In this document: in pieces, positions 1-64,000 of the stretch
How the letters are laid out: each line of letters opens with the position of its first letter
How positions within the stretch are numbered: position 1 is the stretch's first letter
Assembly: GCA_963812945.1 (NCBI GenBank)
Contig: CAWEXD010000008.1
Location: 2,356,001 to 2,420,000 of the forward strand
Length of the DNA: 64,000 bases
Reading direction: 5' to 3'
DNA from: DASRDR01 sp963812945 [NCBI: uncultured Candidatus Rokubacteria bacterium]
GTDB taxonomy: Bacteria; Methylomirabilota; Methylomirabilia; Rokubacteriales
Position numbers and translations under genes: made by a program
The notes under the pieces: model-generated
Told to the model about the DNA's origin: nothing
Database searches by the model: none
What the model saw: the letters and a program-made list of their open reading frames with translations, nothing else

Positions 1-138
1 CTCCTCGATCCGGCCCTGTCCCCCGACGCGCCGGAGGCGCGTCAGCTCCTCCGCCGGTGGGGCGTCCTTCACGCGGTGCGCACGGTGCTCGGCCTCGCGG
101 CGGCGGCCGCGATGGCGCATCTCTTGGCCCGCGGGTGA
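1..138 (+). CDS. DUF1772-like membrane protein, C-terminal fragment
   Basis: The window opens inside a reading frame that runs from base 1 to a TGA at 136-138. The visible 45 residues include an RRWG..HAVRT segment followed by an alanine-rich hydrophobic stretch. This resembles the last helix of the DUF1772 (anthrone oxygenase-like) small membrane proteins. The TGA overlaps the GTG start of the next gene (GTGA at 135-138), so the two are probably translationally coupled. The 5' part lies outside the window. The family call rests on a short tail and is tentative; only the existence of the frame is well supported. Confidence 0.5.
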   Translation, partial: LLDPALSPDAPEARQLLRRWGVLHAVRTVLGLAAAAAMAHLLARG

Positions 139-884
139 GCGCCCCCGGCAGCGGTCGCGAGGAGCCGGCCGCCCCGCCACATCTCGAGCTCCGCGCCCTC
201 GCCATCCATTACGGGGCGATCCGCGCGGTCCACGACGTGTCCCTCGAGGTGCGCGCGGAGGAGATCGTCACGCTCGTCGGGTCGAACGGCGCCGGGAAGT
301 CGTCGACGCTGAACGCCGTGGCCGGGCTGGTCCGCCCCGCTTGCGGCGAGATTCGGCTCCTGGGCGCTCGCGTCGACGGCCTCCGACCCTGGCAGCTCGT
401 GGCCCGCGGCGTGAGCCTCACCCCCGAGGGCCGCCAGGTGTTCCCGCGCTTCAGCGTCGAGGAGAACCTCGCGGTGGGCGCGTACACCCGCCGCGACGCG
501 GCGGCGGTTGCGGCAGACCTCGACCGCGTGTTCGCGCTGTTCCCGATCCTGCGGGAGCGCCACCGTCAGCCGGCGGGCACCCTCTCCGGCGGCGAGCAGC
601 AGATGCTCACCATCGGCCGGGCCCTCATGGCTCGCCCGCGGCTCCTCCTGCTGGACGAGCCGTCGCTCGGCCTGGCGCCGCTCGCCGCCCGCCAGATCTT
701 CCAGACCATCGCCGAAATCCGCCGCCAGGGGGTGACCGTACTCCTAGTGGAGCAGAACGTTCACCTCGCTTTCACCGTGGCGGACCGGGCGTACGTCATG
801 GAGACCGGGCGGGTGCGCCTCCAGGGCACCCCGGCCGAGCTCTCGCAGGACGAGGCGGTCGTCCGCACTTACCTCGGAGGGTAG
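135..884 (+). CDS. livF: Branched-chain amino acid-type ABC transporter ATP-binding protein (LivF family)
   Basis: A 249-residue ATPase of the high-affinity LIV/HAAT transporter class, which powers uptake of branched-chain amino acids or related carboxylates at the inner membrane. Walker A (GSNGAGKS) is at about residues 49-56, the LSGGEQQ signature at about 150-156 and Walker B (LLLLDEP) at about 170-176. LivF-typical features are TPEGRQVFP and the VEQNV segment near the C-terminus. The GTG at 135, overlapping the preceding stop, is preferred to an in-frame ATG-like extension from 57, because the extra 26 residues are low-complexity Arg/Gly and homologs begin close to the EL.LHY strand. The partner permeases, LivG and binding protein are not in this window. 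Confidence 0.88.
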   Translation: MSAPGSGREEPAAPPHLELRALAIHYGAIRAVHDVSLEVRAEEIVTLVGSNGAGKSSTLNAVAGLVRPACGEIRLLGARVDGLRPWQLVARGVSLTPEGRQVFPRFSVEENLAVGAYTRRDAAAVAADLDRVFALFPILRERHRQPAGTLSGGEQQMLTIGRALMARPRLLLLDEPSLGLAPLAARQIFQTIAEIRRQGVTVLLVEQNVHLAFTVADRAYVMETGRVRLQGTPAELSQDEAVVRTYLGG

Positions 885-888
885 CCGC

Positions 889-1884
889 ATGTCCGACCGG
901 TCCGCCCGATCCGACCGACATCGGGTCCTCTACTGGAACCGCGCCACGCCCGAGCTCTACGCCGTCATCCGGGAGGAGGCGCCGCCCGAGCTGGAGCCCG
1001 AGTTTCTCGAGACCGAGGACCCGGCCGAGGCACGCCTGAAGCTCGGGCGCGCGGAGTTCCTCGTGATCGCCGACTGGGCGCTCACCCAGACGGACCTCGA
1101 GGCCGCGCCCCGGCTCCGCATGGTCCAGCACCAGGGAGTGGGCTACGAGCGCATCGACACCGCGGCGCTGGCCGCGCGGAAGATCCCGCTCTGCCTCTGT
1201 CCCGCCGGCACGGCGACCGGCGTCGGCGAGCACACGATGACGCTGATCCTCGCCATCCTGAAGCAAGTCGTCCTGGCGCACAACGCCCTCGTCCAGGGCC
1301 GGTGGCTCCAGTGGACGCTCCGCCCCTTGACCCGGGACCTCGAGGGCAAGACGCTCGGCCTCTTCGGCTTCGGCCGGACGGGCCGCGCGACCGCCCAGCG
1401 CGCCCTCGGCTTCGGCGTGCGGCTCCTCGCCTGCGATCCCTACGTGAGCCTGACCCCCGGGGAGCGCGCCCGGTACGGCGGGATCGAGCTGGTCTCGCGG
1501 GAGCGGCTCCTCCGCGAGTCGGACGTGGTGGTCTGCCACGTGCCGCTCACCGACGAGACGCGGCACATGGTCGACCGGGCATTCCTCGCGCAGATGAAGC
1601 CGACCGCATACCTGATCAACATCTCGCGCGGCGGCGTCGTGGACCAGGACGCGCTCGTGGACGCGCTCCGGCAGCGTCGCATCGCCGGGGCTGGCCTCGA
1701 CGTCTTCACGCCGGAGCCGCTCGAGCCCGGGCACCCTCTCACGACCCTCGACAACGTCGTGTTGACCCCTCATGTGGGCGCGGGGACGCTCGACGCGTTC
1801 CGCACGAAGATGCGGTTCGCGCTGGGCAACATCCAGCGCGTCGTCCAGGGCGAGCCGCCCCTCGAGCGCGTTCTCGAGACCTGA
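889..1884 (+). CDS. D-isomer-specific 2-hydroxyacid dehydrogenase
   Basis: A 331-residue NAD(P)-dependent oxidoreductase interconverting a 2-ketoacid and a D-2-hydroxyacid, such as a phosphoglycerate, glyoxylate or hydroxypyruvate type substrate. The Rossmann motif GLFGFGRTGRA is near residues 155-165. The substrate-binding Arg is in NISRGGVVDQDAL, the Glu in TPEPLEP, and the catalytic His in TPHVGAGT. The ATG at 889 follows GGAGG at 877-881, four bases after the LivF stop, so it probably belongs to the same transcript. The FlK-like thioesterase gene follows on the same strand. The exact substrate cannot be read from the sequence. Confidence 0.88.
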   Translation: MSDRSARSDRHRVLYWNRATPELYAVIREEAPPELEPEFLETEDPAEARLKLGRAEFLVIADWALTQTDLEAAPRLRMVQHQGVGYERIDTAALAARKIPLCLCPAGTATGVGEHTMTLILAILKQVVLAHNALVQGRWLQWTLRPLTRDLEGKTLGLFGFGRTGRATAQRALGFGVRLLACDPYVSLTPGERARYGGIELVSRERLLRESDVVVCHVPLTDETRHMVDRAFLAQMKPTAYLINISRGGVVDQDALVDALRQRRIAGAGLDVFTPEPLEPGHPLTTLDNVVLTPHVGAGTLDAFRTKMRFALGNIQRVVQGEPPLERVLET

Positions 1885-2004
1885 CGGAGCGGTCCGGGGA
1901 TCGCGATGCCGTCCGTCGCCGGCACGCTCCTGCTCCTCCTGGCGGCCCTGCCCGCGGCCGTGGCCGGAGGCGCGTCCATCCACCGCGTTGAAGGGAGGGG
2001 TCCG

Positions 2005-2403
2005 ATGGCGATCGTGCCGGGACTCGTCGGAGAGATCGAGCTCGTCGTCCAGCCCGCCGACACGGCGGACGCGCTCGGGAACCAGGGTGTCCACGTGCTG
2101 GCCACGCCTCGCCTGGTGGCGCTCCTCGAGCAGGCCGCCATCCGCGCGGTCGCGCCGCATCTCCCGACCGGCGCCAGCACCGTCGGAACGCGGATCGACG
2201 TCCGCCACCTGGCGGCCACGCCGGTCGGCATGCGCGCGGTGATCCGCGCCACGCTCCGCGAGGTCGACGGCCGCCGCTTCGTGTTCGACATCGAGGGGCG
2301 CGACGAGGTGGAGCGGGTCGTGGAAGGCACGCACGAGCGGTTCCAGATCGACCAGGCGCGCTTCCTCGCCCGCATCGCCGCGAAGGGCCGTCCCTCGGCC
2401 TGA
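2005..2403 (+). CDS. FlK-like hotdog acyl-CoA thioesterase
   Basis: A 132-residue single hotdog-fold protein resembling the fluoroacetyl-CoA thioesterase FlK. The FlK catalytic triad (Thr42, Glu50, His76) and Gly69 have equivalents with identical spacing: Thr34, Glu42, His68 and Gly61. The HLAATP and EGTHERF segments also match the family. The start at ATG 2005 is chosen because a strong AAGGGAGGGG sits at 1991-2000. An upstream ATG at 1906 would add 33 residues that look like a signal peptide, but it has only a weak, distant GGAG. Substrates are probably small acyl-CoAs; activity on fluoroacetyl-CoA is not implied. It follows the 2-hydroxyacid dehydrogenase. Confidence 0.75.
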   Translation: MAIVPGLVGEIELVVQPADTADALGNQGVHVLATPRLVALLEQAAIRAVAPHLPTGASTVGTRIDVRHLAATPVGMRAVIRATLREVDGRRFVFDIEGRDEVERVVEGTHERFQIDQARFLARIAAKGRPSA

Positions 2404-2424
2404 GCCGGGGGCGCGGCGATCAGG

Positions 2425-4551
2425 TCAGTCGGCGAGGACGACCTGGTCGCGGCCCTCGCGCTTCGCGCGGTAGAGCGCGGCGTCGGCGGCCCGGAGGAGC
2501 GCGCCGCTCGAATTCCCGTGCTCCGGGAACGCGGCCACGCCCATCGAGCAGCGCACGCCCTCGAGGGGCCGCCCGCCGTGGGTCACGCGGAGGCCACGGA
2601 TGACGTCCTGGATCTCCTCCGCCCGCCGCCGGGCGTCCGGGAGGGACGCCTCCGGCAGGATGAGCACGAACTCCTCGCCCCCGTAGCGGCACGCCACGTC
2701 GCCCACCCGCGACACGGCTCGGAGCATGGCTCCCAGGCTCGCCAGGACGGTGTCGCCCGCCTCGTGACCGAAGGTGTCGTTGAAGTGCTTGAACCGGTCG
2801 ATGTCGAGGAGGATGAGGGACAGCGGCCGGCGCTCGCGCTGTGCGCGGCTCAGCTCGCGATCGAGGGTCTCCTCCATGTACCGCCGGTTGAAGAGCCCGG
2901 TGAGCGGGTCACGGATGGACTGGCCGCGCAGCGTCTCCCGGAGCCGGACGTTCGCGAGCGCGAGGGCGAACTGCTCGGCGACCGTGACCGCCAGCCGCAC
3001 GCGGGCCTCGCCCAGGCCACCGTCGGCGCCCGCCCCGGGGGGCACGGCGAGCGTGAACAGGCCCAGCGTCTCGCCCTGGGCCGCCAGGGGAACGCAGACG
3101 AACGCCTCCGGCGACGGCTCGCCGAGGTGCGGGCACGCCGGGCTCGAGCCCGCGACGTCGACCCGGTACACGCGGCCTCGGCGGAGGGCCCAGCACTCGT
3201 CGAGCTGGAACCGCTCGCGCCCGCCGGCGAGCGGCGGGCCCCACGTCGCGACCGCCCACAGGCCGTCGCGGGAGGCGGGCGTCACCAGCACCGCCCCCGC
3301 CGCGTCCGGGAAGAGCCGGCCGCAGAGCTGGCCCATCACGGCGTGCGCCTCGTCCGGAGTGGCGCACGCCTGCAGGAGCTCGCTGAGCTGCCGCAAGAGC
3401 TCGACCTCGTGCGTGCGCTCGGCGACCAGCGCGTCGACGCGCCCCGCGAGGGCGAGCCTGGCCTCGCGCTCGACGGTCATCACGGTGCTCAACCGCGCCG
3501 CCATGCCGTTCAGCCCGCGCGCCAACGCGCCGATCTCGTCACCCCCGGTCACCTCGGCGCGCGCCTCGAGGTCGCCCGTCGCCAGGCGGCCGGTCGCCTC
3601 GGCGAGTGTCCTGACGCGGCGGACGACGATCCACTCCGTGCCGACCCAGGCGGCCACGATGGCCAGCACGGCGACGAGCCCCATTCCCGCGAGGCTACGC
3701 CGGAAGGCGCGGTCCACCTCGGCGAAGGCGGCCGCGCGAGGGAGCGCCACGCTCAGGTACGCGCGGCGGCCGCCGGGCAGCCCTGGGAGAGGCGCGAACC
3801 CGAACAGCCGGACAACCCCGTCGGCCCCCGCCACCTCGGCCGTCCCGTCCCCTCGCTCGGCGAGGGCCGCCGACACTATGGGCGCCTCGGGAAGGCGCTG
3901 GCCGACCCATCGCGTGGGGTCGGGGTGCCGCGCCAGGATCGTGCCGCGGTCGTCCGAGAGGGCGATGACCCAATCGCGGGACAGGTCCGCCGCGGCATGG
4001 CGCCCGACCCAGGCCAGATCGAGCGCGGCGAAGACCACGAGCTGGGTTCCCCCACCGGGGTAGGGCACGGGAAGCGCGGCGACCAGCTGGGCACGGCCGG
4101 TGGCCGGATCGACCTCGTGATCGCCCGTGGCGAACGCCTGGCCGCGCACGGCCCGGTCGAACCATGGTCGGTCCGTCACGTTCTCGGGCCGGGACCCGGG
4201 CACCGCGCTGCAGATGACTTCCCCGTCCGCCGCCGCCACGCCCAGGGTCGTGAGGTCCGGGAACTCCCGGAGGAGCGCGGCGAATCGGGCCGCGCACGCC
4301 GAAGAGTCCGCGGAGCGGGTCTCGGGCAGCGCCGAGAGGGTCACGAGGAGCCGCCGCGTTTCCCCCAGCCGCTGCTCGTGTGCCCGGGCCAAGCCGCGGG
4401 CGACCTTGAGCGCCTCCTCACGTCCTTCGCGCGCGGCTTCGTGTCGCTGGGTCAGGTAGCCGTAGACAGCGAGGCCAACGGTCGGCAGCGCGGCCACGAG
4501 GACGAGCGCCACCAAGCGGTCGCGGAGGCTCGCGAGTCGAATGGCTGGCAT
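2425..4551 (-). CDS. Membrane diguanylate cyclase: periplasmic sensor, HAMP, GAF, GGDEF
   Basis: A 708-residue sensor that makes cyclic di-GMP from two GTP. It has an N-terminal TM helix (about 12-32), a periplasmic PDC/dCache-like domain (about 35-275) and a second TM helix (about 290-315). HAMP (about 315-370), GAF (about 395-535) and GGDEF domains follow. The active-site loop is GGEEF at 624-628, a functional variant. An RxxD inhibitory site (RVGD, 615-618) lies five residues before it, so product feedback is expected. The ATG at 4551 begins MPAIRLASLRDRL, and the frame upstream is antisense to the GT39 gene and not coding. It is divergent from the glycosyltransferases, with 57 bp between them. 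Confidence 0.92.
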   Translation of the reverse strand: MPAIRLASLRDRLVALVLVAALPTVGLAVYGYLTQRHEAAREGREEALKVARGLARAHEQRLGETRRLLVTLSALPETRSADSSACAARFAALLREFPDLTTLGVAAADGEVICSAVPGSRPENVTDRPWFDRAVRGQAFATGDHEVDPATGRAQLVAALPVPYPGGGTQLVVFAALDLAWVGRHAAADLSRDWVIALSDDRGTILARHPDPTRWVGQRLPEAPIVSAALAERGDGTAEVAGADGVVRLFGFAPLPGLPGGRRAYLSVALPRAAAFAEVDRAFRRSLAGMGLVAVLAIVAAWVGTEWIVVRRVRTLAEATGRLATGDLEARAEVTGGDEIGALARGLNGMAARLSTVMTVEREARLALAGRVDALVAERTHEVELLRQLSELLQACATPDEAHAVMGQLCGRLFPDAAGAVLVTPASRDGLWAVATWGPPLAGGRERFQLDECWALRRGRVYRVDVAGSSPACPHLGEPSPEAFVCVPLAAQGETLGLFTLAVPPGAGADGGLGEARVRLAVTVAEQFALALANVRLRETLRGQSIRDPLTGLFNRRYMEETLDRELSRAQRERRPLSLILLDIDRFKHFNDTFGHEAGDTVLASLGAMLRAVSRVGDVACRYGGEEFVLILPEASLPDARRRAEEIQDVIRGLRVTHGGRPLEGVRCSMGVAAFPEHGNSSGALLRAADAALYRAKREGRDQVVLAD

Positions 4552-4595
4552 TGTCACCGCACCGGTCTTCTTCTTCGTGTACCACGACTCCCGGG

Positions 4596-4601
4596 TACAA
4601 T
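4596..4601 (+). promoter_or_regulatory. Possible -10 element (TACAAT)
   Basis: TACAAT ends 7 bases before the GTG start at 4609, in the 57-bp divergent gap. A transcript starting at the usual distance would begin at or next to the start codon, which implies a leaderless mRNA. No clear -35 is visible at 16-18 bp spacing, so this is only suggestive. Confidence 0.3.
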
Positions 4602-4608
4602 CTAGCCC

Positions 4609-6249
4609 GTGCGCCCGCCCCGGGACGCCTTGCTGGTCCTCGCGCTCGCGGGGCTGCTCCTCCTCCCCGGCCTCGGCACCGTGGCCCTCACGGACCGCGA
4701 CGAGGGTGCCAACGCCGAGGCGGCCCGCGAGATGCTGGAGCACCGCTCCTGGATCACGCCGACGCTCGGCGGAGCGCCGCGCTTCGCCAAGCCCGCGTTC
4801 GCGTACTGGCTGATGGCGGGCGCGTACGCGGTCCTCGGTGTGGGCGAGACGGCCGCGCGGCTGCCGTCCGCGGTGGCGGCGCTCGGGCTCGTGCTCGTCC
4901 AGTACGCCTTCGCGCGCTGGGCCTTCGCTGCGAGCGTGGCGTGGCGCGCCGCGCTGGTGCTGCTCCTGTCGGTCGAGTACGTCGCGATCGGCCGCATGGC
5001 GCTCACCGATGCGAACCTGGCGCTCTGGACGACCGTCACCGCGTACGCGTTCCTCCGGGGGTGGCTCGGGGCTCCGCCTCGCGGGCGCTGGTACGCCCTG
5101 GCCTGGATCGCGAGCGGCCTCGCCGTGCTCGTCAAGGGCCCGGTCGGGCTCCTCGTGCCGCTCGGCGGAGTCGTCGCGTACCTCGCGCTCGCCGGAGGGC
5201 TCCGCCAGGCCTGGCGGGAAGCCTGGCCGCTCCGCGGGCTTCTGCTCCTCCTCCTGGTCGCCGGGCCCTGGTACCTGGCGATGTTCTGGCTGCACGGGTG
5301 GGATTACGCGGCCCGAGCGCGGGGCGAGACGATCGGTCGCGTGCTCCGGCCGGTGACCGGCCCCGGCGGCACGGCGCTCTTCTACCTGCCCGTGCTCCTG
5401 CTGGGGTTCTTTCCCTGGAGCGCCTTCCTGCCGGAAGCGGTCGTGGCGGGGCTCCGCCACGCCCGCTCGCGCGCGCGGCGGAGCCGCGCCGAGGCCGTCT
5501 CCGTCTTTGCGGCCGCGTGGCTCGTCGCGGGCCTCGTGCTGTTCTCCCTGGCACAGACCCGGCTGCCTCACTACGTCCTCCCGCTGTTCCCGGGGGCCGC
5601 GCTCCTCGTCGCGACGGCGTGGCCGGCACGTCCATCCCGGCTGACGCGGGGGCTCCTCGCCGGGATCGCGATCGCGCTGGCGACGCTCCTTGCCGTGGCG
5701 TGGCTCGGGCCCGCGCAGGTCGTGCGTCTGCTGGCCCCGGCGTATCCGGCGGCCACCGGCACGACCCTGCCCGCCACCGCCCTCGTGGTGGCGGCCCTCG
5801 TCGCCGGCGCCGGCGCCGCCGCCGCCCTCGCGCGGGACGGGGACCGTCTCTTCAAGGTGCTCGCGACCCTCGCCACGCTCGTGCTCGCCGTCGGCTTCCA
5901 GGCGACGCTGCCCGCGTTCAGCAGGGAGTTCGTGGCCCCGGCGGGGCAGCTCGCCGCCCGAGCCGCCGGCGCCGCGCGCCCGTGCGACACGCTCCTCGCG
6001 ATCGGACCGTACCGGCCGAGCCTCCTCTTCTATGCGCGGCGCCCCGTGGCGTTCGTCGGCGGGAAGAGCCGCCAGGACGACGCTCGTCTCGCCGAGCTGG
6101 CGGCGCGCCCCGGACGGCTCTTCGTCATCGCCCCCGCCGCGATGACGTCGACCCTCCCGCCCCCGGTCGCCGCGCTGCCGGTCGTGGAGGCTCGGGGCGG
6201 CTACGTGCTCCTCGTGAGCAGCGCGGCCGTGCCAGGGTGTAGCCCGTGA
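4609..6249 (+). CDS. GT39/ArnT-family membrane glycosyltransferase, first copy
   Basis: A 546-residue polytopic membrane protein of the GT-C class (ArnT/PMT-like). Such enzymes transfer a sugar from a polyprenyl-phosphate donor to a lipid or protein acceptor at the periplasmic face. The diagnostic first loop contains DRDEG with the paired acidic residues, followed by the APRFAKPAFAYW segment typical of ArnT homologs. About twelve hydrophobic helices follow and a small soluble tail ends the protein. The start is GTG 4609 and there is no evident Shine-Dalgarno. The stop overlaps the start of a second family member by 4 bases (GTGA), so the pair is co-translated. Acceptor and donor are unknown. 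Confidence 0.85.
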   Translation: MRPPRDALLVLALAGLLLLPGLGTVALTDRDEGANAEAAREMLEHRSWITPTLGGAPRFAKPAFAYWLMAGAYAVLGVGETAARLPSAVAALGLVLVQYAFARWAFAASVAWRAALVLLLSVEYVAIGRMALTDANLALWTTVTAYAFLRGWLGAPPRGRWYALAWIASGLAVLVKGPVGLLVPLGGVVAYLALAGGLRQAWREAWPLRGLLLLLLVAGPWYLAMFWLHGWDYAARARGETIGRVLRPVTGPGGTALFYLPVLLLGFFPWSAFLPEAVVAGLRHARSRARRSRAEAVSVFAAAWLVAGLVLFSLAQTRLPHYVLPLFPGAALLVATAWPARPSRLTRGLLAGIAIALATLLAVAWLGPAQVVRLLAPAYPAATGTTLPATALVVAALVAGAGAAAALARDGDRLFKVLATLATLVLAVGFQATLPAFSREFVAPAGQLAARAAGAARPCDTLLAIGPYRPSLLFYARRPVAFVGGKSRQDDARLAELAARPGRLFVIAPAAMTSTLPPPVAALPVVEARGGYVLLVSSAAVPGCSP

Positions 6250-7940
6250 CCGACCGCGGCCGGATCCGCGCGCTGCTCCTCGTCGTCGCCCTGGGCGCCG
6301 TCCTCTACCTACCGGGACTCGGGCGCGAGATCCTGCGCCACCCGCTGGAGGCGAAGTATGCCCTCGCCGCGCGCGAGATGGTCCGCGGTGGGCCATGGCT
6401 GGTCGCCCATCTCTTCGGACAGATCTACCCCGACAAGCCGCCGCTCTACTTCTGGGCCGTCGCCGGGGTCGCCGAGGTCAGAGGCGGCCGCCTCGACGAG
6501 GTCGCGTCCCGGCTTCCGGCCGTCGCCGGGGCGCTCGCCGGGCTCGCCCTCACCTTCCTGCTGGGCGAGTCGCTCTTCGGCAGGCAAGCGGGCCTGGCGG
6601 CCGCGACGGTGCTGGCGACGAGCGGTCTCTTCTTCTGGTACGCACGGCAGGGACATCCCGATCAGTTCCTGACCGCGGGGGTGGCGCTCGCATGCCTGGC
6701 TCTCTGGCGAAGCTTCGCCGCTCCCGTGGGGGGGCGCCGGACGGCCTGGATCGCGCTCGCGTACGCGGCGATGGCGCTGTCCGTGCTGAGCAAGGGGCTC
6801 CTCGGCTTGGTGCTCCCGCTCCTCGCCGCCGGTCTCTACCTGATCCTGACCGGGCCGCTCCGCACGGTGCCGGGGCGCCTGGGCCTCGGGCGGGGCCTCC
6901 CGGTCTTCGCCCTGATCGTGCTCGCCTGGTACGGTCCGGCTGTGGCCCGCTACGGGAGCGGCTACCTCCGCGAGACGATCGTGCATCATCAGATCGAGCG
7001 CTACGCGCGGGCCTTCGTTCACCACGGTCCCTGGTACTACTACTTCCCCGAGTTCACGACCGGGTTCCTGCCCTGGAGCCTCTTCGTACCGGGTGCCCTG
7101 GCCTTGGCATGGCAGGCGTGGCAGCGGACCCGGCCGCGACCACGAGACGCGGGGCAGGCCGCCGCCGACCCATCGGAGCTGGCCGCCGGGCCGCCGGCGC
7201 CGTTCCTCTTCCCGCTCTGCTGGTTCGTCACCGGGTTCGTGTTCTTCAGTCTGTCCACCGGCAAGCGCGGCGCGTACCTCCTGCCGCTCTACCCGGCCGC
7301 CGCGCTGCTCGTCGGCTGGGTATGGGCGCGCACGATCGCGGAGGGGCGGGGCTCGCGCTGGCTGGGGATACCGGTCACGCTTCTCGCCGGGGTCGGTTCC
7401 GGCCTCGCGCTCGGAATCTTGCTGGTGCCGCGCCGGCTCATCCCGGGAAGGATGGTGGACACGCTGGTCCCGGCCGATCCCGTGTGGCGGGTCGCTGCCG
7501 CGCTGATCCTGCTCGCCGGCGCCGCGGTGATCTGGCTGACGTGGCGGCGAGGGCGGCACGGCGCGACGCTCGCCGTGATCGTCGGTGTGCAGGCGCTGTG
7601 TCTCCTCGGCGTCGCGTTCGTCCGGGCGCCCCAGTACGAGGCGCGTTACCCGGCGCGAGAGCTGGCGGGGCGCCTGGCTGCCCTGACGCCGCCCGGCGAG
7701 CCCCTCTACTCACTCCTGGGCGACTACGACTTCCTGATCGCGTTCTACCTCGACCGGCCGATCACGCCGCTGGCGACGTCCTCTGAGCTCCTGCCGCCCC
7801 TCAGGACGGCCTCGCGTCTGGTTCTCGTGGATCACGGCGACCGCGAGGTGCTGGGCGCGCCGGGCGTCCTCGTTCTCGCCGAAGGTCAGCTCGGCCCGAA
7901 GCGCATCGTCCTCGTTCGAGTGGACCAGCGTCGCCGCTGA
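6246..7940 (+). CDS. GT39/ArnT-family membrane glycosyltransferase, second copy
   Basis: A 564-residue polytopic GT-C protein starting at GTG 6246 inside the stop of its upstream paralog. It keeps the LYLPGLGREI N-terminal helix. Its first loop reads HPLEAKYALAAREM instead of DRDEG, followed by YPDKPPLYFW. The acidic pair of the first loop is therefore altered relative to the neighbour, which may mean a different donor or acceptor or a helper role. Multiple hydrophobic helices and a soluble C-terminal domain ending near YDFLIAFYLDR follow. The operon arrangement suggests the two act on the same glycan or lipid. Specificity is not deducible. Confidence 0.83.
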   Translation: MTDRGRIRALLLVVALGAVLYLPGLGREILRHPLEAKYALAAREMVRGGPWLVAHLFGQIYPDKPPLYFWAVAGVAEVRGGRLDEVASRLPAVAGALAGLALTFLLGESLFGRQAGLAAATVLATSGLFFWYARQGHPDQFLTAGVALACLALWRSFAAPVGGRRTAWIALAYAAMALSVLSKGLLGLVLPLLAAGLYLILTGPLRTVPGRLGLGRGLPVFALIVLAWYGPAVARYGSGYLRETIVHHQIERYARAFVHHGPWYYYFPEFTTGFLPWSLFVPGALALAWQAWQRTRPRPRDAGQAAADPSELAAGPPAPFLFPLCWFVTGFVFFSLSTGKRGAYLLPLYPAAALLVGWVWARTIAEGRGSRWLGIPVTLLAGVGSGLALGILLVPRRLIPGRMVDTLVPADPVWRVAAALILLAGAAVIWLTWRRGRHGATLAVIVGVQALCLLGVAFVRAPQYEARYPARELAGRLAALTPPGEPLYSLLGDYDFLIAFYLDRPITPLATSSELLPPLRTASRLVLVDHGDREVLGAPGVLVLAEGQLGPKRIVLVRVDQRRR

Positions 7941-8078
7941 CCGATCCGCGGCGGCCGTAATCACCGCCGGCGCCGACCGGCCTTGTCGCGCGCCCCGCGG
8001 ACCCTCTATCCTCGGAGACGTCGCCGCGACAGATGCGCCCGCTCCAATCCTCGCTGCGCACAAGGGAGGCTCGTCGTC

Positions 8079-8825
8079 ATGCTGGACCGCCTGCTGGAGA
8101 TGCGGCGCACCCATCGCAAGGCGCCGGCGCCGACGCCATCGATCGCCCTCGACGTCGCCTACCGGATCCAGGACGAGCTGCGCGAGGCGCTCGTCGCCCG
8201 GGGGGAGCAGGTCATCGGATGGAAGGCCGGGCTGACCGGCCGGATCGCCCAGGAGGCCACGGGGGTCTACCACCCCGTGTCGGGCTTCCTGCTGGGCGAC
8301 GGCGTCTACGCGACCGGCGAGGCTGTTCCCCTGTCGCGGTTCGCGGACCTGGCCGTCGAGGTCGAGATGGCGTTCGTGATGAAGCGGGACCTGGCGGGCC
8401 CCGGCGTGACGTCCGCGACGGCGCTCTTGGCGGTGGAGGGCGCGATCCCGGCACTCGAGCTGGTGGAGTTCCGCTGGGAGGGTAAGCCCACGGGCGGTGA
8501 CCTCATCGCGGACGGCGTCGCCGCGAACGCCGTCGTGCTCGGCCAGCCGTTGACCCCCGTGATCGGGCTCGACCTCGCGCTGGAGGGCGTCGTCTACGAG
8601 ATGAACGGCCAGATCATGGCGACCAACACGGCGGCGGAGGTCCTCGGCAACCCGCTGAACTCGCTGGCCTGGCTCGCGAACCATCTCGGGGCACGGGGCC
8701 TCGGGCTCCGCGCCGGGGACCTCGTGATGAGCGGCTCGATCTCCACGCTCCTCCGCCCGAAGGCCGGCGACGTCGTGACCGCGCGTTTCACGCGCCTCGG
8801 GTCCGTCAGCGCCCGGTTCGCCTGA
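8079..8825 (+). CDS. 2-keto-4-pentenoate hydratase-like enzyme (MhpD/HpcG family)
   Basis: A 248-residue cytoplasmic protein of the fumarylacetoacetase-superfamily hydratase/decarboxylase branch. These enzymes add water to 2-hydroxypenta-2,4-dienoates, or decarboxylate oxalocrotonates, in meta-cleavage pathways. Family landmarks are GWKAGLTG near residues 46-53, the metal-binding EVEMAF segment near 90-95, and PALELVEFR. ATG 8079 is chosen because AAGGGAGG lies at 8062-8069; the in-frame extension to 7983 is not conserved in composition. No ring-cleavage dioxygenase lies beside it, so the pathway is uncertain. Confidence 0.82.
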   Translation: MLDRLLEMRRTHRKAPAPTPSIALDVAYRIQDELREALVARGEQVIGWKAGLTGRIAQEATGVYHPVSGFLLGDGVYATGEAVPLSRFADLAVEVEMAFVMKRDLAGPGVTSATALLAVEGAIPALELVEFRWEGKPTGGDLIADGVAANAVVLGQPLTPVIGLDLALEGVVYEMNGQIMATNTAAEVLGNPLNSLAWLANHLGARGLGLRAGDLVMSGSISTLLRPKAGDVVTARFTRLGSVSARFA

Positions 8826-8851
8826 TCCGCTCCAGGTGGACAGTGCGTGAC

Positions 8852-8876
8852 GCCGGGAGCGCGGCGACGCCCCGGC
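8852..8876. terminator. GC-rich hairpin between convergent genes
   Basis: GCCGGGAGCG at 8852-8861 pairs with CGCCCCGGC at 8868-8876, with one bulge and a 6-base loop. It lies between the hydratase stop (+) and the MFS stop (-), so it could serve both genes. No T-tract follows. Confidence 0.38.
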
Positions 8877-8897
8877 CGGAGCCGTCCCCTGGACCGG

Positions 8898-10184
8898 CTA
8901 CCGCGGCGAGCGCGCGACATCCAGAACGGGCGCGCGCGCCGGCGGCGGCGGCCGCTTCGCGAGCAGGAAGAAGACGGAGCCGAGCAGCGCGAGGAGAGCG
9001 AGCACGGTAAAGCCCGGGCCATAGCTTCCGGTGCGATCGGCCAGGATCCCGGCCACCAGGGGCCCGCCCATCATGCCCAGCATCGTGACCATCGACGAGA
9101 CGCCGGAGATGGTCCCGAACGCCGCCGCCCCGAAGTAGTCGGCGCGGATGGCCGCCATCAGGGGCCCGCGCGTGCCCCAGGACAACCCGTGCAGGCCCGC
9201 GAAGGCGATCACCATCCAGTAGGCCGATGCCCACGCGAGCAAGAGCAGCGCGACGGCATGCCCGACCATGCAGCCGGCCGCGATCACCCGCTTGCTCGCG
9301 CGGTCTCCGGCCCAGCCCCCGCCCAGGTGACCCCCGATCTGCGCGACCGTGAGCAGGGCCACCACCGACGCCGCCTGCGCGAGCGAGTACCCAAGCCGCT
9401 CCGTGACGTGCGTGACCATGTGCACGATGACCGCCGACACGACGAGCAGGGCGGCGCCGTGGCCGAGCGAGACCAGCCAGAACGCGGCGGTGCGCATGGC
9501 CTCGCGGGGCGTGAAGTCAACCGAGGCGACGACCGAGCCGTCGCTGGGTGAGGACGGCCCCGTGTCTCCGGGCGGCAGGCCGTCGGGGTACTCCCCGTAG
9601 TGCTCCGGGCGGTGCCGGAAGACCTGGGCCGCGAGCAGGCCGACCACGAGGACCAGGACGCCCGAGAGCAGCGCCGTCCTTCGCCAGCCCAGCGTCGTGA
9701 GCGAGGCGACCACGACTGGCGTCAGGAGCCCACCGACGGCCGAGCCGCTCGACGCCAAGCCGAGCGCCAGCGCCCGTCGCCGCTTGAACCAGTTGACGAT
9801 GGCGACCGCGATGGGGACATAGCCGCCGAGGCCGGCGCCCACCGCTACCAGGAAGAACGCCCCGAAGAACTCGAGGGGCGAGTCGATCCGGCTGAACAGG
9901 ACGAATCCGAGGCCGAAGATCACCATGCCGACACGCATGAGGGCGCGAGGGCCGAAGCGGTCGGTGAGCCAGCCCTGGACGGGGCCCAGAACGGCGCTCT
10001 CCGCGCGCGCCATCGCGAAGACGGCCGAGAAGAGGGTCCGGCTCCAGCCGAACTCCTCGCGCATGAGGACCACGTACGCGCCATAGGCGTGGAAGAGGAG
10101 GGCTCCGATGAGGACCTCGAGCCCGAATCCCGCGCCGACGATGCGCCAGCCGTAGAAGACGCGGCCCGAGCCTCGCGGGCTCAG
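8898..10184 (-). CDS. MFS transporter, OFA/monocarboxylate-like
   Basis: About 428 residues forming a 12-helix major facilitator, probably an organic-anion carrier. An FYGWRIV start to TM1 and the loop 2-3 motif GWLTDRFGPRALM are characteristic of the oxalate/formate-antiporter-like and monocarboxylate carriers. The reading frame is clear but no ATG, GTG or TTG lies close before TM1. The only well-placed codon is CTG at 10184-10182, which overlaps the TGA of the upstream MFS gene (CTGA). In-frame GTG codons near 10300 would add about 40 residues inside that gene. The start is therefore uncertain. It is the second gene of an MFS pair. Confidence 0.8.
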   Translation of the reverse strand: MSPRGSGRVFYGWRIVGAGFGLEVLIGALLFHAYGAYVVLMREEFGWSRTLFSAVFAMARAESAVLGPVQGWLTDRFGPRALMRVGMVIFGLGFVLFSRIDSPLEFFGAFFLVAVGAGLGGYVPIAVAIVNWFKRRRALALGLASSGSAVGGLLTPVVVASLTTLGWRRTALLSGVLVLVVGLLAAQVFRHRPEHYGEYPDGLPPGDTGPSSPSDGSVVASVDFTPREAMRTAAFWLVSLGHGAALLVVSAVIVHMVTHVTERLGYSLAQAASVVALLTVAQIGGHLGGGWAGDRASKRVIAAGCMVGHAVALLLLAWASAYWMVIAFAGLHGLSWGTRGPLMAAIRADYFGAAAFGTISGVSSMVTMLGMMGGPLVAGILADRTGSYGPGFTVLALLALLGSVFFLLAKRPPPPARAPVLDVARSPR

Positions 10185-11443
10185 CGGAGGCCGCCGGCGA
10201 GGCGACGGCTCTCGGGTCGGAGCCGGAGCCAGATCGCGGAGACGAGGCCCGCCGCGCCGCCCAGTCCGAGCAGGCCGTAGGCCCACCCCCACTGGGCGTA
10301 GGGGGGGCCGGGATTCGTGGCGTCCAGCACCGCGCCGAACGCCCACTGCGCCGCCGCGCCGGCGCCGAACCCGACGAGTGACCGCACCGCGAGCGCCGAG
10401 CCGAGCACGGGCGGCGCCACTGCTTCGGTCAGGGCCACGGACAGGACCGGAGAGTCGCCGACGGCGCTGAAGCCGTACACGAGGCCGACCAGCAGCAAGA
10501 GCCAGAAGGGCGCCGCGACGAGCCACCCGAAGGCCAGCGAGCACACGGTGCTGACGGCCAGCATCGCGATGATCACGGTCGTCCGCCCGAACCGGTCCGA
10601 GAGGTGACCGGTCGTGGAGGACGCGAGGAATCCCGTCAGGTGAAAGAGCGCGGTCAGCCGGGCGCCGCCGCCCGTGGCGCGGGCGAGGCCCTGGCCCTGC
10701 AGCATGAGCGAGGCGGAGAGGAACGCGGGAGTCCACGCCCACATCCCCAGGAGCTCCCACGAGTGGAAGGTGTACGCGGCGGTGAGGAGAAGAGCGGCGG
10801 GATTGCGGAGGAACTCCGCCACGAACCCCTGGCCCGCCCGGCGGGGGTGAATCCGCGTCGGCGTGTCCCACACGGTCCACAGCGCCGCAACCGCCCCGAG
10901 GACCGGGCCGAGAGACGCCGTCACGAGCGCCGCACGCCAGCCGAAGTGCGCGAGCACCGCGCCCGTGATGAACAGCGACCCCGCGTATCCGACCGAGGTC
11001 GCGGCAAGGAAGAACCCCGTGGCCCGCCCGCGAGTGGCGGTCGGGAAGCGCTCCGCGATCAGGATCAGCCCCGGCGTGTAGTTCCCCCCCATCGAGAGCG
11101 CGGCGAGACCGTACAGCAGGGCGGCCGAGAGGGGACCGTCGGCGAAGAGCGCGAACGCCAGCGACGCGGGGGCGCCGGCAAGGCTCGACCAGAGAAAGGC
11201 CGGGCGCGCCCCGATCCGATCCGAGAGGAGGTTGAAGCCCACGAGCGAGCACGCGTACCCGATCTGGAAGGCGGACGCGACCGCGCCAGCCGCACCGGCG
11301 GACATCTGCCATTCCTGCTGCAGCACCGGCAGGACCGCGGCGTAGCTCGTGAAGACCAGGGCAAACAGAAAGCGAGACAGGCAGAGGCCCGTCAGCCACG
11401 TCGCGTCCCCGAGGCGCTCCTGGTGGCCGCTCGTGGCCGTCAC
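10181..11443 (-). CDS. MFS transporter
   Basis: A 420-residue, 12-helix major facilitator starting at GTG 11443. Family features are the loop 2-3 motif NLLSDRIGARPAFLW and its C-half echo GHLSDRFGRTTV. It resembles cyanate/nitrate-type or sugar-phosphate-type carriers, but the substrate cannot be assigned. It immediately precedes the second MFS gene, whose frame starts in this gene's stop codon, so the two are probably co-expressed. A 27-bp palindrome sits about 95 bp upstream of the start and could be its operator. Confidence 0.82.
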   Translation of the reverse strand: MTATSGHQERLGDATWLTGLCLSRFLFALVFTSYAAVLPVLQQEWQMSAGAAGAVASAFQIGYACSLVGFNLLSDRIGARPAFLWSSLAGAPASLAFALFADGPLSAALLYGLAALSMGGNYTPGLILIAERFPTATRGRATGFFLAATSVGYAGSLFITGAVLAHFGWRAALVTASLGPVLGAVAALWTVWDTPTRIHPRRAGQGFVAEFLRNPAALLLTAAYTFHSWELLGMWAWTPAFLSASLMLQGQGLARATGGGARLTALFHLTGFLASSTTGHLSDRFGRTTVIIAMLAVSTVCSLAFGWLVAAPFWLLLLVGLVYGFSAVGDSPVLSVALTEAVAPPVLGSALAVRSLVGFGAGAAAQWAFGAVLDATNPGPPYAQWGWAYGLLGLGGAAGLVSAIWLRLRPESRRLAGGLR

Positions 11444-11537
11444 CTCGCCTCGGCCTGGCCGCAGTCGTCGCTGGGGAGCCGCGGGCCTGTCGCCGGTTCG
11501 CCCCGGACGCGCCTCGGCTCCGTCACCCGTTCGCCCC

Positions 11538-11564
11538 CTGACACGATTCGACGAATCGCGTCAG
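11538..11564. promoter_or_regulatory. 27-bp palindrome, candidate operator
   Basis: CTGACACGATTCG (11538-11550) and CGAATCGCGTCAG (11552-11564) form an inverted repeat matching at 12 of 13 positions around a single central A. It lies in the 239-bp gap between the SDR gene stop (11683) and the MFS start (11443), both minus strand. Odd-centred dyads of this length are typical of TetR or GntR family operators. No such regulator gene is adjacent. The rest of the gap shows nothing recognisable. Confidence 0.45.
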
Positions 11565-11682
11565 GAGTGCGAAGGGGTCCCACTGCGCCTCGACGCGCCG
11601 GGGCCCTCACCGGCGCCACCCGCGGCGGCACCTTGCGTGATACGACGGAGCCGGAGGACCCCCGTCGAAGCCGGTTCGGGCA

Positions 11683-12450
11683 CTAGCGGGACGGGGCGCG
11701 GGGCTGGAGCGGGATGACGCCCCCGTCGACGAAGATCGTCATCCCCGTCGTGGCGCGCGCCTCGGCGGCGAGGAAGAGCGCCGCCTCCCCGCAATCCGTG
11801 GGCGTCGGCAGCTCCGGCGTGGCGATCTCCCGGCTCGCGGCCTCGAGCACGCTCGGCGGCCAGCCCACGAAATCGGTGTCTACGACGCCCGGGGCGATCC
11901 CGTTGACGCGGATCGCGGGGCCAAGGGCCCGCGCGAGCGATCGCGTCATAGAGGTGAGCGCCGCCTTCGACGCCGCGTAGGCCATCGACGAGCCCTTCCC
12001 GCTGAAGGCGGCGACGGAGGTGATGTTGATGATCACGCCCCGCCCCTGCCCGCGCATGACGGACGCCGCGTGCTTGGTGCAGTACCACGCGCCCATCACG
12101 TTCGTGTCGAACACCTTTCGCCAGATGTCGTCGGTCAGGGCCTCGAGATCCCCGTGCGGCACGGGCTTTGTCCATCCGGCGTTGTTCACGAGCACGTCGA
12201 GCTGGCCCCACTCGCGGACCACCGACTCTACCAGCTGCTTGCAGTCCGCCTCGCGGCGCACGTCGGCCTGGACGGCCATCGCCCGCCCGCCGGTCTCACG
12301 GATCTGGCGCACCGTGTCCTCGGCCTTTTCCCGGGACTTCTGGTAGTTCACGGCGACCGCCGCGCCCTCCCGGGCGAAGGCGAGCGAGATGCCCCGGCCG
12401 ATGCCCGTGCCGCCGCCGGTCACGAGCGCCACCTGTCCCTTGAGTCTCAC
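11683..12450 (-). CDS. Short-chain dehydrogenase/reductase (FabG-like)
   Basis: A 255-residue classical SDR using NAD(P)(H) to oxidise or reduce an alcohol/ketone. The cofactor motif TGGGTGIG is near residues 11-18, NNAG near 91-94 and the catalytic YAASK near 157-161, with an upstream Ser in the INITSVAAF strand. The PGVVDTDF segment and the C-terminal FVDGG are usual for 3-oxoacyl-reductase-like members. It lies 22 bases after the VOC gene and is probably co-transcribed with it. The substrate is unknown. Confidence 0.87.
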   Translation of the reverse strand: MRLKGQVALVTGGGTGIGRGISLAFAREGAAVAVNYQKSREKAEDTVRQIRETGGRAMAVQADVRREADCKQLVESVVREWGQLDVLVNNAGWTKPVPHGDLEALTDDIWRKVFDTNVMGAWYCTKHAASVMRGQGRGVIINITSVAAFSGKGSSMAYAASKAALTSMTRSLARALGPAIRVNGIAPGVVDTDFVGWPPSVLEAASREIATPELPTPTDCGEAALFLAAEARATTGMTIFVDGGVIPLQPRAPSR

Positions 12451-12472
12451 GCGCGAGTCCTCCTCGAGTCCG

Positions 12473-13228
12473 TCAGCGGCCGGGCTCCACGATGAGCGGG
12501 GCGCCCCGGCCTGGTCCGGGGGCGATCACGAGTCCAACGGGATTCTCCTGGTACGGAACGCCGCGCTCGCCGAACCGCCGGGCCATCGCCGGCAGGTCTC
12601 CCGCCTTCAGGCGGACCGCGGTGAACCCGGGCTTCGGACTCCCTCCCCCGACCGGCGTCAGCTGGAGCACGACGCCGGCCAGCGTCAGCTGGACGAACGA
12701 GCCGTCGTCCGCCGCGAAGCCCCGGCTCATGCCGAACAGGTCCTGGAAGCGTTGCGCCGCCTCGCTCACGTTCTCGACCTTGCCATGGACGGCCACGAGG
12801 CCGAGCGAGGTTGCCGGCAGCGCAGCGTGCGCCGAGGGCGTCGCGAGCTCCACCAAGACCTTCGCGCAGGCCCGGGGATGGACGAAGGCGACCTTGCCGG
12901 CCAGCCCCTGGCGCGGCTTGCCGTCGATCATGTCGACCCCGGTCCCGACGAAGCGCCGGACCTCCCGCACGACGTCGTCCGACTCGAAGCAGAGGTGGTG
13001 GAGCCCCTCGCCCCGGCTCGCCAGGAAGCGCGCGACCCCCGTGTCCGGCGCCATCGGCGCGAGCACCTCGAGCTCGGCGGGACCGCAGGCAAGGAGCGCG
13101 GCCCGCACGCCCTGATCCGGGAGGTCGGCCGAGCGAAGGAGGGGCAGCTCGAGCGTGTCTCGCCAGAACTGGAGCGCGAGCTCCAGGTCCTGAACGACGA
13201 CGGCGACGTGGTGGATCCTCGTGATCAC
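12473..13228 (-). CDS. Two-domain VOC protein, methylmalonyl-CoA epimerase-like
   Basis: A 251-residue protein. The first half (about 1-130) matches the vicinal-oxygen-chelate module of methylmalonyl-CoA epimerase: MITRIHHVAVVVQDLE with the metal His, then GEGLHHLCFE with the second metal His and a following Glu. The second half (about 140-250) is a divergent VOC module, GLVAVHGKVENVSEAA onward. The epimerase proper is usually about 135-150 residues, so the second half is an addition. The product may be an epimerase, a lactoylglutathione-lyase-like enzyme or an uncharacterised VOC enzyme. It lies upstream of the SDR in the same direction. Confidence 0.7.
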   Translation of the reverse strand: MITRIHHVAVVVQDLELALQFWRDTLELPLLRSADLPDQGVRAALLACGPAELEVLAPMAPDTGVARFLASRGEGLHHLCFESDDVVREVRRFVGTGVDMIDGKPRQGLAGKVAFVHPRACAKVLVELATPSAHAALPATSLGLVAVHGKVENVSEAAQRFQDLFGMSRGFAADDGSFVQLTLAGVVLQLTPVGGGSPKPGFTAVRLKAGDLPAMARRFGERGVPYQENPVGLVIAPGPGRGAPLIVEPGR

Positions 13229-13343
13229 GCGCCCCTCACCCTACCGCAGGCCTCGGGGGTTGCAAAGAGACCGGGGCCCGGCGGCCGCCGATCCAGTCGC
13301 GCCGTCGGCGCCGCCGTGACCGGAACCGGCGTCACCGCGCGCG

Positions 13344-14465
13344 TCACGCGCCCCGTAGCCCGAGCAGCGCGACCGTGGAGACGGGACGGGCGAACCCTTT
13401 CAGCGTCAGGTCTCCCACGGCCTCGCTCTCGACGAGACCCTCGACCGCGGCGGCGACCCGTTTCGTCGCGAGCACCTGGCCGGGCCGCGCCTCGCCGCAG
13501 AGCCGGAAGGCCAGGTTCGTGACCGTGCCGATCGCGCCGTAGTCCCACCGGCCCTCGAAGCCGATGGCGCCGATCGTCGCGAACCCCTTCGCCAAGCCGA
13601 GGCCGATGTCCAGCTCGTAGCCCCGCTTCCGCCAGTCGCCTGCGAGGTGGTCGGCGACCCGGTCGCGGATGGCGAGCGCCATCCGCACCGCGCGCTCCTC
13701 GGGGTTCGGCACCACCACCGGGTCGTTGAAGAAGACCATCATGCCGTCGCCCGCGAACCGCTCGAGCGTCCCCTCGTGCCCGAGGATCAGCGTGCCCATC
13801 TCGCGGTGGTAATCGCGGAGGACGCTCATGACCTCCTCCGGCTCCGCCGTCTCGGCGAAGGCCGTGTACCCCCTCAGGTCGAGGAAGACGACGGTCACGT
13901 CGCGCCGGTGGGTGCGGAGCGGATCGTCCGCGCCGCCCGAGACGATCGCCTCGGCGAGCTGGGGGGAGAAGAAGCGCTTGAGCCGCGAGAGGCGCTCGAG
14001 CTGGCCGACCTGGTCCGCCACGCGCTCCTCCAGCGTGCGGTTCAGGTCGGCGAGCTGCGCGGACTGCGTCTCGACCGTGTCGTAGAGCTGCTTGATCCGG
14101 AGGAGCGACCGGACCCGCGCGAGCAGCTCCGCCAGGTTGATCGGCTTGGTGAGGAAGTCGTCAGCGCCGGCCTCCAGGCCCTTGACCCGTTCCCCGCTCG
14201 GGTCGAGGGCCGTGACCATGACCACCGGCAGGATCCCGTTCTTGGCGTCCGCCCGGATCCGCTTGCAGACCTCGTAGCCGCTCATCCCCGGCATGACCAC
14301 GTCGAGCAGGACGAGGTCCAGCCGCTCGGCGTTGACCCGGGCGAGGGCCTCCTCCCCGGACGCGGCCGTCACCACCTGGTAGCCCTTCACGGTCAGGAGG
14401 TCGGTCAGGAGCTTGACGTTCGCGGGGGTGTCGTCGACGACCAGGATCTTCGCCGGGGCGGTCAT
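13344..14465 (-). CDS. Response regulator with class III adenylate/guanylate cyclase output
   Basis: A 373-residue protein. An N-terminal receiver (1-120) has the acidic DD at 11-12, phospho-acceptor Asp55 and Lys107. A short coiled coil (about 125-165) follows, then a class III nucleotide cyclase domain (about 185-370). The cyclase keeps both metal Asp residues (VVFLDLRGYT and RFAGDGMMV), the WDYGAIG segment that positions purine, and the NLAFRL Asn/Arg pair. It should be catalytically competent, producing cAMP or cGMP under phosphorylation control. The ATG at 14465 overlaps the stop of the CheY-like gene (ATGA). It is the third gene of the kinase-receiver-cyclase operon. Confidence 0.88.
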   Translation of the reverse strand: MTAPAKILVVDDTPANVKLLTDLLTVKGYQVVTAASGEEALARVNAERLDLVLLDVVMPGMSGYEVCKRIRADAKNGILPVVMVTALDPSGERVKGLEAGADDFLTKPINLAELLARVRSLLRIKQLYDTVETQSAQLADLNRTLEERVADQVGQLERLSRLKRFFSPQLAEAIVSGGADDPLRTHRRDVTVVFLDLRGYTAFAETAEPEEVMSVLRDYHREMGTLILGHEGTLERFAGDGMMVFFNDPVVVPNPEERAVRMALAIRDRVADHLAGDWRKRGYELDIGLGLAKGFATIGAIGFEGRWDYGAIGTVTNLAFRLCGEARPGQVLATKRVAAAVEGLVESEAVGDLTLKGFARPVSTVALLGLRGA

Positions 14466-14854
14466 CGCGCGCCATCCCGGGGTCCGGCCTCGAGAATCTG
14501 GGCGACCAGCGCCATGAAGCCCTTCACGTCGATGGGCTTCGACTGGTAGGCGTCGAAGCCGGCGGCCAGGATCTTCTGGCGATCTTGCGTCATCGCCGAG
14601 GCGGTGACGGCGATCACGGGGATGTGGCGGGTCGCGGCGTCCCCGCGAAGATGCCCGAGGGCGTCGATCCCGCTCATCCCGGGCAGCTGGATGTCCATCA
14701 GGATCAGGGCTGGGGCGGACTCCCGGGCCAGGGACAGGCCGAGCTCGCCCGTCTCCGCCTCGAGCGTGCGGTAGCCCTTGAACTGCAGCACGTCGCGCAC
14801 GAGCTTCCGGTTCTTCTCGTTGTCCTCGACGATCAGGATCAGCTCGCCGGCCAT
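14462..14854 (-). CDS. Single-domain response regulator (CheY/DivK-like)
   Basis: A 130-residue receiver without an output domain. It has DN at residues 11-12, phospho-acceptor Asp54 in ILMDIQLPGMSG, a Thr/Ser switch in VTASAM, and Lys106 in SKPID. This pattern is like DivK or the detached receiver of hybrid kinases. It overlaps the histidine kinase 3' end by 16 bases and the receiver-cyclase start by 4. Its likely role is to take phosphate from the kinase, either as a sink or as a relay towards the cyclase-coupled regulator. Confidence 0.9.
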   Translation of the reverse strand: MAGELILIVEDNEKNRKLVRDVLQFKGYRTLEAETGELGLSLARESAPALILMDIQLPGMSGIDALGHLRGDAATRHIPVIAVTASAMTQDRQKILAAGFDAYQSKPIDVKGFMALVAQILEAGPRDGAR

Positions 14855-17748
14855 GGCCTCACCGGAAGAGTGAAGGTGAACGTCGAGCCCTCGCCGGGCC
14901 GGCTCTTGACCCAGATCCGCCCGCCGTGGAGATCGACGAACCGTCGAGCGAGGGCCAGGCCGAGGCCCGTGCCCTCGCGCTTCCGCGCGTAGTCCGTGCC
15001 CACCTGCCGGAATTCCTGGAAGATCGCTTCCTGGTCCTCCTGGGCGATCCCGATCCCGGTGTCGGCCACCGACACCTCGACCGACCCGTCCGCCGGGGCC
15101 GCGCGCACCGTGATGCGCCCACCCTCGGGAGTGAACTTGACCGCGTTCGAGAGGAGGTTCAGGAGCACCTGCCGGATCTTTCGCTCGTCCCCGACGAAGG
15201 GGCCGAGCCGGTCGTCCACCGACACGTCCAGGCCCAGCGCGTGCCGGGTGGCCCGCTCGCGGACGAGGATCACGGCGCCGCCGATCGCCGCGGGGAGATC
15301 GAAGCGCGAGAGCTCCAGCTCCATCCGGCCCGCCTCGACCTTCGAGAGGTCGAGGATGTCGTTGATGAGGGAGAGCAGGTGGCGGCCGGAGGACAGGATG
15401 TCCTGGACGTACTCCGCCTGCTTGTCGTTGAGCTCGCCGAACATGCGCTCCCCGAGGACTTCCGAGAAGCCGATGATCGCGTTCAGCGGCGTGCGGAGCT
15501 CGTGGGACATGTTCGCGAGGAACTCGGACTTGTGCCGGCTGGCCGCCTCGAGCTCCTGGCCCTTCTCCCCGAGCTCCTGGAAGAGGCGCGCGTTCTGGAT
15601 CGCCAGGGCGGACTGGGTGGCGAAGGTCCGCAAGAGCTCGATGACCTCGGGCGGGAAATCGCCCGGCGCCCGGCGGTTGACTGACAGGGCGCCGATCACC
15701 TGATCCTCCCGGACCAGCGGCACCGCCAGCACGGCACGATAGCCCGTCCGGAGGAGGACGTCGCGGAAGCGGCTCCGGTACGCGCCCTCCTGGGCGATGT
15801 CGGCCACCTGCATCGGCTCCCGCCGCTCCGCCGCGCTTCCGATCACGCCCTCGCCCATCCGGATCGGCATCGTCTGGAGTGCGTCGACGAGCTCCGGCGT
15901 GTAGCCGTGCGTCGCCCGCAGCCGAAACTCCCCGGCCGCCCCGTCGTACTCGAAGATCGACCCGCCGTCGGCGGCCGCCAGCTGGCTGGCGCGGGACACC
16001 ACCGTCTGGAGGACCGTGTCGAGGTCGAGCGTCGAGCTGACCGCCTGGCCCACTGCCCCCAGCGCCTGGAGCTGCTCGACGGAGCGGGCGAGGTCGCGCG
16101 TGCGCGCCTCCAGCTCCTGGAAGAGGCGCACGTTCTCGATCGCGATCACGGCCTGAGCGGCGAAGGTCTCGAGCAGCGCGATCTGCTTGTCGGAGAAGGG
16201 ACGCACCTCGTTCCGGCGGATCATGATCGCCCCGATCGGCGTGCCCTCTCGGAGCAGCGGCGTGGCGAGCACCGTGTGGATGTCCTTGCCTTGTAAGTGC
16301 GCCTTGGAGACGTCGAACTCCGTCTCGGGCTCCGCCGCCAGGTCGGTGACGTGAACCGTCTGTCGATCCAGGATGGCACGGCCGCTCACAGCTCCGCGCG
16401 TCAGGGGGAGACGCTCGTCCGGTGCCATCCTCGGTATCGGCCCGACGCCGGCCACCGTGCGCAGGGCCCCACCGTCGGCGCGCACGATCAAGGCGTCGTA
16501 CGCGCCGCACACCCGGGCCGCGTTCTGGGCCACCGCGTCCAGGACCGGCTGGATGTCCGTCGGCGAGCTGGAGATCACCCGCAAGATCTCCGCCGTCGCG
16601 GTCTGCTGCTCGAGCGCCTCGGTGAGCTCGCTGGTCCGGTCCTCGACCTTCTGCTCGAGGGTGGCATACGACTCGTGGAGCTGGCCCGCCATGCGGTTGA
16701 ACTGATCCGCCAGCCCCTCCAGCTCGTCGCCCGTCTTGACGTCGATCTTCTGGTCGAGGGCGCCCGCCCCGATCCGCGCCGCGCCCGCCTCGAGCGCCTG
16801 GATCGGCGTCACGATCCGCCGGGCCAGGATCAGGCTCGCCAGGACGGACAGCACCACGCCGGCCAGGATGAGCCCGAGCGTGCGGAGCGCGGAGGCGTAG
16901 AGGGACGCCAGGGCCTCGCCGAGAGGCTGCTCCACGAAGACCCACCAGCCGAGCGGGGCGACCGGTGCGGACGCCGTCAGGACCTGGCGTCCCGTCGGGT
17001 CCTGGGCGATCGTGACCTCCTCCCGTGGCGACCCCGGAGTCCCGGGTCCGGCGAGGGCCGCACGCACCTGCTCGAGCCGTGAGAGGTCGGTCTTCTGGAG
17101 GACGAGGCTGATGTCCGGGTGGGCGACCAGCTGCCCGCGCCCGTCGACGACGTAGGCGCGGCCGGTCCGCCCGATGCGGATCTGGGAGACGACGTCCCAG
17201 ATGAACTTGAGGTTCACCTCGGCGACCGTGACGCCGGCGTCGCCGCCGCCGGCGATCGACAGGGTCAGGTACGGCTCGGACTCCTTGCGAAAGTACACCG
17301 GGCCGAAGTAGGGCCGGCCCGGCTTGGCCTGGGTGAACCTAGGGTCGGCCGACAAGTCGGCCTGGCTGCCGACGACGTCCATGGCGAGGCGGGACACCCG
17401 GAGCTGCTCCCGGCCCGTGGCGTCGAGCTGGCTCACCTCGGTGACCGCCGGGGCCTGGCGCTGGAGGCGGATGTACTCGAAGCGCCGCTGCTCGACCGTC
17501 GGGCGGGTCCCGATCTGACCCTGGCTGGCCCACCCGACCTGGCGCTCGATGTCGCGGACGAAGGCCTCGATCCGCCCCGCCGCCCCGGCCGCCTGCTCCC
17601 GCTGCAGCGCCACGACGGCGGCGAGGTTCTCGCGGTAGGAGAAATAGAGCTCGACGAGCCCGCTCGCGAGCAGGGCGCCGCTCACCAGGCTCGCGAAGAG
17701 GACGACGTACTTCCGGAACAGGCGGCCTCGCGGCCGGACGGCTCGCAT
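14839..17748 (-). CDS. Sensor histidine kinase: dCache, HAMP, two GAF, HisKA-HATPase
   Basis: A 969-residue inner-membrane kinase. TM1 is at about 14-35, a periplasmic dCache_1 sensor at about 40-290, TM2 at about 300-325 and HAMP at about 325-380. A coiled coil, two GAF domains (about 410-555 and 585-725) and HisKA follow, with phospho-accepting His749 in MSHELRTPLN. HATPase_c has the N box (LLSNAVKF), G1 (VADTGIGI) and G2 (EGTGLGLAL). There is no receiver domain; two receiver proteins are encoded next. ATG 17748 is preceded by GGGAGGAGG, and the frame upstream belongs to the antisense of the GNAT gene. dCache sensors usually bind small ligands; the ligand here is unknown. Confidence 0.92.
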   Translation of the reverse strand: MRAVRPRGRLFRKYVVLFASLVSGALLASGLVELYFSYRENLAAVVALQREQAAGAAGRIEAFVRDIERQVGWASQGQIGTRPTVEQRRFEYIRLQRQAPAVTEVSQLDATGREQLRVSRLAMDVVGSQADLSADPRFTQAKPGRPYFGPVYFRKESEPYLTLSIAGGGDAGVTVAEVNLKFIWDVVSQIRIGRTGRAYVVDGRGQLVAHPDISLVLQKTDLSRLEQVRAALAGPGTPGSPREEVTIAQDPTGRQVLTASAPVAPLGWWVFVEQPLGEALASLYASALRTLGLILAGVVLSVLASLILARRIVTPIQALEAGAARIGAGALDQKIDVKTGDELEGLADQFNRMAGQLHESYATLEQKVEDRTSELTEALEQQTATAEILRVISSSPTDIQPVLDAVAQNAARVCGAYDALIVRADGGALRTVAGVGPIPRMAPDERLPLTRGAVSGRAILDRQTVHVTDLAAEPETEFDVSKAHLQGKDIHTVLATPLLREGTPIGAIMIRRNEVRPFSDKQIALLETFAAQAVIAIENVRLFQELEARTRDLARSVEQLQALGAVGQAVSSTLDLDTVLQTVVSRASQLAAADGGSIFEYDGAAGEFRLRATHGYTPELVDALQTMPIRMGEGVIGSAAERREPMQVADIAQEGAYRSRFRDVLLRTGYRAVLAVPLVREDQVIGALSVNRRAPGDFPPEVIELLRTFATQSALAIQNARLFQELGEKGQELEAASRHKSEFLANMSHELRTPLNAIIGFSEVLGERMFGELNDKQAEYVQDILSSGRHLLSLINDILDLSKVEAGRMELELSRFDLPAAIGGAVILVRERATRHALGLDVSVDDRLGPFVGDERKIRQVLLNLLSNAVKFTPEGGRITVRAAPADGSVEVSVADTGIGIAQEDQEAIFQEFRQVGTDYARKREGTGLGLALARRFVDLHGGRIWVKSRPGEGSTFTFTLPVRPWPAS

Positions 17749-17825
17749 GCCTCCTCCCGGCGGGTCCAGGGCTGGCGTGGCCCCTTGCCGACGGCCCATT
17801 CTAGCGCGCCGAGGCCCGAGTCCGG

Positions 17826-18803
17826 TCAGCGCCAGTCGTCGAGGACGAAGTCCTCCTCGCGCTCGTAGTCGTCGTTCTTGCCGCGCTTCATGCGGAGCAT
17901 CAGCATGTCGACGTGGTAGCCGGACGCCAGCATGGTCTGGTAGGCCCGCCAGTAGCCCGTGTAGACGGGGGCGATGATGCGCTGGCAGGTCGCGTTGACC
18001 CCGTACTCCTCGCACGCCCCCAGGAGCTGAACGAAGTGCTCGGGCCGGCGCCGGGCGGGGTCGATGGCCAGGTACTTGACGTAGAGCGCCCCCTGCGGGG
18101 CCTCCGACACGCCGGGCGTGTGGCAGATGGCGAAACCCAGCACCTCGCTGCCCTTCTCGAGGATCAGCGTGTCGCCGAGGGCCAGGCCGTCGACGATCTC
18201 GATCTCCTTCGTGAGATCGAGCCCCCGGTAGATGCGCCCGGTCAGCGTCTTGAGTCGCCCGAGGAGCCCCTTCTTCTTCCCTTCCTCGTAGGTCGAGAAG
18301 CGCCGGATCTCCGGCATACCGCGCACCGGCTTCGCCGGCGGGGCTGGCTCGCGCCGCTCGAGCGACCGCGCGGTGATCGCGACGAGAGCCCGCGGCTTGA
18401 AGTCGAACTTCTGGTAGAGCACCAGGTGCTTGGGGCTGTAGGGGAACGTCACGACCCCCTGGAGGGTGACCCGATTCTCGTCGAAGAAGCCCTGCGCCGC
18501 GCGGACGAGCTGCTGCGCCACCTTCTGGTTCTGGTAGGGCGTGAGCACGGCCGCGGGACCGAAGAGCCCCAGCGTCCCCCAGCAGACGGCCACCGAGACG
18601 CCGACGATCTTGCCCTCGTTCTCCTCGGCGACGAAGCAGCCCCACGGCTCCATGAGCCAGCGGTGATGCACGTACTGCGCGCCGCCGAACACCTGCCGCG
18701 GCCGGGTGCCGAGCTGGCGCTCGAAGAAGTCGCCGAAGGCCGACTCCATGACCTCGCGCATGCGCGAGAGGTCGCCCTTCTTGACCCGCCGGACCTTGAT
18801 CAT
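17826..18803 (-). CDS. GNAT-fold acetyltransferase-like protein, two GNAT halves
   Basis: A 325-residue protein. The first half (about 1-155) has the GNAT fold pattern: MIKVRRVKKGDLSRM, WGCFVAEENEGKIVGV and LTPYQNQKVAQQLV, which replaces the usual Q/RxxGxG/A acetyl-CoA loop. The second half (about 165-325) resembles a second, degenerate GNAT domain with DTLILEKGSEVLGFAI. Arrangements of this kind are common among uncharacterised bacterial GNATs. The altered acetyl-CoA loop makes catalysis uncertain. It is upstream of the kinase operon by 77 bp and may share its transcript. Confidence 0.68.
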   Translation of the reverse strand: MIKVRRVKKGDLSRMREVMESAFGDFFERQLGTRPRQVFGGAQYVHHRWLMEPWGCFVAEENEGKIVGVSVAVCWGTLGLFGPAAVLTPYQNQKVAQQLVRAAQGFFDENRVTLQGVVTFPYSPKHLVLYQKFDFKPRALVAITARSLERREPAPPAKPVRGMPEIRRFSTYEEGKKKGLLGRLKTLTGRIYRGLDLTKEIEIVDGLALGDTLILEKGSEVLGFAICHTPGVSEAPQGALYVKYLAIDPARRRPEHFVQLLGACEEYGVNATCQRIIAPVYTGYWRAYQTMLASGYHVDMLMLRMKRGKNDDYEREEDFVLDDWR

Positions 18804-18836
18804 CGGTCTACGGCCATTCCGGCCCGCCGAGGCGGC

Positions 18837-19736
18837 TCATGCGCGCTTCCGGACCTCGACACCGGCCAGATCCTCGAGGACCGTCACGATGCCCGAGTGG
18901 TCGAGCCCGCCCCGCCCCCGCACGCGCGCCGCGCTGAACAGCTCCTGCACGACCGCCGTGGTCGGAAGCGGGACGCCCAGCGCCCGGGCGGCGTCCGCGA
19001 TGAGCCCCAGATCCTTGTAGTGGAGGTCGATCTTGAACCCCGGTTTGAACTCGTGCGCGATGTAGTTCGGGGTCTTCTGGTCGAGGCAGCGCGACCCGGC
19101 GAGGCCGCCGCCCAGCGCCTTGAGCGTCAGCTCGATGTCGAGCCCCGCCTTCGCCGCCAGCGTGAGCGCTTCGGCGAGCGCCGTCAGGTTCACGGCGACG
19201 ATGATCTGGTTGGCGAGCTTGGTGAAGCCGCCGGCCCCGAGCGGGCCCAGGTGCGTGATCGTCTTCCCCATCCCCTGGAACACGGGCAGGACCGTCTGGA
19301 ACACGTCGCTCTCGCCGCCGACCATGATCGAGAGAATGCCCTCGATTGCGCCCTTCTCGCCGCCCGACACCGGGGCGTCGAGCATCTTGACGCCCTTCGC
19401 CGCGAGCGCCGCTCCCACCTTCTGGGACACGATCGGCGAGATGGTCGACATGTCGGCGAGGATCTGGCCCGCGCGGACGCCCTCGACGAGGCCGCCTCGC
19501 CCGAGCGCCACCAGCTCGACGTCGGGGGAGTTCGGGAGCATGGTGATGATGACGTCACCCGCAGCCCGCGCGACCGCCGCCGGGGAGTCCGCCGTCTTGG
19601 CGCCCAGCCCCGCGAGCTCGTGCACGGCCGCCTGGCTCCGGTTGTGGACGACCAGCGCGTGGCCGGCCTTGAGGAGGTTCTTGGCCATGGGACGGCCCAT
19701 GATCCCTAGCCCGATGAACCCGATCGGTCCCTGCAT
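18837..19736 (-). CDS. Beta-hydroxyacid dehydrogenase (GarR / 3-hydroxyisobutyrate dehydrogenase family)
   Basis: A 299-residue NAD(P)-dependent oxidoreductase of the tartronate-semialdehyde reductase / 3-hydroxyisobutyrate dehydrogenase family. The N-terminal Rossmann motif is GFIGLGIMGRPMAKNL (residues 6-21). The substrate loop is DAPVSGGEKGA near 121-131 and the catalytic Lys is in GFTKLANQ near 168-175. The length is normal for the family. It precedes the GNAT gene on the same strand by 33 bp. Glyoxylate or valine catabolism are the usual contexts, but neither pathway is nearby. Confidence 0.87.
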   Translation of the reverse strand: MQGPIGFIGLGIMGRPMAKNLLKAGHALVVHNRSQAAVHELAGLGAKTADSPAAVARAAGDVIITMLPNSPDVELVALGRGGLVEGVRAGQILADMSTISPIVSQKVGAALAAKGVKMLDAPVSGGEKGAIEGILSIMVGGESDVFQTVLPVFQGMGKTITHLGPLGAGGFTKLANQIIVAVNLTALAEALTLAAKAGLDIELTLKALGGGLAGSRCLDQKTPNYIAHEFKPGFKIDLHYKDLGLIADAARALGVPLPTTAVVQELFSAARVRGRGGLDHSGIVTVLEDLAGVEVRKRA

Positions 19737-19916
19737 ACGTCCGTCCTCCCGTGGCTCCCGGTCACTCGCGGGGAATGTCGAGGCAGGCCTCCCACGCCCG
19801 CGCCAGGACGTGGACCGGCTCGATTATAGGGAGGGCGGGAGACCCGTCAAGTAGCCGGTCCGCTCGGCGGGCCGGATGCTGCCTCCGGCGAGCGATCCGG
19901 CGGAAGTTGGGCTAGT

Positions 19917-20546
19917 GTGGGCGTCGTGCGGCTCCTGGCCGATCACATTCTCCCCTGGCGGCCCGATCGGCTCGTGGTCGACCCCTGGACCGTGATGCGG
20001 CTCGCCCGGTACAAGCGCCGGGACGCGGCGCCGGCGCCGGTCTGGGACGCGACGCGGGCGATGGCCACCCGCGCCGGCGAGCTCGCGACGCCCGCCGCCT
20101 GGCTCCGGCTGGTCCGCGTCGGGGCGGTCAGCGACACCCGGGTGACTCTGGCCGAGGGCCCGTCTTTCTCCGGCCAGGCTGTCGCGCGGCACCTGGCCGG
20201 CGCCCCCCGGGCGGTGGCGTTCATACTCACCCTGGGCCCGGCGCTGGAGGCCGAGGTCGTCGCCCTCGGGGAGCGTCAGGAGCTCCTCGAGGCGTACCTC
20301 CTCGACCTCGCAGGCTGGGCGGGGCTCGAGGTGGCCGTGCGCGCGCTCCGGCGGGACCTGGTGGCGGCGCTGCCCGAGGCCCGCGTGTCCCACCGTCTGG
20401 GCCCCGGCCACCGCGACTGGCCGCTCGAGGAGCAGCGCGCGCTCGTGGGGCTGCTCGAGGGCGGGGCCACGCCCGTCCGCCTGTCCGAGCACGGGGTGCT
20501 CGTCCCCTTCAAGTCGATCAGCGGCATCTTCGGGGTCAGGCCCTGA
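19917..20546 (+). CDS. Stand-alone MetH activation-domain-like protein
   Basis: A 209-residue protein. Its C-terminal half resembles the SAM-binding activation domain of cobalamin-dependent methionine synthase: LGPGHRDWPLEEQ near 160-172 and LVPFKSISGIFG near 194-205 correspond to the GYGDWPL..Q and P.KS.SG conserved stretches. Catalytic MetH modules are absent. Stand-alone relatives usually accompany methyltransferases or corrinoid proteins, or reactivate them, but none lie nearby. The start could be GTG 19917 or GTG 19926. The last codons (GVRP, stop) fall within a degenerate copy of the dispersed inverted-repeat element, so the C-terminus may have been rewritten by it. Confidence 0.6.
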   Translation: MGVVRLLADHILPWRPDRLVVDPWTVMRLARYKRRDAAPAPVWDATRAMATRAGELATPAAWLRLVRVGAVSDTRVTLAEGPSFSGQAVARHLAGAPRAVAFILTLGPALEAEVVALGERQELLEAYLLDLAGWAGLEVAVRALRRDLVAALPEARVSHRLGPGHRDWPLEEQRALVGLLEGGATPVRLSEHGVLVPFKSISGIFGVRP

Positions 20547-20565
20547 CTTTGACTTCGAACGGTTC
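20532..20565 (+). repeat. Degenerate left end of the dispersed inverted-repeat element
   Basis: GGGGTCAG, six extra bases (gccctg), then ACTTTGACTTCG reproduce the left end of the element at 20589 with an insertion. The 15-mer CATCTTCGGGGTCAG occurs at 20525-20539 and again at 20582-20596, a direct repeat 57 bp apart. This suggests a partial tandem duplication of the element's left junction. The stop codon of the preceding + strand gene (20544-20546) lies inside it. Confidence 0.6.
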
Positions 20566-20588
20566 GGCCTGCCTCCCGCAACATCTTC

Positions 20589-20682
20589 GGGGTCAGACTT
20601 TGACATAGGGACAATTCGCGTCGCGCGCGTCGCGTACCAGGGCCATTCCCCCGGAACTGTCCCGAAGTCAAAGTCTGACCCC
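20589..20682. repeat. Dispersed inverted-repeat element, copy 1 (94 bp)
   Basis: A perfect 16-bp terminal inverted repeat: GGGGTCAGACTTTGAC at 20589-20604 and its complement at 20667-20682. Weaker pairing continues inward (GGGACAATTC against GGGACAGTTC). The right end abuts the TAG stop (20683-20685) of the minus-strand anti-sigma gene. Related copies are at 47176 and 54463. The element resembles REPIN or MITE-type sequences moved by REP-associated tyrosine transposases; no transposase is in the window. Confidence 0.85.
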
Positions 20683-21468
20683 CTACAGGACCTTGCCGTG
20701 GAGGTGCATCGGCCCGGTCGGCTTGGGGACCCCGCCGGCAGGCTCGAGCGTGACCGCGAAGGCGTCGAAGGTGTGGTCCGGAGGGAGCGGCGGGAGGCGG
20801 AGGAGCGCCCGTCCCGCGGCATCCACCGTGAACACGCCAGCGGGGACGGGCTGGGCGCCGGCGAGCGCCCAGAGCTCGTAGGCCTTTCCTTCGGGCGCGG
20901 CCGGCAGCCCGCGCGCGAGAAGGAGGCCCTGCCGGGTCGCCGGGTTCCAGAGGAGCCACGCGCTGGCCTCCGGCGTCGGCTTGAGTCCGGCCAGGCTCAC
21001 GTAGCGCACGCTCGGGTCCGACAGGAACCGAACGACCTGCTCGCGCTCGGCGAGCTCGCCATGGAGCGCGGCGACCCGCCCCTCGAGAGCCCGGATCTCC
21101 TCCCGTGTCCTCGACAGCTCGGCGTTGACGACGACCAGGAGGGCGGCCGCCGCCGCCAGCCCCGCCCAGCCCGCCCACCAGAGGACGCGGCCACGGCGAC
21201 GCTCCGGCCGGAGAAGGACGGGGGCGCCCACGGCGGGCCGCTCCGCCGCGACACGCTCGAGGACGCGCGCCCGGAGAGCGGGCGGCGGCGGGACCTGGGG
21301 CAGCGCGCGCGGCATGACCGCGAGCGCCTCGCGGGTCTCGCGAAGCCGCTCCGCGCAGGTTGCGCAGCCCGAGGCGAGGTGGGCCTCGAACTCCGCCAGC
21401 TCCGCGCCGTCGAGTGCGCCGAGCGCGTAGACGTCGGCCGCCTGCTCGAGCCTCGGGTCGTGGTTCAC
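20683..21468 (-). CDS. RskA-like membrane anti-sigma factor
   Basis: A 261-residue anti-sigma factor for the ECF sigma encoded just upstream. The N-terminal sigma-binding domain carries a zinc-finger-like HLASGCATC (His30, Cys35, Cys38; one residue longer than the common HX3CX2C). A Pro-rich linker, one TM helix (about 95-115), a short coiled coil (about 118-145) and an extracytoplasmic RskA C-terminal domain (about 155-261, with WLLWNP, YELWAL and FAVTLEP) follow. GTG 21468 overlaps the sigma stop (GTGA). The membrane anchor implies release of the sigma factor by an envelope signal, probably by regulated proteolysis as in the family. Confidence 0.9.
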   Translation of the reverse strand: MNHDPRLEQAADVYALGALDGAELAEFEAHLASGCATCAERLRETREALAVMPRALPQVPPPPALRARVLERVAAERPAVGAPVLLRPERRRGRVLWWAGWAGLAAAAALLVVVNAELSRTREEIRALEGRVAALHGELAEREQVVRFLSDPSVRYVSLAGLKPTPEASAWLLWNPATRQGLLLARGLPAAPEGKAYELWALAGAQPVPAGVFTVDAAGRALLRLPPLPPDHTFDAFAVTLEPAGGVPKPTGPMHLHGKVL

Positions 21469-22034
21469 CGGGCTCCCCTCCCCGTTGCCAGCGCGCCCCG
21501 GAGACGCTCGAGTCCGCTGCGCATGCGTGTCTTCACGGTCCCGAGCGGCTCGCCCAGGCGCGCGGCGATCTCGCTCTGCGTGAGCCCGTCGAAGTACGCG
21601 AGCTCGAGGACACTCCGCTGCGCCGCCGGGAGGTCCGCGAGCGCCCCCCCCAGGGTCGCGCGCGCCTCCGCCGGTCCTGCCGCGCTCTCCTGCACAGCCG
21701 GCTCAGGCAGCCGATCCGGATTGTCCGCCGGTCGCACCATCTCATCGCGTCTACGTCTAGAACGAAGTTTGTCGATGCCACGGCTCCGCGTCATCGTGAT
21801 GAGCCACGCCTCCGGCGTGCCCCGGTCGGTGCTGTAGCTCTCGGCCTGCCGCCAGACCTGGAGGAACACGTCCTGCACGACCTCCTCCGCCTCGCCGCGC
21901 TCGCGGAGGATCCTCAGCGCGAACGTGTGCACGAGGGCGGCGTGGAGATCGTAGAAGCGGGCGAAGGCGTCGCGGTCGCCTCGCGCTACGTCCCTGAGGA
22001 GCCGGACCGAGGCGTCCGGCGCGCCCGTCCCCAT
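21465..22034 (-). CDS. ECF RNA polymerase sigma factor (SigK/ECF19-like)
   Basis: A 189-residue extracytoplasmic-function sigma factor. Sigma region 2 (about 22-90) has FYDLHAALVHTFALRIL and EEVVQDVFLQVWR. Region 4 (about 128-180) has RSVLELAYFDGLTQSEIAARLGEPLGTVKTRM, the helix-turn-helix recognising the -35. It is co-translated with its RskA-type anti-sigma. The gene is divergent from the DUF4331 operon across a 248-bp gap. It is therefore likely to autoregulate and to drive that operon, by analogy with SigK-RskA pairs. The promoter motif was not identified with confidence. Confidence 0.92.
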   Translation of the reverse strand: MGTGAPDASVRLLRDVARGDRDAFARFYDLHAALVHTFALRILRERGEAEEVVQDVFLQVWRQAESYSTDRGTPEAWLITMTRSRGIDKLRSRRRRDEMVRPADNPDRLPEPAVQESAAGPAEARATLGGALADLPAAQRSVLELAYFDGLTQSEIAARLGEPLGTVKTRMRSGLERLRGALATGRGAR

Positions 22035-22282
22035 GCTGAGTGGTGTAGCAGAGGGACTCGGCCTCCGGCAAGTGCGAAACCGTCAGCCCCCGCGAAGCGC
22101 CGCAGAAACGCCGAACTCGGCAATCCGCTCGGGCTTGGTCACCCGTAGAAAAGGCGGAGCTTTGCCCGCGTCGCACCGACCCGATCCGCCCCGCCACGGC
22201 TCCCGCCCGACAGATCCGCAGTCTCCGCCCCGGCCGTAGTGACGGCGAGGCAAGGCCTCGCATCTCACTCCGGGAGGTCACC
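22035..22282. other. Divergent intergenic region between sigma factor and DUF4331 gene
   Basis: A 248-bp non-coding gap that should hold promoters for both directions. Towards the sigma gene, TTGCCG and TACACC (18-bp spacing) end close to the ATG at 22034 as a weak sigma-70-like pair. Towards DUF4331, the leader has a 7-bp hairpin (GCGAGGC 22245-22251, GCCTCGC 22255-22261, loop AAG) just before the GGGAGG ribosome site at 22272-22277. No convincing ECF-type promoter could be read by eye. Confidence 0.4.
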
Positions 22283-23785
22283 ATGGAACGTGTTAGGCAT
22301 CGCTCCCCCACCCACGCTCTCGCCGGTCTCATGATTCTCCTCCAGCTGCTGGCCGTCGTCGGCTCCGCCGGCGCGGCCAGCCACCGGGAGGCGCCGCTGA
22401 TCGCACTCGATCCGGCGGCCGACATCACCGACGTGTACTTCTTCCGCAGCTGGACGGACCCGTCCAAGGTCGTCCTCGTCATGAACGTGATCCCCGGGCA
22501 GGAGCCGAGCTCCGGCCCCAACTACTTCAACTTCGACGACCAGGTGCGCTACGCGTTCCACCTCGACACCAACCGCAACGGGACGGCGGAGAACGTCGTC
22601 TACGAGATCCGCTTCAAGACGCGGATCCAGGGGGTGGTGAAGCAGCTGCAGCTGCCGGTGGGGTACGCGGCGGTGCCGCCGATCACGGCCCTGTCCGGGC
22701 CCAACGCGGCCGGCATCGGCATCCGCCAGACCTACACCGTGACCGAGATCCGGAACGGCCGCCGGCGCGAGCTGGGCACGCAGCCGGAAATGGTCGCGGT
22801 GCCCTCGAACATCGGCCCCTTGACTACGCCGAACTACGAGGCGCTGGCCGCGCAGGGCATCTACCCCTTGTTGAACGGCGGGCGCGTCTTCGCCGGGCAG
22901 CGGGACGAGACCTTCTACATCGACCTCGGCGCGACGTTCGACACGGTCAATCTCCGGCGGACTCCGCCGATCCTCAACGCCAACGAGGACGCGGACGACA
23001 CCGCCAACCCGTTCGGCGTCGACACGTTCTCCGGGTTCAACGTGAACACGATCGCCCTCGAGATCCCGATCGAGGAGCTCACCGGCAACCCGAGCGCCGT
23101 GCTCGGGCTCTACGCCTCGACGAGCCGCTCGAAGAACCTCCACCGGAAGGACGACGGCACGTCGTTCGGCTCGGGGGGCTGGGTGCAGGTTGCGCGCATG
23201 GGGAACCCGCTCGTCAACGAGCTCATCATCCCCACGGACCGGAAGGACCGGTGGAACGCGACCGACCCCAAGGACGAGGCGCAGTTCGTCAACTTCTACC
23301 TGAACCCGAGCCTGGCCGCCGTCCTGAACCTTCGGTTCAACACCGCGTTCCCGACCGCGGGGCGCACCGACCTGGTCGCCACGCTCCTCCAGTACGACGG
23401 CGACGGCACCTGCGGGAAGAACGACCGGTGCTCGGAGCTCCTGCGGCTGGACATCAGCGTCGCCCCGACGGCGCCCGTCGATCAGAAACGGCTGGGCGTC
23501 CTCGCGGGGGACAACGCCGGCTTTCCGAACGGGCGGCGGCCGAACGACGACGTGACCGACATCGCCCTCCGGGTGGTTGGTGGGATCCTCGTCGCCGACG
23601 ACCCGACTGCCTTCCCCCGGCTCGGCGACGGCGTGAACTTCAACGTCGGCGCCGAGGGCTCGTTCCTGACCGCGAACGGCATCTACGGGCAGTTCCCGTT
23701 CCTGCCGACGCCCCACGGCGGGCGGAGCCCGCTCCACATGGATTGCGGCGAGCAGGCGCTCTATCCGGCCGTGAACCCCTGCTGA
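22283..23785 (+). CDS. Exported DUF4331 family protein
   Basis: A 500-residue protein with a Sec signal peptide (about 1-32, cleavage near GAA/SHREAP). The mature start SHREAPLIALDPAADITDVY is the DUF4331 hallmark. Later landmarks are FNFDDQVRYAFHLDTNRNG, DLGATFD and NVNTIALEIP. Cys residues near the C-terminus (GTCGKNDRC, MDCGE) may form disulfides. The function of DUF4331 is not established; members are often encoded beside ECF sigma factors and TPR proteins. The ATG is 6 bases after GGGAGG. It is the first gene of a five-gene + strand run with TPR, NicO, NiCoT-like and repeat lipoprotein genes. Confidence 0.88.
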   Translation: MERVRHRSPTHALAGLMILLQLLAVVGSAGAASHREAPLIALDPAADITDVYFFRSWTDPSKVVLVMNVIPGQEPSSGPNYFNFDDQVRYAFHLDTNRNGTAENVVYEIRFKTRIQGVVKQLQLPVGYAAVPPITALSGPNAAGIGIRQTYTVTEIRNGRRRELGTQPEMVAVPSNIGPLTTPNYEALAAQGIYPLLNGGRVFAGQRDETFYIDLGATFDTVNLRRTPPILNANEDADDTANPFGVDTFSGFNVNTIALEIPIEELTGNPSAVLGLYASTSRSKNLHRKDDGTSFGSGGWVQVARMGNPLVNELIIPTDRKDRWNATDPKDEAQFVNFYLNPSLAAVLNLRFNTAFPTAGRTDLVATLLQYDGDGTCGKNDRCSELLRLDISVAPTAPVDQKRLGVLAGDNAGFPNGRRPNDDVTDIALRVVGGILVADDPTAFPRLGDGVNFNVGAEGSFLTANGIYGQFPFLPTPHGGRSPLHMDCGEQALYPAVNPC

Positions 23786-23801
23786 GTCTCATTCCCTGAC
23801 A

Positions 23802-23837
23802 CCGGCGCCGGCGGGGCCTGTACCTCGCCGGCGTCGG
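23802..23837 (+). terminator. Hairpin after DUF4331 gene
   Basis: CCGGCGCCGGCG (23802-23813) pairs with CGCCGGCGTCGG (23826-23837) with one mismatch, 17 bases after the stop. No T-run follows. It could attenuate read-through into the TPR gene or stabilise the DUF4331 mRNA end. Confidence 0.45.
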
Positions 23838-23852
23838 CACGGAGCGACGTGC

Positions 23853-25193
23853 ATGGATACCGTGACGGCTCGATCGAGGCGCTGCACTCGGGCGATCGCG
23901 CTCGTGGTCGCGATCCTCAGCCTTGGGGGCCTTGGCAGCCTCGGGGCCGGTCCCGCACGGGCGGACGACGGGAGCGCCGACCGCGCCATCGCCGCCTACC
24001 GGCGCGGGCTTCAGCGCCGCCCGACCGACCCGTGGACCCACTACCGGCTCGGCGACGCGTACGTGCAGAAGTTTCGCGCCACCGCCGACCCGAGCTGGCT
24101 CGCGCTCGCCGAGCGGGCGCTTCGGCAGTCGCTCGCGCTGGAGCCCGAGCAGGCGAGCGCGCGGCGCCATCTCGCGTACGTCCTCTACTCGCGCCACGAG
24201 TTCGACGACGCCGCCCGGGAAGCCGCGCGCGCGCTGGCGGTCGATCCCAAGGACAGCCACGCCTGGGGAGTCCTCGGGGACGCGCACCTCGAGGTCGGGC
24301 GCTACGTCGATGCGGAAGCCGCGTACCGCCAAATGCTCGAGGCGGGGGACGACCTCTACGCCCACTCGCGGAGCGCGGCCCTCAGGAGCCTGCGCGGGGA
24401 CGTGGCGGGCGCCATCCGGGCCCTCGAGTTGGCGCTCGCGCGCGGCCGGGCGGAGGGGCGGCCCGCCGAGGCCCTCGCCTGGGTCGAGTGGCAGCTCGGC
24501 CAGGAGCACTGGAGCTGGGGCGATCTCGACGCCGCCGAGCGCGCTTACCGCGCGAGCCTCACCACGATCCCGGGCTACCATCGGGCCCTCGCCGGGCTCG
24601 CCCAGGTGCTCTCGGCGCGGGGTCAGGGCTCCGAGGCCGTGCCGCTCCTCGAGCAGGCGATCGCCGTGGTCCCGCAGCTCGACTACGTGGTCGCCCTCGG
24701 CGACCTCCACGCGGCTCTCGGCCAGCCGGACGTCGCGGAGCGCCAGTACGCCTTGGCCGAGCACATCGGCCGGCTGAGCGCGCTCAACCAGGTCCTCTAC
24801 AACCGCGAGCTGGCCTGGTTCTACGCGGATCACGACCGGCGGCTCGACGAGGCGCTCCGGCTGGCGCGGCGGGAGCTCTGGACCCGGCAGGACGTCCATG
24901 CGCACGACCTCCTCGCGTGGACGCTCTACAAGGCAGGGCAGCCCGAGGCCGCGCGGGCCCCGATGGCCGAAGCCCTCCGGCTCGGAACCCGGGACGCCCG
25001 CCTCTTCTACCACGCGGGGATGATCGAGCGGGCGCTCGGGAACACGGAGGCCGCGGCGGCGTACCTCAGGCAGGCGCTCGCCACGAATCCTCGCTTCCAT
25101 CCACGTCACGCCGACGACGCGCGGCGCGCCCTCGAGGCGCTCGACGGCGCCGGGGCGTCTCGGTCGCGTCTCGAGGGCTCCGATGCGAGCTAG
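23853..25193 (+). CDS. Exported tetratricopeptide-repeat protein
   Basis: A 446-residue protein with an N-terminal hydrophobic signal (about 12-37, ending near ARADD). About nine TPR-like helix pairs follow; examples are [42 protein letters not shown] and [26 protein letters not shown]. It is most likely a periplasmic scaffold for protein-protein contacts. It lies between DUF4331 and the NicO transporter and overlaps the latter by 11 bp, so the three are coordinated. No catalytic domain is visible. Confidence 0.85.
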
Positions 25194-26838
25194 CCGGCTG
25201 GCCGGCCTCCTCGCGGTGCTCGTCCTGGTCGCGCCGGACTCGGCGAGCGCCCATCCAATGGGCAACTTCAGCATCAGCCACTACGCCGCGATTCGCGTCG
25301 AGCCCGACGGCGTGCGCCTCCGGTACGTCCTCGACCTCGCGGAGATCCCGGCGTTCCAGGCGCTCCAGGCCGAGGGGCTTTCGGCCGAGCCCGAGCATCC
25401 CGGCGTCCGGGCCTATCTCGCCCGCGCCGTGGAGGCCCTTGCGGACGGGCTCACCGTCGAGCTCGACGGCCGGCGGCTCCCGCTCCGGAGCGAGGGAGCC
25501 GAGCTCATCTTCCCGCCGGGCGCGGGCGGGCTGCCGACCCTCAAGCTCGGGGTGGTGTACCGCGCCGCGCTGCCCCGCGGCGACGGGCCGTCCACGGCGG
25601 TCCTCGGCTACCGGGACGGCAACTACCCGGAGCGGGCGGGCTGGAAGGAGATCGTCGCGACCGCCGCACCAGGCGTGACGCTCGTCGCCAGCACCGTGCC
25701 CGAGCACGATCGGAGCCGCGAGCTCAGCGACTACCCGACCGACCCGGCCGAGGTCCCGCCGCAGGCGCTCGAGGCCCAGGTCGTCTTCGCGCGCGCGACT
25801 GTCCCGACCCCGGTCGCCACCTTGGCGCCGCCGGCGAGGCGACCCGAGAACCCGGGACCGCCCGGATCCGAGGGTGCCGCACCGTCGCCTCCCGCCCGGA
25901 CGAGGCGCGCGAGCCCGCCCGCGGAGGGACCCGCGCTTGCCAATTCCCTCGAGACGGACAGCAGCACCGCGCCCGCCGCCCCGGAGACGCGTGGCCTCAG
26001 CGCGAACGTGCGGCGGACGCCGCGCGACGCGTTCACCGCCCTGATCGCCGGCGGATCGCTCGGGCCGGGCACGCTCCTGTTCGCGCTCGCGGTGGCGGCC
26101 AGCCTGGGCGCCCTCCACGCGCTCGAGCCCGGTCACGGCAAGACCGTCGTCGCCGCGTACCTGGTGGGGTCGAGGGGGACGGCCGGCCACGCGCTCCTCC
26201 TCGGGCTCGTGGTGACCGCGTCCCACACGGTGGGGGTGTACCTCCTGGGTGCGGTCACGCTCTACGCCTCGCGTCACGTCGTGCCGGAGCGCCTGTATCC
26301 GTGGCTCGGCGCCCTCTCGGGGGTCCTCATCGTCTGCTTGGGCGCGAGCCTCCTGTACCGGCGTCTCGCCGGCTCCCTGAAGGCCACGAGCGGCCATGCG
26401 CTCGACCACAGCCACGAGCATGGGGCGCTCGCCCAGTCCGAGCACGAGGCGGCGCACGCTCACGGGCTCGAGCACGACCACGGCCACGGTCACCATCACC
26501 ACCACGTCCCCGACGGACCGGTCTCGCTCCGGGCCCTCGTCGCTCTCGGCGTGTCGGGAGGCATCGTGCCCTGCCCCGCGGCCCTGGTGGTGCTCCTAAG
26601 CGCCGTCGCGATGGGCCGGATCGGCCTGGGCCTCCTTCTGATCGTGGCCTTCAGCGTGGGACTCGCCGCCGTCCTGATCGCGATCGGCCTCCTCGTCGTC
26701 TACGCCCGGCGGCTGGCGGCACGCTTTGGCCGCGCCGGGGTGGAGGGCCCACTGGTGCGGCGCTGGCTCCCCCTCACCTCCGCGGCGGTGATCACCCTGT
26801 CGGGCGTCGTGATCACCGTCCAGGCGCTCGGCGGCTGA
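25183..26838 (+). CDS. NicO-family nickel/cobalt transporter with periplasmic N-domain
   Basis: A 551-residue protein. A signal-like helix (about 5-22) is followed by [11 protein letters not shown] and a soluble domain (about 23-235), a Pro-rich linker, and a polytopic NicO/RcnA-type domain from about 285. Signature stretches are [12 protein letters not shown] (about 307-318) and [14 protein letters not shown] (about 456-469). A His/Asp/Glu-rich cytoplasmic loop (about 404-443) is a plausible metal-sensing or metal-delivery segment. NicO proteins export or import Ni2+/Co2+; direction cannot be decided here. The start ATG overlaps the TPR gene. Confidence 0.85.
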
Positions 26839-26876
26839 CGCTCCCGTCCGCAACTCCGGCTGAAGGAGGATTCTCC

Positions 26877-27569
26877 ATGGACGTCTCGCTGGTCACCGCA
26901 CTCGGGCTCGGCCTCACGCTCGGTTTCCGGCACGCCCTCGACGCCGATCATGTCGCGGCGGTCTCGACGCTGGTCGCGCGTGAGCGCGGCCTCGCCCGGT
27001 CGGCCCTCCTCGGCGCGTTCTGGGGCGCCGGCCATACGCTCGCCCTCCTGGGCGCCGGCATCGCCGTCATCGGCTTCAAGCTCACGATCACGCCCGGGCT
27101 CGAGGCGGCGATGGAGCGGGCCGTCGGCCTGGTCCTCGTCGTCCTAGGCGGCCACGTGCTTCTCCGCGCCCTCGGCGGGGTCCTCGTGCAGGGTCAAGAG
27201 CACACCCACGGGGACGTGCCCCATCGCCACGCGCACGGGCACCTCGGATCGCCGGACGCGGCGCACGTCCACCTCGTCCGCCTCGGCGGCCGTCCCTTCC
27301 TGGTGGGGCTCCTTCACGGGTTGGCCGGGAGCGCCGCCCTCACCCTCCTGGTCCTCGGGACGATCCCGTCCCCGATCGGCGCCCTCGTGTACATCCTCGT
27401 GTTCGGCGTCGGCTCGACCGCCGGGATGCTGCTCCTCAGCGGGCTCATCGGGCTCCCGACAGCGCTCCTAGCCCCACGGGCGCACCGGCTCCAGGCGGCG
27501 ATCCAGGTCGTCGCGGGCGTCGGGAGCGCGGCCCTCGGGATCTGGATGCTGGCGGGTCCCGGCGCGTGA
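26877..27569 (+). CDS. NiCoT/UreH-like nickel permease
   Basis: A 230-residue, roughly six-helix membrane protein. The HX4DH signature of nickel/cobalt permeases is present as H19ALDADH25 in the second helix. A short His-rich loop (HTHGDVPHRHAHGH, about 101-114) follows. It is shorter than classical NiCoTs (about 330) and closer to UreH-type proteins. ATG 26877 follows GAAGGAGGA. Two nickel-type carriers in tandem imply metal movement in both directions or across two substrates. No urease or hydrogenase gene is in the window. Confidence 0.8.
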   Translation: MDVSLVTALGLGLTLGFRHALDADHVAAVSTLVARERGLARSALLGAFWGAGHTLALLGAGIAVIGFKLTITPGLEAAMERAVGLVLVVLGGHVLLRALGGVLVQGQEHTHGDVPHRHAHGHLGSPDAAHVHLVRLGGRPFLVGLLHGLAGSAALTLLVLGTIPSPIGALVYILVFGVGSTAGMLLLSGLIGLPTALLAPRAHRLQAAIQVVAGVGSAALGIWMLAGPGA

Positions 27570-27580
27570 CACGGCCGCAG

Positions 27581-27597
27581 GCGGTCAATCCGACCGC
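27581..27597 (+). terminator. Small hairpin after NiCoT-like gene
   Basis: GCGGTC (27581-27586) and GACCGC (27592-27597) with a 5-base loop, 11 bases after the stop. No T-tract. It may separate the transporter message from the lipoprotein gene. Confidence 0.3.
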
Positions 27598-27668
27598 GGC
27601 GAGCCGCTCGTAGACCCGGGTAGACGCACACCCCAAGCAATCACCCGGAACACGAGGAGGACACGGAC

Positions 27669-28907
27669 ATGCAGACGAAATGGGCCAAGCAGTTCGGAAA
27701 GGCCGCGATCGCCGCGTTCCTTGCGGTCGGATGCAGCGGCAGCATGACGGGCTCGGGCCACGGCAGTCACCCGGGAATGGCCCAGGCCAGCTCCTCGAAC
27801 GGGGCGACGTCGGCCACCAAGGCCGCCGAGCTCCGTGCGAGCCTCAACTACCTCATGGGCGAGCACATCCTGCTCGCTTCCAGCGCCACCGGCGCCGCGC
27901 TGGCCGGCCGGGAGGCGCAGTTCAAGGCCGCCGCGGCGGCTCTCGACGGCAACAGCGTCGACATCGCGAAGGCGATCGGCTCCGTCTACGGCCAGGGCGC
28001 GCAGGACGCGTTCCTGCCCCTCTGGCGGCGCCACATCGGCTTCGCGGTCGACTACACGGTCGGCGTCGCGACGAAGGACAAGGCCAAGCAGGACAAGGCC
28101 GTCACCGACCTCGTCCAGTACACGCAGGACTTCGGCGCCTTCCTGGCCTCGGCCAACCCGAACCTCCCGAAGGACGCCGTGGCCGACCTCGTGAAGAAGC
28201 ACGTGCTCACGCTGAAGGACGTGATCGACGCGCAGGCCGCCGGCGACCAGGCGAAGGCCTTCGCGGCCACGCGCACCGCGTACGCCCACATGGGGATGAT
28301 CGCCGACCCCCTGGCCGGCGCCATCGTCAAGCAGTTCCCGGACCGGTTCCCCGGCTCCACGATGACGGCCGCGGCCGGCCTCCGCAGCACGCTCACCATG
28401 GCCTTCCAGGAGCACACGTACCTGGCGGCGCGGGCCACGGGCGCGGCGCTGGGCGCGCGTGATCCGGAGTTCAAGGCGGCCGCCGGCGCGCTCGACGCGA
28501 ACAGCGTGGACATCTCGAAGGCGATCGGCTCGGTCTACGGAAAGGGCGCCGAGGACGCGTTCCTGCCCCTCTGGCGGCGCCACATCGGCTTCGTCGTGGA
28601 CTACACGGTCGGCGTGGCCACCAAGGACAAGGCCAAGCAGGACAAGGCCGTGCAGGATCTCGTGGGGTACTCCCAGGACTTCGGCGCCTTCCTCGCCTCG
28701 GCCAACCCGAATCTTCCCAAGGACGTCGTGGCCGGGCTCGTGAAGGACCACATCCTGACGCTCAAGCCGGTGATCGACGCCCAGGCGGCCGGCGACCAGC
28801 CGAAGGTGTACACGATGCTCCGCTCGGCGACCGGCCACATGCGGATGATCGCGGACCCGCTCGCCGAGGCGATCGTGAAGCAGTTCCCGCAGAAGTTCGG
28901 CGCGTAG
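27669..28907 (+). CDS. Tandem-repeat lipoprotein with conserved His residues
   Basis: A 412-residue predicted lipoprotein: hydrophobic signal with AVGC, giving lipid-modified Cys22, and a short Ser/Gly/His-rich linker. Two tandem repeats of about 170 residues follow (about 54-225 and 238-412), offset by 183 residues. They share FLPLWRRHIGF, GAFLASANPNL and DYTVGVATKDKAKQDK. Each repeat conserves four His: in (M/Q)EH, WRRHIGF, VK(K/D)H(V/I)LTL and (A/G)HM.MIADPL, one per predicted helix, which suits a metal-binding four-helix bundle. Some similar Gram-positive proteins are labelled copper amine oxidase-like, but no oxidase active site is visible. A GAGGAG ribosome site precedes the ATG. Function unknown; metal binding is inferred. 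Confidence 0.75.
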   Translation: MQTKWAKQFGKAAIAAFLAVGCSGSMTGSGHGSHPGMAQASSSNGATSATKAAELRASLNYLMGEHILLASSATGAALAGREAQFKAAAAALDGNSVDIAKAIGSVYGQGAQDAFLPLWRRHIGFAVDYTVGVATKDKAKQDKAVTDLVQYTQDFGAFLASANPNLPKDAVADLVKKHVLTLKDVIDAQAAGDQAKAFAATRTAYAHMGMIADPLAGAIVKQFPDRFPGSTMTAAAGLRSTLTMAFQEHTYLAARATGAALGARDPEFKAAAGALDANSVDISKAIGSVYGKGAEDAFLPLWRRHIGFVVDYTVGVATKDKAKQDKAVQDLVGYSQDFGAFLASANPNLPKDVVAGLVKDHILTLKPVIDAQAAGDQPKVYTMLRSATGHMRMIADPLAEAIVKQFPQKFGA

Positions 28908-28933
28908 CGGTTCGACGCGCGGTCCAGAAGCAC

Positions 28934-28966
28934 GGGGGCGGGCGCCCGATCGGGCGGCCCGCCCCC
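28934..28966 (+). terminator. Strong GC hairpin ending the metal-cluster operon
   Basis: GGGGGCGGGC (28934-28943) pairs perfectly with GCCCGCCCCC (28957-28966). An inner GCCCGATCGGGC palindrome sits in the loop. It is 26 bases after the lipoprotein stop and before the alanine dehydrogenase gene, so it fits a terminator although no T-tract follows. Confidence 0.6.
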
Positions 28967-29038
28967 GCTGCGTTCGGGCCCTGGGCTGCGGTACCATGAG
29001 CCCGCGAGCCTGACCGCTACACAGAGGAGACGACGCCC

Positions 29039-30151
29039 GTGATCATCGGCGTACCCAAGGAGATCAAGTCCGGCGAGCAGCGCGTCGCGCTCACGCCGGC
29101 CGGTGTCCACGCGCTCGTCGACCACGGCCATCAGGTGCTCATCGAGCCGGGGGCCGGGGTCGGCAGCGGCTTCCGCGACGAGGAGTACACGCAGCTCGGG
29201 GCGAGCCTCAAGGCGACCGAGGCGGTGTGGGCCGAGGCGGACCTCATCCTCAAGGTCAAGGAGCCCATCCGGGCCGAGTACCCGCGGCTCCGCGCGAAGC
29301 AGATCCTGTTCACGTATCTCCACCTGGCGGCCGTGCCCGACCTCACGCGGGCGCTCCAGAAGGCGGGCACCATCGCGATCGCGTACGAGACGGTGCAGCG
29401 CGCGGACGGGAGCCTGCCGCTCCTCACGCCGATGAGCGAGGTGGCGGGCCGGCTGTCGGTGCAGGAGGGGGCCTACCACCTGGGCAAGGCGCACGGGGGG
29501 CGGGGCATCCTGCTCTCGGGCGTCCCCGGCGTGCCGCCGGGCAACGTGGTGATCCTCGGCGCCGGCACCGTCGGCCTCAACGCGCTCAGGATTGCCGTCG
29601 GCCTGGGCGGCGACGTGTCGATCCTCGACGTGAACCTCGACCGGCTGCGCCACGTCGACGACATCTACCGGGGCCAGGTCGTCACCCTGGTCTCGAACCT
29701 CTTCAACATCGCCCGCCTCGTCCAGCGCGCCGACCTCCTGGTGGGCGCGGTCCTGGTCGCCGGCGCCCGGGCGCCGATCCTGGTCCCGGAGTCGACGGTG
29801 AAAACGATGAAGGAGGGCTCGGTGATCGTCGACGTCGCGGTGGACCAGGGCGGCTGCGTCGAGACGATGCACCCGACGACGCTCGCCGACCCCATCTACC
29901 TGGTCCACGGCGTCGTGCACTACGGCGTGGCCAACATGCCCGCCCTCGTGCCCCGCACGTCGACGTTCGCGCTCACCAACGCGACCCTGCCCTACGTCGT
30001 CGAGCTGGCCGGCAAGGGGCTCGGGGCCGCGCTCCGGGGAAACCCGGCGCTGGCCAAGGGCTTGAACGTCTGCCAGGGGCGCATCGTCCACGCCGGCGTG
30101 GCGGAGTCGGTCGGCGAGACCGCGGCCCCGCTGGAGAGCTGCCTGGCCTAG
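29039..30151 (+). CDS. ald: Alanine dehydrogenase
   Basis: A 370-residue NAD-dependent L-alanine dehydrogenase, interconverting L-alanine with pyruvate and ammonia in the cytoplasm. Hallmarks are MIIGVPKEIKSGEQRVALTP at the N-terminus, the catalytic Lys in LILKVKEP, the catalytic His in FTYLHLA near 95, the NAD motif GAGTVGLNA near 175, and PALVPRTST. The length is exactly typical. The start is GTG 29039, preceded by AGAGGAGA. It stands alone between two terminator-like regions. Confidence 0.94.
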   Translation: MIIGVPKEIKSGEQRVALTPAGVHALVDHGHQVLIEPGAGVGSGFRDEEYTQLGASLKATEAVWAEADLILKVKEPIRAEYPRLRAKQILFTYLHLAAVPDLTRALQKAGTIAIAYETVQRADGSLPLLTPMSEVAGRLSVQEGAYHLGKAHGGRGILLSGVPGVPPGNVVILGAGTVGLNALRIAVGLGGDVSILDVNLDRLRHVDDIYRGQVVTLVSNLFNIARLVQRADLLVGAVLVAGARAPILVPESTVKTMKEGSVIVDVAVDQGGCVETMHPTTLADPIYLVHGVVHYGVANMPALVPRTSTFALTNATLPYVVELAGKGLGAALRGNPALAKGLNVCQGRIVHAGVAESVGETAAPLESCLA

Positions 30152-30220
30152 CCGGCGTCGACCTGCCCGGCGCGTCCATGCCGGGGCCCGCCAGTAGCGC
30201 CGGCCGAGAGTGCCGATCGG

Positions 30221-30526
30221 TCAGGTGGGCGTGGCGTCCCCGCCTTCCACGATCACCAGCTCGACCTCGCCGGCGCCCTGGCGGCGGAACGAGGCGGCCG
30301 CCTGGTACTCCGGGGAATGGAAGCAGGCCACCGCCTGCTCGAGAGACGGGAACTCGATCACCACGAACCGGGCGAACTTCTCCGGCCCCTCGAGGATCCT
30401 GAATCGCCCGCCCCGCGCGAGGACCGTGCCCTGGTACCGGCGGATGATCTCCGGCACCAGGTCCGTGTACCGCTTGTATGCCACCGGATCGTTGATCTTC
30501 GACCGCGCCACCCAGTACCCCTTCAT
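30221..30526 (-). CDS. DUF1330 family protein
   Basis: A 101-residue ferredoxin-like-fold protein of the DUF1330 family. It has MKGYWVARSKINDPVAYKRY, GGRFRILEG, and FVVIEFPSLEQAVACFHSPEYQ. The ATG at 30526 is preferred over an in-frame start 11 codons upstream because the family begins at this point. It is the last gene of the long minus-strand operon, 13 bp after the hydroxyacid dehydrogenase. The biochemical function of the family is not settled. Confidence 0.85.
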   Translation of the reverse strand: MKGYWVARSKINDPVAYKRYTDLVPEIIRRYQGTVLARGGRFRILEGPEKFARFVVIEFPSLEQAVACFHSPEYQAAASFRRQGAGEVELVIVEGGDATPT

Positions 30527-30539
30527 GTGAAGGCTCCGT

Positions 30540-31553
30540 CTATCGCCAGACCTCGGCATTGTACAGGTTCGGTGGCCGGCGCCCCTCGAGGACCGCGACC
30601 ACGTTGTCCACCACGATGTGGGCGATGCGGAGCCGCGTGTCCCAGCCGCCGCTGCCGATATGCGGCGTCAGCACGACGTTCGTCAGCCCGAGGAGGGCGG
30701 GCTCCACTCTGGGCTCCTCCTCGTACACGTCCAGCGCCGCCCCGGCGATCTGCCCCTTGCCGAGCGCGTCGGCCAGCGCCTTCTCGTCCACGACGGGACC
30801 GCGCGAGGTATTGATCAAATAGGCCGAGGCGCGCATCAGGGAGAGCTCGCGACGCCCGATCAGGTGCACGGTCTCCGGCGTCAGCGTCACGCTGACCGAC
30901 ACGAAGTCCGCCTCGCCGAGCAGGTCGTCGAGCGGGCGATGCGCGACACCGAGCGCGGCCTCCTCGTGAGGGGGCAGGCGGACCCGATCCGCGTAGAGGA
31001 CCCGCATCCCGAATCCCACCGCGCGCCGGGCGATCGCCTTGCCCACCCGCCCGATCCCGACGACGCCCAGGGTCTTGCCGTGGACCTCGCCCCCGACGAA
31101 GCGCATCGACTGCGCCCCCGGGAACACGCCGCGCCGGAGCGCGGCCTCCGACTCGGGAATCCGGCGCGCGGCCGACAGGAGGAGCCCCCAGTGGAGGTCG
31201 GCCGTGGCCTCGGTGACGAGCGGCGGGATCGTCGTCACCGGGATACCGCGGGCGGTGGCGTGGCTGACGTCGATGCTCGCCGGCCCGATCGCCATGGAGG
31301 CGATGAGCCGCAGGCCAGGGTTGGCGTCGATCACGCTCGCGTCGACGTCGTTGTGCTGGAGGCACACGAGGACGTCAGCGCGCCGGACCGCGTCCCGCAG
31401 CTCCGCGGCCCTCATGATGTGCTCCGAATCCGGGTTCAGCTCGACGCGTCCGGCCTCTCGCAGCCGGGCCAGCGCGGGCTCCGGCATCGGCTGCGTGACG
31501 AAGATCCGCGCGTCCTCCGGTCCGGACCCCGGGACGCCGCCTGGCCCGTCCAC
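30540..31553 (-). CDS. D-2-hydroxyacid dehydrogenase (glyoxylate/hydroxypyruvate reductase-like)
   Basis: A 337-residue NAD(P)-dependent enzyme. The Rossmann motif is VGIGRVGKAIA near 165-175. The Arg-containing NTSRGPVVDEKAL, the catalytic Glu segment VYEEEP and the catalytic His in TPHIGSGG are all present, so it is probably active. The start GTG 31553 directly follows the stop of the dicupin gene by one base. In this operon it may reduce a ketoacid released by the CocE hydrolase and cupin enzymes; this is inference. Confidence 0.88.
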   Translation of the reverse strand: MDGPGGVPGSGPEDARIFVTQPMPEPALARLREAGRVELNPDSEHIMRAAELRDAVRRADVLVCLQHNDVDASVIDANPGLRLIASMAIGPASIDVSHATARGIPVTTIPPLVTEATADLHWGLLLSAARRIPESEAALRRGVFPGAQSMRFVGGEVHGKTLGVVGIGRVGKAIARRAVGFGMRVLYADRVRLPPHEEAALGVAHRPLDDLLGEADFVSVSVTLTPETVHLIGRRELSLMRASAYLINTSRGPVVDEKALADALGKGQIAGAALDVYEEEPRVEPALLGLTNVVLTPHIGSGGWDTRLRIAHIVVDNVVAVLEGRRPPNLYNAEVWR

Positions 31554-31554
31554 C

Positions 31555-32253
31555 TCACTGCTGGTAGCTGGCGTGATAGGTGCTCCAGCCCCGGATGATG
31601 TTCTTGCAGTTCAGCACCGTGTAGTCCTCGAGGATGCGGGCACCGTGAGTCAGCGTGGCCGGGAACAGGATACCCTTCCCGGGCTCCATGACGAACTCCT
31701 CGCCCTCGATGACCGCGATCGCCTTGCCCTGGAGAACGATCTGGAGCTGTTCGTTCGGGTGCGAGTGGAGCTTCCCCTCCGTGCCGGCGGGGAAGTACAT
31801 GTAGACGACTTCCATCCGGTCCCCCAGGAGCGTCGGCCCGCGGGACGCGGAGTACTTCGGGGTGATCAGGTCCGACTCCATCTCGTCCCACTTGTAGAAG
31901 GCCGGCGCCGCGGGATCGGCGGGGCCGGCGTCGGGATCCGGCTTCACGTCCCGGAAGGTCACCACTTCCAGGTCGTCGAGGATCTCGGCCGAGTGGAGGA
32001 CGTTCGCCCGGACGAGGATCGCCTGGCCGGCCCCGACGAGCTGCTCCTGCCGGCCCACCCGGAAGCGCGCGCGCCCACGGAGGATCGAGTGCACGGCCTC
32101 GTGGGAGGTGGCGTGGGCCGCGATGCGGGTTCCGGCCGGGTACGTGACGCGGGCCACCTCGATGCTCGCCCCCTGGTACACGGAGCCGGACCCCGACGAG
32201 CGCTCCGGGTCGACGGCGTCCACGGCGAGGTCGCTCCATCGGAACGTCGGCAT
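31555..32253 (-). CDS. Two-domain cupin protein
   Basis: A 232-residue bicupin. The first barrel (about 25-105) has HATSHEAVHSILRGRARF, and the second (about 130-220) has the fuller motif KLHSHPNEQLQIVLQGK with LFPATLTHG. The second site retains two His, a Glu/Gln position and the late His, suitable for a divalent metal. Bicupins include gentisate-type dioxygenases, oxalate decarboxylases and isomerases, and the sequence does not select among them. It is 11 bp after CocE and 1 bp before the dehydrogenase. Confidence 0.78.
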   Translation of the reverse strand: MPTFRWSDLAVDAVDPERSSGSGSVYQGASIEVARVTYPAGTRIAAHATSHEAVHSILRGRARFRVGRQEQLVGAGQAILVRANVLHSAEILDDLEVVTFRDVKPDPDAGPADPAAPAFYKWDEMESDLITPKYSASRGPTLLGDRMEVVYMYFPAGTEGKLHSHPNEQLQIVLQGKAIAVIEGEEFVMEPGKGILFPATLTHGARILEDYTVLNCKNIIRGWSTYHASYQQ

Positions 32254-32264
32254 GATCGCTCCTC

Positions 32265-34088
32265 CTACCGGCCGGACGGGATGATCGGCAGCAGGACGTG
32301 CGCGGGCCGGCCGGGGCCCGCGTGCAGCGTGACGTTGCCGGCAAAGATCTCCGGCGGCCGGTCCCGGGTCTCGGCGTGCTGGAAGGGGCCCACGCCGGTG
32401 AAGACCGCGCCGAGGACGCCCAGCCCCTTGCCGGGGCCGCCCGGGTAGACGTAGTCCTTGCCGCGCACCGCCAGCCCGATCCGGTGGCCGGCGGGCACCA
32501 CGATGCAGGTCGGCCAGACCTCCACGTCCAGCTCGTAGACCTGGCCAGGCACCAGCGGCTGGATCTCGTCGTGCGCATGGTAGGGCCGGTACGGCAGGGT
32601 CAGCGCGGAGTCGAGCTTCCGGTGTGACGCGCGGAGCCACCCCTGCGCGATCGGCGTGTGCGGGTCGAGCGCCCCGTGGAAGGTGACCTCCTTCAGGTCC
32701 GGCGTGAAGACGCGCAGGACGAGGAAGAGGTCGGCGTCGGTCGTCTCCGACGAGACGAAGAGCTTGGCGACGATCGGCCCGGTGATCTCCGTCTCCGCGT
32801 CGAGCGGCGGGGTGAGGAACGTGACGCCGTCGCTGAGGCCGCCGTACGTGACCGTCGACTCGCGGCTCGGCGGCGCGTCGGCCAGCGTCTGGCCCGCCGG
32901 GTGGAGATAGAGCTTCGTCCAGCGGGTGCCAGTCAAGGGCCACGCGCTCTCGTGGCGCTCGACGAACCGCTCGCCCGGGTGCCGGACCTGGAGCACGACC
33001 CGCGGCTGCTTCGCCCAGCCGGTGTCCTCGCCCTTCAGGAAGTGGCCGAAGAAGCGCTTCTGGAGGGCCAGGCCGTAGTTGGTGTAGAAGTGCGTCCAGT
33101 GCGCCACCCCGTGGACCTCGAGCCACTTCTCCGGCGAGGCCACGCGCACGAAGCCCTCGAAGCTGCCGCGCGGGTGGAGGCCCTGGCCGCCCCAGTTGGC
33201 CGCGGTCAGCATCGGCACCGTGATGCGGGAGAAGTCGGGCATGCGGGAGCGCCAGTACTCGTCGGTGGCGAGGGGGTTCTCGAGGCAGTCCGCGTAGAAG
33301 TCCCGGCGGAGCGCGCCCAGCTCCTCCTCCGTCAGCGTCTCCGGCCCGGAGATCCAGTCGCCGTTCATGCGGCTGCGGAGCCCGCGGGTGCCGCGGCCGT
33401 GCTGGAGGGTGATGACCTGCGAGGGGAACCACGCGCGGCCGAAGGAGCAGAGGATCCCGCCGTGGTGGCTGAGATCCCGGTAGTAGTCGGCGGCCCCCTC
33501 CCAGATGCAGATGGCGGCCAGGTGCGGGGGCTGGAGCGACGCCACCTGCCACTGGTTCATCCCGTAGTACGAGATGCCGTTCAGGCCGACATTGCCGCTG
33601 CACCAGGGCTGCGCCGCCGCCCACTCGATGCAGTCGTGAAAGTCCCGCGTCTCCCGGGGCGACCAGATGTCGAGGACCCCCGGCGAGCGGGCGGCGCCGC
33701 GGGAGTCGACCCGGACGCACGCATAGCCGTCCGGCACCCACTTCTCGGGGTCCACGACCTCCCAGTTCTGGTACTTGTTGGTCGAGTTGGCCATCACCTC
33801 GGGATAGGCCTCGACCATCAGGCGCCACTGGTCGGTGTAGAGGTCCTCGAAGACGAGGCCCTTGCCGTACGGCCCATAGGACAGGATGGCCGGGACCTTG
33901 CCGGGCCCGAGCGGGCGGTACACGTCGGCCCGCAGGACGATCCCGTCGTCCATGGGGATGGGCACGTCCCACTCGATGCGCATCCCGTCCCGGACTTCGC
34001 TCCGGTGCTGGCCGGAATCCCCAGAATCCACAAAAGGGCCTGGGGCGCGCGCGGATCGGCCCTTGGCCGGCGCCGGCCTGTTCGTCAC
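32265..34088 (-). CDS. CocE/NonD family alpha/beta hydrolase (X-Pro dipeptidyl-peptidase-like)
   Basis: About 607 residues. The N-terminal alpha/beta-hydrolase domain includes VRVDSRGAARSPG, and the nucleophile elbow GLNGISYYGMNQW holds the Ser. A cap insert follows, and HGVAHWTHFY probably includes the catalytic His. The C-terminal jelly-roll domain ends near VLLPIIPSGR. Family members hydrolyse esters or amides (cocaine esterase, glutaryl acylases). The start GTG 34088 overlaps the upstream cupin stop (GTGA) and keeps the EVRDGMRIEWDVP lead-in. ATG 33983 is an alternative (572 residues). It is probably the step that opens the operon's substrate. Confidence 0.83.
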   Translation of the reverse strand: MTNRPAPAKGRSARAPGPFVDSGDSGQHRSEVRDGMRIEWDVPIPMDDGIVLRADVYRPLGPGKVPAILSYGPYGKGLVFEDLYTDQWRLMVEAYPEVMANSTNKYQNWEVVDPEKWVPDGYACVRVDSRGAARSPGVLDIWSPRETRDFHDCIEWAAAQPWCSGNVGLNGISYYGMNQWQVASLQPPHLAAICIWEGAADYYRDLSHHGGILCSFGRAWFPSQVITLQHGRGTRGLRSRMNGDWISGPETLTEEELGALRRDFYADCLENPLATDEYWRSRMPDFSRITVPMLTAANWGGQGLHPRGSFEGFVRVASPEKWLEVHGVAHWTHFYTNYGLALQKRFFGHFLKGEDTGWAKQPRVVLQVRHPGERFVERHESAWPLTGTRWTKLYLHPAGQTLADAPPSRESTVTYGGLSDGVTFLTPPLDAETEITGPIVAKLFVSSETTDADLFLVLRVFTPDLKEVTFHGALDPHTPIAQGWLRASHRKLDSALTLPYRPYHAHDEIQPLVPGQVYELDVEVWPTCIVVPAGHRIGLAVRGKDYVYPGGPGKGLGVLGAVFTGVGPFQHAETRDRPPEIFAGNVTLHAGPGRPAHVLLPIIPSGR

Positions 34089-34573
34089 CGCGAGCCGCCC
34101 CCCTCGCCGTCCGGCCCGAAGCCCGGCGCGTAGAGCGGCGCGGAGATCGACTGGTCGACCGGGGTGCCGACGATGCCGTGGGACATGTCTTTGGCGGTCA
34201 AGAAGATCACGTCCTCGTCCGGCGTCGCGAGGGCCGAGTGCACGACGTTGGCGGGGATGTACATCAGCGACCCCGCGGGGACGCGCGACTTGACGCCGTC
34301 CACCTCGCTCTCCAGCGTGCCCTGGATGACGTATACCCACTGCTCGTTCGGATGGCTGTGCGGCCGGCCGCCCGTGCCGCGCGGCATGCGCATCAGGCCG
34401 ACCTGGATGCGCTCCCCCTCGACGACCGGCCCGTGCGCGGTCGAGTAGCCCGGGCCGGCGTCGAGCCCGACGAGGCGGGCCAGGTCGAAGACGTACCGAC
34501 CGTCACCGCCCTTGATCGCGCCCTCGGTCTGCGTCATGCCCGCTTCAGGCCTGCGCTCCCCGTGCGTGGCCAT
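34085..34573 (-). CDS. Single-domain cupin
   Basis: A 162-residue cupin. Motif 1 GGRPHSHPNEQWVYVIQGTLESEV (about 67-90) carries both metal His and the Glu. Motif 2 AGSLMYIPANVVHSAL (about 99-114) carries the third His. The flanks are not distinctive. It is translationally coupled to the CocE hydrolase (4-bp overlap), so it probably acts on the same substrate or its product, either as a metal enzyme or as a small-molecule binder. Confidence 0.82.
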   Translation of the reverse strand: MATHGERRPEAGMTQTEGAIKGGDGRYVFDLARLVGLDAGPGYSTAHGPVVEGERIQVGLMRMPRGTGGRPHSHPNEQWVYVIQGTLESEVDGVKSRVPAGSLMYIPANVVHSALATPDEDVIFLTAKDMSHGIVGTPVDQSISAPLYAPGFGPDGEGGGSR

Positions 34574-34623
34574 GTTGGCCCCCCTTTGTTCGTCACCCAG
34601 TTGGCGCCATGCCAGCCGGGGCG

Positions 34624-35547
34624 TTAGTCTCCGCCGAGCCCGAGCTCGGCCTTCACCGCGCGCCAGCGAGCCTGCTCCGCGCGGATGTCGGCGGCGAACG
34701 CGGCGGGCGACGCGCTCGGAGTCACGCGCACGTCGACCGGCTCGAACGCCGCCCGCACCTCCGGGCTCCGGAGCGCTTGCGCCACCGTCCGGTGCAGGAG
34801 CTCCACGATCTCGGTCGCCGTCCCTCCCGGCGCGAAGAGCCCCTGCCAGTGGGGAGTCCCGATACCCTCGAATCCCGACTCCGCCATCGTCGGCACGTCC
34901 GGGAATCCGGCCAGCCGGGCGGGCCCGGCCACCGCCAGGGCCTTGATCGCCCCCGCCTCGATGCCCCGCCGGCTGGTCCTCGCATTCAGGAATACCATGT
35001 CGATCGTTCCATTCGTGACCGCGGCCATGAGCCCGTCGGCCGCGCCGGGCTCCGGCACGTTGACGACCTCGACACGAGCCGCCTTCGCGAGGAACAGGCC
35101 GTCGATGTCCGGGTAGCTGCCGATCCAGTCCGTGCCGTTCCGGACCTTGCCCCGCGTCCTCTTCACGTAGTCGAGGAATTCCGCCAGCGTCCCTGCCGGC
35201 ACGGACGCCTTCACGACCAGGAGGCTCGGGAACTCGGTGAGCTTCGACACGGGCGTGATGGCCGAGGCGGCGTCGAAGCCCAGCTGGCGCGCGAAGAGGA
35301 CCGGCACGATCGAGTTGATGTTCACGCTGCCCACCATCAGCGTGTACGGGTCGGCCCTGGCCAGCTCCCGCAGCGCGACCATGCCGCGGTCGCCCTCCTT
35401 CTGCTCGAGCACGAAGGGCGCACCCAGGATCTTCTGCATCTCGGCGGCGACGGTCCGGGCGCAGAACTCCGTCGAGCCCCCCGGCGGGAGGGGGACCAGG
35501 ACCCGCACCGGCCGGCTCGGGTACCCGCCCGGCCGCGGCGCGCTCAT
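34624..35547 (-). CDS. Bug/TctC-family tripartite tricarboxylate receptor lacking a signal peptide
   Basis: A 307-residue protein matching the Bug (TctC) receptor fold: YPSRPVRVLVPLPPGGSTEFCAR at the start, the GTDWIGSYPDIDG middle and the ADIRAEQARWRAVK tail. Such receptors bind carboxylates in the periplasm. This sequence begins MSAPRPGGYPSRPVRV with no hydrophobic export signal. The upstream gene ends only 31 bp away, leaving little room for one. It is either cytoplasmic, with a repurposed role, or truncated. No TctA/TctB membrane genes are nearby. Confidence 0.82.
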   Translation of the reverse strand: MSAPRPGGYPSRPVRVLVPLPPGGSTEFCARTVAAEMQKILGAPFVLEQKEGDRGMVALRELARADPYTLMVGSVNINSIVPVLFARQLGFDAASAITPVSKLTEFPSLLVVKASVPAGTLAEFLDYVKRTRGKVRNGTDWIGSYPDIDGLFLAKAARVEVVNVPEPGAADGLMAAVTNGTIDMVFLNARTSRRGIEAGAIKALAVAGPARLAGFPDVPTMAESGFEGIGTPHWQGLFAPGGTATEIVELLHRTVAQALRSPEVRAAFEPVDVRVTPSASPAAFAADIRAEQARWRAVKAELGLGGD

Positions 35548-35578
35548 CGGAGCGCCTCCTTGAATGCCGGTCGATGGG

Positions 35579-36895
35579 TCATGCTTCGTAGATCTTCTTC
35601 AGCTCGGTCTCGGCCCACTTCACGGCGTCCTCGGGCTTCATGCCGCGCGCGGCGTTGGCGTACATGTCGGAGACGATGAACTTGCTCTGCACCTCGGTGG
35701 CCTTGGCCGACGCCGGCCCCGGGTAGCCGAACATCAAGCTCAGCCGGACCATCCGCTGCATGATCTGGAGCGGCTTGTCGATCTTGGGCCACATCGGGTG
35801 CTCCTCCCAGGCTCGGCTGGGACCCATGCTGTAGCCCTCGTTCGCCGTGAACCACTTGTCGTAATTCTCCCGCTGGTGGTGCCAGCGGAGGAAGTCCTTG
35901 GCGAGCTTCTGGTTCTTCGAGTACTTCGGGATCGTGTGCTGGAAGGGCGTGTTGAGGTGGGCCTGGCGCGCCGGGCCCTTCGGCAGGAACGCGTGCTCGA
36001 TGTCGAGGTACAGGGGGGCGCCCTTCTCGTCCTTCAGCTTGTCCTGCTGGCGCTTGGCGACGATGTAGATCGAGGGCCCGTTGCCGGTCGAGCTCAGGTC
36101 CCCGGCCAGGAAGGCGCGGTTGTTGCCGGTGTCGTCCCAGCCGAGGCCGCCCTCGTCGCACGCCTCCTTCCAGAACGCCTGCAGGAACTTCACCGACTCG
36201 AGCGTGGCCTTCGAGTTGATGACGACCTTCTTGCCGCTCTCGTCGACCTCGGCGCCGCCGTAGCTCCACATCAGCGGATACGAGAAGGTCGCCGGATCTA
36301 GCCCCCGCCCCAGGGACTGCCCCACCGGCTTCCCCTTCACCTTCATCTTCTGGCCGATCTCCCGCCACTCCTCCCAGGTCTTCGCGAACTCCTTGACGCC
36401 GATGTCCGCGTGCCAGGACCGGCGATAGTTCGCGACGTAGCCGCCCATGCTGTGGGGAACGGCCAGCCACGCGCCGCCCACCTTCGCGGTGGCGCTCCAG
36501 ACGTCGTAGAAGCCGCCCTGGGAGGCGCCGATCGGGTCGGCCACGTCCGAGACGTCGGTCAGGCTGTTCGCGTAGAGCTGGGGCCAGGCCCACAGCATCA
36601 TGATGACGTCGGCGCCCCAGCCGGACTGGAGCGACGCCGTGATCCTGGGCTGGAGGTCGTTCGTCGCGACGAACTCGAACGTGATCTCGGCCCCGAGAGC
36701 CTTCCCCGCCTCCAGGGCCTGGCGCCGGAGCTCCGCGTCGGCCGCCGGGATGAAGTCGTTCCACCGGAGGATGTGGAGCTTCTGCCCCTGAGCGTGGGCG
36801 GGGGCACGGCCGCTCGCCAAGATGCCGGTGAGGCCGCCCGCGAGGCCGCCGGTGACCGTCAGGAACTGCCGTCGCTTCATCGCGCTGGATGCCAT
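35579..36895 (-). CDS. Extracellular solute-binding protein, Tat-exported, family 1
   Basis: A 438-residue periplasmic binding protein of the sugar/polyol ABC class. The N-terminus MASSAMKRRQFLTVTGGLAGG carries a twin-arginine motif followed by a hydrophobic stretch and AHAQG, so export is probably by Tat. The mature chain begins KLHILRWNDFIPAADAEL and has the two-lobe pattern. No permease or ATPase genes accompany it in this operon, so it must use components encoded elsewhere. It is followed by the Bug-type receptor, giving two receptors of different transport systems side by side. Confidence 0.85.
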   Translation of the reverse strand: MASSAMKRRQFLTVTGGLAGGLTGILASGRAPAHAQGQKLHILRWNDFIPAADAELRRQALEAGKALGAEITFEFVATNDLQPRITASLQSGWGADVIMMLWAWPQLYANSLTDVSDVADPIGASQGGFYDVWSATAKVGGAWLAVPHSMGGYVANYRRSWHADIGVKEFAKTWEEWREIGQKMKVKGKPVGQSLGRGLDPATFSYPLMWSYGGAEVDESGKKVVINSKATLESVKFLQAFWKEACDEGGLGWDDTGNNRAFLAGDLSSTGNGPSIYIVAKRQQDKLKDEKGAPLYLDIEHAFLPKGPARQAHLNTPFQHTIPKYSKNQKLAKDFLRWHHQRENYDKWFTANEGYSMGPSRAWEEHPMWPKIDKPLQIMQRMVRLSLMFGYPGPASAKATEVQSKFIVSDMYANAARGMKPEDAVKWAETELKKIYEA

Positions 36896-36919
36896 CGTCG
36901 CTCCTCCTTGCCAGGGGGC

Positions 36920-37702
36920 CTAGGGCATGAACGAACCGCCGTTGCAGTCGAGCGTCGCGCCGGTGATGTAGCTGGACTCGTCACTGCAGAGAAAGAGCAC
37001 CGCGGCCGTCAGCTCCTCCGGGCGTGGCAGGCGCCGGAGCGCGATCTGCTCGAGGAACTGGGCCTGGCGCTCCGGGCTCATGCGGTCCCAGTAGCTCTGG
37101 AGCACGGGTCCGCTGATGGCGAGGCTCGGGACGAGGCAGTTGACGGTGATTCCGTGCGGGCCCAGCTCGCGCGCGCTGAACCGGGTCAGGCCGAGCACCG
37201 CCGTCTTGGCGGCCGCGTACGCGGGCGACTGGTGAACCGCCGGATCCGTGATCCGCGCCGAGCGGGACGAGATGTTCACGATCTTCCCGTAGCGCTGGTC
37301 CTTCATCGGCCCCGCGACCGCCCGCGTGCAGAGGAACGCCGTCTTGATGTTGGCGCCGAAGTGGAGATCCCAGGAGATCGCGTCCTCCTCCTCGATCGAG
37401 CCGGCCGTCGTCGGCACGCTGGACCCGCCGCCGGCGTTGTTGACGAGGATGTCGACGCGGCCGTGCCGCTCGATGGCCATCCCGACCATGCGCGCCACCT
37501 GCTCCGGCTCCGTGAGGTCCGCGGTCACCGCCAGGCACGACCCGCCGCCGGCGCGGATCGCCGCCGCGGTCCTCTCCACGCCGGGCTCCCGGAGATCCGC
37601 GGCCACGACCGCCGCCCCTTCCCGCGCGAGCGCGGCGGAGTAGTGGGCGCCAAGCCCGCCGCCGGCCCCCGTCACGATCGCGACCTTCCCGCCGAAGCGC
37701 AT
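36920..37702 (-). CDS. Short-chain dehydrogenase/reductase
   Basis: A 260-residue classical SDR: TGAGGGLGAHYS cofactor loop (residues 11-22), NNAGGG near 88-93, catalytic Ser in NISSRSAR and the Tyr/Lys in YAAAKTA near 160-166, and the late GATLDCNGG. The length and motif order are normal. It starts 3 bases after the MocA-family gene stop and precedes the solute-binding protein. It probably oxidises a sugar, polyol or cyclic alcohol in the operon's pathway; the substrate is unknown. Confidence 0.87.
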   Translation of the reverse strand: MRFGGKVAIVTGAGGGLGAHYSAALAREGAAVVAADLREPGVERTAAAIRAGGGSCLAVTADLTEPEQVARMVGMAIERHGRVDILVNNAGGGSSVPTTAGSIEEEDAISWDLHFGANIKTAFLCTRAVAGPMKDQRYGKIVNISSRSARITDPAVHQSPAYAAAKTAVLGLTRFSARELGPHGITVNCLVPSLAISGPVLQSYWDRMSPERQAQFLEQIALRRLPRPEELTAAVLFLCSDESSYITGATLDCNGGSFMP

Positions 37703-37705
37703 CCG

Positions 37706-38902
37706 TCAGCTCCCGTGCGGGCGCGCGCCGGTCCCGGTCCCGCGCCCGGTCACCGGCGGCACGGACACCCAGCCCTTCTGGGCGGATTCCAGCACCGACT
37801 CGACCACGACCTGGGCGCGCCACCCGTCGTGGAAGTCGGGAGACATGGCCGGCCCACCGGCGATCGCCCGGAGCAGGTCGCGGACCTGGAACAGGATGCT
37901 CTCCATGAAGCCGACCCCGAAGCCGGCGAAGGGCACGAGAGACGCCTCGTCCTGCGCGGGACCCATCACGATGGTGCGGAAGCCGGCCGCCGCCGCGTCC
38001 TGGTCAGTCAGGTAGACCTTGACCTCGTTCGCCCGCTCGTAGTCGAAGTAGACCGATCCCAGGCTCCCGTGGATCTCCAGCGCGAGCTGGTTCTTCCGAC
38101 CCGGCGCGCAGCGGCTGATCTCGAAGACGCCGATCGCGCCGCCGACGAACCGGCCCAGGAAGTAGGCGCTGTCCTCGACGTCGACCGGCGCCAGCGGGGC
38201 GTCGCCCTTCACCGGATCGAAGGGGAGCGCGGAGGTCGGCAGGGGGCGCTCCTTCACCCAGATCTCGGTCGTCGCGACGACCCGGTCCAGCTCGCCGACC
38301 AGGTGGCGGGCGAGATCGATGAGATGGCTCCCGACCCCGATGAGCGACCCGCCGCCCGCGCGATTCGCCTCGAACTTCCACGAGCGGGGGATGCGCGTGT
38401 CGTTGCCCCAGTCCTGCAGGAACGCGGCCCGGAACTCCCGGACGTCGCCCAGGCGGCCTTCCCGGATCAGGCGCGCGATGAAGGCGATGGCCGGCACCTT
38501 GCGGTAGTTGAAGTTCACGGCGTGGACGATGCCCGCCGCCTCCGCCGCCCGGCACATCCGCTCGGCGTCGGCGGCGGCGTTCGACAAGGGCTTCTCGCAG
38601 AAGACGTGCTTGCCAGCCGCCGCCGCGGCGATCGCCATCGGAGCGTGCAGGAAGTTCGGGGTGGCGATGCTGACCACGTCGATGTCGGGGCTCGCGACGA
38701 GCGCCTCCCAGTCCGCCGTCCATTCCTCGAAGCGGAGCCGCTCGGCGGCGGACCGGGCGAGCGCGGCGTCGGCCTCGGCTACCCGGCGGAGCCGGACCGC
38801 CGGAAGCTCGGGCGCGAAGTACGCCGCCGCGCTGGCGTAGGCGAGGGCGTGGAGGCGGGCGATGCCGCCCGCGCCGATCAGCCCCACGTTGACGGTCTTC
38901 AT
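37706..38902 (-). CDS. Gfo/Idh/MocA-family oxidoreductase
   Basis: A 398-residue NAD(P)-dependent sugar or inositol-type dehydrogenase. The N-terminal Rossmann motif is GLIGAGGIARLHA (about 7-19), EKPLSN near 96-101 holds the family Lys, and the C-terminal alpha/beta domain includes GGGSLIGVGSHLIDLARHL. ATG 38902 is selected; the frame extends further upstream but would run through the divergent promoter of the Crp gene. It is the first gene of the nine-gene minus-strand operon (38902 to 30221) and so sets the likely chemistry: oxidation of a cyclic polyol or sugar acid. Confidence 0.86.
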   Translation of the reverse strand: MKTVNVGLIGAGGIARLHALAYASAAAYFAPELPAVRLRRVAEADAALARSAAERLRFEEWTADWEALVASPDIDVVSIATPNFLHAPMAIAAAAAGKHVFCEKPLSNAAADAERMCRAAEAAGIVHAVNFNYRKVPAIAFIARLIREGRLGDVREFRAAFLQDWGNDTRIPRSWKFEANRAGGGSLIGVGSHLIDLARHLVGELDRVVATTEIWVKERPLPTSALPFDPVKGDAPLAPVDVEDSAYFLGRFVGGAIGVFEISRCAPGRKNQLALEIHGSLGSVYFDYERANEVKVYLTDQDAAAAGFRTIVMGPAQDEASLVPFAGFGVGFMESILFQVRDLLRAIAGGPAMSPDFHDGWRAQVVVESVLESAQKGWVSVPPVTGRGTGTGARPHGS

Positions 38903-38934
38903 GCGGCGTCCTTCCCTTCGGCCCGCCCCTCCGC

Positions 38935-38940
38935 TATAGT
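38935..38940 (+). promoter_or_regulatory. Possible -10 element (TATAGT) for the Crp/Fnr gene
   Basis: TATAGT lies in the 83-bp divergent gap between the MocA-family and Crp/Fnr genes. Transcription from it would begin about 38947 and exclude a GTG start at 38941, favouring ATG 38986. No clear -35 accompanies it. Confidence 0.35.
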
Positions 38941-38985
38941 GTGGATCGCGAGCGCTCGGCCTGCGCAACGACGCGCCCGGCGGAC

Positions 38986-39717
38986 ATGACGCGACGTTCG
39001 GCTCCACCTACCCGTGTGTTGGCCCGTGTGTCGAGCCCCGTGTCGGACCCCAGCTCCCCGATCGTGGGAGCCGAGAGCCGGCTCGGCGAGATGTGCGGTC
39101 ACCTGGCGTCGATCCGGACCTACGCGAAAGGCGTGTTCGTCTACCAGCAGGGGGAGATCTCCACCCGCTTCTACCAGCTCCTGTCCGGGCGGGTGCGGAT
39201 GCTCCTCGGGACTCCGGAAGGGCGCGAGCGCCTCCTGGCAATCGTCGAGCCGGGCGGGCTGTTCGGCGAGGCCGCGTGCTTCGACGGGCTTCCGTACCAC
39301 ACCACCGCCGTCACCGCGGAGCCGTGCACCGTCCGCGTGTTCCCCCGGGAGGCCACGCTGGAGGCCATGCGCGCCGAGCCCGCCGTCACGCTCGAGATCC
39401 TCCGCAGCATCACGCGCAAGCAGCGGCTGTTCGCCCTCCAGCTGGAGTCGGCCACGTTCAAGCGGGCCCCGGCGCGCGTGGCCTTCATCCTCTCCCGGCT
39501 GGCGACCTACTACGGCACACCGGCCCCGGGCGGGCACGCGACTCGACTCGCGCTCCACCTGTCCCACGAGGTCCTGGCGAACATGATCGGAGTCACGCGC
39601 GTGACCGTGACCCGCGAGATCGGCGTGCTCATCCGAGACGGGATCATCACCCGGGACAAGCGCCACCTGATCGTCCGCCACCACGACCGCCTCCTCGAGC
39701 GCGCTCAGCTCTCGTGA
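38986..39717 (+). CDS. Crp/Fnr-family transcriptional regulator
   Basis: A 243-residue regulator. The cyclic-nucleotide-binding beta-roll (about 40-150) has FVYQQGEISTRFYQLLSGRV and PGGLFGEAACFDG, the latter in the position of the phosphate cassette, though the Arg-Ser/Thr pair of cAMP-binding CRP is not obvious. A helix-turn-helix (about 195-225) has LSHEVLANMIGVTRVTVTREIGVL. No N-terminal Cys cluster for an Fnr iron-sulfur site is visible. It is divergent from the nine-gene operon and upstream of the TRAP operon, so it may control either. ATG 38986 is chosen over in-frame GTG 38941. Confidence 0.85.
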   Translation: MTRRSAPPTRVLARVSSPVSDPSSPIVGAESRLGEMCGHLASIRTYAKGVFVYQQGEISTRFYQLLSGRVRMLLGTPEGRERLLAIVEPGGLFGEAACFDGLPYHTTAVTAEPCTVRVFPREATLEAMRAEPAVTLEILRSITRKQRLFALQLESATFKRAPARVAFILSRLATYYGTPAPGGHATRLALHLSHEVLANMIGVTRVTVTREIGVLIRDGIITRDKRHLIVRHHDRLLERAQLS

Positions 39718-40092
39718 GGACGGAGGGGCGCCCCGGGCCCAGACCGCGCCGCCCGTCCATGGCCTCACCCCGCGAGTCTAGGGCCCGCCTCCCCGCGGGT
39801 CTGTAGCGCTCGATACCAACCCGCGGGCCTGGTGGGAGGCTGTGCCGGGCCGGCCGTCGTCCCAACCCCCCTGAATTGTCAGGCCAGACCCGAGACGCCG
39901 GGCCGACCCGGAGATCGGCGGCCCCGGCGAGTTTGGTATCGCCCGCTACAGATGCGGCCCGGGGCCGGCTTTACGCTGGTCTCCGCCCACATGACCGCCA
40001 CCCTGGCCGCCAGTTGATCGCCACCTGAACGCCACCTGAACGGCAGTCGGCCGGCGACGCCCCGTCGTCGGCCAGAAGAGCGGGAGGCCCAC
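39718..40092. other. 375-bp intergenic region upstream of the TRAP operon
   Basis: No credible gene. It contains a 9-bp hairpin CCCGCGGGT / ACCCGCGGG (about 39793-39826), which overlaps the left arm of a 151-bp inverted-repeat region. Just before the DctP gene there is an 11-bp tandem repeat (CGCCACCTGAA twice, 40019-40040). The latter could be a regulator site. Ribosome site candidate: GGGAGG at 40081-40086. Confidence 0.5.
39801..39951. repeat. 151-bp region bounded by 21-bp imperfect inverted repeats
   Basis: The arm CTGTAGCGCTCGATACCAAC (39801-39820, plus one C) and the arm at 39931-39951 (GTTTGGTATCGCCCGCTACAG read forward) are inverted repeats matching at 18 of 21 positions. The interior is GC-rich with several possible small stems and no reading frame of note. 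It could be a miniature element or a structured leader RNA of the TRAP operon. Only one copy is present here. Confidence 0.55.
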
Positions 40093-41126
40093 ATGAGTGC
40101 ACACTTGGTCCGGTTCCGAATCGTCGCGCTCCTGGCGGTGCTGCTGAGCCTCGGCCTCGGGCCCTCGGGCGACGGGAGCCGGGTCGCCAGCGCCCAGGGG
40201 AGCCCCATCACCCTGCGCTACGCCACCTCGCTGAGCGAGGACAGCGCGTACTACAAGGGGGCGGTCGCCCTCGCCCAGGCCGCCGACGAGCTGAGCAAGG
40301 GGCGGCTCCAGGTCAAGATCTTCGCCAACGCCCAGCTCGGGACCGACCGCGACATGATCGAGGGCATGCAGCTCGGCTCGATCGACCTGGCGAGCCCGAG
40401 CACGGGAGCGATGGGATCGGTGCTGCCGGCCGCCACGGTGCTGGACCTGCCGTACATGTTCGACGACTACGCCCACGTCTACCGGGTGCTCGACGGGCCG
40501 GTCTCCGACCGGCTCCACAAGCTGTTCGACGGCGTGGGATTCCACCCGCTCGGATGGTGGGAGATCGGCTTTCGCAACCTGACGAACAACAAGCGGCCGG
40601 TGCGGACGCCGGCCGACGTCAAGGGTCTGAAGCTTCGCACGCTGCCGAGCGCCGTCCACCAGACCGCGTGGTCGCTCGCGGGAGCGCAGCCGGTGGCGAT
40701 GGACTTCACCGAGGTCTACAACGCGCTGAACACCGGCGTCGTCGACGGGCAGGAGAACCCCTTCAACATCATCCTCACCGGCAAGCTCTACGAGGTGCAG
40801 AAGCACCTGTCCCTCACCCAGCACGTGTACGGAGCCGCGCCCACCTCCGTCAGCGACAAGACCTGGGCCAAGCTCCCCCCGACCTCCAGCTAGTCTTGAC
40901 GGAAGCGGTCAAGCGCTCGGTGGTCGCGCAGCGCAAGGCCGCGAGCGGCGACGTCGACGGCCAGCTCAAGAAGCTGGTCGACTTCGGCATGCAGGTCGTC
41001 AGGGATCCGGACAAGGAGGCCTTCCGGACGGCCATGAAGCCGGCCTGGGACCAGTACGTCGGACGCTTCGGGAGCTCCGGGCAGGCGCTGATCGACGCGA
41101 TCCGCGCGGAGGCGGCCAAGAAGTAG
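40093..41126 (+). pseudogene. dctP: TRAP transporter substrate-binding protein DctP, frameshifted
   Basis: A periplasmic C4-dicarboxylate-type receptor. The frame from ATG 40093 has a signal peptide (about 1-35, ending ASAQG) and DctP hallmarks (FANAQLGTDRDMIEGMQLG, GWWEIGFRNLTN, NALNTGVVDGQENPF). It stops at TAG 40891-40893 after 266 residues. The missing C-terminal part continues in another frame (VLTEAVKRSVVAQRKAA to IRAEAAKK, stop 41126). The switch is at a run of six C at 40875-40880; a seventh C would restore one frame of 344 residues, the normal DctP length. This is either a true mutation or a homopolymer sequencing error. The intact DctQ and DctM genes follow. Confidence 0.85.
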
Positions 41127-41136
41127 CGCGCCCTCC

Positions 41137-41706
41137 ATGGCGACCGCTGACCCCCCGCCCCTGACCGACGGGGCGGGGCGCCGGCACCGGCCGGAGGTCA
41201 CGCCGGAGCTCGACATCTTCCGGCTCCCGCTCGACTGGCGGCGCTGGTGGACCATCGTCCCGGAGATCGTGGCCCTCACCTGCACGGGACTCCTGCCGCT
41301 CGTGGTGGGCGCCAACGTCCTGTCCCGCTACACCGACTGGTACCGAATCCTCTGGGCCGAGGACGTCGTGAAGGTCCTGTTTCTCTGGGTCGTCTTCCTC
41401 GGCGGCGCCATTGCCGTCAAGTACGAGGCCCACGTCCGCATGAGCACCTGGAGCGACCGGCTGGCGGGCGCGGGACGGGCCGGCGTCCTCTGGAACCGTC
41501 TGATCCTCCTGTCGCCCATCGTCATGGGGGCCATTCTCCTCGTCCTCGGCATCCGCCTCGTCGAGATCTCCATGCGCCGGGAGCTCCCGACGCTCCAGAT
41601 CTCGGCCGGCTACTTCAGCACCATCGTCCCGGCGAGCGGCGCCCTCATGATCTTCTACGCGCTGCGCGGGCGATGGCGCGGCCGGAGATCCGAGTCTGCC
41701 TTCTAG
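41137..41706 (+). CDS. dctQ: TRAP transporter small permease DctQ
   Basis: A 189-residue membrane protein with four hydrophobic helices. An N-terminal cytoplasmic stretch of about 45 residues precedes helix 1 (IVALTCTGLLPLVVGANVLSRY). The DctQ pattern WAEDVVKVLFLWVVFLGGAIAVKYEAHVRM follows, and the last helix is near YFSTIVPASGALMIFYAL. It pairs with DctM to form the membrane part of a TRAP carrier driven by the sodium gradient. It starts 10 bases after the DctP reading continuation ends. Confidence 0.87.
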   Translation: MATADPPPLTDGAGRRHRPEVTPELDIFRLPLDWRRWWTIVPEIVALTCTGLLPLVVGANVLSRYTDWYRILWAEDVVKVLFLWVVFLGGAIAVKYEAHVRMSTWSDRLAGAGRAGVLWNRLILLSPIVMGAILLVLGIRLVEISMRRELPTLQISAGYFSTIVPASGALMIFYALRGRWRGRRSESAF

Positions 41707-41730
41707 CGCGCTCGCGCGCCGAGTCCCGAG

Positions 41731-43008
41731 ATGGCGCTGATCGGGGTCCTGTTCGTGGGTCTGATCCTCCTCGGGCTCCCGATCGTCGTGTGTCTGGCCC
41801 TGGCCGGGATCATCGGCGTGGCCTGGACCCAGGACGTCCCCCTCGCGGTGGTCGCTGCCAAGACCGCGAGCGCGAGCGACAACTTCGTCCTCCTGGCGAT
41901 CCCCCTGTTCATGCTGGCCGGCTCGCTGATGACGTCCGGGGGGATCGCCCAGCGCCTGTTCGACCTCGCGCGGGTCCTGGTGGGGCACATGACCGGCGGG
42001 CTCGCCCAAGTCAACGTGTTCCTCAGCGTGATGATAGGCGGCATCCAGGGCTCCTCGGCGGCCGACGCCGCCATCGACTGCAAGGTCACCATCCCCCAGA
42101 TGCGCGCCCAGGGGTACCCCGCCGCCCTGTCGGGGGCGATCACCGCGGCCTCCGGGATGCTGTCGAACATCATCCCGCCGTCCATCGCGATGCTGATCTA
42201 CGCGTCGATGGCGAACGTGTCGGTCGGGAAGCTCTTCGTGGCTGGCTTCGTCCCGGGCATCCTCATGGCGCTCGCGATGTCGGTGACGGTCCACCGGCAT
42301 TGCCGCCGGATGCAGTACGGGGCGCGTTCCCCCCGGGCGTCGTGGCGCGACGTCGTCGAGGCCTTCCGGCGGGCCGCCTTCGCGCTGGCGCTGCCGGTCA
42401 TCGTGGTGGGCGGGATCCGGTTCGGCTACTTCACGCCGACCGAGGCCGGCGGGGTCGCCGTCCTCATCACCTTTGTCCTCGGCACCCTGGTCTACCGGGA
42501 GCTGAGCCTCCGCGAGCTCCCGGGCGTCCTCGCCAAGACCGCGGTGGACAGCGGCGTCATCCTGCTGATCGTGAGCTTCTCGGCGCCCGTCTCGTGGGTG
42601 CTCGCCTACAACCAGGTCCCGCAGCAGGTCGCGGCGTTCTTCGCCTCCTTCGGGAACAGCGCGCCGGTGTTCCTTCTGGCGGTGAACGTGTTCCTGCTGC
42701 TCGGCGGGGCGCTCATGGAGGGCGTGACCCTCCTGATCCTGGTGACCCCGCTCCTCGCCTCGATCGCCGCCAAGCTCGGAATCGACCCGATCCACTTCGG
42801 CATGGTCGTCGTCATGAACGTGGTCCTGGGCGCCATCACGCCGCCGTTCGGCCAGCTCGTCTTCTTCGTCTCCTCGATGACGAGCATCCCGCCCGAGGCG
42901 ATCTTCCGGGAGGTGTTCCGCTTCCTGCCGCCGCTCCTCCTGGTGCTGGCCATCGTGACCTACATCCCGGAGTCCTACCTCTGGACGGTGCGCCTCTTCG
43001 GCCCGTAG
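41731..43008 (+). CDS. dctM: TRAP transporter large permease DctM
   Basis: A 425-residue polytopic membrane protein, the translocating subunit. Features typical of DctM are the opening GLILLGLPIVVCLALAGI, the IPLFMLAGSLMTSGGIA segment, GGIQGSSAADAAI, and NIIPPSIAMLIYA, with about twelve helices and normal length. It completes a dctPQM order on the + strand. If the DctP frameshift is real the system would lack its own receptor. The substrate is an organic acid of unknown identity. Confidence 0.92.
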   Translation: MALIGVLFVGLILLGLPIVVCLALAGIIGVAWTQDVPLAVVAAKTASASDNFVLLAIPLFMLAGSLMTSGGIAQRLFDLARVLVGHMTGGLAQVNVFLSVMIGGIQGSSAADAAIDCKVTIPQMRAQGYPAALSGAITAASGMLSNIIPPSIAMLIYASMANVSVGKLFVAGFVPGILMALAMSVTVHRHCRRMQYGARSPRASWRDVVEAFRRAAFALALPVIVVGGIRFGYFTPTEAGGVAVLITFVLGTLVYRELSLRELPGVLAKTAVDSGVILLIVSFSAPVSWVLAYNQVPQQVAAFFASFGNSAPVFLLAVNVFLLLGGALMEGVTLLILVTPLLASIAAKLGIDPIHFGMVVVMNVVLGAITPPFGQLVFFVSSMTSIPPEAIFREVFRFLPPLLLVLAIVTYIPESYLWTVRLFGP

Positions 43009-43033
43009 CCGGACGCGGTCGCGGGGGTGACTG

Positions 43034-44023
43034 CTACTGGATGACCTCGTCCACCCGCGCGAGCACCGACGGGGGGATCGTCACGCCGAGCGCCTTGGCC
43101 GTCTTGAGGTTCACGATCAGCTCGAACTTCCGCGGCTCGTCCACGGGCAGGTCGACGGGCCTGGCGCCCTTGAAGATCTTGTCGAGGTAGCCGGCCGAGC
43201 GGCGAAACAGATCGGGGATGTTCACTCCATAGACCAGCAACCCGCCGGACTCGGCGAACTCCCGCCACGAGCCCATGGTCGGAATCCGGTGCTTGATGGC
43301 GAACGCGGCGATGCGGGTCCGGGCCTGCTCGCTGTGGACCACCGTTTCCGGAGGCAAGACCAGCCCGTCAGGCCGCTCCCGTAGCGCGGCCGCCAGGGCC
43401 AGGTCGATCTTGCCGGGTTCCCGCACGTCCACACTCCGAAAGTCGATGCCGAGCAGCTTCGAGGCCTGCTGCATCTCTTGGACCTGGAGCGCAATCGAGG
43501 GATTACCGAGGTTCGACAGCATCGTGACCCGAGCGAGCCCCGGGAGGATTTCCCTCAACAGCTCGAGCCGCTTGGCACTGAGGTCGGTTCCCAGGCCAGA
43601 CAAGCCCGTGATGTTGCCGCCCGGCCGTCCCAGGCTGGTGATGAGTCCAATGCCCACGGGGTCGTTTGTCGCCGTCATCACGATCGGGATCGACTTCGTC
43701 GCGTCCTTCAGCGCCTGGACCGCCCGGCTGTTCCCGGCGACGAGGACGTCGACGTTGAGCTGAACCAGGTGAGCAGCCTTCGCCGGGAGCTGGTCGAGTC
43801 CGCCACCCCACTGGCGTTCGATTACGAGGTTCTGCCCCTCGACGTAGCCGAGCTCCTGGAGACCCTGGCGGAAGCCCTCCTGCCAGTCGGAAGGAATCGG
43901 CAGCGGGTGGAGCCAGCCGACTCGATACACCTTGCCAGAGGGCGCCTGCGCCTCCGCCTCGAACGTCAGACCGATGACAGCGAGACTCAGGCTGATCGCG
44001 AGAACTCGTCGCGAAGTCATCAC
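43034..44023 (-). CDS. TrpX-type ABC transporter substrate-binding protein (DUF534 family)
   Basis: A 329-residue protein with a signal peptide (about 1-26, ending EAEAQ) and the two-lobe DUF534/TrpX fold: VGWLHPLP, FRQGLQELGYVEGQNLVIE, GNITGLSGLGTDLSAKRLELL and the C-terminal ADEVIQ-like tail (ARVDEVIQ). No cognate permease or ATPase is adjacent. Third codon positions use clearly more A and T than neighbours (ACT, CGA, GTT, GCT, TAT, ATT recur), which suggests different ancestry or recent arrival. It is convergent with DctM. The fragment of an aminotransferase gene lies directly upstream. Confidence 0.85.
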   Translation of the reverse strand: MMTSRRVLAISLSLAVIGLTFEAEAQAPSGKVYRVGWLHPLPIPSDWQEGFRQGLQELGYVEGQNLVIERQWGGGLDQLPAKAAHLVQLNVDVLVAGNSRAVQALKDATKSIPIVMTATNDPVGIGLITSLGRPGGNITGLSGLGTDLSAKRLELLREILPGLARVTMLSNLGNPSIALQVQEMQQASKLLGIDFRSVDVREPGKIDLALAAALRERPDGLVLPPETVVHSEQARTRIAAFAIKHRIPTMGSWREFAESGGLLVYGVNIPDLFRRSAGYLDKIFKGARPVDLPVDEPRKFELIVNLKTAKALGVTIPPSVLARVDEVIQ

Positions 44024-44093
44024 GCCACCCCCTGAGATAGCCGAGCATAGCTCAGGGGCTGACTCTCAGGAAGACACATTCCGGCGCGCGCTC

Positions 44094-44137
44094 CACGCCC
44101 ATCCGGCCATCGTCGAGGCAGTCATCGAGGCCGCGGT
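44094..44137 (+). pseudogene. Fragment of a class III aminotransferase gene
   Basis: A 44-base stretch encodes HAHPAIVEAVIEAA, near-identical to HAHPAIVEAVIKAA in the intact aminotransferase starting at 44248. The first 20 bases (44094-44113) are identical to 44470-44489, and later bases differ at several positions. No flanking aminotransferase sequence is recognisable. It is best read as the remnant of a diverged second copy, or of a partial duplication, at the junction next to the compositionally odd TrpX-like gene. Confidence 0.6.
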
Positions 44138-44247
44138 GCCATGCGTCGCCGGGCCCCGGCTGTGAGAGACTGTCTGCGCGGCAGGATCGGCGCGACCATC
44201 CGAGCGGGGCCTCGGCGGCGAGTGCCCGAGAGCGGGGAGCGAGAGAC

Positions 44248-45621
44248 ATGACGCGGAGCTTCGAGGATCAGATCCAGGCCACGCGGGGCGGGTCGGGCGC
44301 GTGGTACGCGCGCGCCAAGCAGGCGATCGGCGGTGGCCTCGGCCACGACGTGCGGCACGCTTTGCCCTTCCCCACCTACATCGCCCGGGCGCAGGGCGCC
44401 TACAAGTGGGACGTGGACGGCCACCGGTACATCGACTATCACGTCGGGAACGGCGCGCTCCTCCTCGGCCACGCCCATCCGGCCATCGTGGAGGCCGTGA
44501 TCAAGGCGGCCCCGCTCGGCACCCACTTCGGCAACGACCACCCGCTCCAGGTCGAGTGGGCCGAGCGGATCCAGTCGCTGGTGCCGTGCGGCGAGCGCGT
44601 ACGCTTCACGAACTCGGGCACGGAGTCCGACATGCTGGCCTGCCGAGTGGCGCGGGGGCACACGGGCCGGCCGACGATCCTCCGCTTCGAGGGTCACTTC
44701 CACGGGTGGGGTGACGAGCTCCTGACCGGCTACGCGCCGCCTTTCGACGTGCCGCCGTCGATCGGGCTCGCGCCGGGATTCCGCCTCGGCACCGTGATGA
44801 CGCCCGCCAACGACCTCGAGGAGGTCGACCGGATCCTCCGGCAGCGCGGTGACGTCGCCGCGGTGATCCTCGAGCCGAGCGGCGGGTCGTGGGCCCGGCT
44901 TCCGCTCCGGCCGGGGTTCCTGGCAGGACTCCGCGACGTGACCCGGCGCCACGGGACGCTCCTCATCTTCGACGAGGTCATCACCGGCTTCCGCTGGGCG
45001 CCGGGCGGGGCTCAGGAGCGATCCGGCGTGACGCCGGACCTCTCGACCCACGCCAAGATCGTGGGGGGCGGCGTCCCCGGCGCCGCGATCTGCGGGCGCG
45101 CCGACGTCATGCGCGTCTTCGACATCACGGGGGACGCCTTCCACGACCGCTTCCGCCGCATCGCGCATCAGGGCACCTACAATGCCTCTCCGCTGACGGC
45201 AGCGGCGGGGCTGGCCTGTCTCAACATCGTGGCCACCGGCGAGCCGACGCGCCGGGCGGACGCCCTCGCCGAGCGGCTCCGCGCCGGGCTGAACGGCGTG
45301 CTCGAGCGCCGCGCGATCCGGGGGCTCGTCTACGGGGAGAGCTCGGTCTTCCACATCTACCTGGAAGCGCCGGACGCCCGGCTGGGGGTGTCGCGCCCCG
45401 AGGACTACCGCTGGCTCGATGCCGTCACCCTCAAGAGCATGGACCCCGGCCTGGTGCGGGCGCTCCAGAACGGCTTCCGCGTGCGCGGCGTCGAGCTCCT
45501 CTCCTACAACGGCGGCATGACGTCGGCCGCCCACGAGGAGCAGGACATCGACGAGACGGTCGCCGCCTTCGACGACCTAGTCGGCGAGCTTCTCGCCGGC
45601 AACATGCTGGCACGCCGGTAG
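44248..45621 (+). CDS. Class III aminotransferase, glutamate-1-semialdehyde aminomutase-like
   Basis: A 457-residue PLP enzyme of the HemL/GSAM branch. It has FTNSGTESDMLACRVARGHTGRP, FEGHFHGWGDE, and the DEVITGFRWAPGG segment that carries the PLP-binding Asp. The Schiff-base Lys is in DLSTHAKIVGGGVPGAA, and HQGTYNASPL follows. It lacks the usual heme neighbours, so a secondary aminotransferase or aminomutase role is likelier than tetrapyrrole synthesis. ATG 44248 follows GGGGAGCGAGAG. A short fragment of a related gene lies just upstream. Confidence 0.86.
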   Translation: MTRSFEDQIQATRGGSGAWYARAKQAIGGGLGHDVRHALPFPTYIARAQGAYKWDVDGHRYIDYHVGNGALLLGHAHPAIVEAVIKAAPLGTHFGNDHPLQVEWAERIQSLVPCGERVRFTNSGTESDMLACRVARGHTGRPTILRFEGHFHGWGDELLTGYAPPFDVPPSIGLAPGFRLGTVMTPANDLEEVDRILRQRGDVAAVILEPSGGSWARLPLRPGFLAGLRDVTRRHGTLLIFDEVITGFRWAPGGAQERSGVTPDLSTHAKIVGGGVPGAAICGRADVMRVFDITGDAFHDRFRRIAHQGTYNASPLTAAAGLACLNIVATGEPTRRADALAERLRAGLNGVLERRAIRGLVYGESSVFHIYLEAPDARLGVSRPEDYRWLDAVTLKSMDPGLVRALQNGFRVRGVELLSYNGGMTSAAHEEQDIDETVAAFDDLVGELLAGNMLARR

Positions 45622-45669
45622 CCTCCGGACCCGCCGGCCCCACGGCGCCTGGTCGACCCTGCGGCCACG

Positions 45670-46194
45670 ATGACGCGCGAACCGTCCTCCGTCCGTCCAG
45701 TCCGATTTCCAGCCGAGTACGGGACGCCGGGAAGCCCGGACAGCCTTCTCCCCTGGAGCTACGTCGAAGGGCGTCTCCGAACCGCGTCGAACTACTGGAT
45801 CACGACCGTCGGGCCGCGCGCGCGGCCGCATGCCCGGCCGGTCGACGGCGTCTGGATCGACGGCGCGCTGTGCTTCGGTGGATCGCCGGAGACGCGCTGG
45901 GTGCGCAACGTCATGGCCAATCCCTCGATCTCCGTCCATCTCGCGAGCGAGGCGGAGGCGATCATTCTTGAAGGCACCGCCCAGCTCGTCACGGACCCTT
46001 CGCACCCTCTCGCCGAGCCATCCATGGCGGCTTCGAAGGCGAAGTACCCGCAATACTTCTCCGGAGATGCGGCGCCATTCCGGCCGTTCTGGGCGCTCCG
46101 GCCCACCACGGCCTTCGCCTGGACCCTCGAGGGCTTCCCGCGAGGCGCGACGCGCTGGCGCTTCGAGAACAGGTCCAGGGGGCCGCAGGCCTAG
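45670..46194 (+). CDS. Pyridoxamine 5'-phosphate oxidase-family (split-barrel flavin) protein
   Basis: A 174-residue split beta-barrel protein of the PPOX / F420-dependent reductase superfamily. ASNYWITTVGPRARPHARPVDGVWIDGALCFGG is the FMN- or F420-binding core. SISVHLASEAEAIILEGTAQLV and a C-terminal AWTLEGFPRGATRWRF strand pair follow. The cofactor cannot be fixed from sequence, but the next gene is an LLM-type oxidoreductase. The two are convergent and share the 4-bp palindrome CTAG for their stop codons. Confidence 0.8.
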   Translation: MTREPSSVRPVRFPAEYGTPGSPDSLLPWSYVEGRLRTASNYWITTVGPRARPHARPVDGVWIDGALCFGGSPETRWVRNVMANPSISVHLASEAEAIILEGTAQLVTDPSHPLAEPSMAASKAKYPQYFSGDAAPFRPFWALRPTTAFAWTLEGFPRGATRWRFENRSRGPQA

Positions 46195-47201
46195 CGGAAC
46201 GCGGGCAGGACCTCCCGCGCCAGGAGCTCGAGCTGGCGCAGGATCGTCGCGTGCGGCATGCCGGGCGTGAAGAGCCGGAAGATCACGTGGGTCATGCCGT
46301 ACTGGCGGACATAGGGCTCGAGGTCGCGGACGATCCGGTCGGGCGTGCCGATGAGGAACCGGTCCACCGCCAGCCGGTCGAGGTCGGCCGCCGTCGCGGC
46401 GTCGACGAACGGGTGCTTCCAGGTCCCGCCGTACTCCTTGCCGTACGCGAGCATGAGATGGCGGTCGGCCAGCTCGCGCGCTGCGTGCTCGGTCTCGGCG
46501 ATGCAGAGCTCGCGCGTGACGGGCCACTCGCCCGGCGGGGGGAGCCCGGCCGCCCGCCGGTGCTCGAGGATGCGGGCCTGGCTGCGGAGCAGACGCGGTA
46601 GATCGGCCGTAGGTCCCGGAAGCCACGCGTCGGCGAGGAGCGCGGCGCGCCGGAGCGTCACGTCCCCCCAGCCGCCGATCCACACGGGCGGGTGGGGCCG
46701 CTGGACGGGCTTCGGCTCGATCCGCCCGTCGACCACCGTGAAGTGCTCGCCCCGGTGGGTCACGCCGTCGCGGGTCCAGAGCGCCTTCATCAGGGCGAGG
46801 CCCTCCTCGAACCGGGCGCCGCGCTTCTCGAGGGCCGCGTCGTAGAGCTGGAACTCGTCGGGCTTGTAGCCGATCGCGACGCCGAGCACGGCCCGGCCGT
46901 TCGAGACGACGTCGAGCAGCGCCGCCTCCTCCGCGAGCCGCACGGGGTGGTAGAAGGGAAACACGCACACGTTGGCCCCCAGCTGGACGCGCGACGTCCG
47001 CGCCGCGAGCGCGGTCAGCATCTGGACCGGCGCCGGCCAGTAGTGGTCGCGGACCCCGTGGTGCTCGGCGAGCCAGACGGAGTCGAAGCCGAGCGCCTCG
47101 GCCCGCTCGACCTCCGCCAGCGCCTCCCGGAAGAAGTGGCCGCCCTCGGTGGGGCAGATCCCGAACTTGAGCCGCGGGGTCAGACTTTGATTTCCGGACA
47201 T
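46191..47201 (-). CDS. LLM-class (luciferase-like) F420/flavin-dependent oxidoreductase
   Basis: A 336-residue TIM-barrel oxidoreductase: LKFGICPTEGGHFFREALAEVERAEALGFDSVWLAEHHG, then RTSRVQLGANVCVFPFYHPVRLAEEAALLD and the FEEGLALMKALWT segment. Such proteins use F420 or FMN as dehydrogenases or monooxygenases. The only start is ATG 47201, which lies inside the left arm of the inverted-repeat element. The first nine or so residues (MSGNQSLTP) are therefore element-derived, and the family sequence begins at LKFGI. No Shine-Dalgarno is visible, so translation may be weak or coupled to upstream translation. It follows a NitT/TauT-type transporter operon. Confidence 0.86.
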   Translation of the reverse strand: MSGNQSLTPRLKFGICPTEGGHFFREALAEVERAEALGFDSVWLAEHHGVRDHYWPAPVQMLTALAARTSRVQLGANVCVFPFYHPVRLAEEAALLDVVSNGRAVLGVAIGYKPDEFQLYDAALEKRGARFEEGLALMKALWTRDGVTHRGEHFTVVDGRIEPKPVQRPHPPVWIGGWGDVTLRRAALLADAWLPGPTADLPRLLRSQARILEHRRAAGLPPPGEWPVTRELCIAETEHAARELADRHLMLAYGKEYGGTWKHPFVDAATAADLDRLAVDRFLIGTPDRIVRDLEPYVRQYGMTHVIFRLFTPGMPHATILRQLELLAREVLPAFR

Positions 47202-47282
47202 TTCACTGGCCCGAGAGCGACCGGGGGGCCCGACGAGGCGTCTGCCGCTGTCGAAAGTGTCCGGAAGTCAAAGTCTGACCCC
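47176..47282. repeat. Dispersed inverted-repeat element, copy 2 (107 bp)
   Basis: The left end GGGGTCAGACTTTGAT is at 47176-47191 and the complement of GGGGTCAGACTTTGAC is at 47267-47282. Pairing continues through TTCCGGACA, giving arms of about 29 bp with two mismatches. The right end lies 2 bases from the stop codon of the ABC ATPase (47285-47287). The left arm contains the start codon of the LLM oxidoreductase at 47199-47201. Related copies are at 20589 and 54463. Confidence 0.88.
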
Positions 47283-47284
47283 CT

Positions 47285-48064
47285 TCAGTACCGCAGCACG
47301 CCGCGGGCGCGGAAGAGGTCGGTGATGGCCTTCTGGTATGCGGCGAAGCTCGGCGACTCCTGGACCTCCAGCCGGCGCGGGCGCGGCAAGTCGATGTCGA
47401 GGATCCCGTCGACCCGTCCCGGCCGCGGCGACATGACCACGACCCGGTCGGACAGCAGGACCGCCTCGGGGATCGAGTGCGTGATGAACACGACCGTCTT
47501 CCGGCGCTCGAGCCAGAGCCGCTCGATGTCGAGCCGCATCTGCTCGCGCGTCAAGGCGTCGAGCGCGCCGAACGGCTCGTCCATGAGGAGCAGCGGTGGG
47601 TCGTGGATGAGCGCCCGGCAGATCGCGGCGCGCTGTCGCATCCCGCCCGACAGCTCGAACGGGTACTTGTCCTCGAACCCCTCGAGACCGACGGCCAGCA
47701 GAAGCTCCCGCGCCTTCGACCGGTGGGAGGCGAGGTCGAGCCCCCGCGCCTCGACCTGCAGGAGCACGTTCCGGATCACGGTGCGCCAGTCGAGGAGCAC
47801 GGGGTTCTGGAACACGATCCCCACGTCGGTCTGCGGACGCGTGACCCGCTGACCGGCCACCCGGATCTCGCCCGACGACGGCGCGAGGAGCCCGGCGATC
47901 ATGAGGAGCAGCGTGCTCTTGCCGCAGCCGGAGGGGCCCAGGATGGACAGGAACTCCCCGGCGGGCACGTCCAGGGAGACCTGCTCCACCGCGTGGACAA
48001 GCCCGTCCGACGACGGGTAGGTCTTGGAGACCCCGGTGATCTCGATCAGCGGGCGCGGGGGCAC
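47285..48064 (-). CDS. ABC transporter ATP-binding protein (SsuB/TauB/NitT type)
   Basis: A 259-residue ATPase of the nitrate/sulfonate/taurine-type importer class. Walker A GPSGCGKST is at about 44-52, the signature LSGGMRQR at about 142-149, and Walker B LLLMDEPFGALD at about 162-173, followed by ITHSIPEAV. The stop codon lies 2 bases from the inverted-repeat element. Permease, cupin, binding protein and ATPase are encoded in this order on the minus strand. Confidence 0.9.
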   Translation of the reverse strand: MPPRPLIEITGVSKTYPSSDGLVHAVEQVSLDVPAGEFLSILGPSGCGKSTLLLMIAGLLAPSSGEIRVAGQRVTRPQTDVGIVFQNPVLLDWRTVIRNVLLQVEARGLDLASHRSKARELLLAVGLEGFEDKYPFELSGGMRQRAAICRALIHDPPLLLMDEPFGALDALTREQMRLDIERLWLERRKTVVFITHSIPEAVLLSDRVVVMSPRPGRVDGILDIDLPRPRRLEVQESPSFAAYQKAITDLFRARGVLRY

Positions 48065-48107
48065 AGCGACTCTGGCCCCCGCGCCCGGCGGCGCGACGAG
48101 CGCCCTC

Positions 48108-49103
48108 CTACGGCAGGAACTCGTTCGTGTAGAACGCGGTCGGCGGGAGGTTCGTCTCGACGCCTCGATATTTCTTGAGCACGTCGAGCGTTGCTTCCCA
48201 GTCTTCCGGCGGTCCGAATCCGAGGCGCTTCTGCTTGTTGGCCGCGCTGAAGAGCAGGCCGAGGTCGACGGCGAGCTGCCGCCGGATGGTCTCCCGATCC
48301 ACCAGCGGTGCGATCTTCATCAGAGCCGCGACCGCGGCGTCCGGGTCCTTCAGCGTGTCCTCCCATCCCTTGATGCTGGCGGCCACGATCTTGCGCACGA
48401 GGTCCGGCCGGTCCCTGATCGTGTCCTGGTGGGCGAACACCGTGAAGCCGACGGACGGCACGCCGAGCTCGCTGAACTTGAGGGTCCGGGTCTTGAAGCC
48501 CTTCACCTCCATGGTGACAGCCTGGTCGTCCGCGCCGCCGAGGAGCGCGTGCGCCTGCTTCTCGGTCACCGCCGGGATCTTGGCCTTCGGGTCCATGTGG
48601 ATGAGCTTGATCGAGTCCGGGTTCAGCTTGTTCGCGGCGACGACGGCCGGCCAGGTCTGGGTCAGGCCGTCGCCCGGGGTGATCGCCAGCGTCTTCCCCT
48701 CGAGGTCCTTCACCGTCCGGATGTTGGCCTCCTCGAGCGACACGACGGCGTAGGGCAGGATGTTCAGGATCGTCGCCACCGCCTTGACGGGCACGCCCTT
48801 GACGGCGTTCTGGGTGAGGCTGACGCCGTCCGCCCACCCGAAGGTGTCCGACTTGGTGCCGACGAGCTGAACCGTGACCGCGGAGCCCCGCCCCTCGAGG
48901 ATCTCCACGTTCACGCCGGCCTTCTCGAAGTAACCGCGCTCCTTGGCGAGCGCGAACGGAGCATGGATGCCGCCCCAGGCCCAGTTCATCCGGAACGTGA
49001 CCTTGTCCTGCGCGGTGACGCCCGGCGGGGCCGCGGCCCACGCCACGACCCCCGCGAGTGCGAGCCCCGCCCCTGCGAGCAGAAGACGCCTGCTCCGCCG
49101 CAT
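48108..49103 (-). CDS. NMT1/THI5-like ABC transporter substrate-binding protein
   Basis: A 331-residue periplasmic receptor with a signal peptide (RRSRRLLLAGAGLALAGVVAWAAA, cleavage near TAQDK). The NMT1/SsuA-like body has FRMNWAWGGIHAPFALAKERGYFEKAGVNVEI and GKTLAITPGDGLTQTWP. RR at the start hints at Tat export but the motif is incomplete. Ligands in this family include pyrimidine precursors of thiamine, riboflavin, and sulfonates. It sits between the cupin and the ATPase gene. Confidence 0.87.
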   Translation of the reverse strand: MRRSRRLLLAGAGLALAGVVAWAAAPPGVTAQDKVTFRMNWAWGGIHAPFALAKERGYFEKAGVNVEILEGRGSAVTVQLVGTKSDTFGWADGVSLTQNAVKGVPVKAVATILNILPYAVVSLEEANIRTVKDLEGKTLAITPGDGLTQTWPAVVAANKLNPDSIKLIHMDPKAKIPAVTEKQAHALLGGADDQAVTMEVKGFKTRTLKFSELGVPSVGFTVFAHQDTIRDRPDLVRKIVAASIKGWEDTLKDPDAAVAALMKIAPLVDRETIRRQLAVDLGLLFSAANKQKRLGFGPPEDWEATLDVLKKYRGVETNLPPTAFYTNEFLP

Positions 49104-49134
49104 GTCTCCCCTCCCCTGCCGGCCTTTGGCCCCG

Positions 49135-49497
49135 CTAGGGCCGATCCGGCTCTTCCAGGAACTCGTTCGGGCGCTCGAAGATCCCGATGCCGATGCAGCC
49201 GTTCGGCGACCACGCCCGATGGACCGAGCCGGGCCGCCGCCAGACGAAGTTGCCTGCCGTGCACTCGCCGTCGTCGTCGACCAGCGAGCCCTCCAGGATG
49301 AAGGTCTGCTCGAGCGCCACGTGCCGGTGGCGGGGCAGCTTCGCCCCGGGCTCGAAGCGGGTGAGGATCGTCCGGCGTCCGGACGGGTCCTCGTAGAGGA
49401 CCTTGTTCCAGACGCCGAGGAACCCGCTCGGCTCCCAGTCCATCTTGGTCAGGTCGAGGTACGTCGACCGAACGGTCTCCTTCGTGATCACGGGCAC
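49135..49497 (-). CDS. Small cupin protein
   Basis: A 120-residue cupin resembling the ChrR-like / cupin_7 type: TRFEPGAKLPRHRHVALEQTFILEGSLVDDDGEC holds HRH and the Glu, and WRRPGSVHRAW holds the last His. It is inserted between permease and binding-protein genes of the ABC operon. It may be a metal-binding enzyme acting on the imported compound, but the role is not known. Starts at ATG 49497. Confidence 0.8.
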   Translation of the reverse strand: MPVITKETVRSTYLDLTKMDWEPSGFLGVWNKVLYEDPSGRRTILTRFEPGAKLPRHRHVALEQTFILEGSLVDDDGECTAGNFVWRRPGSVHRAWSPNGCIGIGIFERPNEFLEEPDRP

Positions 49498-49541
49498 CTC
49501 CTTCGCGAGCCTCGTCGCCCGCGACGCCTCTGGATCATACC

Positions 49542-50390
49542 CTAGAGCCCACCCTCAGCGCCGAGCGGGCCCCGCCGCGAGACGTGCCACGGGATGGCCA
49601 GCCGCTCGAGCGCGACCATCAGGAAGTAGAGGACGAGCCCGATGGCGGTCAGCACGATGAGCGTGGCGAACAGGAGCTCGGTGCGGAGGTCGCCGCCCGC
49701 CACCAGGAGGAGATAGCCGAGGCCGCGGTCCGAGCCGACGAACTCGCCGATGATCGCCCCGACCGTGGCGAGGGTGATCGCGACCTTGAGCCCCGCGAAG
49801 ATCTGGGGCAAGGCGTGCGGGAGCCGCACCTTGACGAAGGCCGGCCACGCCCCGAGGCCCATCGAGCGCGTCAGGTACTCGATCTCGCGGTCCAGCGAGC
49901 GGAACCCCGCGACCGCGTTGATCACGATGGGAAAGAACGAGAGCAGGAACGTCATAAACACCTTGGGAAAGAGACCGAAGCCGAACCAGATGATGAAGAG
50001 GGGCGCCAGGGCGATCTTCGGCACGAGCTGGGTGAACACGAGAACCGGCATGACCACCCGCTCCACCGCCCGCGAGAAGGCCACCGCCATGCCACACGGC
50101 ACGCTCACGACGACGGCGAGCAGGAAGCCGAGGGCGATCTCGCCGAGAGTCGTCAGGGCGTGCTGGGCCAGGAGGGGGGCGCGGACGTACATCTCCGTCA
50201 GCGTCGCATACGGCGTGGGCAGGATGTACCGCGGGACCCTGAGCCCGACGAGCTGCCAGGCGAGCAGGATCAGGAGAAACGCGACCGTCGTCTGCGCGTA
50301 CCCGATCCAGCGTCCTTGGCGCCCGTCGCGCCCACGCCGCCCGGCGCGGGTCCCCCGGGCCGGCTTCTCCCCGTTTCCCAGCGTTCCCAC
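49542..50390 (-). CDS. ABC transporter permease (SsuC/TauC type)
   Basis: A 282-residue polytopic permease with a basic, soluble N-terminus of about 30 residues and six helices. The EAA-like cytoplasmic loop (SLDREIEYLTRSMGLGAWPAFVKVRLPHALPQIFAGLK) identifies BPD inner-membrane components. It is the first gene of the transport set (permease, cupin, receptor, ATPase). Start at GTG/ATG 50390 after the DHDPS-family gene (stop 50428). Confidence 0.88.
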   Translation of the reverse strand: MGTLGNGEKPARGTRAGRRGRDGRQGRWIGYAQTTVAFLLILLAWQLVGLRVPRYILPTPYATLTEMYVRAPLLAQHALTTLGEIALGFLLAVVVSVPCGMAVAFSRAVERVVMPVLVFTQLVPKIALAPLFIIWFGFGLFPKVFMTFLLSFFPIVINAVAGFRSLDREIEYLTRSMGLGAWPAFVKVRLPHALPQIFAGLKVAITLATVGAIIGEFVGSDRGLGYLLLVAGGDLRTELLFATLIVLTAIGLVLYFLMVALERLAIPWHVSRRGPLGAEGGL

Positions 50391-50427
50391 GTGGCCTCTG
50401 CGCCCCGTCCGCGAAGCGCCCCCGCCG

Positions 50428-51348
50428 TTACGCCGCGAGCAGCCCGGCGTGGACCAGGAGCCGCCGGATCGTGCGCCGCTCGTCGTCCGCGAGCGGCATG
50501 AGCGGCGGGCGCACGGCCGCCGAGCGAAGGACGCCGAGCATGACCAGCGCCTCCTTGAGCCGCGGGCGATAGTCGCGCAGCGGCGGGCTCCACATCATCC
50601 GCGCCATGGGGCCGATGCGGTCCCAGATCGCCAGCGCCTGCTGATAGTCCTTCTGCTGGACGGCCTCGAACATCTTCACCTGGAGATCGAGCGCGATCGC
50701 GCCGAAGCCGATCAGCGCCCCGTGCGCGCCCAGGATGTACGCCTCGCAGAGGAAGGTGTCGCTGCCGGTCAGCACCGCGAGGGGCTTCGGCGCGTCGCGG
50801 AGCGCCTGGAGCGTGTCGACCAGCCGGGCGGCGTCGAAGGTGGCCTCCTTCATCGCGACCACCTCGGGGATCTCGGCGAGCCGGCACAGCGCCTCGTTCG
50901 AGTAGGACGGGCCGAGGCCGCGCGCGAACTGGAACAGGCAGAGCGGCAGGCCCGTCGCCTCGGCGATCGCCCGGTGGTACTCGAACGGGAGGCGCCACGG
51001 GAGCGGCTCGCCCATGAAGGTCGGAACCGGCGGGAAGACCGCAAGCCCCTGCGCGCCCGCCCGCGCGAGCGCCTGGGCCTGCTGGACCGCCTCCCGCGTC
51101 GAGCCCGCGATGAGCCCGCTCCAGACCGGGCAGCGCCCGTCGGCCGCCTCCCGCGAGACTTCGATGACCCGGAGGCGCTCCTCGACGGAGAGCGAAGGCC
51201 CCTCGGCGGCGTCCATGTTCATCGCGATCGCGGTCGGGCCTTGCGGGACGAGCCACCGGAGGTAGTCGCGAAGGCCCGTCCAGTCGACGTCGAAATCCTC
51301 GGTCATGGGCAGGACCGGCGCCGCGACGATGCCGCGGATCAGCTCCAT
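50428..51348 (-). CDS. DHDPS/NAL-family protein with altered active site
   Basis: A 306-residue TIM-barrel protein of the dihydrodipicolinate synthase / N-acetylneuraminate lyase family. The Schiff-base Lys is kept in VAMKEATFD (about 158-166). The catalytic Tyr in the usual LYNVP stretch is replaced: the sequence reads LCLFQFARG, with Phe. The Thr-Thr of GTTGES is replaced by an AAEG stretch. The chemistry is therefore not standard DapA. ATG 51348 has AGGAG nine bases before it; an upstream TTG would add 7 residues. It is upstream of the ABC permease. Confidence 0.78.
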   Translation of the reverse strand: MELIRGIVAAPVLPMTEDFDVDWTGLRDYLRWLVPQGPTAIAMNMDAAEGPSLSVEERLRVIEVSREAADGRCPVWSGLIAGSTREAVQQAQALARAGAQGLAVFPPVPTFMGEPLPWRLPFEYHRAIAEATGLPLCLFQFARGLGPSYSNEALCRLAEIPEVVAMKEATFDAARLVDTLQALRDAPKPLAVLTGSDTFLCEAYILGAHGALIGFGAIALDLQVKMFEAVQQKDYQQALAIWDRIGPMARMMWSPPLRDYRPRLKEALVMLGVLRSAAVRPPLMPLADDERRTIRRLLVHAGLLAA

Positions 51349-51408
51349 ACGGTCCATCTCCTCTCGCAACGGAGCTCGGTGAGCGCGCGGCTCGCTCGAC
51401 GCGACGGC

Positions 51409-51426
51409 CGGGCGAGGGGTCGCCCG
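51409..51426 (-). terminator. Hairpin between LysE and DHDPS-family genes
   Basis: CGGGCGA (51409-51415) pairs perfectly with TCGCCCG (51420-51426) around a GGGG loop. It is about 75 bases after the LysE stop on the minus strand. No T-tract. The rest of the 153-bp gap (51349-51501) has no other recognisable signal. Confidence 0.38.
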
Positions 51427-51501
51427 ACCTGGAGCAGATCGCCCTGGGCCGCCGTCGCCCGTCCGGCCGCGATGAGTCGCGACATGCGACCAGCCCTCAG
51501 G

Positions 51502-52143
51502 CTACTTCCGGCCGTCGCCGGCGAGCGCCGCCGTCACCCCGAGGCCGACGAACACGCTCCCGCTGACGTACCGCTCCGCGCGGAGGAGCCGTCCGTCGCG
51601 CTTGACCCATGCTCCGGCGGTGCCGGCCGCCACCGCATAGAGGCCGTCGCTGATCACGCCGAGCGCCACGAAGACCAGTCCCAGGGCCAGGATCTGGACG
51701 CCGACGGCGCCCCTCGACACGTCGACGAACTGCGGGAGGAACGCCAGGAAGAAAAGCGCGGTCTTCGGGTTCAGGACGTTCACCACGATGCCCTGGGTGA
51801 AGAGCCGCCGGAGGCTGTGCGGGGCGAGCGCCCGTCCCTCGACGGCCTGATCCCATCCCAGGAGCTTGCGGGCGCCGAGGTAGATCAGGTAGAGCGCGCC
51901 GAGATACTTCACGACGCTGAACGCGAGCGCCGACGAAACCAGGAGCGCCGACAGCCCGAGGGCGGCCGCCGCGACGTGGACGAGCGTGCCCACGTGGACG
52001 CCGAGCGCCGAGACCAGCCCGGCCAGCCGTCCCTGCTCGACGCTGCGGGCGACGATGTAGAGCACCGCGGGGCCGGGAGTGAGGAGCAGCACGAGCGCCG
52101 CCACGACGAACAGCCCCACCACCGACGCCTCCGGGACGACCAC
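51502..52143 (-). CDS. LysE/RhtB-family amino acid exporter
   Basis: A 213-residue polytopic exporter with about six helices. The family motif LTPGPAVLYIVARSVEQGRLAGLVSALGVHVGTLVH begins near residue 21, and the middle QGIVVNVLNPKTALFFLAFLPQFV is highly typical. Such proteins export amino acids or related compounds in exchange for protons. It lies 50 bp after the MoaD-like gene, separate in function. The start is GTG 52143. Confidence 0.88.
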   Translation of the reverse strand: MVVPEASVVGLFVVAALVLLLTPGPAVLYIVARSVEQGRLAGLVSALGVHVGTLVHVAAAALGLSALLVSSALAFSVVKYLGALYLIYLGARKLLGWDQAVEGRALAPHSLRRLFTQGIVVNVLNPKTALFFLAFLPQFVDVSRGAVGVQILALGLVFVALGVISDGLYAVAAGTAGAWVKRDGRLLRAERYVSGSVFVGLGVTAALAGDGRK

Positions 52144-52192
52144 GCGGGTTCCTCCGTGACTTGGGTGGCCGGCGCCGCCGACCGTTCTACGC

Positions 52193-52525
52193 CTAGCCGC
52201 CCATGTACTGGCCGAGCAGGGTGACGCGCTCGCTCTCGAGCACCTCGCTGTCGAGGTCGTGGCTCACGCCGAGGACGGCGTTGTTCACGAGGACCTCGAT
52301 GTTGTCGCCGAGCTCCTGGGGCCGCGTGGGATCCCAGAGGGCGCGCCCCAGCTCTGGATAGCGGTCGGAGATCGCCCGGAGGACGGCGCGGACGCTGGCG
52401 CCCTTCGGCACGGTCACGTCCTCCGCCTTCTCACCCGTCCCCGGCCCCCCGACGAGCTGGTTGACCCAGGAGAGCACCTCGACGCGCACCGTGATGGGGC
52501 GCGTCGCGACGGGGGTCCCGCTCAC
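52193..52525 (-). CDS. aorD: MoaD/ThiS-like sulfur carrier (AorD-like)
   Basis: A 110-residue ubiquitin-fold protein with the C-terminal diglycine tail (QYMGG) needed for thiocarboxylation in pterin or thiamine sulfur transfer. Internal landmarks are VSVRAVLRAISDRYPEL-like and LVNNAVLGVSHDLDSEV. The start GTG 52525 overlaps the stop of the AOR subunit gene (GTGA). This places it with the Aor operon, where a dedicated MoaD-like protein for the tungstopterin cofactor is known (AorD). The assignment is by context and fold. Confidence 0.82.
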   Translation of the reverse strand: MSGTPVATRPITVRVEVLSWVNQLVGGPGTGEKAEDVTVPKGASVRAVLRAISDRYPELGRALWDPTRPQELGDNIEVLVNNAVLGVSHDLDSEVLESERVTLLGQYMGG

Positions 52526-54447
52526 CGGCGGCCGCCCCACACCGCGGGAATCATCCACTCGAGCCCGAGGGCCCGCAGCGTCTCGGCCGTCGGCCGCCCG
52601 CTGGCGCGGTCGTACCCCATCCCCTCGTACCAGAGGTCGACCATCCGGTCCCAGTGCTTCTCGATCGACTGCCCCTTCGCCGGACCGTCGATCGGCGTCG
52701 ATCCGTAGCGCTTGGACGGCCGCTCCAGCTCGTTCCCGATCCCGCAGCGGAGGTTGAACGCGCGGAAGATCGCCCCGATGCGGCGGCCGAAGCGCATGGC
52801 CTCCTCGCGCGAGTACTGCCAGCCGGTCGCCGCCGACAGGGTGCGCGCGAGGTTCTCGAGGTGCGTCCGGGTCGTGAAGATGCAGGCCCCGAGCGAGTCC
52901 TCGAAGTTCCGTCGCCCGTTCAGCGCGGCGACCTGGCGCGCCACCTGCTCGGGGTCGAACGGGTTGATGCGAGCGGGCAGGCCGAGCTCGGCCGGGTGGA
53001 CCGCCGGCCCGGTCTCGAGCGTACCGGTCGAGCCGGTGCAGGTGTCGAGCATCTCCTCCCAGCGCCCGCGGTGGTCGTGACCGCGCGGCGACGCGTTCTT
53101 GCCGGTGTAGATCGCGCACTCGAGCGCCCCGCCGCCCAGCCGCTCGGCGGCGAGCTTCGTGCCCTCGGCCAGGATGTCGCCGAGTCCCTCGCGGCGGCTG
53201 AGCATCCCCAGGAGCCGGTTCGCCCCCTCCGCGTCACCCCAGGCGAGCCGGAAGCCGAGCTGCTGCTCGGTGATGTAGCCCTTCTCCTGGCACTCCATCA
53301 CGAAGCCGCAGAGCCAGCCGAACTCGTTCACGTCGACGCAGGCCCGGTCGATCTGCGTGTTCAGCCAGGAGACGGCGACGGGGTCCGTGCACCCGATCGT
53401 CCAGCCGGCCCCCGACCACCCCTCGTACTCGGGCTCGTCGACGATCTGGCCCTTGTGCTTGCCGCTCGGAAGCACCTGCATGTGGCAGTGGTGCATGCCG
53501 CAGGCGTTGCACTGATGCCCGCGATGGTCGAACCCATTCCGGAGCGCGGGCGCCTCCCACTGCTTCATGTCGACGCCGGCCGGCGCGACGTTCGTCGTGT
53601 AGTTCTTGATCGGCAGCGCCCCGAGCGCGCCCAGGTTCACGACGCCCGGCAGCGTGCCGTACTCGTACAAGGTCTTGGCGGCGGGGTTCGTCCGGAGGTC
53701 GTGGGCGATGTCGTCGGCCGCCGCGATGAGCCCGCGGGGGTCCGCCGCGCGGAGCGCGTGACTCCCGCGCACGATCGCCACCGCCTTCAGGCGCTTCTTC
53801 CCCATGACGGCGCCGACGCCGTTCTTGGAGGCGACGTGGCCGTAGTCGCCCTGGATCGCGGCGAAGCGCACCAGGTTCTCGCCGGCGGGACCGATCGAGT
53901 AGACGCTCAGCATGTGGCCAGAGCAGCCGAGCTCGGCGTTGAGCGCGTCCTGCGTCTCCCAGGTGTCCTTGCCGAGGAGGTGGCGGGCGTCGCGCAGCTC
54001 GACGCGGTCGCCACGGATCAGGAGGTAGACCCACTCTGGCGCCTGACCCTGGACCACGATGGCGTCGTAGCCGCAGTACTTCAGGTTGGCGCCGAAGAAG
54101 CCGTTGGCCTGGGTCGACGTGCCGCCGTTCGTCATGGCGCCGCGCGTGACGACGGTGAGGCCCCCGGTCCCCCACACCGGCAGGCCGGCGAGCGGGCCCG
54201 TCCCGAGCACGAGCCGGTTCTCCGGATCGTCCCAATTGACCTCGGCCGGGACCTCGTCCCAGAGGATCTTCGCCCCGAGCCCGGCGCCGCCGAGGTACGT
54301 CCGCATGTCGTCGGGCGACCAGGGCTCGCCCGACGTACGGCCGGCCGAGAGGTCCACGCGGAGAAGCTGCCCCGCGTACCCGCCCGGCAGGCCGGCCCTC
54401 GGAGCCGCCGCCCCCTTCGTCGCCGTTGCCGTCCCTGCCTGCGTCAT
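52522..54447 (-). CDS. aorB: Tungsten aldehyde:ferredoxin oxidoreductase family, catalytic subunit (AorB-like)
   Basis: A 641-residue AOR-family protein. It has an N-terminal bis-pterin binding region (LPGGYAGQLLRVDLSAGRT, TYLGGAGLGAKILWDEV), the GTGPLAGLPVWGTGG and ASKNGVGAVMGKKRLKA stretches, and the iron-sulfur motif CNACGMHHC (about 300-308) with CX2CX4C spacing. Canonical AORs show CX2CX3C. ATG 54447 after CGAGGAG is chosen over an in-frame start 37 codons upstream, which would lie in the inverted-repeat element. It is part of an AorA-AorC-AorB-AorD cluster and oxidises aldehydes to acids, or the reverse. Confidence 0.88.
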   Translation of the reverse strand: MTQAGTATATKGAAAPRAGLPGGYAGQLLRVDLSAGRTSGEPWSPDDMRTYLGGAGLGAKILWDEVPAEVNWDDPENRLVLGTGPLAGLPVWGTGGLTVVTRGAMTNGGTSTQANGFFGANLKYCGYDAIVVQGQAPEWVYLLIRGDRVELRDARHLLGKDTWETQDALNAELGCSGHMLSVYSIGPAGENLVRFAAIQGDYGHVASKNGVGAVMGKKRLKAVAIVRGSHALRAADPRGLIAAADDIAHDLRTNPAAKTLYEYGTLPGVVNLGALGALPIKNYTTNVAPAGVDMKQWEAPALRNGFDHRGHQCNACGMHHCHMQVLPSGKHKGQIVDEPEYEGWSGAGWTIGCTDPVAVSWLNTQIDRACVDVNEFGWLCGFVMECQEKGYITEQQLGFRLAWGDAEGANRLLGMLSRREGLGDILAEGTKLAAERLGGGALECAIYTGKNASPRGHDHRGRWEEMLDTCTGSTGTLETGPAVHPAELGLPARINPFDPEQVARQVAALNGRRNFEDSLGACIFTTRTHLENLARTLSAATGWQYSREEAMRFGRRIGAIFRAFNLRCGIGNELERPSKRYGSTPIDGPAKGQSIEKHWDRMVDLWYEGMGYDRASGRPTAETLRALGLEWMIPAVWGGRR

Positions 54448-54462
54448 CCGCGCTCTCCTCGT

Positions 54463-54600
54463 GGGGTCAGACTTTGACTTCCGGACATTCCCGGCGATCT
54501 CCCCGGACGTATGCTCGGCCTCCCGGTACGCGGGCCCAGCCACGAGGACCTCGCGCAACTTCCGACCCGGCGAACTGTCCCGAAGTCAAAGTCTGACCCC
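54463..54600. repeat. Dispersed inverted-repeat element, copy 3 (138 bp)
   Basis: The left end GGGGTCAGACTTTGAC is at 54463-54478 and its perfect complement at 54585-54600, with the pairing TTCCGGACA against TTCGGGACA continuing inward. It fills nearly the whole 156-bp gap between the AOR start (54447) and the stop of the upstream FAD oxidoreductase (54604). The right end is 3 bases from that stop. It breaks up an otherwise tightly spaced operon. Confidence 0.88.
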
Positions 54601-54603
54601 GCC

Positions 54604-55923
54604 TTAGCTCCACAGCACCGCGGGCGCGGCGGCCGGCCGGCCGAGGACGGTCTCCGGCAGGAGGCGGCGGGTGGTGTGGGAGGCGACGAACGCGCGCTTG
54701 ACGTCGAACGGGTTCCGGCGAAGCTGCTCCTTCCAGGCCCCGAGCGACGTCCCGGCCTGGACGAGCCCCTTCAGCATCCCCACGTCGTTCGTCGTCCAGA
54801 TGTCGTCGGACGGGCCGAGGATCATGGCGCCCGTCAGCCGGTCGCCGTGCCACAGGAGCTTCCGGTACGCGGGCCGGTCCGGATCGACCGCCAGCATGAG
54901 CTCGGCCCCGGGATCGTCCCAGCGGCCGAAGCTCGCGACGTCCAGGTGGCAGACCTCGACGATGTTCATGAGGAGGCTGCCCCGGTAGGGAACGTCGCGC
55001 CCCGCCATGTTGGCTCCCACCACCCGGCCATGCTCCATCGCCGTGGGCTCGATCGCGTGGACGTCGGGCTGCCCGGTCACCAGGTCGCGGCCCTCGGCCA
55101 CGTCGCCGGCGGCGTACACGTTCGCCACGCTCGAGCGGAGGTGATCGTCCACGACGACGCCCCGGTTCACGCGGATGCTCGAGCCCTTCAGCCACTCGAG
55201 GTTCGTGCGGATGCCGGTCGCCATGATCACGACGTCGGCGTCGACGTCCGCGCCCTCCTTGAACCGGAGGCGGCGCTGGCCGGCGTGCTGCTCCACCGCG
55301 GTCAGCGTGGCGCCGGTGCGGATCTCCACGCCGTGCTTCCGGAGCCACGCCTCGATGAGCGACGCCCCCTGCCGGTCGATCATGCGCGGCAGGATCTGCG
55401 GGGCGATCTCGACGATGGTCAGCTTCGCGCCCAGCGCGAGGATCGAGTTGAGGATGGTGAAGGCGATGAAGCCGGCGCCCACCATCACCACGTGACTCCC
55501 CGCCCCGATCTCGGCGAGCACGCCGCGCGCCTGCTCGAGGGTCCAGAAGCTGTGGACGCCGGCGCCGTCGGCGCCCGGCACGGGCGGCCGCACGGGCGAG
55601 GACCCGGTGGCGATCAGGAGGTCGTCGTACTCGAGCACCGTGCCGTCGTCGAGGGTCAGCTTCCCCGCCGCGGCGTCGAGTCCCGCCGCCCGGCGGCCGA
55701 GGTGCGCCGTCACGCCGAGCCGGCCGAGCTTCGCGGGCGTGGCCGTGAAGACGTGCGACTCGGCGATGGTGCGGCCGAGATAGTATGGGAGGACCATCCG
55801 CGAGTAGGGCCGTTCGGCCGAGACCAGGACGATCTCCGAGCGCTCGCCCTCCTCCTGGCGGATGGTGGTGATCGCGTTGTGGCCCGCGGTGCCGCCCCCG
55901 ACGATGACGTGGCGCGGCGGCAT
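54604..55923 (-). CDS. aorC: FAD/NAD(P)-dependent oxidoreductase (AorC-like)
   Basis: A 439-residue flavoprotein with two dinucleotide folds. The N-terminal FAD motif is VGGGTAG (about 8-14), followed by LIATGSSPVRPP, then a second NAD motif VGAGFIA (about 156-162) and the late GDVAEG FAD contact. It resembles NADH-dependent nitrite-reductase or ferredoxin-reductase-like subunits. In Aor complexes this subunit passes electrons to NAD+. ATG 55923 shares one base with the stop of the polyferredoxin gene (TGATG). Confidence 0.84.
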   Translation of the reverse strand: MPPRHVIVGGGTAGHNAITTIRQEEGERSEIVLVSAERPYSRMVLPYYLGRTIAESHVFTATPAKLGRLGVTAHLGRRAAGLDAAAGKLTLDDGTVLEYDDLLIATGSSPVRPPVPGADGAGVHSFWTLEQARGVLAEIGAGSHVVMVGAGFIAFTILNSILALGAKLTIVEIAPQILPRMIDRQGASLIEAWLRKHGVEIRTGATLTAVEQHAGQRRLRFKEGADVDADVVIMATGIRTNLEWLKGSSIRVNRGVVVDDHLRSSVANVYAAGDVAEGRDLVTGQPDVHAIEPTAMEHGRVVGANMAGRDVPYRGSLLMNIVEVCHLDVASFGRWDDPGAELMLAVDPDRPAYRKLLWHGDRLTGAMILGPSDDIWTTNDVGMLKGLVQAGTSLGAWKEQLRRNPFDVKRAFVASHTTRRLLPETVLGRPAAAPAVLWS

Positions 55924-56408
55924 CAGTGCCTCCCGTTCCCGCCGGCCAGGGCGAGCGTCCCGGCGGCCCGCGTCGCGGCGAAGTCGCCGAGCCAGTCCGT
56001 GGTCTCGGCCTCCTCGTAGAGGATGGCCTGGGTCGGGCACGCGTGGGCGCACGCCGGATCGCCCCCGCAGAGGTTGCACTTGAAGGCCTTCTGCGTGTCG
56101 GGATTGTAGAAAATGGTCCCGTAGGGGCACGCGATCGTGCAGAGCTTGCAGCCGACGCACTGGTCGTCGACGACCGCCTTCGCGCCGACCGGGGAGATGA
56201 CGATCGCGCCGACCGGGCACGCCGTCATGCACCAGCCCTCGGCGCACTGGAAGCACGTGTACGGCGCGTAGCTCGTGTGCCCCTCGAAAGGCGACACGCG
56301 GATCACCGACTTGGCGGGCTGGAACGTCCCCGTCTGCACGTACGAGCACGCCAGCTCGCACCGGAGGCAGCCTGTGCACCGCTCCGGCACGATCCTCAGT
56401 ACCTTCAT
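55923..56408 (-). CDS. aorA: Four-cluster ferredoxin-like electron transfer subunit (AorA-like)
   Basis: A 161-residue iron-sulfur protein with four Cys groups: CTGCLRCELAC (11-21), the CFQC..WC..ACP group (about 52-65), CVGCKLCTIACP (about 84-95) and CNLCGGDPACAHACP (about 110-124), suited to four [4Fe-4S] clusters. It would link the tungsten subunit and the FAD subunit, as in the AorABC enzyme of Aromatoleum aromaticum (family knowledge). The ATG is at 56408. It is the first gene of the operon. Confidence 0.88.
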   Translation of the reverse strand: MKVLRIVPERCTGCLRCELACSYVQTGTFQPAKSVIRVSPFEGHTSYAPYTCFQCAEGWCMTACPVGAIVISPVGAKAVVDDQCVGCKLCTIACPYGTIFYNPDTQKAFKCNLCGGDPACAHACPTQAILYEEAETTDWLGDFAATRAAGTLALAGGNGRH

Positions 56409-56533
56409 GGGGCCCTCACGGGTTCGGGGTCACCGGGCGCGCCGGCCGGCCGCCGGGCGCGGGGGCGCGATGGACGCTGCCATTGTAACCACACTCCCCC
56501 GCGCGCGCTCAACACCGTTGGCCGCCGCGGTGG

Positions 56534-58708
56534 TCATCGCGTGGCGCCCGGGCTCTCGAACAGGCGCTCGGCGCCGGCCGGCGTGAGCCCGGTCGGCGCC
56601 CAGATGTCCTCGCCGTCCTCGCGCAGGAAGCGGGCCAACTGCTCCTGCGCCGCCAGGGCGACCTTGCCGAAGAGCCCCGGCGCGCGGACGGCGAGGAGGA
56701 ACCCGTGCGGCTCCCAGTCAGCCCCGGCGGCGCGGGCGATGCGGTCCGACCGCACGAGCACGGTGCGATCGCCCAGCTCGCCGGCCCGGACGAGGGCGGC
56801 CGTCGTCGAGTTCGGCACGACGCGATCGTCGAGCGCCCACTGGACGAGCACGCGAGCCGGCTCGAGTCCGGGGAGCGGCGACCGCCGCAAGTGCCGCGCG
56901 TACGCCACCGGGTCCGCGCGTCGGCCCAGCCACTCGACCCGCGCGAGGTAGTCCTGGATACCGAGGGCGCCCGGCGCCGGCGCGACGACGGGTCCGTCCC
57001 CACGGAGTGGCAGATCCTCGCGGAAATCGGCGGCCAGGTTCAGGAGCGGCGGGCTCCGGCGAAGGAGCGCGTCCTTGACCAGCGGCCGGAACACGGGCGA
57101 GAGGCGGGCGATCTCGGAGACAGGCCCGCCCGGGACGGCCAGGACGCCGACCCTGACGCGCGGGTCGACCGCCAGGAAGATCGTCCCGTAGATGCCGCCG
57201 AGCGAATGTCCCGCGTAGGCGATCGACCCCAGCCCCGTGTCGTGGACGCGGTCGCCGTCCACGTCCAGCCCTCCACCGACTGCTCGCACGAAGGCCATGA
57301 GATCGACCACCTGTTGGCGCAGGCCGTCGCGGACGCCCAGCGCGGCCAGCGCGCCCCCGGCGACCGGGGTCAGGCCCTCGGTCGGCTCGATGCGGCCGTC
57401 GGCGTCGAGATCGACTCCACGGCCCGGCACCCGGACGGTCTGGGATCGCCCGTCGGCGAGCCCCACGAGAAGCTGGCTTTCCGGCCCGCCGCCATGGCCT
57501 ACGACCGAGATCGCCGCCGTCGCGATGCCCTGGCGCGCCAGGCTGCCAGCGACCAGGAGCGCGCTTGACAGCATCTCGCCGCCGTAGCCGTGTCCGAACA
57601 CCACAAGGGGCCAGCCCTCGGGCGGCGGCCGGCTCGTCGGGGTCACGACGACGAAGGGTACGGGAACATCGACGCCGGCCCCGCGATGGGGAGCAAGCGT
57701 CGGGACCTCCAGGATCCGCCGCTCCGGTGTCAGGTACATGGGGGACCAGTACCACCCGATTCCGACACCCCTCACGGCGTCCCGCGGCAGCGCGTCGAGA
57801 GGGAGCGGCTCGTCGCGGAAGCCCGCGGGAGTCCCCTCACCGCGTGGCGCCTCGCTGGGAGCCATCGGCCCGATCTGGCGGCGCAGGACGAGGTGCCTCA
57901 GGCTCGCCCGGGGGAACCATGCGCGGCCGCCCGCTTCGGGCGCGGCCATGAGCGCCGGTGGGGGCGGGCGCCGGTCGAGTGCATCGCGGGCCTGCTCGAG
58001 GAAAGCCGAGACGCTCCCGGTCGTGAAGACGGACGCCACGGCGACGCGGTCGGGGCGGATGCCCCGCCGCTCCAGGGCCCCGCGCAGCAGGCGGAAGGCG
58101 CTCTGGTGGTCGCGCAGCGCGGCCGGGCCGGCGCCCGAGGCCAGAACGGGCGCGAAGCCGGGCGCCGGCTCGACGGCGCGCCCCGCGGCATCACGAAGCT
58201 CGCGCGTCACCACGAGCCCGTAGCGCGTCTCGGGCTCGAGGAGGGTCTCGGGACGGGCGTAGAGCGTATGGGTCCCGGGATCCCAGACGAGGCGGTCCAC
58301 GCCCGTGACCTCGGCCGGCCCCGCGACGAGGCGGATCAGGAACACGCTCCGCGACGTCACGCTCGCGAGGTCGATCGGGCCGGTGAAGCGGAGCGCAACG
58401 CGGGGCTCGATGTCGAAGCCGTCCAGCTCGCCGAGGAGCTTGAGGTCGTCGCAGGTGGACCGGCCGAGCGTGCAGCGCGCGGGCGGCCCCGCGATCCTGA
58501 GGCCGGTCCGCTGGGCGCGGTCGGGAACCGTGAGCCAGTCGGCGGGGAACGGGCTCGGACTTCCGGCATCGAGATCGAATCGCGCCTCGACCCGTTGCGG
58601 CGCGCCCGCGGGCGCGGCGGAGGCCGCGCCTACGCCCAGCATCACCGCCGCCAGCACCGCGACCACCGCGGGGTGGATCCGAAGGCCGGCGCGCCGGCGC
58701 ATCGTCAT
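56534..58708 (-). CDS. Large exported alpha/beta-hydrolase with N-terminal Ig-like region
   Basis: A 724-residue protein with a signal peptide (about 10-32, ending ASAAP). An N-terminal region (about 60-330) has the DFPSD/ARCTL-like Ig domain of virulence-factor-lipase type proteins. An alpha/beta hydrolase domain (about 370-700) has the nucleophile elbow AYAGHSLGGIYG, an aspartate-containing strand, and PHGFLL with the likely catalytic His. It is probably an extracytoplasmic lipase or esterase. A small polar DVDGD/DLDADG pair in the insert may bind Ca2+. ATG 58708 (MTMRRR) is used; the far-upstream frame is antisense. Confidence 0.78.
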   Translation of the reverse strand: MTMRRRAGLRIHPAVVAVLAAVMLGVGAASAAPAGAPQRVEARFDLDAGSPSPFPADWLTVPDRAQRTGLRIAGPPARCTLGRSTCDDLKLLGELDGFDIEPRVALRFTGPIDLASVTSRSVFLIRLVAGPAEVTGVDRLVWDPGTHTLYARPETLLEPETRYGLVVTRELRDAAGRAVEPAPGFAPVLASGAGPAALRDHQSAFRLLRGALERRGIRPDRVAVASVFTTGSVSAFLEQARDALDRRPPPPALMAAPEAGGRAWFPRASLRHLVLRRQIGPMAPSEAPRGEGTPAGFRDEPLPLDALPRDAVRGVGIGWYWSPMYLTPERRILEVPTLAPHRGAGVDVPVPFVVVTPTSRPPPEGWPLVVFGHGYGGEMLSSALLVAGSLARQGIATAAISVVGHGGGPESQLLVGLADGRSQTVRVPGRGVDLDADGRIEPTEGLTPVAGGALAALGVRDGLRQQVVDLMAFVRAVGGGLDVDGDRVHDTGLGSIAYAGHSLGGIYGTIFLAVDPRVRVGVLAVPGGPVSEIARLSPVFRPLVKDALLRRSPPLLNLAADFREDLPLRGDGPVVAPAPGALGIQDYLARVEWLGRRADPVAYARHLRRSPLPGLEPARVLVQWALDDRVVPNSTTAALVRAGELGDRTVLVRSDRIARAAGADWEPHGFLLAVRAPGLFGKVALAAQEQLARFLREDGEDIWAPTGLTPAGAERLFESPGATR

Positions 58709-58722
58709 CGGTGCCCGACGAG

Positions 58723-59490
58723 TCACGCGCGCCAGGGCACCTCGGCGGCTGGGAAGTGCCGGTAGCGATCCACGCCGCGCACGAGCACCGGCCGGTAGTA
58801 GCCCCGGAGCGAGTTCGGCGCCACCTGCTGGACGTCCGGCGTGGTGAAGCGCACGGCCAGGCCGCACCGGCGCCGCGTCGACCGGTTCGGGTGGCTCCCG
58901 TGGAGGAGCATCCCGTCGTGGAGCGACATCTGCCCCGCGCGGAGCGGCATGGAGACCGCCCGCGCCTCGTCGACCAGCCCGTCCGGCACCTCCTGGTTGA
59001 TGCTGAGGAGGTTGCCCGCCCGGGCCGACTTGGCGTGCTCGAGGATCCCCAGGCGGTGGGAGCCGGGGATCACGCTCATGCAGCCGTTCTCGACGTCGGC
59101 GTCGTCGATCGCGATCCACGCGGTGATCGCGCGGGGCGGCTCGAGGCCCCAGTACGTCACGTCCTGGTGCCACGCCACGAAGCGCTCGCCGCGCTCCTCC
59201 GCGGGGTACTTGCAGAAGAAGTTCGAGGCGAGGAGCAGAACGTCCGGGCCCAGCACCGCTTCGACGGCGTCGAGCACGCGCGGATGGGTCGCCAGCCGCC
59301 AGATGAACTCCCGGTCGAGGTGCCGATCGAGGATCCGCACCTCGGCGTCGGCCGGCGGGATCTCCCGCTCCAGCGCGTCGAACCCGGCCCGGCACGCCGC
59401 CGCCTCGCTCGGCGGCAGCACGTCCACGACCGGTAGATAGCCTCGTTCCGCCCACCGTGCGGCCAGCGTCGCGGTCGTCGTCGTCGTCAT
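58723..59490 (-). CDS. Phytanoyl-CoA dioxygenase (PhyH) family protein
   Basis: A 255-residue Fe(II)/2-oxoglutarate oxygenase of the PhyH family. The facial triad is His108 and Asp110 (WHQDVTYW) with distal His197 (LHGSHPN). The 2-oxoglutarate Arg is likely in the RSTRRRCGLAVRF segment. Such enzymes hydroxylate CoA thioesters or small secondary metabolites. It lies between the hydrolase and the ArgH-like lyase, and the three may serve one pathway. ATG 59490. Confidence 0.88.
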   Translation of the reverse strand: MTTTTTATLAARWAERGYLPVVDVLPPSEAAACRAGFDALEREIPPADAEVRILDRHLDREFIWRLATHPRVLDAVEAVLGPDVLLLASNFFCKYPAEERGERFVAWHQDVTYWGLEPPRAITAWIAIDDADVENGCMSVIPGSHRLGILEHAKSARAGNLLSINQEVPDGLVDEARAVSMPLRAGQMSLHDGMLLHGSHPNRSTRRRCGLAVRFTTPDVQQVAPNSLRGYYRPVLVRGVDRYRHFPAAEVPWRA

Positions 59491-59587
59491 CGCATCTCCT
59501 GTGCGGCCGTTGCTGGATGATCTCGGCCCCGGTGCCCTGCCCGGTGCCCCGAAGGTAGCGCGCAGCCGGGCGCCAGGCAACGGACGC

Positions 59588-61084
59588 TCAGCCCTCCAGG
59601 CGGCGCGCCCGCTCGGCCAGGCCGCGGTCCACCCCTTCGATCCGGCCTCGATACTCGGCGAGCCACACGCGGGTCGCGTCGAGCTCCGCCCGATAGCGTG
59701 CGAGGCTCGCCCCGAGCGGCCCCGGCGCCGGACCGCCGGGCAGCGTGCGCACGGCGACGAAGTGCTCGGGCGTCGTGAAGCAGCGGAGATCGGCCTCCCC
59801 CAGCCGGGGCGAGCGGCCGGCGACCCCGGCGAACGCCTCGGCGAAGGCCGCGTACGGGACGGTGGGGAAGCGCTCGCCCCGGTCGAGCATTCCCCGCACG
59901 AGCCGCGAAACGACCTCGTGCGCCTGACGGAACGAGAGGCCCTCCGCGCGGACCAGCGAGTCGGCCAGCTCGGTCGCGGTGATGCAGCTCTCGTCGATGT
60001 GCCGCCGCACGCGCGCCTCGTCCACCCGCGCGGCGCGGATGAAGCCCGCGAGGAGCCGGAGGGCCCGGCTCCCGGCATCGAACGCCGTATAGCCGGCCAC
60101 CTGGACCTCGCCCTCCGCGTCGTTCACGTCCGTGAACGGCGTGTTGTGCAGCACCGCGAGCGTCGACGCCGCCCGGCCCGCGGCGAGCGAGCACAAGAGT
60201 CGCAGGTGCTCGACCGCGACCGGGTTCCGCTTCTGGGGCATGATCGAGCTCACCTGCACGTAGGCGTCGGGGACGTGGAGGTGCCCGACTTCGAACCCCG
60301 TCCACGCGTTGAGGTCCTGCACGAACCGCCCGAGGTGGACGAAGAGGAGCTGGACGGCGCCGTAGACGCTGGTGAGGTAGTCGTCGGCGGCGATGCAGCC
60401 GTACGCGTTCTCCTGCACGCCGGCGAAGCCCAGGAGCTCGGCCATCGCCCCGCGATCCAGCGGGAACCCCGAGGTCGTGATTGCCGCCGCCCCCATGCTG
60501 GAGAGGTCCGGGTAGCGGCTCGCCTGGCGGAGACGCTCCACGTCGCGGAGCATGAGCTCGACGACCGCGCCGAGGTAGTGCCCGTAGGTCGTCGGCTGCG
60601 CCGGCTGGCCGTGGGTGTAGGCGACCACCAGCGTTTCCCGGTTCGCCTCCGCGACCTCGAGCAGCGCCGAGATCGCGCCCAGCAGATCGGTCAGCAGCCC
60701 GGCCAGACGCTCCTTGAGCGCCATCTTGAAGACCGTGTGGTCGATGTCGTTCCGGCTCCGGCCCGTGTGGAGCTTGCCGGCCGTCTCGACGCCGAGCCGC
60801 CGCTCGAGCTCCGTCTGCACGAGGAAGAAGAAGTCCTCGTGCTCCCCCGTGTAGGCTAGCGTCGGGATGTCCGTGTCCCGCTCGATGTCGTCGAGCGCCC
60901 GCAGAATGGCCGCCGCCTCCCCCCGGGTGAGGAGGCCCTGCGCGGCCAGCATGATCGCGCTGGCGCGGTTCACCCGCATCTGCTGCCGCCAGTGGTGCTG
61001 CTTGACGCCCTCGAACAAAGGGGCGAGCACGGTCTCGCGGTAGACCGGCGCCGGAAACCGCTCCTCCCCCCGAGACTCGGTCAT
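59588..61084 (-). CDS. Argininosuccinate lyase-like fumarase/aspartase-superfamily protein
   Basis: A 498-residue tetrameric-type lyase with the superfamily signature SSIMPQKRNP (about 282-291), the Ser loop, the THGQPAQPTT stretch, and HTGRSRND near 105-112. The residues after SRND (normally QVAT with an acidic end) read IDHT, unlike true argininosuccinate lyases. No arginine genes are near. It may cleave a different C-N bond, perhaps of an amino-dicarboxylate conjugate. It is about 30 residues longer than typical ArgH (about 460). Confidence 0.78.
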   Translation of the reverse strand: MTESRGEERFPAPVYRETVLAPLFEGVKQHHWRQQMRVNRASAIMLAAQGLLTRGEAAAILRALDDIERDTDIPTLAYTGEHEDFFFLVQTELERRLGVETAGKLHTGRSRNDIDHTVFKMALKERLAGLLTDLLGAISALLEVAEANRETLVVAYTHGQPAQPTTYGHYLGAVVELMLRDVERLRQASRYPDLSSMGAAAITTSGFPLDRGAMAELLGFAGVQENAYGCIAADDYLTSVYGAVQLLFVHLGRFVQDLNAWTGFEVGHLHVPDAYVQVSSIMPQKRNPVAVEHLRLLCSLAAGRAASTLAVLHNTPFTDVNDAEGEVQVAGYTAFDAGSRALRLLAGFIRAARVDEARVRRHIDESCITATELADSLVRAEGLSFRQAHEVVSRLVRGMLDRGERFPTVPYAAFAEAFAGVAGRSPRLGEADLRCFTTPEHFVAVRTLPGGPAPGPLGASLARYRAELDATRVWLAEYRGRIEGVDRGLAERARRLEG

Positions 61085-61185
61085 GGCCTAACGCCTCCGA
61101 ACGCCCACCGACGTCGTCACCGACCGCACCCGAAGGCGGGGGCGAGGACCGAGCAGCCCAAGGACGCAGGCCCGAGCCCCCCGGA

Positions 61186-61203
61186 GGCGTACTCCTGTAC
61201 GCC
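61186..61203. terminator. GTAC-centred hairpin upstream of the ArgH-like gene
   Basis: GGCGTAC (61186-61192) and GTACGCC (61197-61203) form a perfect 7-bp stem with a TCCT loop. It lies in the 172-bp gap between the permease stop (61257) and the lyase start (61084), both on the minus strand. It could end the ABC operon message; an operator is another reading. The rest of the gap is GC-rich with no other clear signal. Confidence 0.4.
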
Positions 61204-61256
61204 GAGGACGGGCGAGGGCCGAGGACGCCGGGATGCCACGGTCATCGCCCCCGCTC

Positions 61257-62087
61257 CTACCCCTTGATGCCCGCCAGCATCACGCCGCGCACGATGTACT
61301 TCTGGAGGACGACGAAGACGAGGAGCATCGGCAGGGTGGCGACGCTGGCGCCGGCCATCACCATCTCCCATTCTCGCTGGAACTCGCCCGAGAAGGAGGC
61401 GAGCCCGACCGGAAGCGTGTAGAGCTCCCGCTTCGTCGTGGAGATGAGCGGCCAGAGGAAGGCCGTCCAGTTCCCGAGGAAGGTGAAGATCGCGAGCGCC
61501 GACAACGCCGGACCCACGAGAGGCATGGCGATGCGCCACCAGAGCTGGAACTCGCCCAGCCCGTCCACCCGGCCAGCTTCGAGGAGCTCGTCCGGCACGC
61601 CCTCGAAGAACTGCTTCATGAGGAAGGTCCCGAACCCCGTCATCATGCCCGGGAACATGATGCCCCAGTAGGTGTCGAGCCAGCCGAGATTCTTGCTCAT
61701 GACGTACCAGGGCAAGACGAGCATCTCGGTCGGGACCATGAGCGTGCTCAGGATGGCCAGGAACACGAGCCGCCGGCCGCGGAACCGGAACTTCGCCAGC
61801 GTGTAGCCGACCAGGCTGTCGAAGAACAGGACCGAGAGCGTCGTGAGGACCGCGATCACCAGGGAGTTGAGGAACCACCGCGGGAACCCCGAGGCCTCGG
61901 CCAGCCGGCGGTAGTTGGCCAGGGTCGGCGCCCGCGGCAGGAGCGACAGCTCGTAGACCTCGGCATTCGACTTGAGCGAGGTCGACAGCATGTACACGAA
62001 GGGCATCACCATCAGCACGCCGCCGAGGAGGAGGAGCGCCCAGACGACCATCCGTCCTGGCCGCCCCGGTCGCCCACGCGGGCTCAT
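61257..62087 (-). CDS. Carbohydrate ABC transporter permease (MalG type)
   Basis: A 276-residue permease with six helices and the EAA loop (LLEAGRVDGLGEFQLWWRIAMPLVGPAL). The last helix ends IVRGVMLAGIKG, the typical MalG-type C-terminus. ATG 62087 overlaps the stop of the MalF-like partner (ATGA). It transports a sugar or polyol with the partner and the receptor at the right edge. No ATPase is seen; a shared MsmK/UgpC-like ATPase is expected elsewhere. Confidence 0.9.
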   Translation of the reverse strand: MSPRGRPGRPGRMVVWALLLLGGVLMVMPFVYMLSTSLKSNAEVYELSLLPRAPTLANYRRLAEASGFPRWFLNSLVIAVLTTLSVLFFDSLVGYTLAKFRFRGRRLVFLAILSTLMVPTEMLVLPWYVMSKNLGWLDTYWGIMFPGMMTGFGTFLMKQFFEGVPDELLEAGRVDGLGEFQLWWRIAMPLVGPALSALAIFTFLGNWTAFLWPLISTTKRELYTLPVGLASFSGEFQREWEMVMAGASVATLPMLLVFVVLQKYIVRGVMLAGIKG

Positions 62088-62968
62088 GCGGATCTCAGCA
62101 GCCGGAGCTGCAAGAGCGAGATGGCGAGCAGGATCGCGAACAGGACCACCGTCTGCGCGGTGGCGTAGCCCATCTGGAAATGCCCGAAGGCGGTCTCGTA
62201 GATCATGAGCACCAGCGGCTTGGTCGAGTCGAGCGGCCCGCCCTGACCGAGCGTCATGCTGTACACGTAGTCGAAGATGCGCAGGAACGCGATCGAGCTG
62301 ACGACGACGAGGAACACGACGGTCGGGCGAAGCAGCGGGAGCGTGACATGCACCAGGGTCCGCCCGCGGCCGGCGCCGTCGATCGCCGCTGCCTCGTGGT
62401 ACTCCTGCGGGATGGCCTTCAGGCCGGCGAGGAACACCACGACCTGGAAGCCGAGTCCCGCCCAGATGGCCGGCGCCAGGACGGCGTAGAGCGCCTGCTC
62501 CGTCGAGCGCAAGAACGGCTGCTGCGGGAGGCCCACCTGCACCAGGAGGCCGTTGAACACCCCGATCGGCACCGGCTGGTAGAGCCACTTCCACACCCAG
62601 CCCATCGCGACCGCGGTCGTGATGTGCGGCACGAAGTAGAGGGCGCGCAGGAGCGCGTGGCCGACCCGAACCCGGTCGAGGTGGTAGGCGATGAGGAAGG
62701 ACAGCCCGAGGCTCAGGGTCACGCCCACGATCAGGTACTGAAAGGTGTTCCCCATGACCTGCCAGAAAACCGGGTCCGCCGCCAGGCGCCGGTAGTTCTC
62801 GAGGCCGACGAAGCGGCGCGGGCCGACGATGTTCCAGTCCGTCAGCGACGTCAGGAGCGCTTCCGCCGTCGGGTAGAAGCGGATGCCCGCGTAGAACACG
62901 ATCGGCACCGCGAGGAACGTCCACGCCGAGAGCGTCCGTCGCGCGCGGAGGGAGAGCCGGTCCAGCAT
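62084..62968 (-). CDS. Carbohydrate ABC transporter permease (MalF type)
   Basis: A 294-residue permease with six helices. The first segment is SAWTFLAVPIVFYAGIRFYPTAEALLTSL, typical of the LacF/UgpA group. The EAA loop is YHEAAAIDGAGRGRTLVHVTLPLLRPT. ATG 62968 precedes MLDRLSLRARR. It follows the receptor gene (stop at 63031) by 62 bp. Substrate not known. Confidence 0.9.
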   Translation of the reverse strand: MLDRLSLRARRTLSAWTFLAVPIVFYAGIRFYPTAEALLTSLTDWNIVGPRRFVGLENYRRLAADPVFWQVMGNTFQYLIVGVTLSLGLSFLIAYHLDRVRVGHALLRALYFVPHITTAVAMGWVWKWLYQPVPIGVFNGLLVQVGLPQQPFLRSTEQALYAVLAPAIWAGLGFQVVVFLAGLKAIPQEYHEAAAIDGAGRGRTLVHVTLPLLRPTVVFLVVVSSIAFLRIFDYVYSMTLGQGGPLDSTKPLVLMIYETAFGHFQMGYATAQTVVLFAILLAISLLQLRLLRSA

Positions 62969-63030
62969 CGGGAGGCGGAGTGGAGGACCGGGGCCCGGGC
63001 GGGCCCGGGCCCCCGCCTCCGGTCGAACCC

Positions 63031-64000
63031 CTACTTGAAGAAGGCGTCCAGCAGCTTCTGCTCCTCGCCTGCCGCCTGCCCGACCGACTCCGGCACCGGC
63101 TGGCTCTTGAGAATGATGCGGTCCACCATGTCCATGAAGAGCTTGCGCTGGGCGGTCTCGTTGACGAAGAACGTCGCCTCCGCGTAGGCGAGCCCGCGGA
63201 TGAAGGCGCCGTACTTCGGGTGGCTCCGGATCGCGTCGCGCTCGGCCACCGCCTTCCGCGCCGGAAGCTCGCCCACCTTCTCGAGCCACAGCTCCATCGC
63301 CGCCGGCGTGGTGATGAACTTGAGGAACTTCGCGGCGGCGTCCCGCTTCGGGCCGGTCGCCTTGGGCGTGATGCCGTTGACCCAGTAGGACGCGAAGTTG
63401 GAGCGCTTGCCCTGGTGGGTCGGCAGCTCGGCGACCGCGTAGTCGAGGTCCTTCTGCGCGTCGAAGGCGGCGAGCCGGAACGAGCCGTCGACCATGAGGC
63501 CGGCCTTGCCGGCCTTGAACGCCGTCACCCCGTCGGTGAGGAAGCCGATCTGGCCGACCTTGTGCTTCGTGGCGAGGTCGGTGTACCAGGTGGCGGCCCG
63601 ATGCCCGGCCGGGTTGTTGTAGGCAACGCTCTTCAGGTCGGCCGAGTACGGCTGGCCGCCCATCTGGCGGATCAGCACCTCGCGCAGCCAGTGGTGGTCC
63701 TGGAGCCCCATGTCCATCGCGAAGCCGGCCTGGAGGAGGTTGCCGCCCGCGTCGCGCTTGGTCAGCTTCCTGGCCATGTCGAGGAGCTCGTCGAGCGTCT
63801 GGGGCGGCTTCGACGGGTCGAGGCCGGCCTCGGTGAACAGCTTCTTGTTCCAGAACAAAGAGAGCGAGCGCACGGCGGTGGGGATGGCGTAGTAGCGCCC
63901 GTCCACCGTCATCTGCTTGACCAGCGGGAAGAAGTCGCGCTCGATCTCGGCGGGGTCGAAGAGCTCGGTCGGCAAGGGCTGGAGGAGCTTCGCCTTCAGG
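63031..64000 (-). CDS. Extracellular solute-binding protein family 1, C-terminal part
   Basis: The last 322 residues of a sugar-type ABC receptor; the frame continues beyond the right edge, so the signal peptide and start are not seen. Features include GRYYAIPTAVRSLSLFWNKKLFTEAGLDPSKPPQTLDELL and the middle-lobe VDGSFRLAAFD, with GELPARKAV near the C-terminus. It is the receptor of the MalF/MalG-type carrier encoded next. Ends at TAG/TGA-type stop complementary to 63031-63033. Confidence 0.88.
   Translation of the reverse strand, partial: LKAKLLQPLPTELFDPAEIERDFFPLVKQMTVDGRYYAIPTAVRSLSLFWNKKLFTEAGLDPSKPPQTLDELLDMARKLTKRDAGGNLLQAGFAMDMGLQDHHWLREVLIRQMGGQPYSADLKSVAYNNPAGHRAATWYTDLATKHKVGQIGFLTDGVTAFKAGKAGLMVDGSFRLAAFDAQKDLDYAVAELPTHQGKRSNFASYWVNGITPKATGPKRDAAAKFLKFITTPAAMELWLEKVGELPARKAVAERDAIRSHPKYGAFIRGLAYAEATFFVNETAQRKLFMDMVDRIILKSQPVPESVGQAAGEEQKLLDAFFK

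Follow-up and report, generated by a model that had tools for sequence, protein, structure and literature searches.

TIRYTs are Y1 tyrosine transposases related to RAYTs, and GGGGWSAS is the published motif of the inverted repeats flanking their genes (Di Nocera et al. 2013, PMC3733652). These repeats, or TIRs, are described as forming dimers and clusters, as well as occurring singly, and the motif is absent from some of them (PMC3733652). A C-terminal helix-turn-helix (HTH) has been described for subclass 2.1 of the TnpA-REP-like proteins (PMC6006769). TIRYT elements received their name in 2013, and little work seems to have been devoted to their partner repeats since.

The sequence analysed here, referred to as the window, is a 64-kb stretch of DNA, for which the initial annotation had reported three loci with common inverted ends and unlike interiors. 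Both statements were confirmed: GGGGTCAGACTTTGA is found exactly six times in the window, arranged as three inverted pairs, and the similarity between the interiors is no higher than that of shuffled sequences (p 0.72, 0.34 and 0.44). Allowing up to 3 mismatches, 7 matches to GGGGTCAGACTTTGA were detected against 0.79 expected, a number reached in none of 100 shuffles, and a chance origin of the end repeats was rejected. The dispersed copies within the window, i.e. three dimers and one altered end, are reported in Table 1, together with the codons located at their borders. The window is 72% GC, and its gene content includes TctC, TRAP, NMT1, AFOR and luciferase-like genes, a combination reminiscent of Rokubacteria/Methylomirabilota.

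Table 1. Putative TIR dimers, altered end and adjoining codons within the 64-kb window
Feature	Position	Strand	Remarks
Putative TIR dimer, copy 1 (94 bp)	20589..20682	.	interior 36 nt; flanking genes convergent
Putative TIR dimer, copy 2 (107 bp)	47176..47282	.	flanked by genes for an ABC-transporter ATPase and a luciferase-like monooxygenase, both minus strand
Putative TIR dimer, copy 3 (138 bp)	54463..54600	.	flanked by pyridine-nucleotide oxidoreductase and aldehyde ferredoxin oxidoreductase genes, both minus strand
Altered further end	20532..20565	+	GGGGTCAG, 6-nt insert GCCCTG, then ACTTTGACTTCG, AACG, GTTC
Stop codon, RskA-like anti-sigma gene	20683..20685	-	0 nt from copy 1 right end
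Stop codon, ABC-transporter ATPase gene	47285..47287	-	2 nt from copy 2 right end
Stop codon, oxidoreductase gene	54604..54606	-	3 nt from copy 3 right end
ATG in left end of copy 2	47199..47201	-	listed start codon of luciferase-like ORF 46191-47201

GGGGTCAGACTTTGA(C/T) forms the inverted ends of all three elements, and TTCSGGACA comes next in most cases. Repeat finding recovers each of the three inverted pairs, with arms of 29, 28 and 25 nt and a complementarity of 90, 93 and 96% for copies 1, 2 and 3, respectively. A consensus of about 29 nt, GGGGTCAGACTTTGAYTTCSGGACANTTC, describes the ends; exceptions are the left arm of copy 1, which reads ACATAGGGACA, and the last few bases of the right arm of copy 2 and of the left arm of copy 3. 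The 8-mer GGGGTCAG, which fits GGGGWSAS, starts 6/6 intact ends and is followed by ACTTTGACTTCSGGACA. The altered end overlaps, with its first 15 nt, the 3' end of the ORF at 19917-20546, and the 15 nt sequence CATCTTCGGGGTCAG is present at the altered end (20525-20539) and again at 20582-20596, the left border of copy 1. As single-stranded DNA, copies 1 to 3 form far more stable folds than shuffles do (z -6.79, -7.71 and -6.33).

All three copies are intergenic, with about 9% of the window being intergenic according to the gene list, and their right ends begin 0-3 nt past a stop codon in every case. As the luciferase-like ORF is listed, its predicted N-terminus, MSGNQSLTP, is encoded by copy 2. 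If element ends supply start codons to neighbouring genes, proteins would be altered too.

No TIRYT or other transposase gene was found in the window, in agreement with what had been noted from the sequence, either by Y1 profile search or by Pfam analysis of 48 ORF products. Twelve tblastn matches of TIRYT-like queries within the window, with E values up to 1, were rejected, being without support from the profile search, which found nothing; the best of them (45250-45414, E 0.004) lies in frame inside an aminotransferase ORF.

The end motif was then evaluated at Y1 transposase genes from elsewhere, by using 16 TIRYT-like plasmid loci, picked by protein similarity from 27 records found. These loci are partly non-independent: Skermanella contributes two of them and a single Legionella adelaidensis strain another two, with a gene fragment among the latter. 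With a distance limit of 250 bp from the TIRYT-like gene, a correctly oriented [A/G]GGGWSAS motif was found upstream at 9/16 loci, downstream at 6/16 and on both sides, inverted, at 6/16, and was missing from 7/16; matches in the wrong orientation were present at 2 of the 32 flanks. The same rule, applied as a control to 30 Y1 loci from a Chloroflexota sample, whose Y1 genes were located by tblastn, gave background values: 3 upstream, 2 downstream and none on both sides, with 2 and 3 in the wrong orientation. Eight of the nine plasmid proteins scanned match the Pfam Y1_Tnp model above its cut-off, the one below it coming from a locus without the motif (L250). For 6/6 scanned plasmid proteins the best NCBIfam match is REP_Tyr_transpos, with 64.5-79 bits, under the cut-off of 80; two proteins (L210, L214) end in a DnaA_C/HTH-like stretch that scores under the Pfam cut-offs, an arrangement like the one described for subclass 2.1.

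In one plasmid (L216) short dimers with inverted ends adjoin the TIRYT-like genes; their interiors are nearly identical, unlike those of the window copies. Dimers of GGGGTCAG, with 50-111 nt between the 8-mers, were found in none of eight plasmids (seven containing TIRYT-like genes, one a fragment) by an exact search, which ends of the AGGG type would escape. Many other inverted repeats, several with GTAG, are present at 40 Y1 loci of the Chloroflexota sample, none having paired GGGGTCAG ends. A Legionella TIRYT query revealed no relatives among viral contigs.

No autonomous element with exactly these ends was seen, since an exact search of the genome collection (contigs of at least 3,000 bases) with the 19-base end gave just two matches. 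Both are isolated, have no second GGGGTCAGAC within the locus, and were not retained as family members. Similarly, 15-mer matches at 27 viral loci were discarded, as 0 of them continue into the TTCSGGACA consensus. Also rejected were a Roseovarius plasmid match to copy 2, which covers 25 nt (92%, E 3) and lacks a partner, and the single phage-collection match to copy 3 (interior only, E 5). Inverted GGGGTCAG pairs with a gap of 20-50 were not found in viral contigs. For the related end GGGGTCAGGTCTTGA, an inverted pair with a gap of 30-60 is present in 1 of 400 genomes of one phylum, that genome being titled Chloroflexota. The same end is carried by 67 viral loci, mostly as isolated matches, several corresponding to direct arrays in phage-like contigs; no Y1 gene was detected in these loci with a Y1 profile built from 27 Chloroflexota-sample sequences. 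One of the arrays is located upstream of a terminase gene.

The three elements are quite probably non-autonomous TIR dimers of a TIRtron carrying a TIRYT. TIRYTs belong to the IS200/RAYT superfamily of Y1/HUH tyrosine transposases, and many have a helix-turn-helix at the C-terminus. Because the end signal of the three elements matches a known Y1 family, an intact jumping gene of that kind elsewhere in the genome most likely carries them along as reduced passengers. They would represent an additional member of the known TIR/TIRYT class, presumably moved in trans. A TIRYT encoded outside the window would recognise the end starting with GGGGTCAG and nick single-stranded DNA at the element end, and the paired-end unit would be pasted elsewhere without target duplication. 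The unlike interiors suggest that the ends may be sufficient for recognition: the enzyme would read only these, and the interior would then drift or differ. Surviving copies would occupy narrow gaps right past stop codons, where they would do least harm to the host. In a bolder and rather doubtful version, a TIRYT reading only about 16-29 nt of end could mobilise paired ends, or assemble them, with any DNA in between, each dimer having a different interior of captured host sequence, and insertions would be steered just past stop codons, occasionally providing a new start codon for the next gene.

Alternatively, each end may be a mobile unit of its own, inserted singly, the interior being original host DNA left between two insertions. 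The mutual dissimilarity of the interiors, the clustering indicated by the extra altered end at 20532, and the occurrence of published TIRs as single and grouped units speak for this unlikely account; against it, 3/3 copies are neat inverted pairs, and the gap left without the element would, according to the gene calls, be 18 bp at copy 3 and very short at copy 2, so that an origin of the interiors from host spacers is difficult to envisage.

Less probable still is an origin as MITEs of an IS-derived DDE transposase, in which a cut-and-paste enzyme acts on terminal inverted repeats that have lost their original interior. The length and near-perfect pairing of the repeats and the free interiors are as expected for such elements, but target-site duplications are missing (a single C is the most that the two flanks have in common at copies 1 and 2, and nothing is shared at copy 3), the end motif occurs at Y1 genes, and DDE families are absent from the Pfam matches of the 48 scanned ORF products.

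The initial annotation had proposed REPINs or MITEs mobilised in trans and had pointed to REP-associated tyrosine transposases. A non-autonomous element of Y1 type fits well, as ends of this type are found next to Y1 genes elsewhere and match the published GGGGWSAS motif, but canonical REPINs, in which a RAYT moves a pair of REPs in inverted orientation, both of them hairpins with a GTAG tag, are very improbable. Paired inverted conserved ends, a variable spacer and an intergenic location near gene 3' ends, as described for REPs, favour them; however, no GTAG or GGAG tag is common to the element borders, only the right flank of copy 1 among seven flanks ending in GTAG, within a stop codon, and three single 29-nt ends gain no folding stability over shuffles (z -1.04, -0.47 and 0.72). 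The ends thus have neither the GTAG tag nor a hairpin of their own, which makes a TIR dimer of a TIRtron a better description than a REPIN.

A conserved regulatory RNA, raised as an alternative at the outset, or a DNA hairpin (attenuator, terminator or protein-binding stem) selected past stop codons is equally remote: the position of the right ends and the very stable RNA folds (z -8.83, -6.96 and -6.71 for copies 1 to 3) would suit it, but no Rfam family matches at gathering score, stem bases stay constant and do not covary, arm differences within a copy are uncompensated (among three copies only), the flank sequences have no T-run past the stem when read along the transcript of the upstream gene, and the adjoining genes are unrelated.

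Compared with known systems, the window elements resemble MITEs of DDE insertion sequences in being short, non-autonomous and bounded by terminal inverted repeats, and REPINs and RAYT REPtrons in the pairing of inverted repeats near gene 3' ends and in being presumably mobilised in trans by an enzyme of the Y1 type. They differ from TIRtrons in their dissimilar interiors and in the lack of a cognate TIRYT within the 64 kb; in addition, ACTTTGACTTCSGGACA with a partner arm was not found in the collections searched, where not every copy was compared with every collection. With TIRtrons and TIRYTs they share the GGGGWSAS end motif, the inverted repeats, the arrangement in dimers and clusters and the expectation of a Y1 partner, the closest TIRYT class probably being subclass 2.1 of the TnpA-REP-like proteins (PMC6006769). 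Dimers combining near-invariant ends with free interiors provide a simple set of substrates for defining what such an enzyme reads.

The three inverted pairs described in the initial annotation were confirmed, since the 15-mer GGGGTCAGACTTTGA occurs six times in the 64-kb window, exactly at the ends of three copies. When ≤3 mismatches were allowed, 7 end matches were detected in the window; chance would give 0.79, and a count of 7 was not attained in any of 100 shuffles. The arms measure 25-29 nt, with a complementarity of 90-96%, and the ssDNA folds of copies 1-3 are far better than those of shuffles (z -6.79, -7.71, -6.33). The interiors, defined by removing 29 nt at each end, are 36, 49 and 80 nt long and, as previously noticed, unlike: their similarity is not above shuffles (p 0.72, 0.34, 0.44).

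Inverted-end elements, related ends and neighbouring genes in the window; arm sequences are the starts, read inward (L, left; R, right)
Feature	Position	Strand	Sequence	Remark
Copy 1	20589-20682		1L GGGGTCAGACTTTGACATAGGGACAATTC; 1R GGGGTCAGACTTTGACTTCGGGACAGTTC
Copy 2	47176-47282		2L GGGGTCAGACTTTGATTTCCGGACATTTC; 2R GGGGTCAGACTTTGACTTCCGGACACTTTC
Copy 3	54463-54600		3L GGGGTCAGACTTTGACTTCCGGACATTCCC; 3R GGGGTCAGACTTTGACTTCGGGACAGTTC	3R same as 1R
RskA-like anti-sigma factor gene, stop	20683	minus		0 nt from copy 1
ABC-transporter ATPase gene, stop	47285	minus		2 nt from copy 2
Pyridine-nucleotide oxidoreductase gene, stop	54604	minus		3 nt from copy 3
Luciferase-like ORF	46191-47201			predicted start ATG 47199-47201
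Further end	20532-20565		GGGGTCAGGCCCTGACTTTGACTTCGAACGGTTC	six extra bases
ORF sharing the further end	19917-20546
15-nt sequence, first site	20525-20539		CATCTTCGGGGTCAG
15-nt sequence, left border of copy 1	20582-20596		CATCTTCGGGGTCAG
Second inverted pair	39803-39949		GTAGCGNNCGATACCAA	unrelated to copies 1-3

The copies are intergenic, in a window where intergenic sequence, elements excluded, accounts for ~9% according to the gene list of this analysis, and each right end starts within 3 nt of a minus-strand stop codon. Downstream of copy 2, the predicted start of a luciferase-like ORF is located inside the element end, with a predicted N-terminus MSGNQSLTP ahead of RLKFGICPTE; the end may have taken the place of the gene's original start codon. 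Beside copy 1, the first 15 nt of an altered further end correspond to the last codons of an ORF. This end and the 15 nt shared with the left border place copy 1 within a small cluster of ends, which may reflect target preference, recombination or coincidence within coding sequence. The second inverted pair, found in an intergenic gap (two matches against 0.03 expected), resembles a GTAG-tagged REP dimer and is present as a single copy in the window.

If transcribed, the elements would form very stable RNA hairpins (z -8.83, -6.96, -6.71), and with such stability the 3' ends of mRNAs could plausibly be affected as a by-product. A role as conserved regulatory RNA is however unlikely: the stems are constant, instead of showing the compensatory changes envisaged by the initial annotation, Rfam matches at gathering score are 0, and the neighbouring genes are unrelated. 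The earlier assignment to REPINs or MITEs probably does not extend to MITEs of DDE type, nor to REPINs in the strict sense. In the flanks of copies 1-3 target duplication is not visible; Y1 chemistry agrees with a missing duplication, while most DDE MITEs do not. Canonical REPINs they are not, because the GT[A/G]G tag at the hairpin foot, reported for canonical REPs in excerpts of PMC6006769, has no common counterpart at the borders of copies 1-3 (at 1R a GTAG does precede the end, but it belongs to a stop codon), and an end taken singly has no folding advantage over shuffles (z -1.04, -0.47, 0.72).

The three elements probably constitute a family of terminal inverted repeat (TIR) dimers, served by a TIRYT, i.e. 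a TIR-flanked Y1 tyrosine transposase gene related to RAYTs, located outside the sequences seen. Observed here are the structure of the ends, their agreement with TIRYT ends, the three copies and the intergenic placement; the Y1 enzyme would recognise the element ends, with recognition presumably confined to them, and would move the elements in trans. As already noted from the sequence, Y1 was not found in the window among 48 ORF products scanned against Pfam; similarly, a profile from 14 TIRYT-like proteins gave 0 matches in its 962 stop-to-stop segments of at least 25 residues. For the 19-base end GGGGTCAGACTTTGAYTTC the genome collection yielded just two matches, each isolated, and none of 27 loci carrying the 15-mer in viral contigs continues into the end consensus; thus, an autonomous partner bearing exactly this end was not encountered. 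In genome G017 (loci L064, L068, L069, L070) a related end, GGGGTCAGGTCTTGA, and the identical sequence that follows it are cut off at the ends of two contigs, and AGGGTCAGGTCTTGA lies near two contig starts; this element is probably multicopy and collapsed in assembly. Direct arrays of GGGGTCAGGTCTTGA-like units, spaced ~18-38 bp, are found in phage-like contigs (L096, L125, L133, L134, L135, L136), one of them upstream of a terminase gene.

A Y1 transposase subfamily (consensus MARPLR...) often sits between GGGGTCAG repeats, an expectation then tested on plasmids. A tblastn search gave 27 plasmid records, and 16 loci were evaluated for [A/G]GGGWSAS within 250 bp of the gene, scoring orientation. 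The motif was found upstream in the right orientation at 9 of the 16 loci, downstream and inverted at 6, and on both sides at 6, the loci being not fully independent (Skermanella contributes two, and a single Legionella strain another two, of which one is a fragment). Chance expectation, by plain arithmetic, is ~0.06 per flank. Wrong orientation was observed in 2/32 flanks: AGGGTGAC, unrelated in appearance, beside the R. rubrum gene, and GGGGTCAG downstream of the Skermanella rosea gene. Paired ends include GGGGTCAGGCC in Sporomusa, GGGGTCAGAGCAAA in Iodobacter, AGGGTCAGAGTTGTTG in Pseudoalteromonas and GGGGACAGATTTATTTTCC in a Pseudomonas plasmid; GGGGTCAGACCCC palindromes flank the R. rubrum gene on both sides, and Legionella gene L210 has AGGGTCAGGCCTTGCC upstream, its inverse overlapping the gene end and hence falling outside the scripted count. 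The seven loci where the motif is absent (Collinsella, Acetoanaerobium, Paraburkholderia, Nostoc, Cylindrospermopsis, Pseudomonas DTU, Caballeronia) are, Collinsella apart, those whose proteins resemble the query less (≤36% identity).

The same rule, applied to 30 control Y1 loci of a Chloroflexota sample, positioned by tblastn, detected the motif 3 times upstream, 2 downstream and never on both sides, with 2 and 3 cases in wrong orientation. These counts are background, so the motif belongs to one branch of Y1 enzymes, not to all. Among 40 related Y1 loci many inverted repeats occur, several with GTAG, and none with paired GGGGTCAG ends. Exact GGGGTCAG dimers, with 50-111 nt between 8-mers, were absent from 8 plasmids, 7 with a TIRYT-like gene and one with a fragment. 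The small plasmid L216 contains two 177-nt inverted-end dimers, almost the same in sequence (428-604, 3633-3809), with GGGGACAG-type ends, adjoining TIRYT-like genes; their interiors are nearly identical, whereas those of the window elements are unlike. At plasmid locus L215 (NZ_CP045419.1, 659603-664431), the end GGGTCAGAGTTGTTG (≤1 mismatch) counts 13 copies, of which 12 are grouped around a Y1 gene with an internal stop, 8 upstream pointing forward and 4 downstream pointing back.

Y1_Tnp scores above the Pfam cut-off in 8 of 9 plasmid proteins scanned (L250 is the exception), and REP_Tyr_transpos is the best NCBIfam match in 6/6, at 64.5-79 bits, just under the cut-off of 80. A C-terminal DnaA_C/HTH-like stretch in L210 and L214, and an HTH-like one in L248, remain under Pfam cut-offs; C-terminal HTH/DnaA_C-like domains are noted for subclass 2.1, which takes in 20 of 26 TIRYTs, in excerpts of a 2018 phylogenomic study (PMC6006769). 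In the papers searched, the letters ggggtcagactttga and ggtcaggtcttga do not occur. RAYT-like genes with long TIRs were named TIRYTs, and the whole elements TIRtrons, by Di Nocera et al. 2013 (PMC3733652), whose excerpted text reports TIRs as singles, dimers and clusters, treating dimers in general terms. The GGGGTCAG of the window agrees with the motif GGGGWSAS, given there as common to some, not all, TIRs, and written GGGG[AT][CG]A[CG] in the excerpts of the 2018 study.
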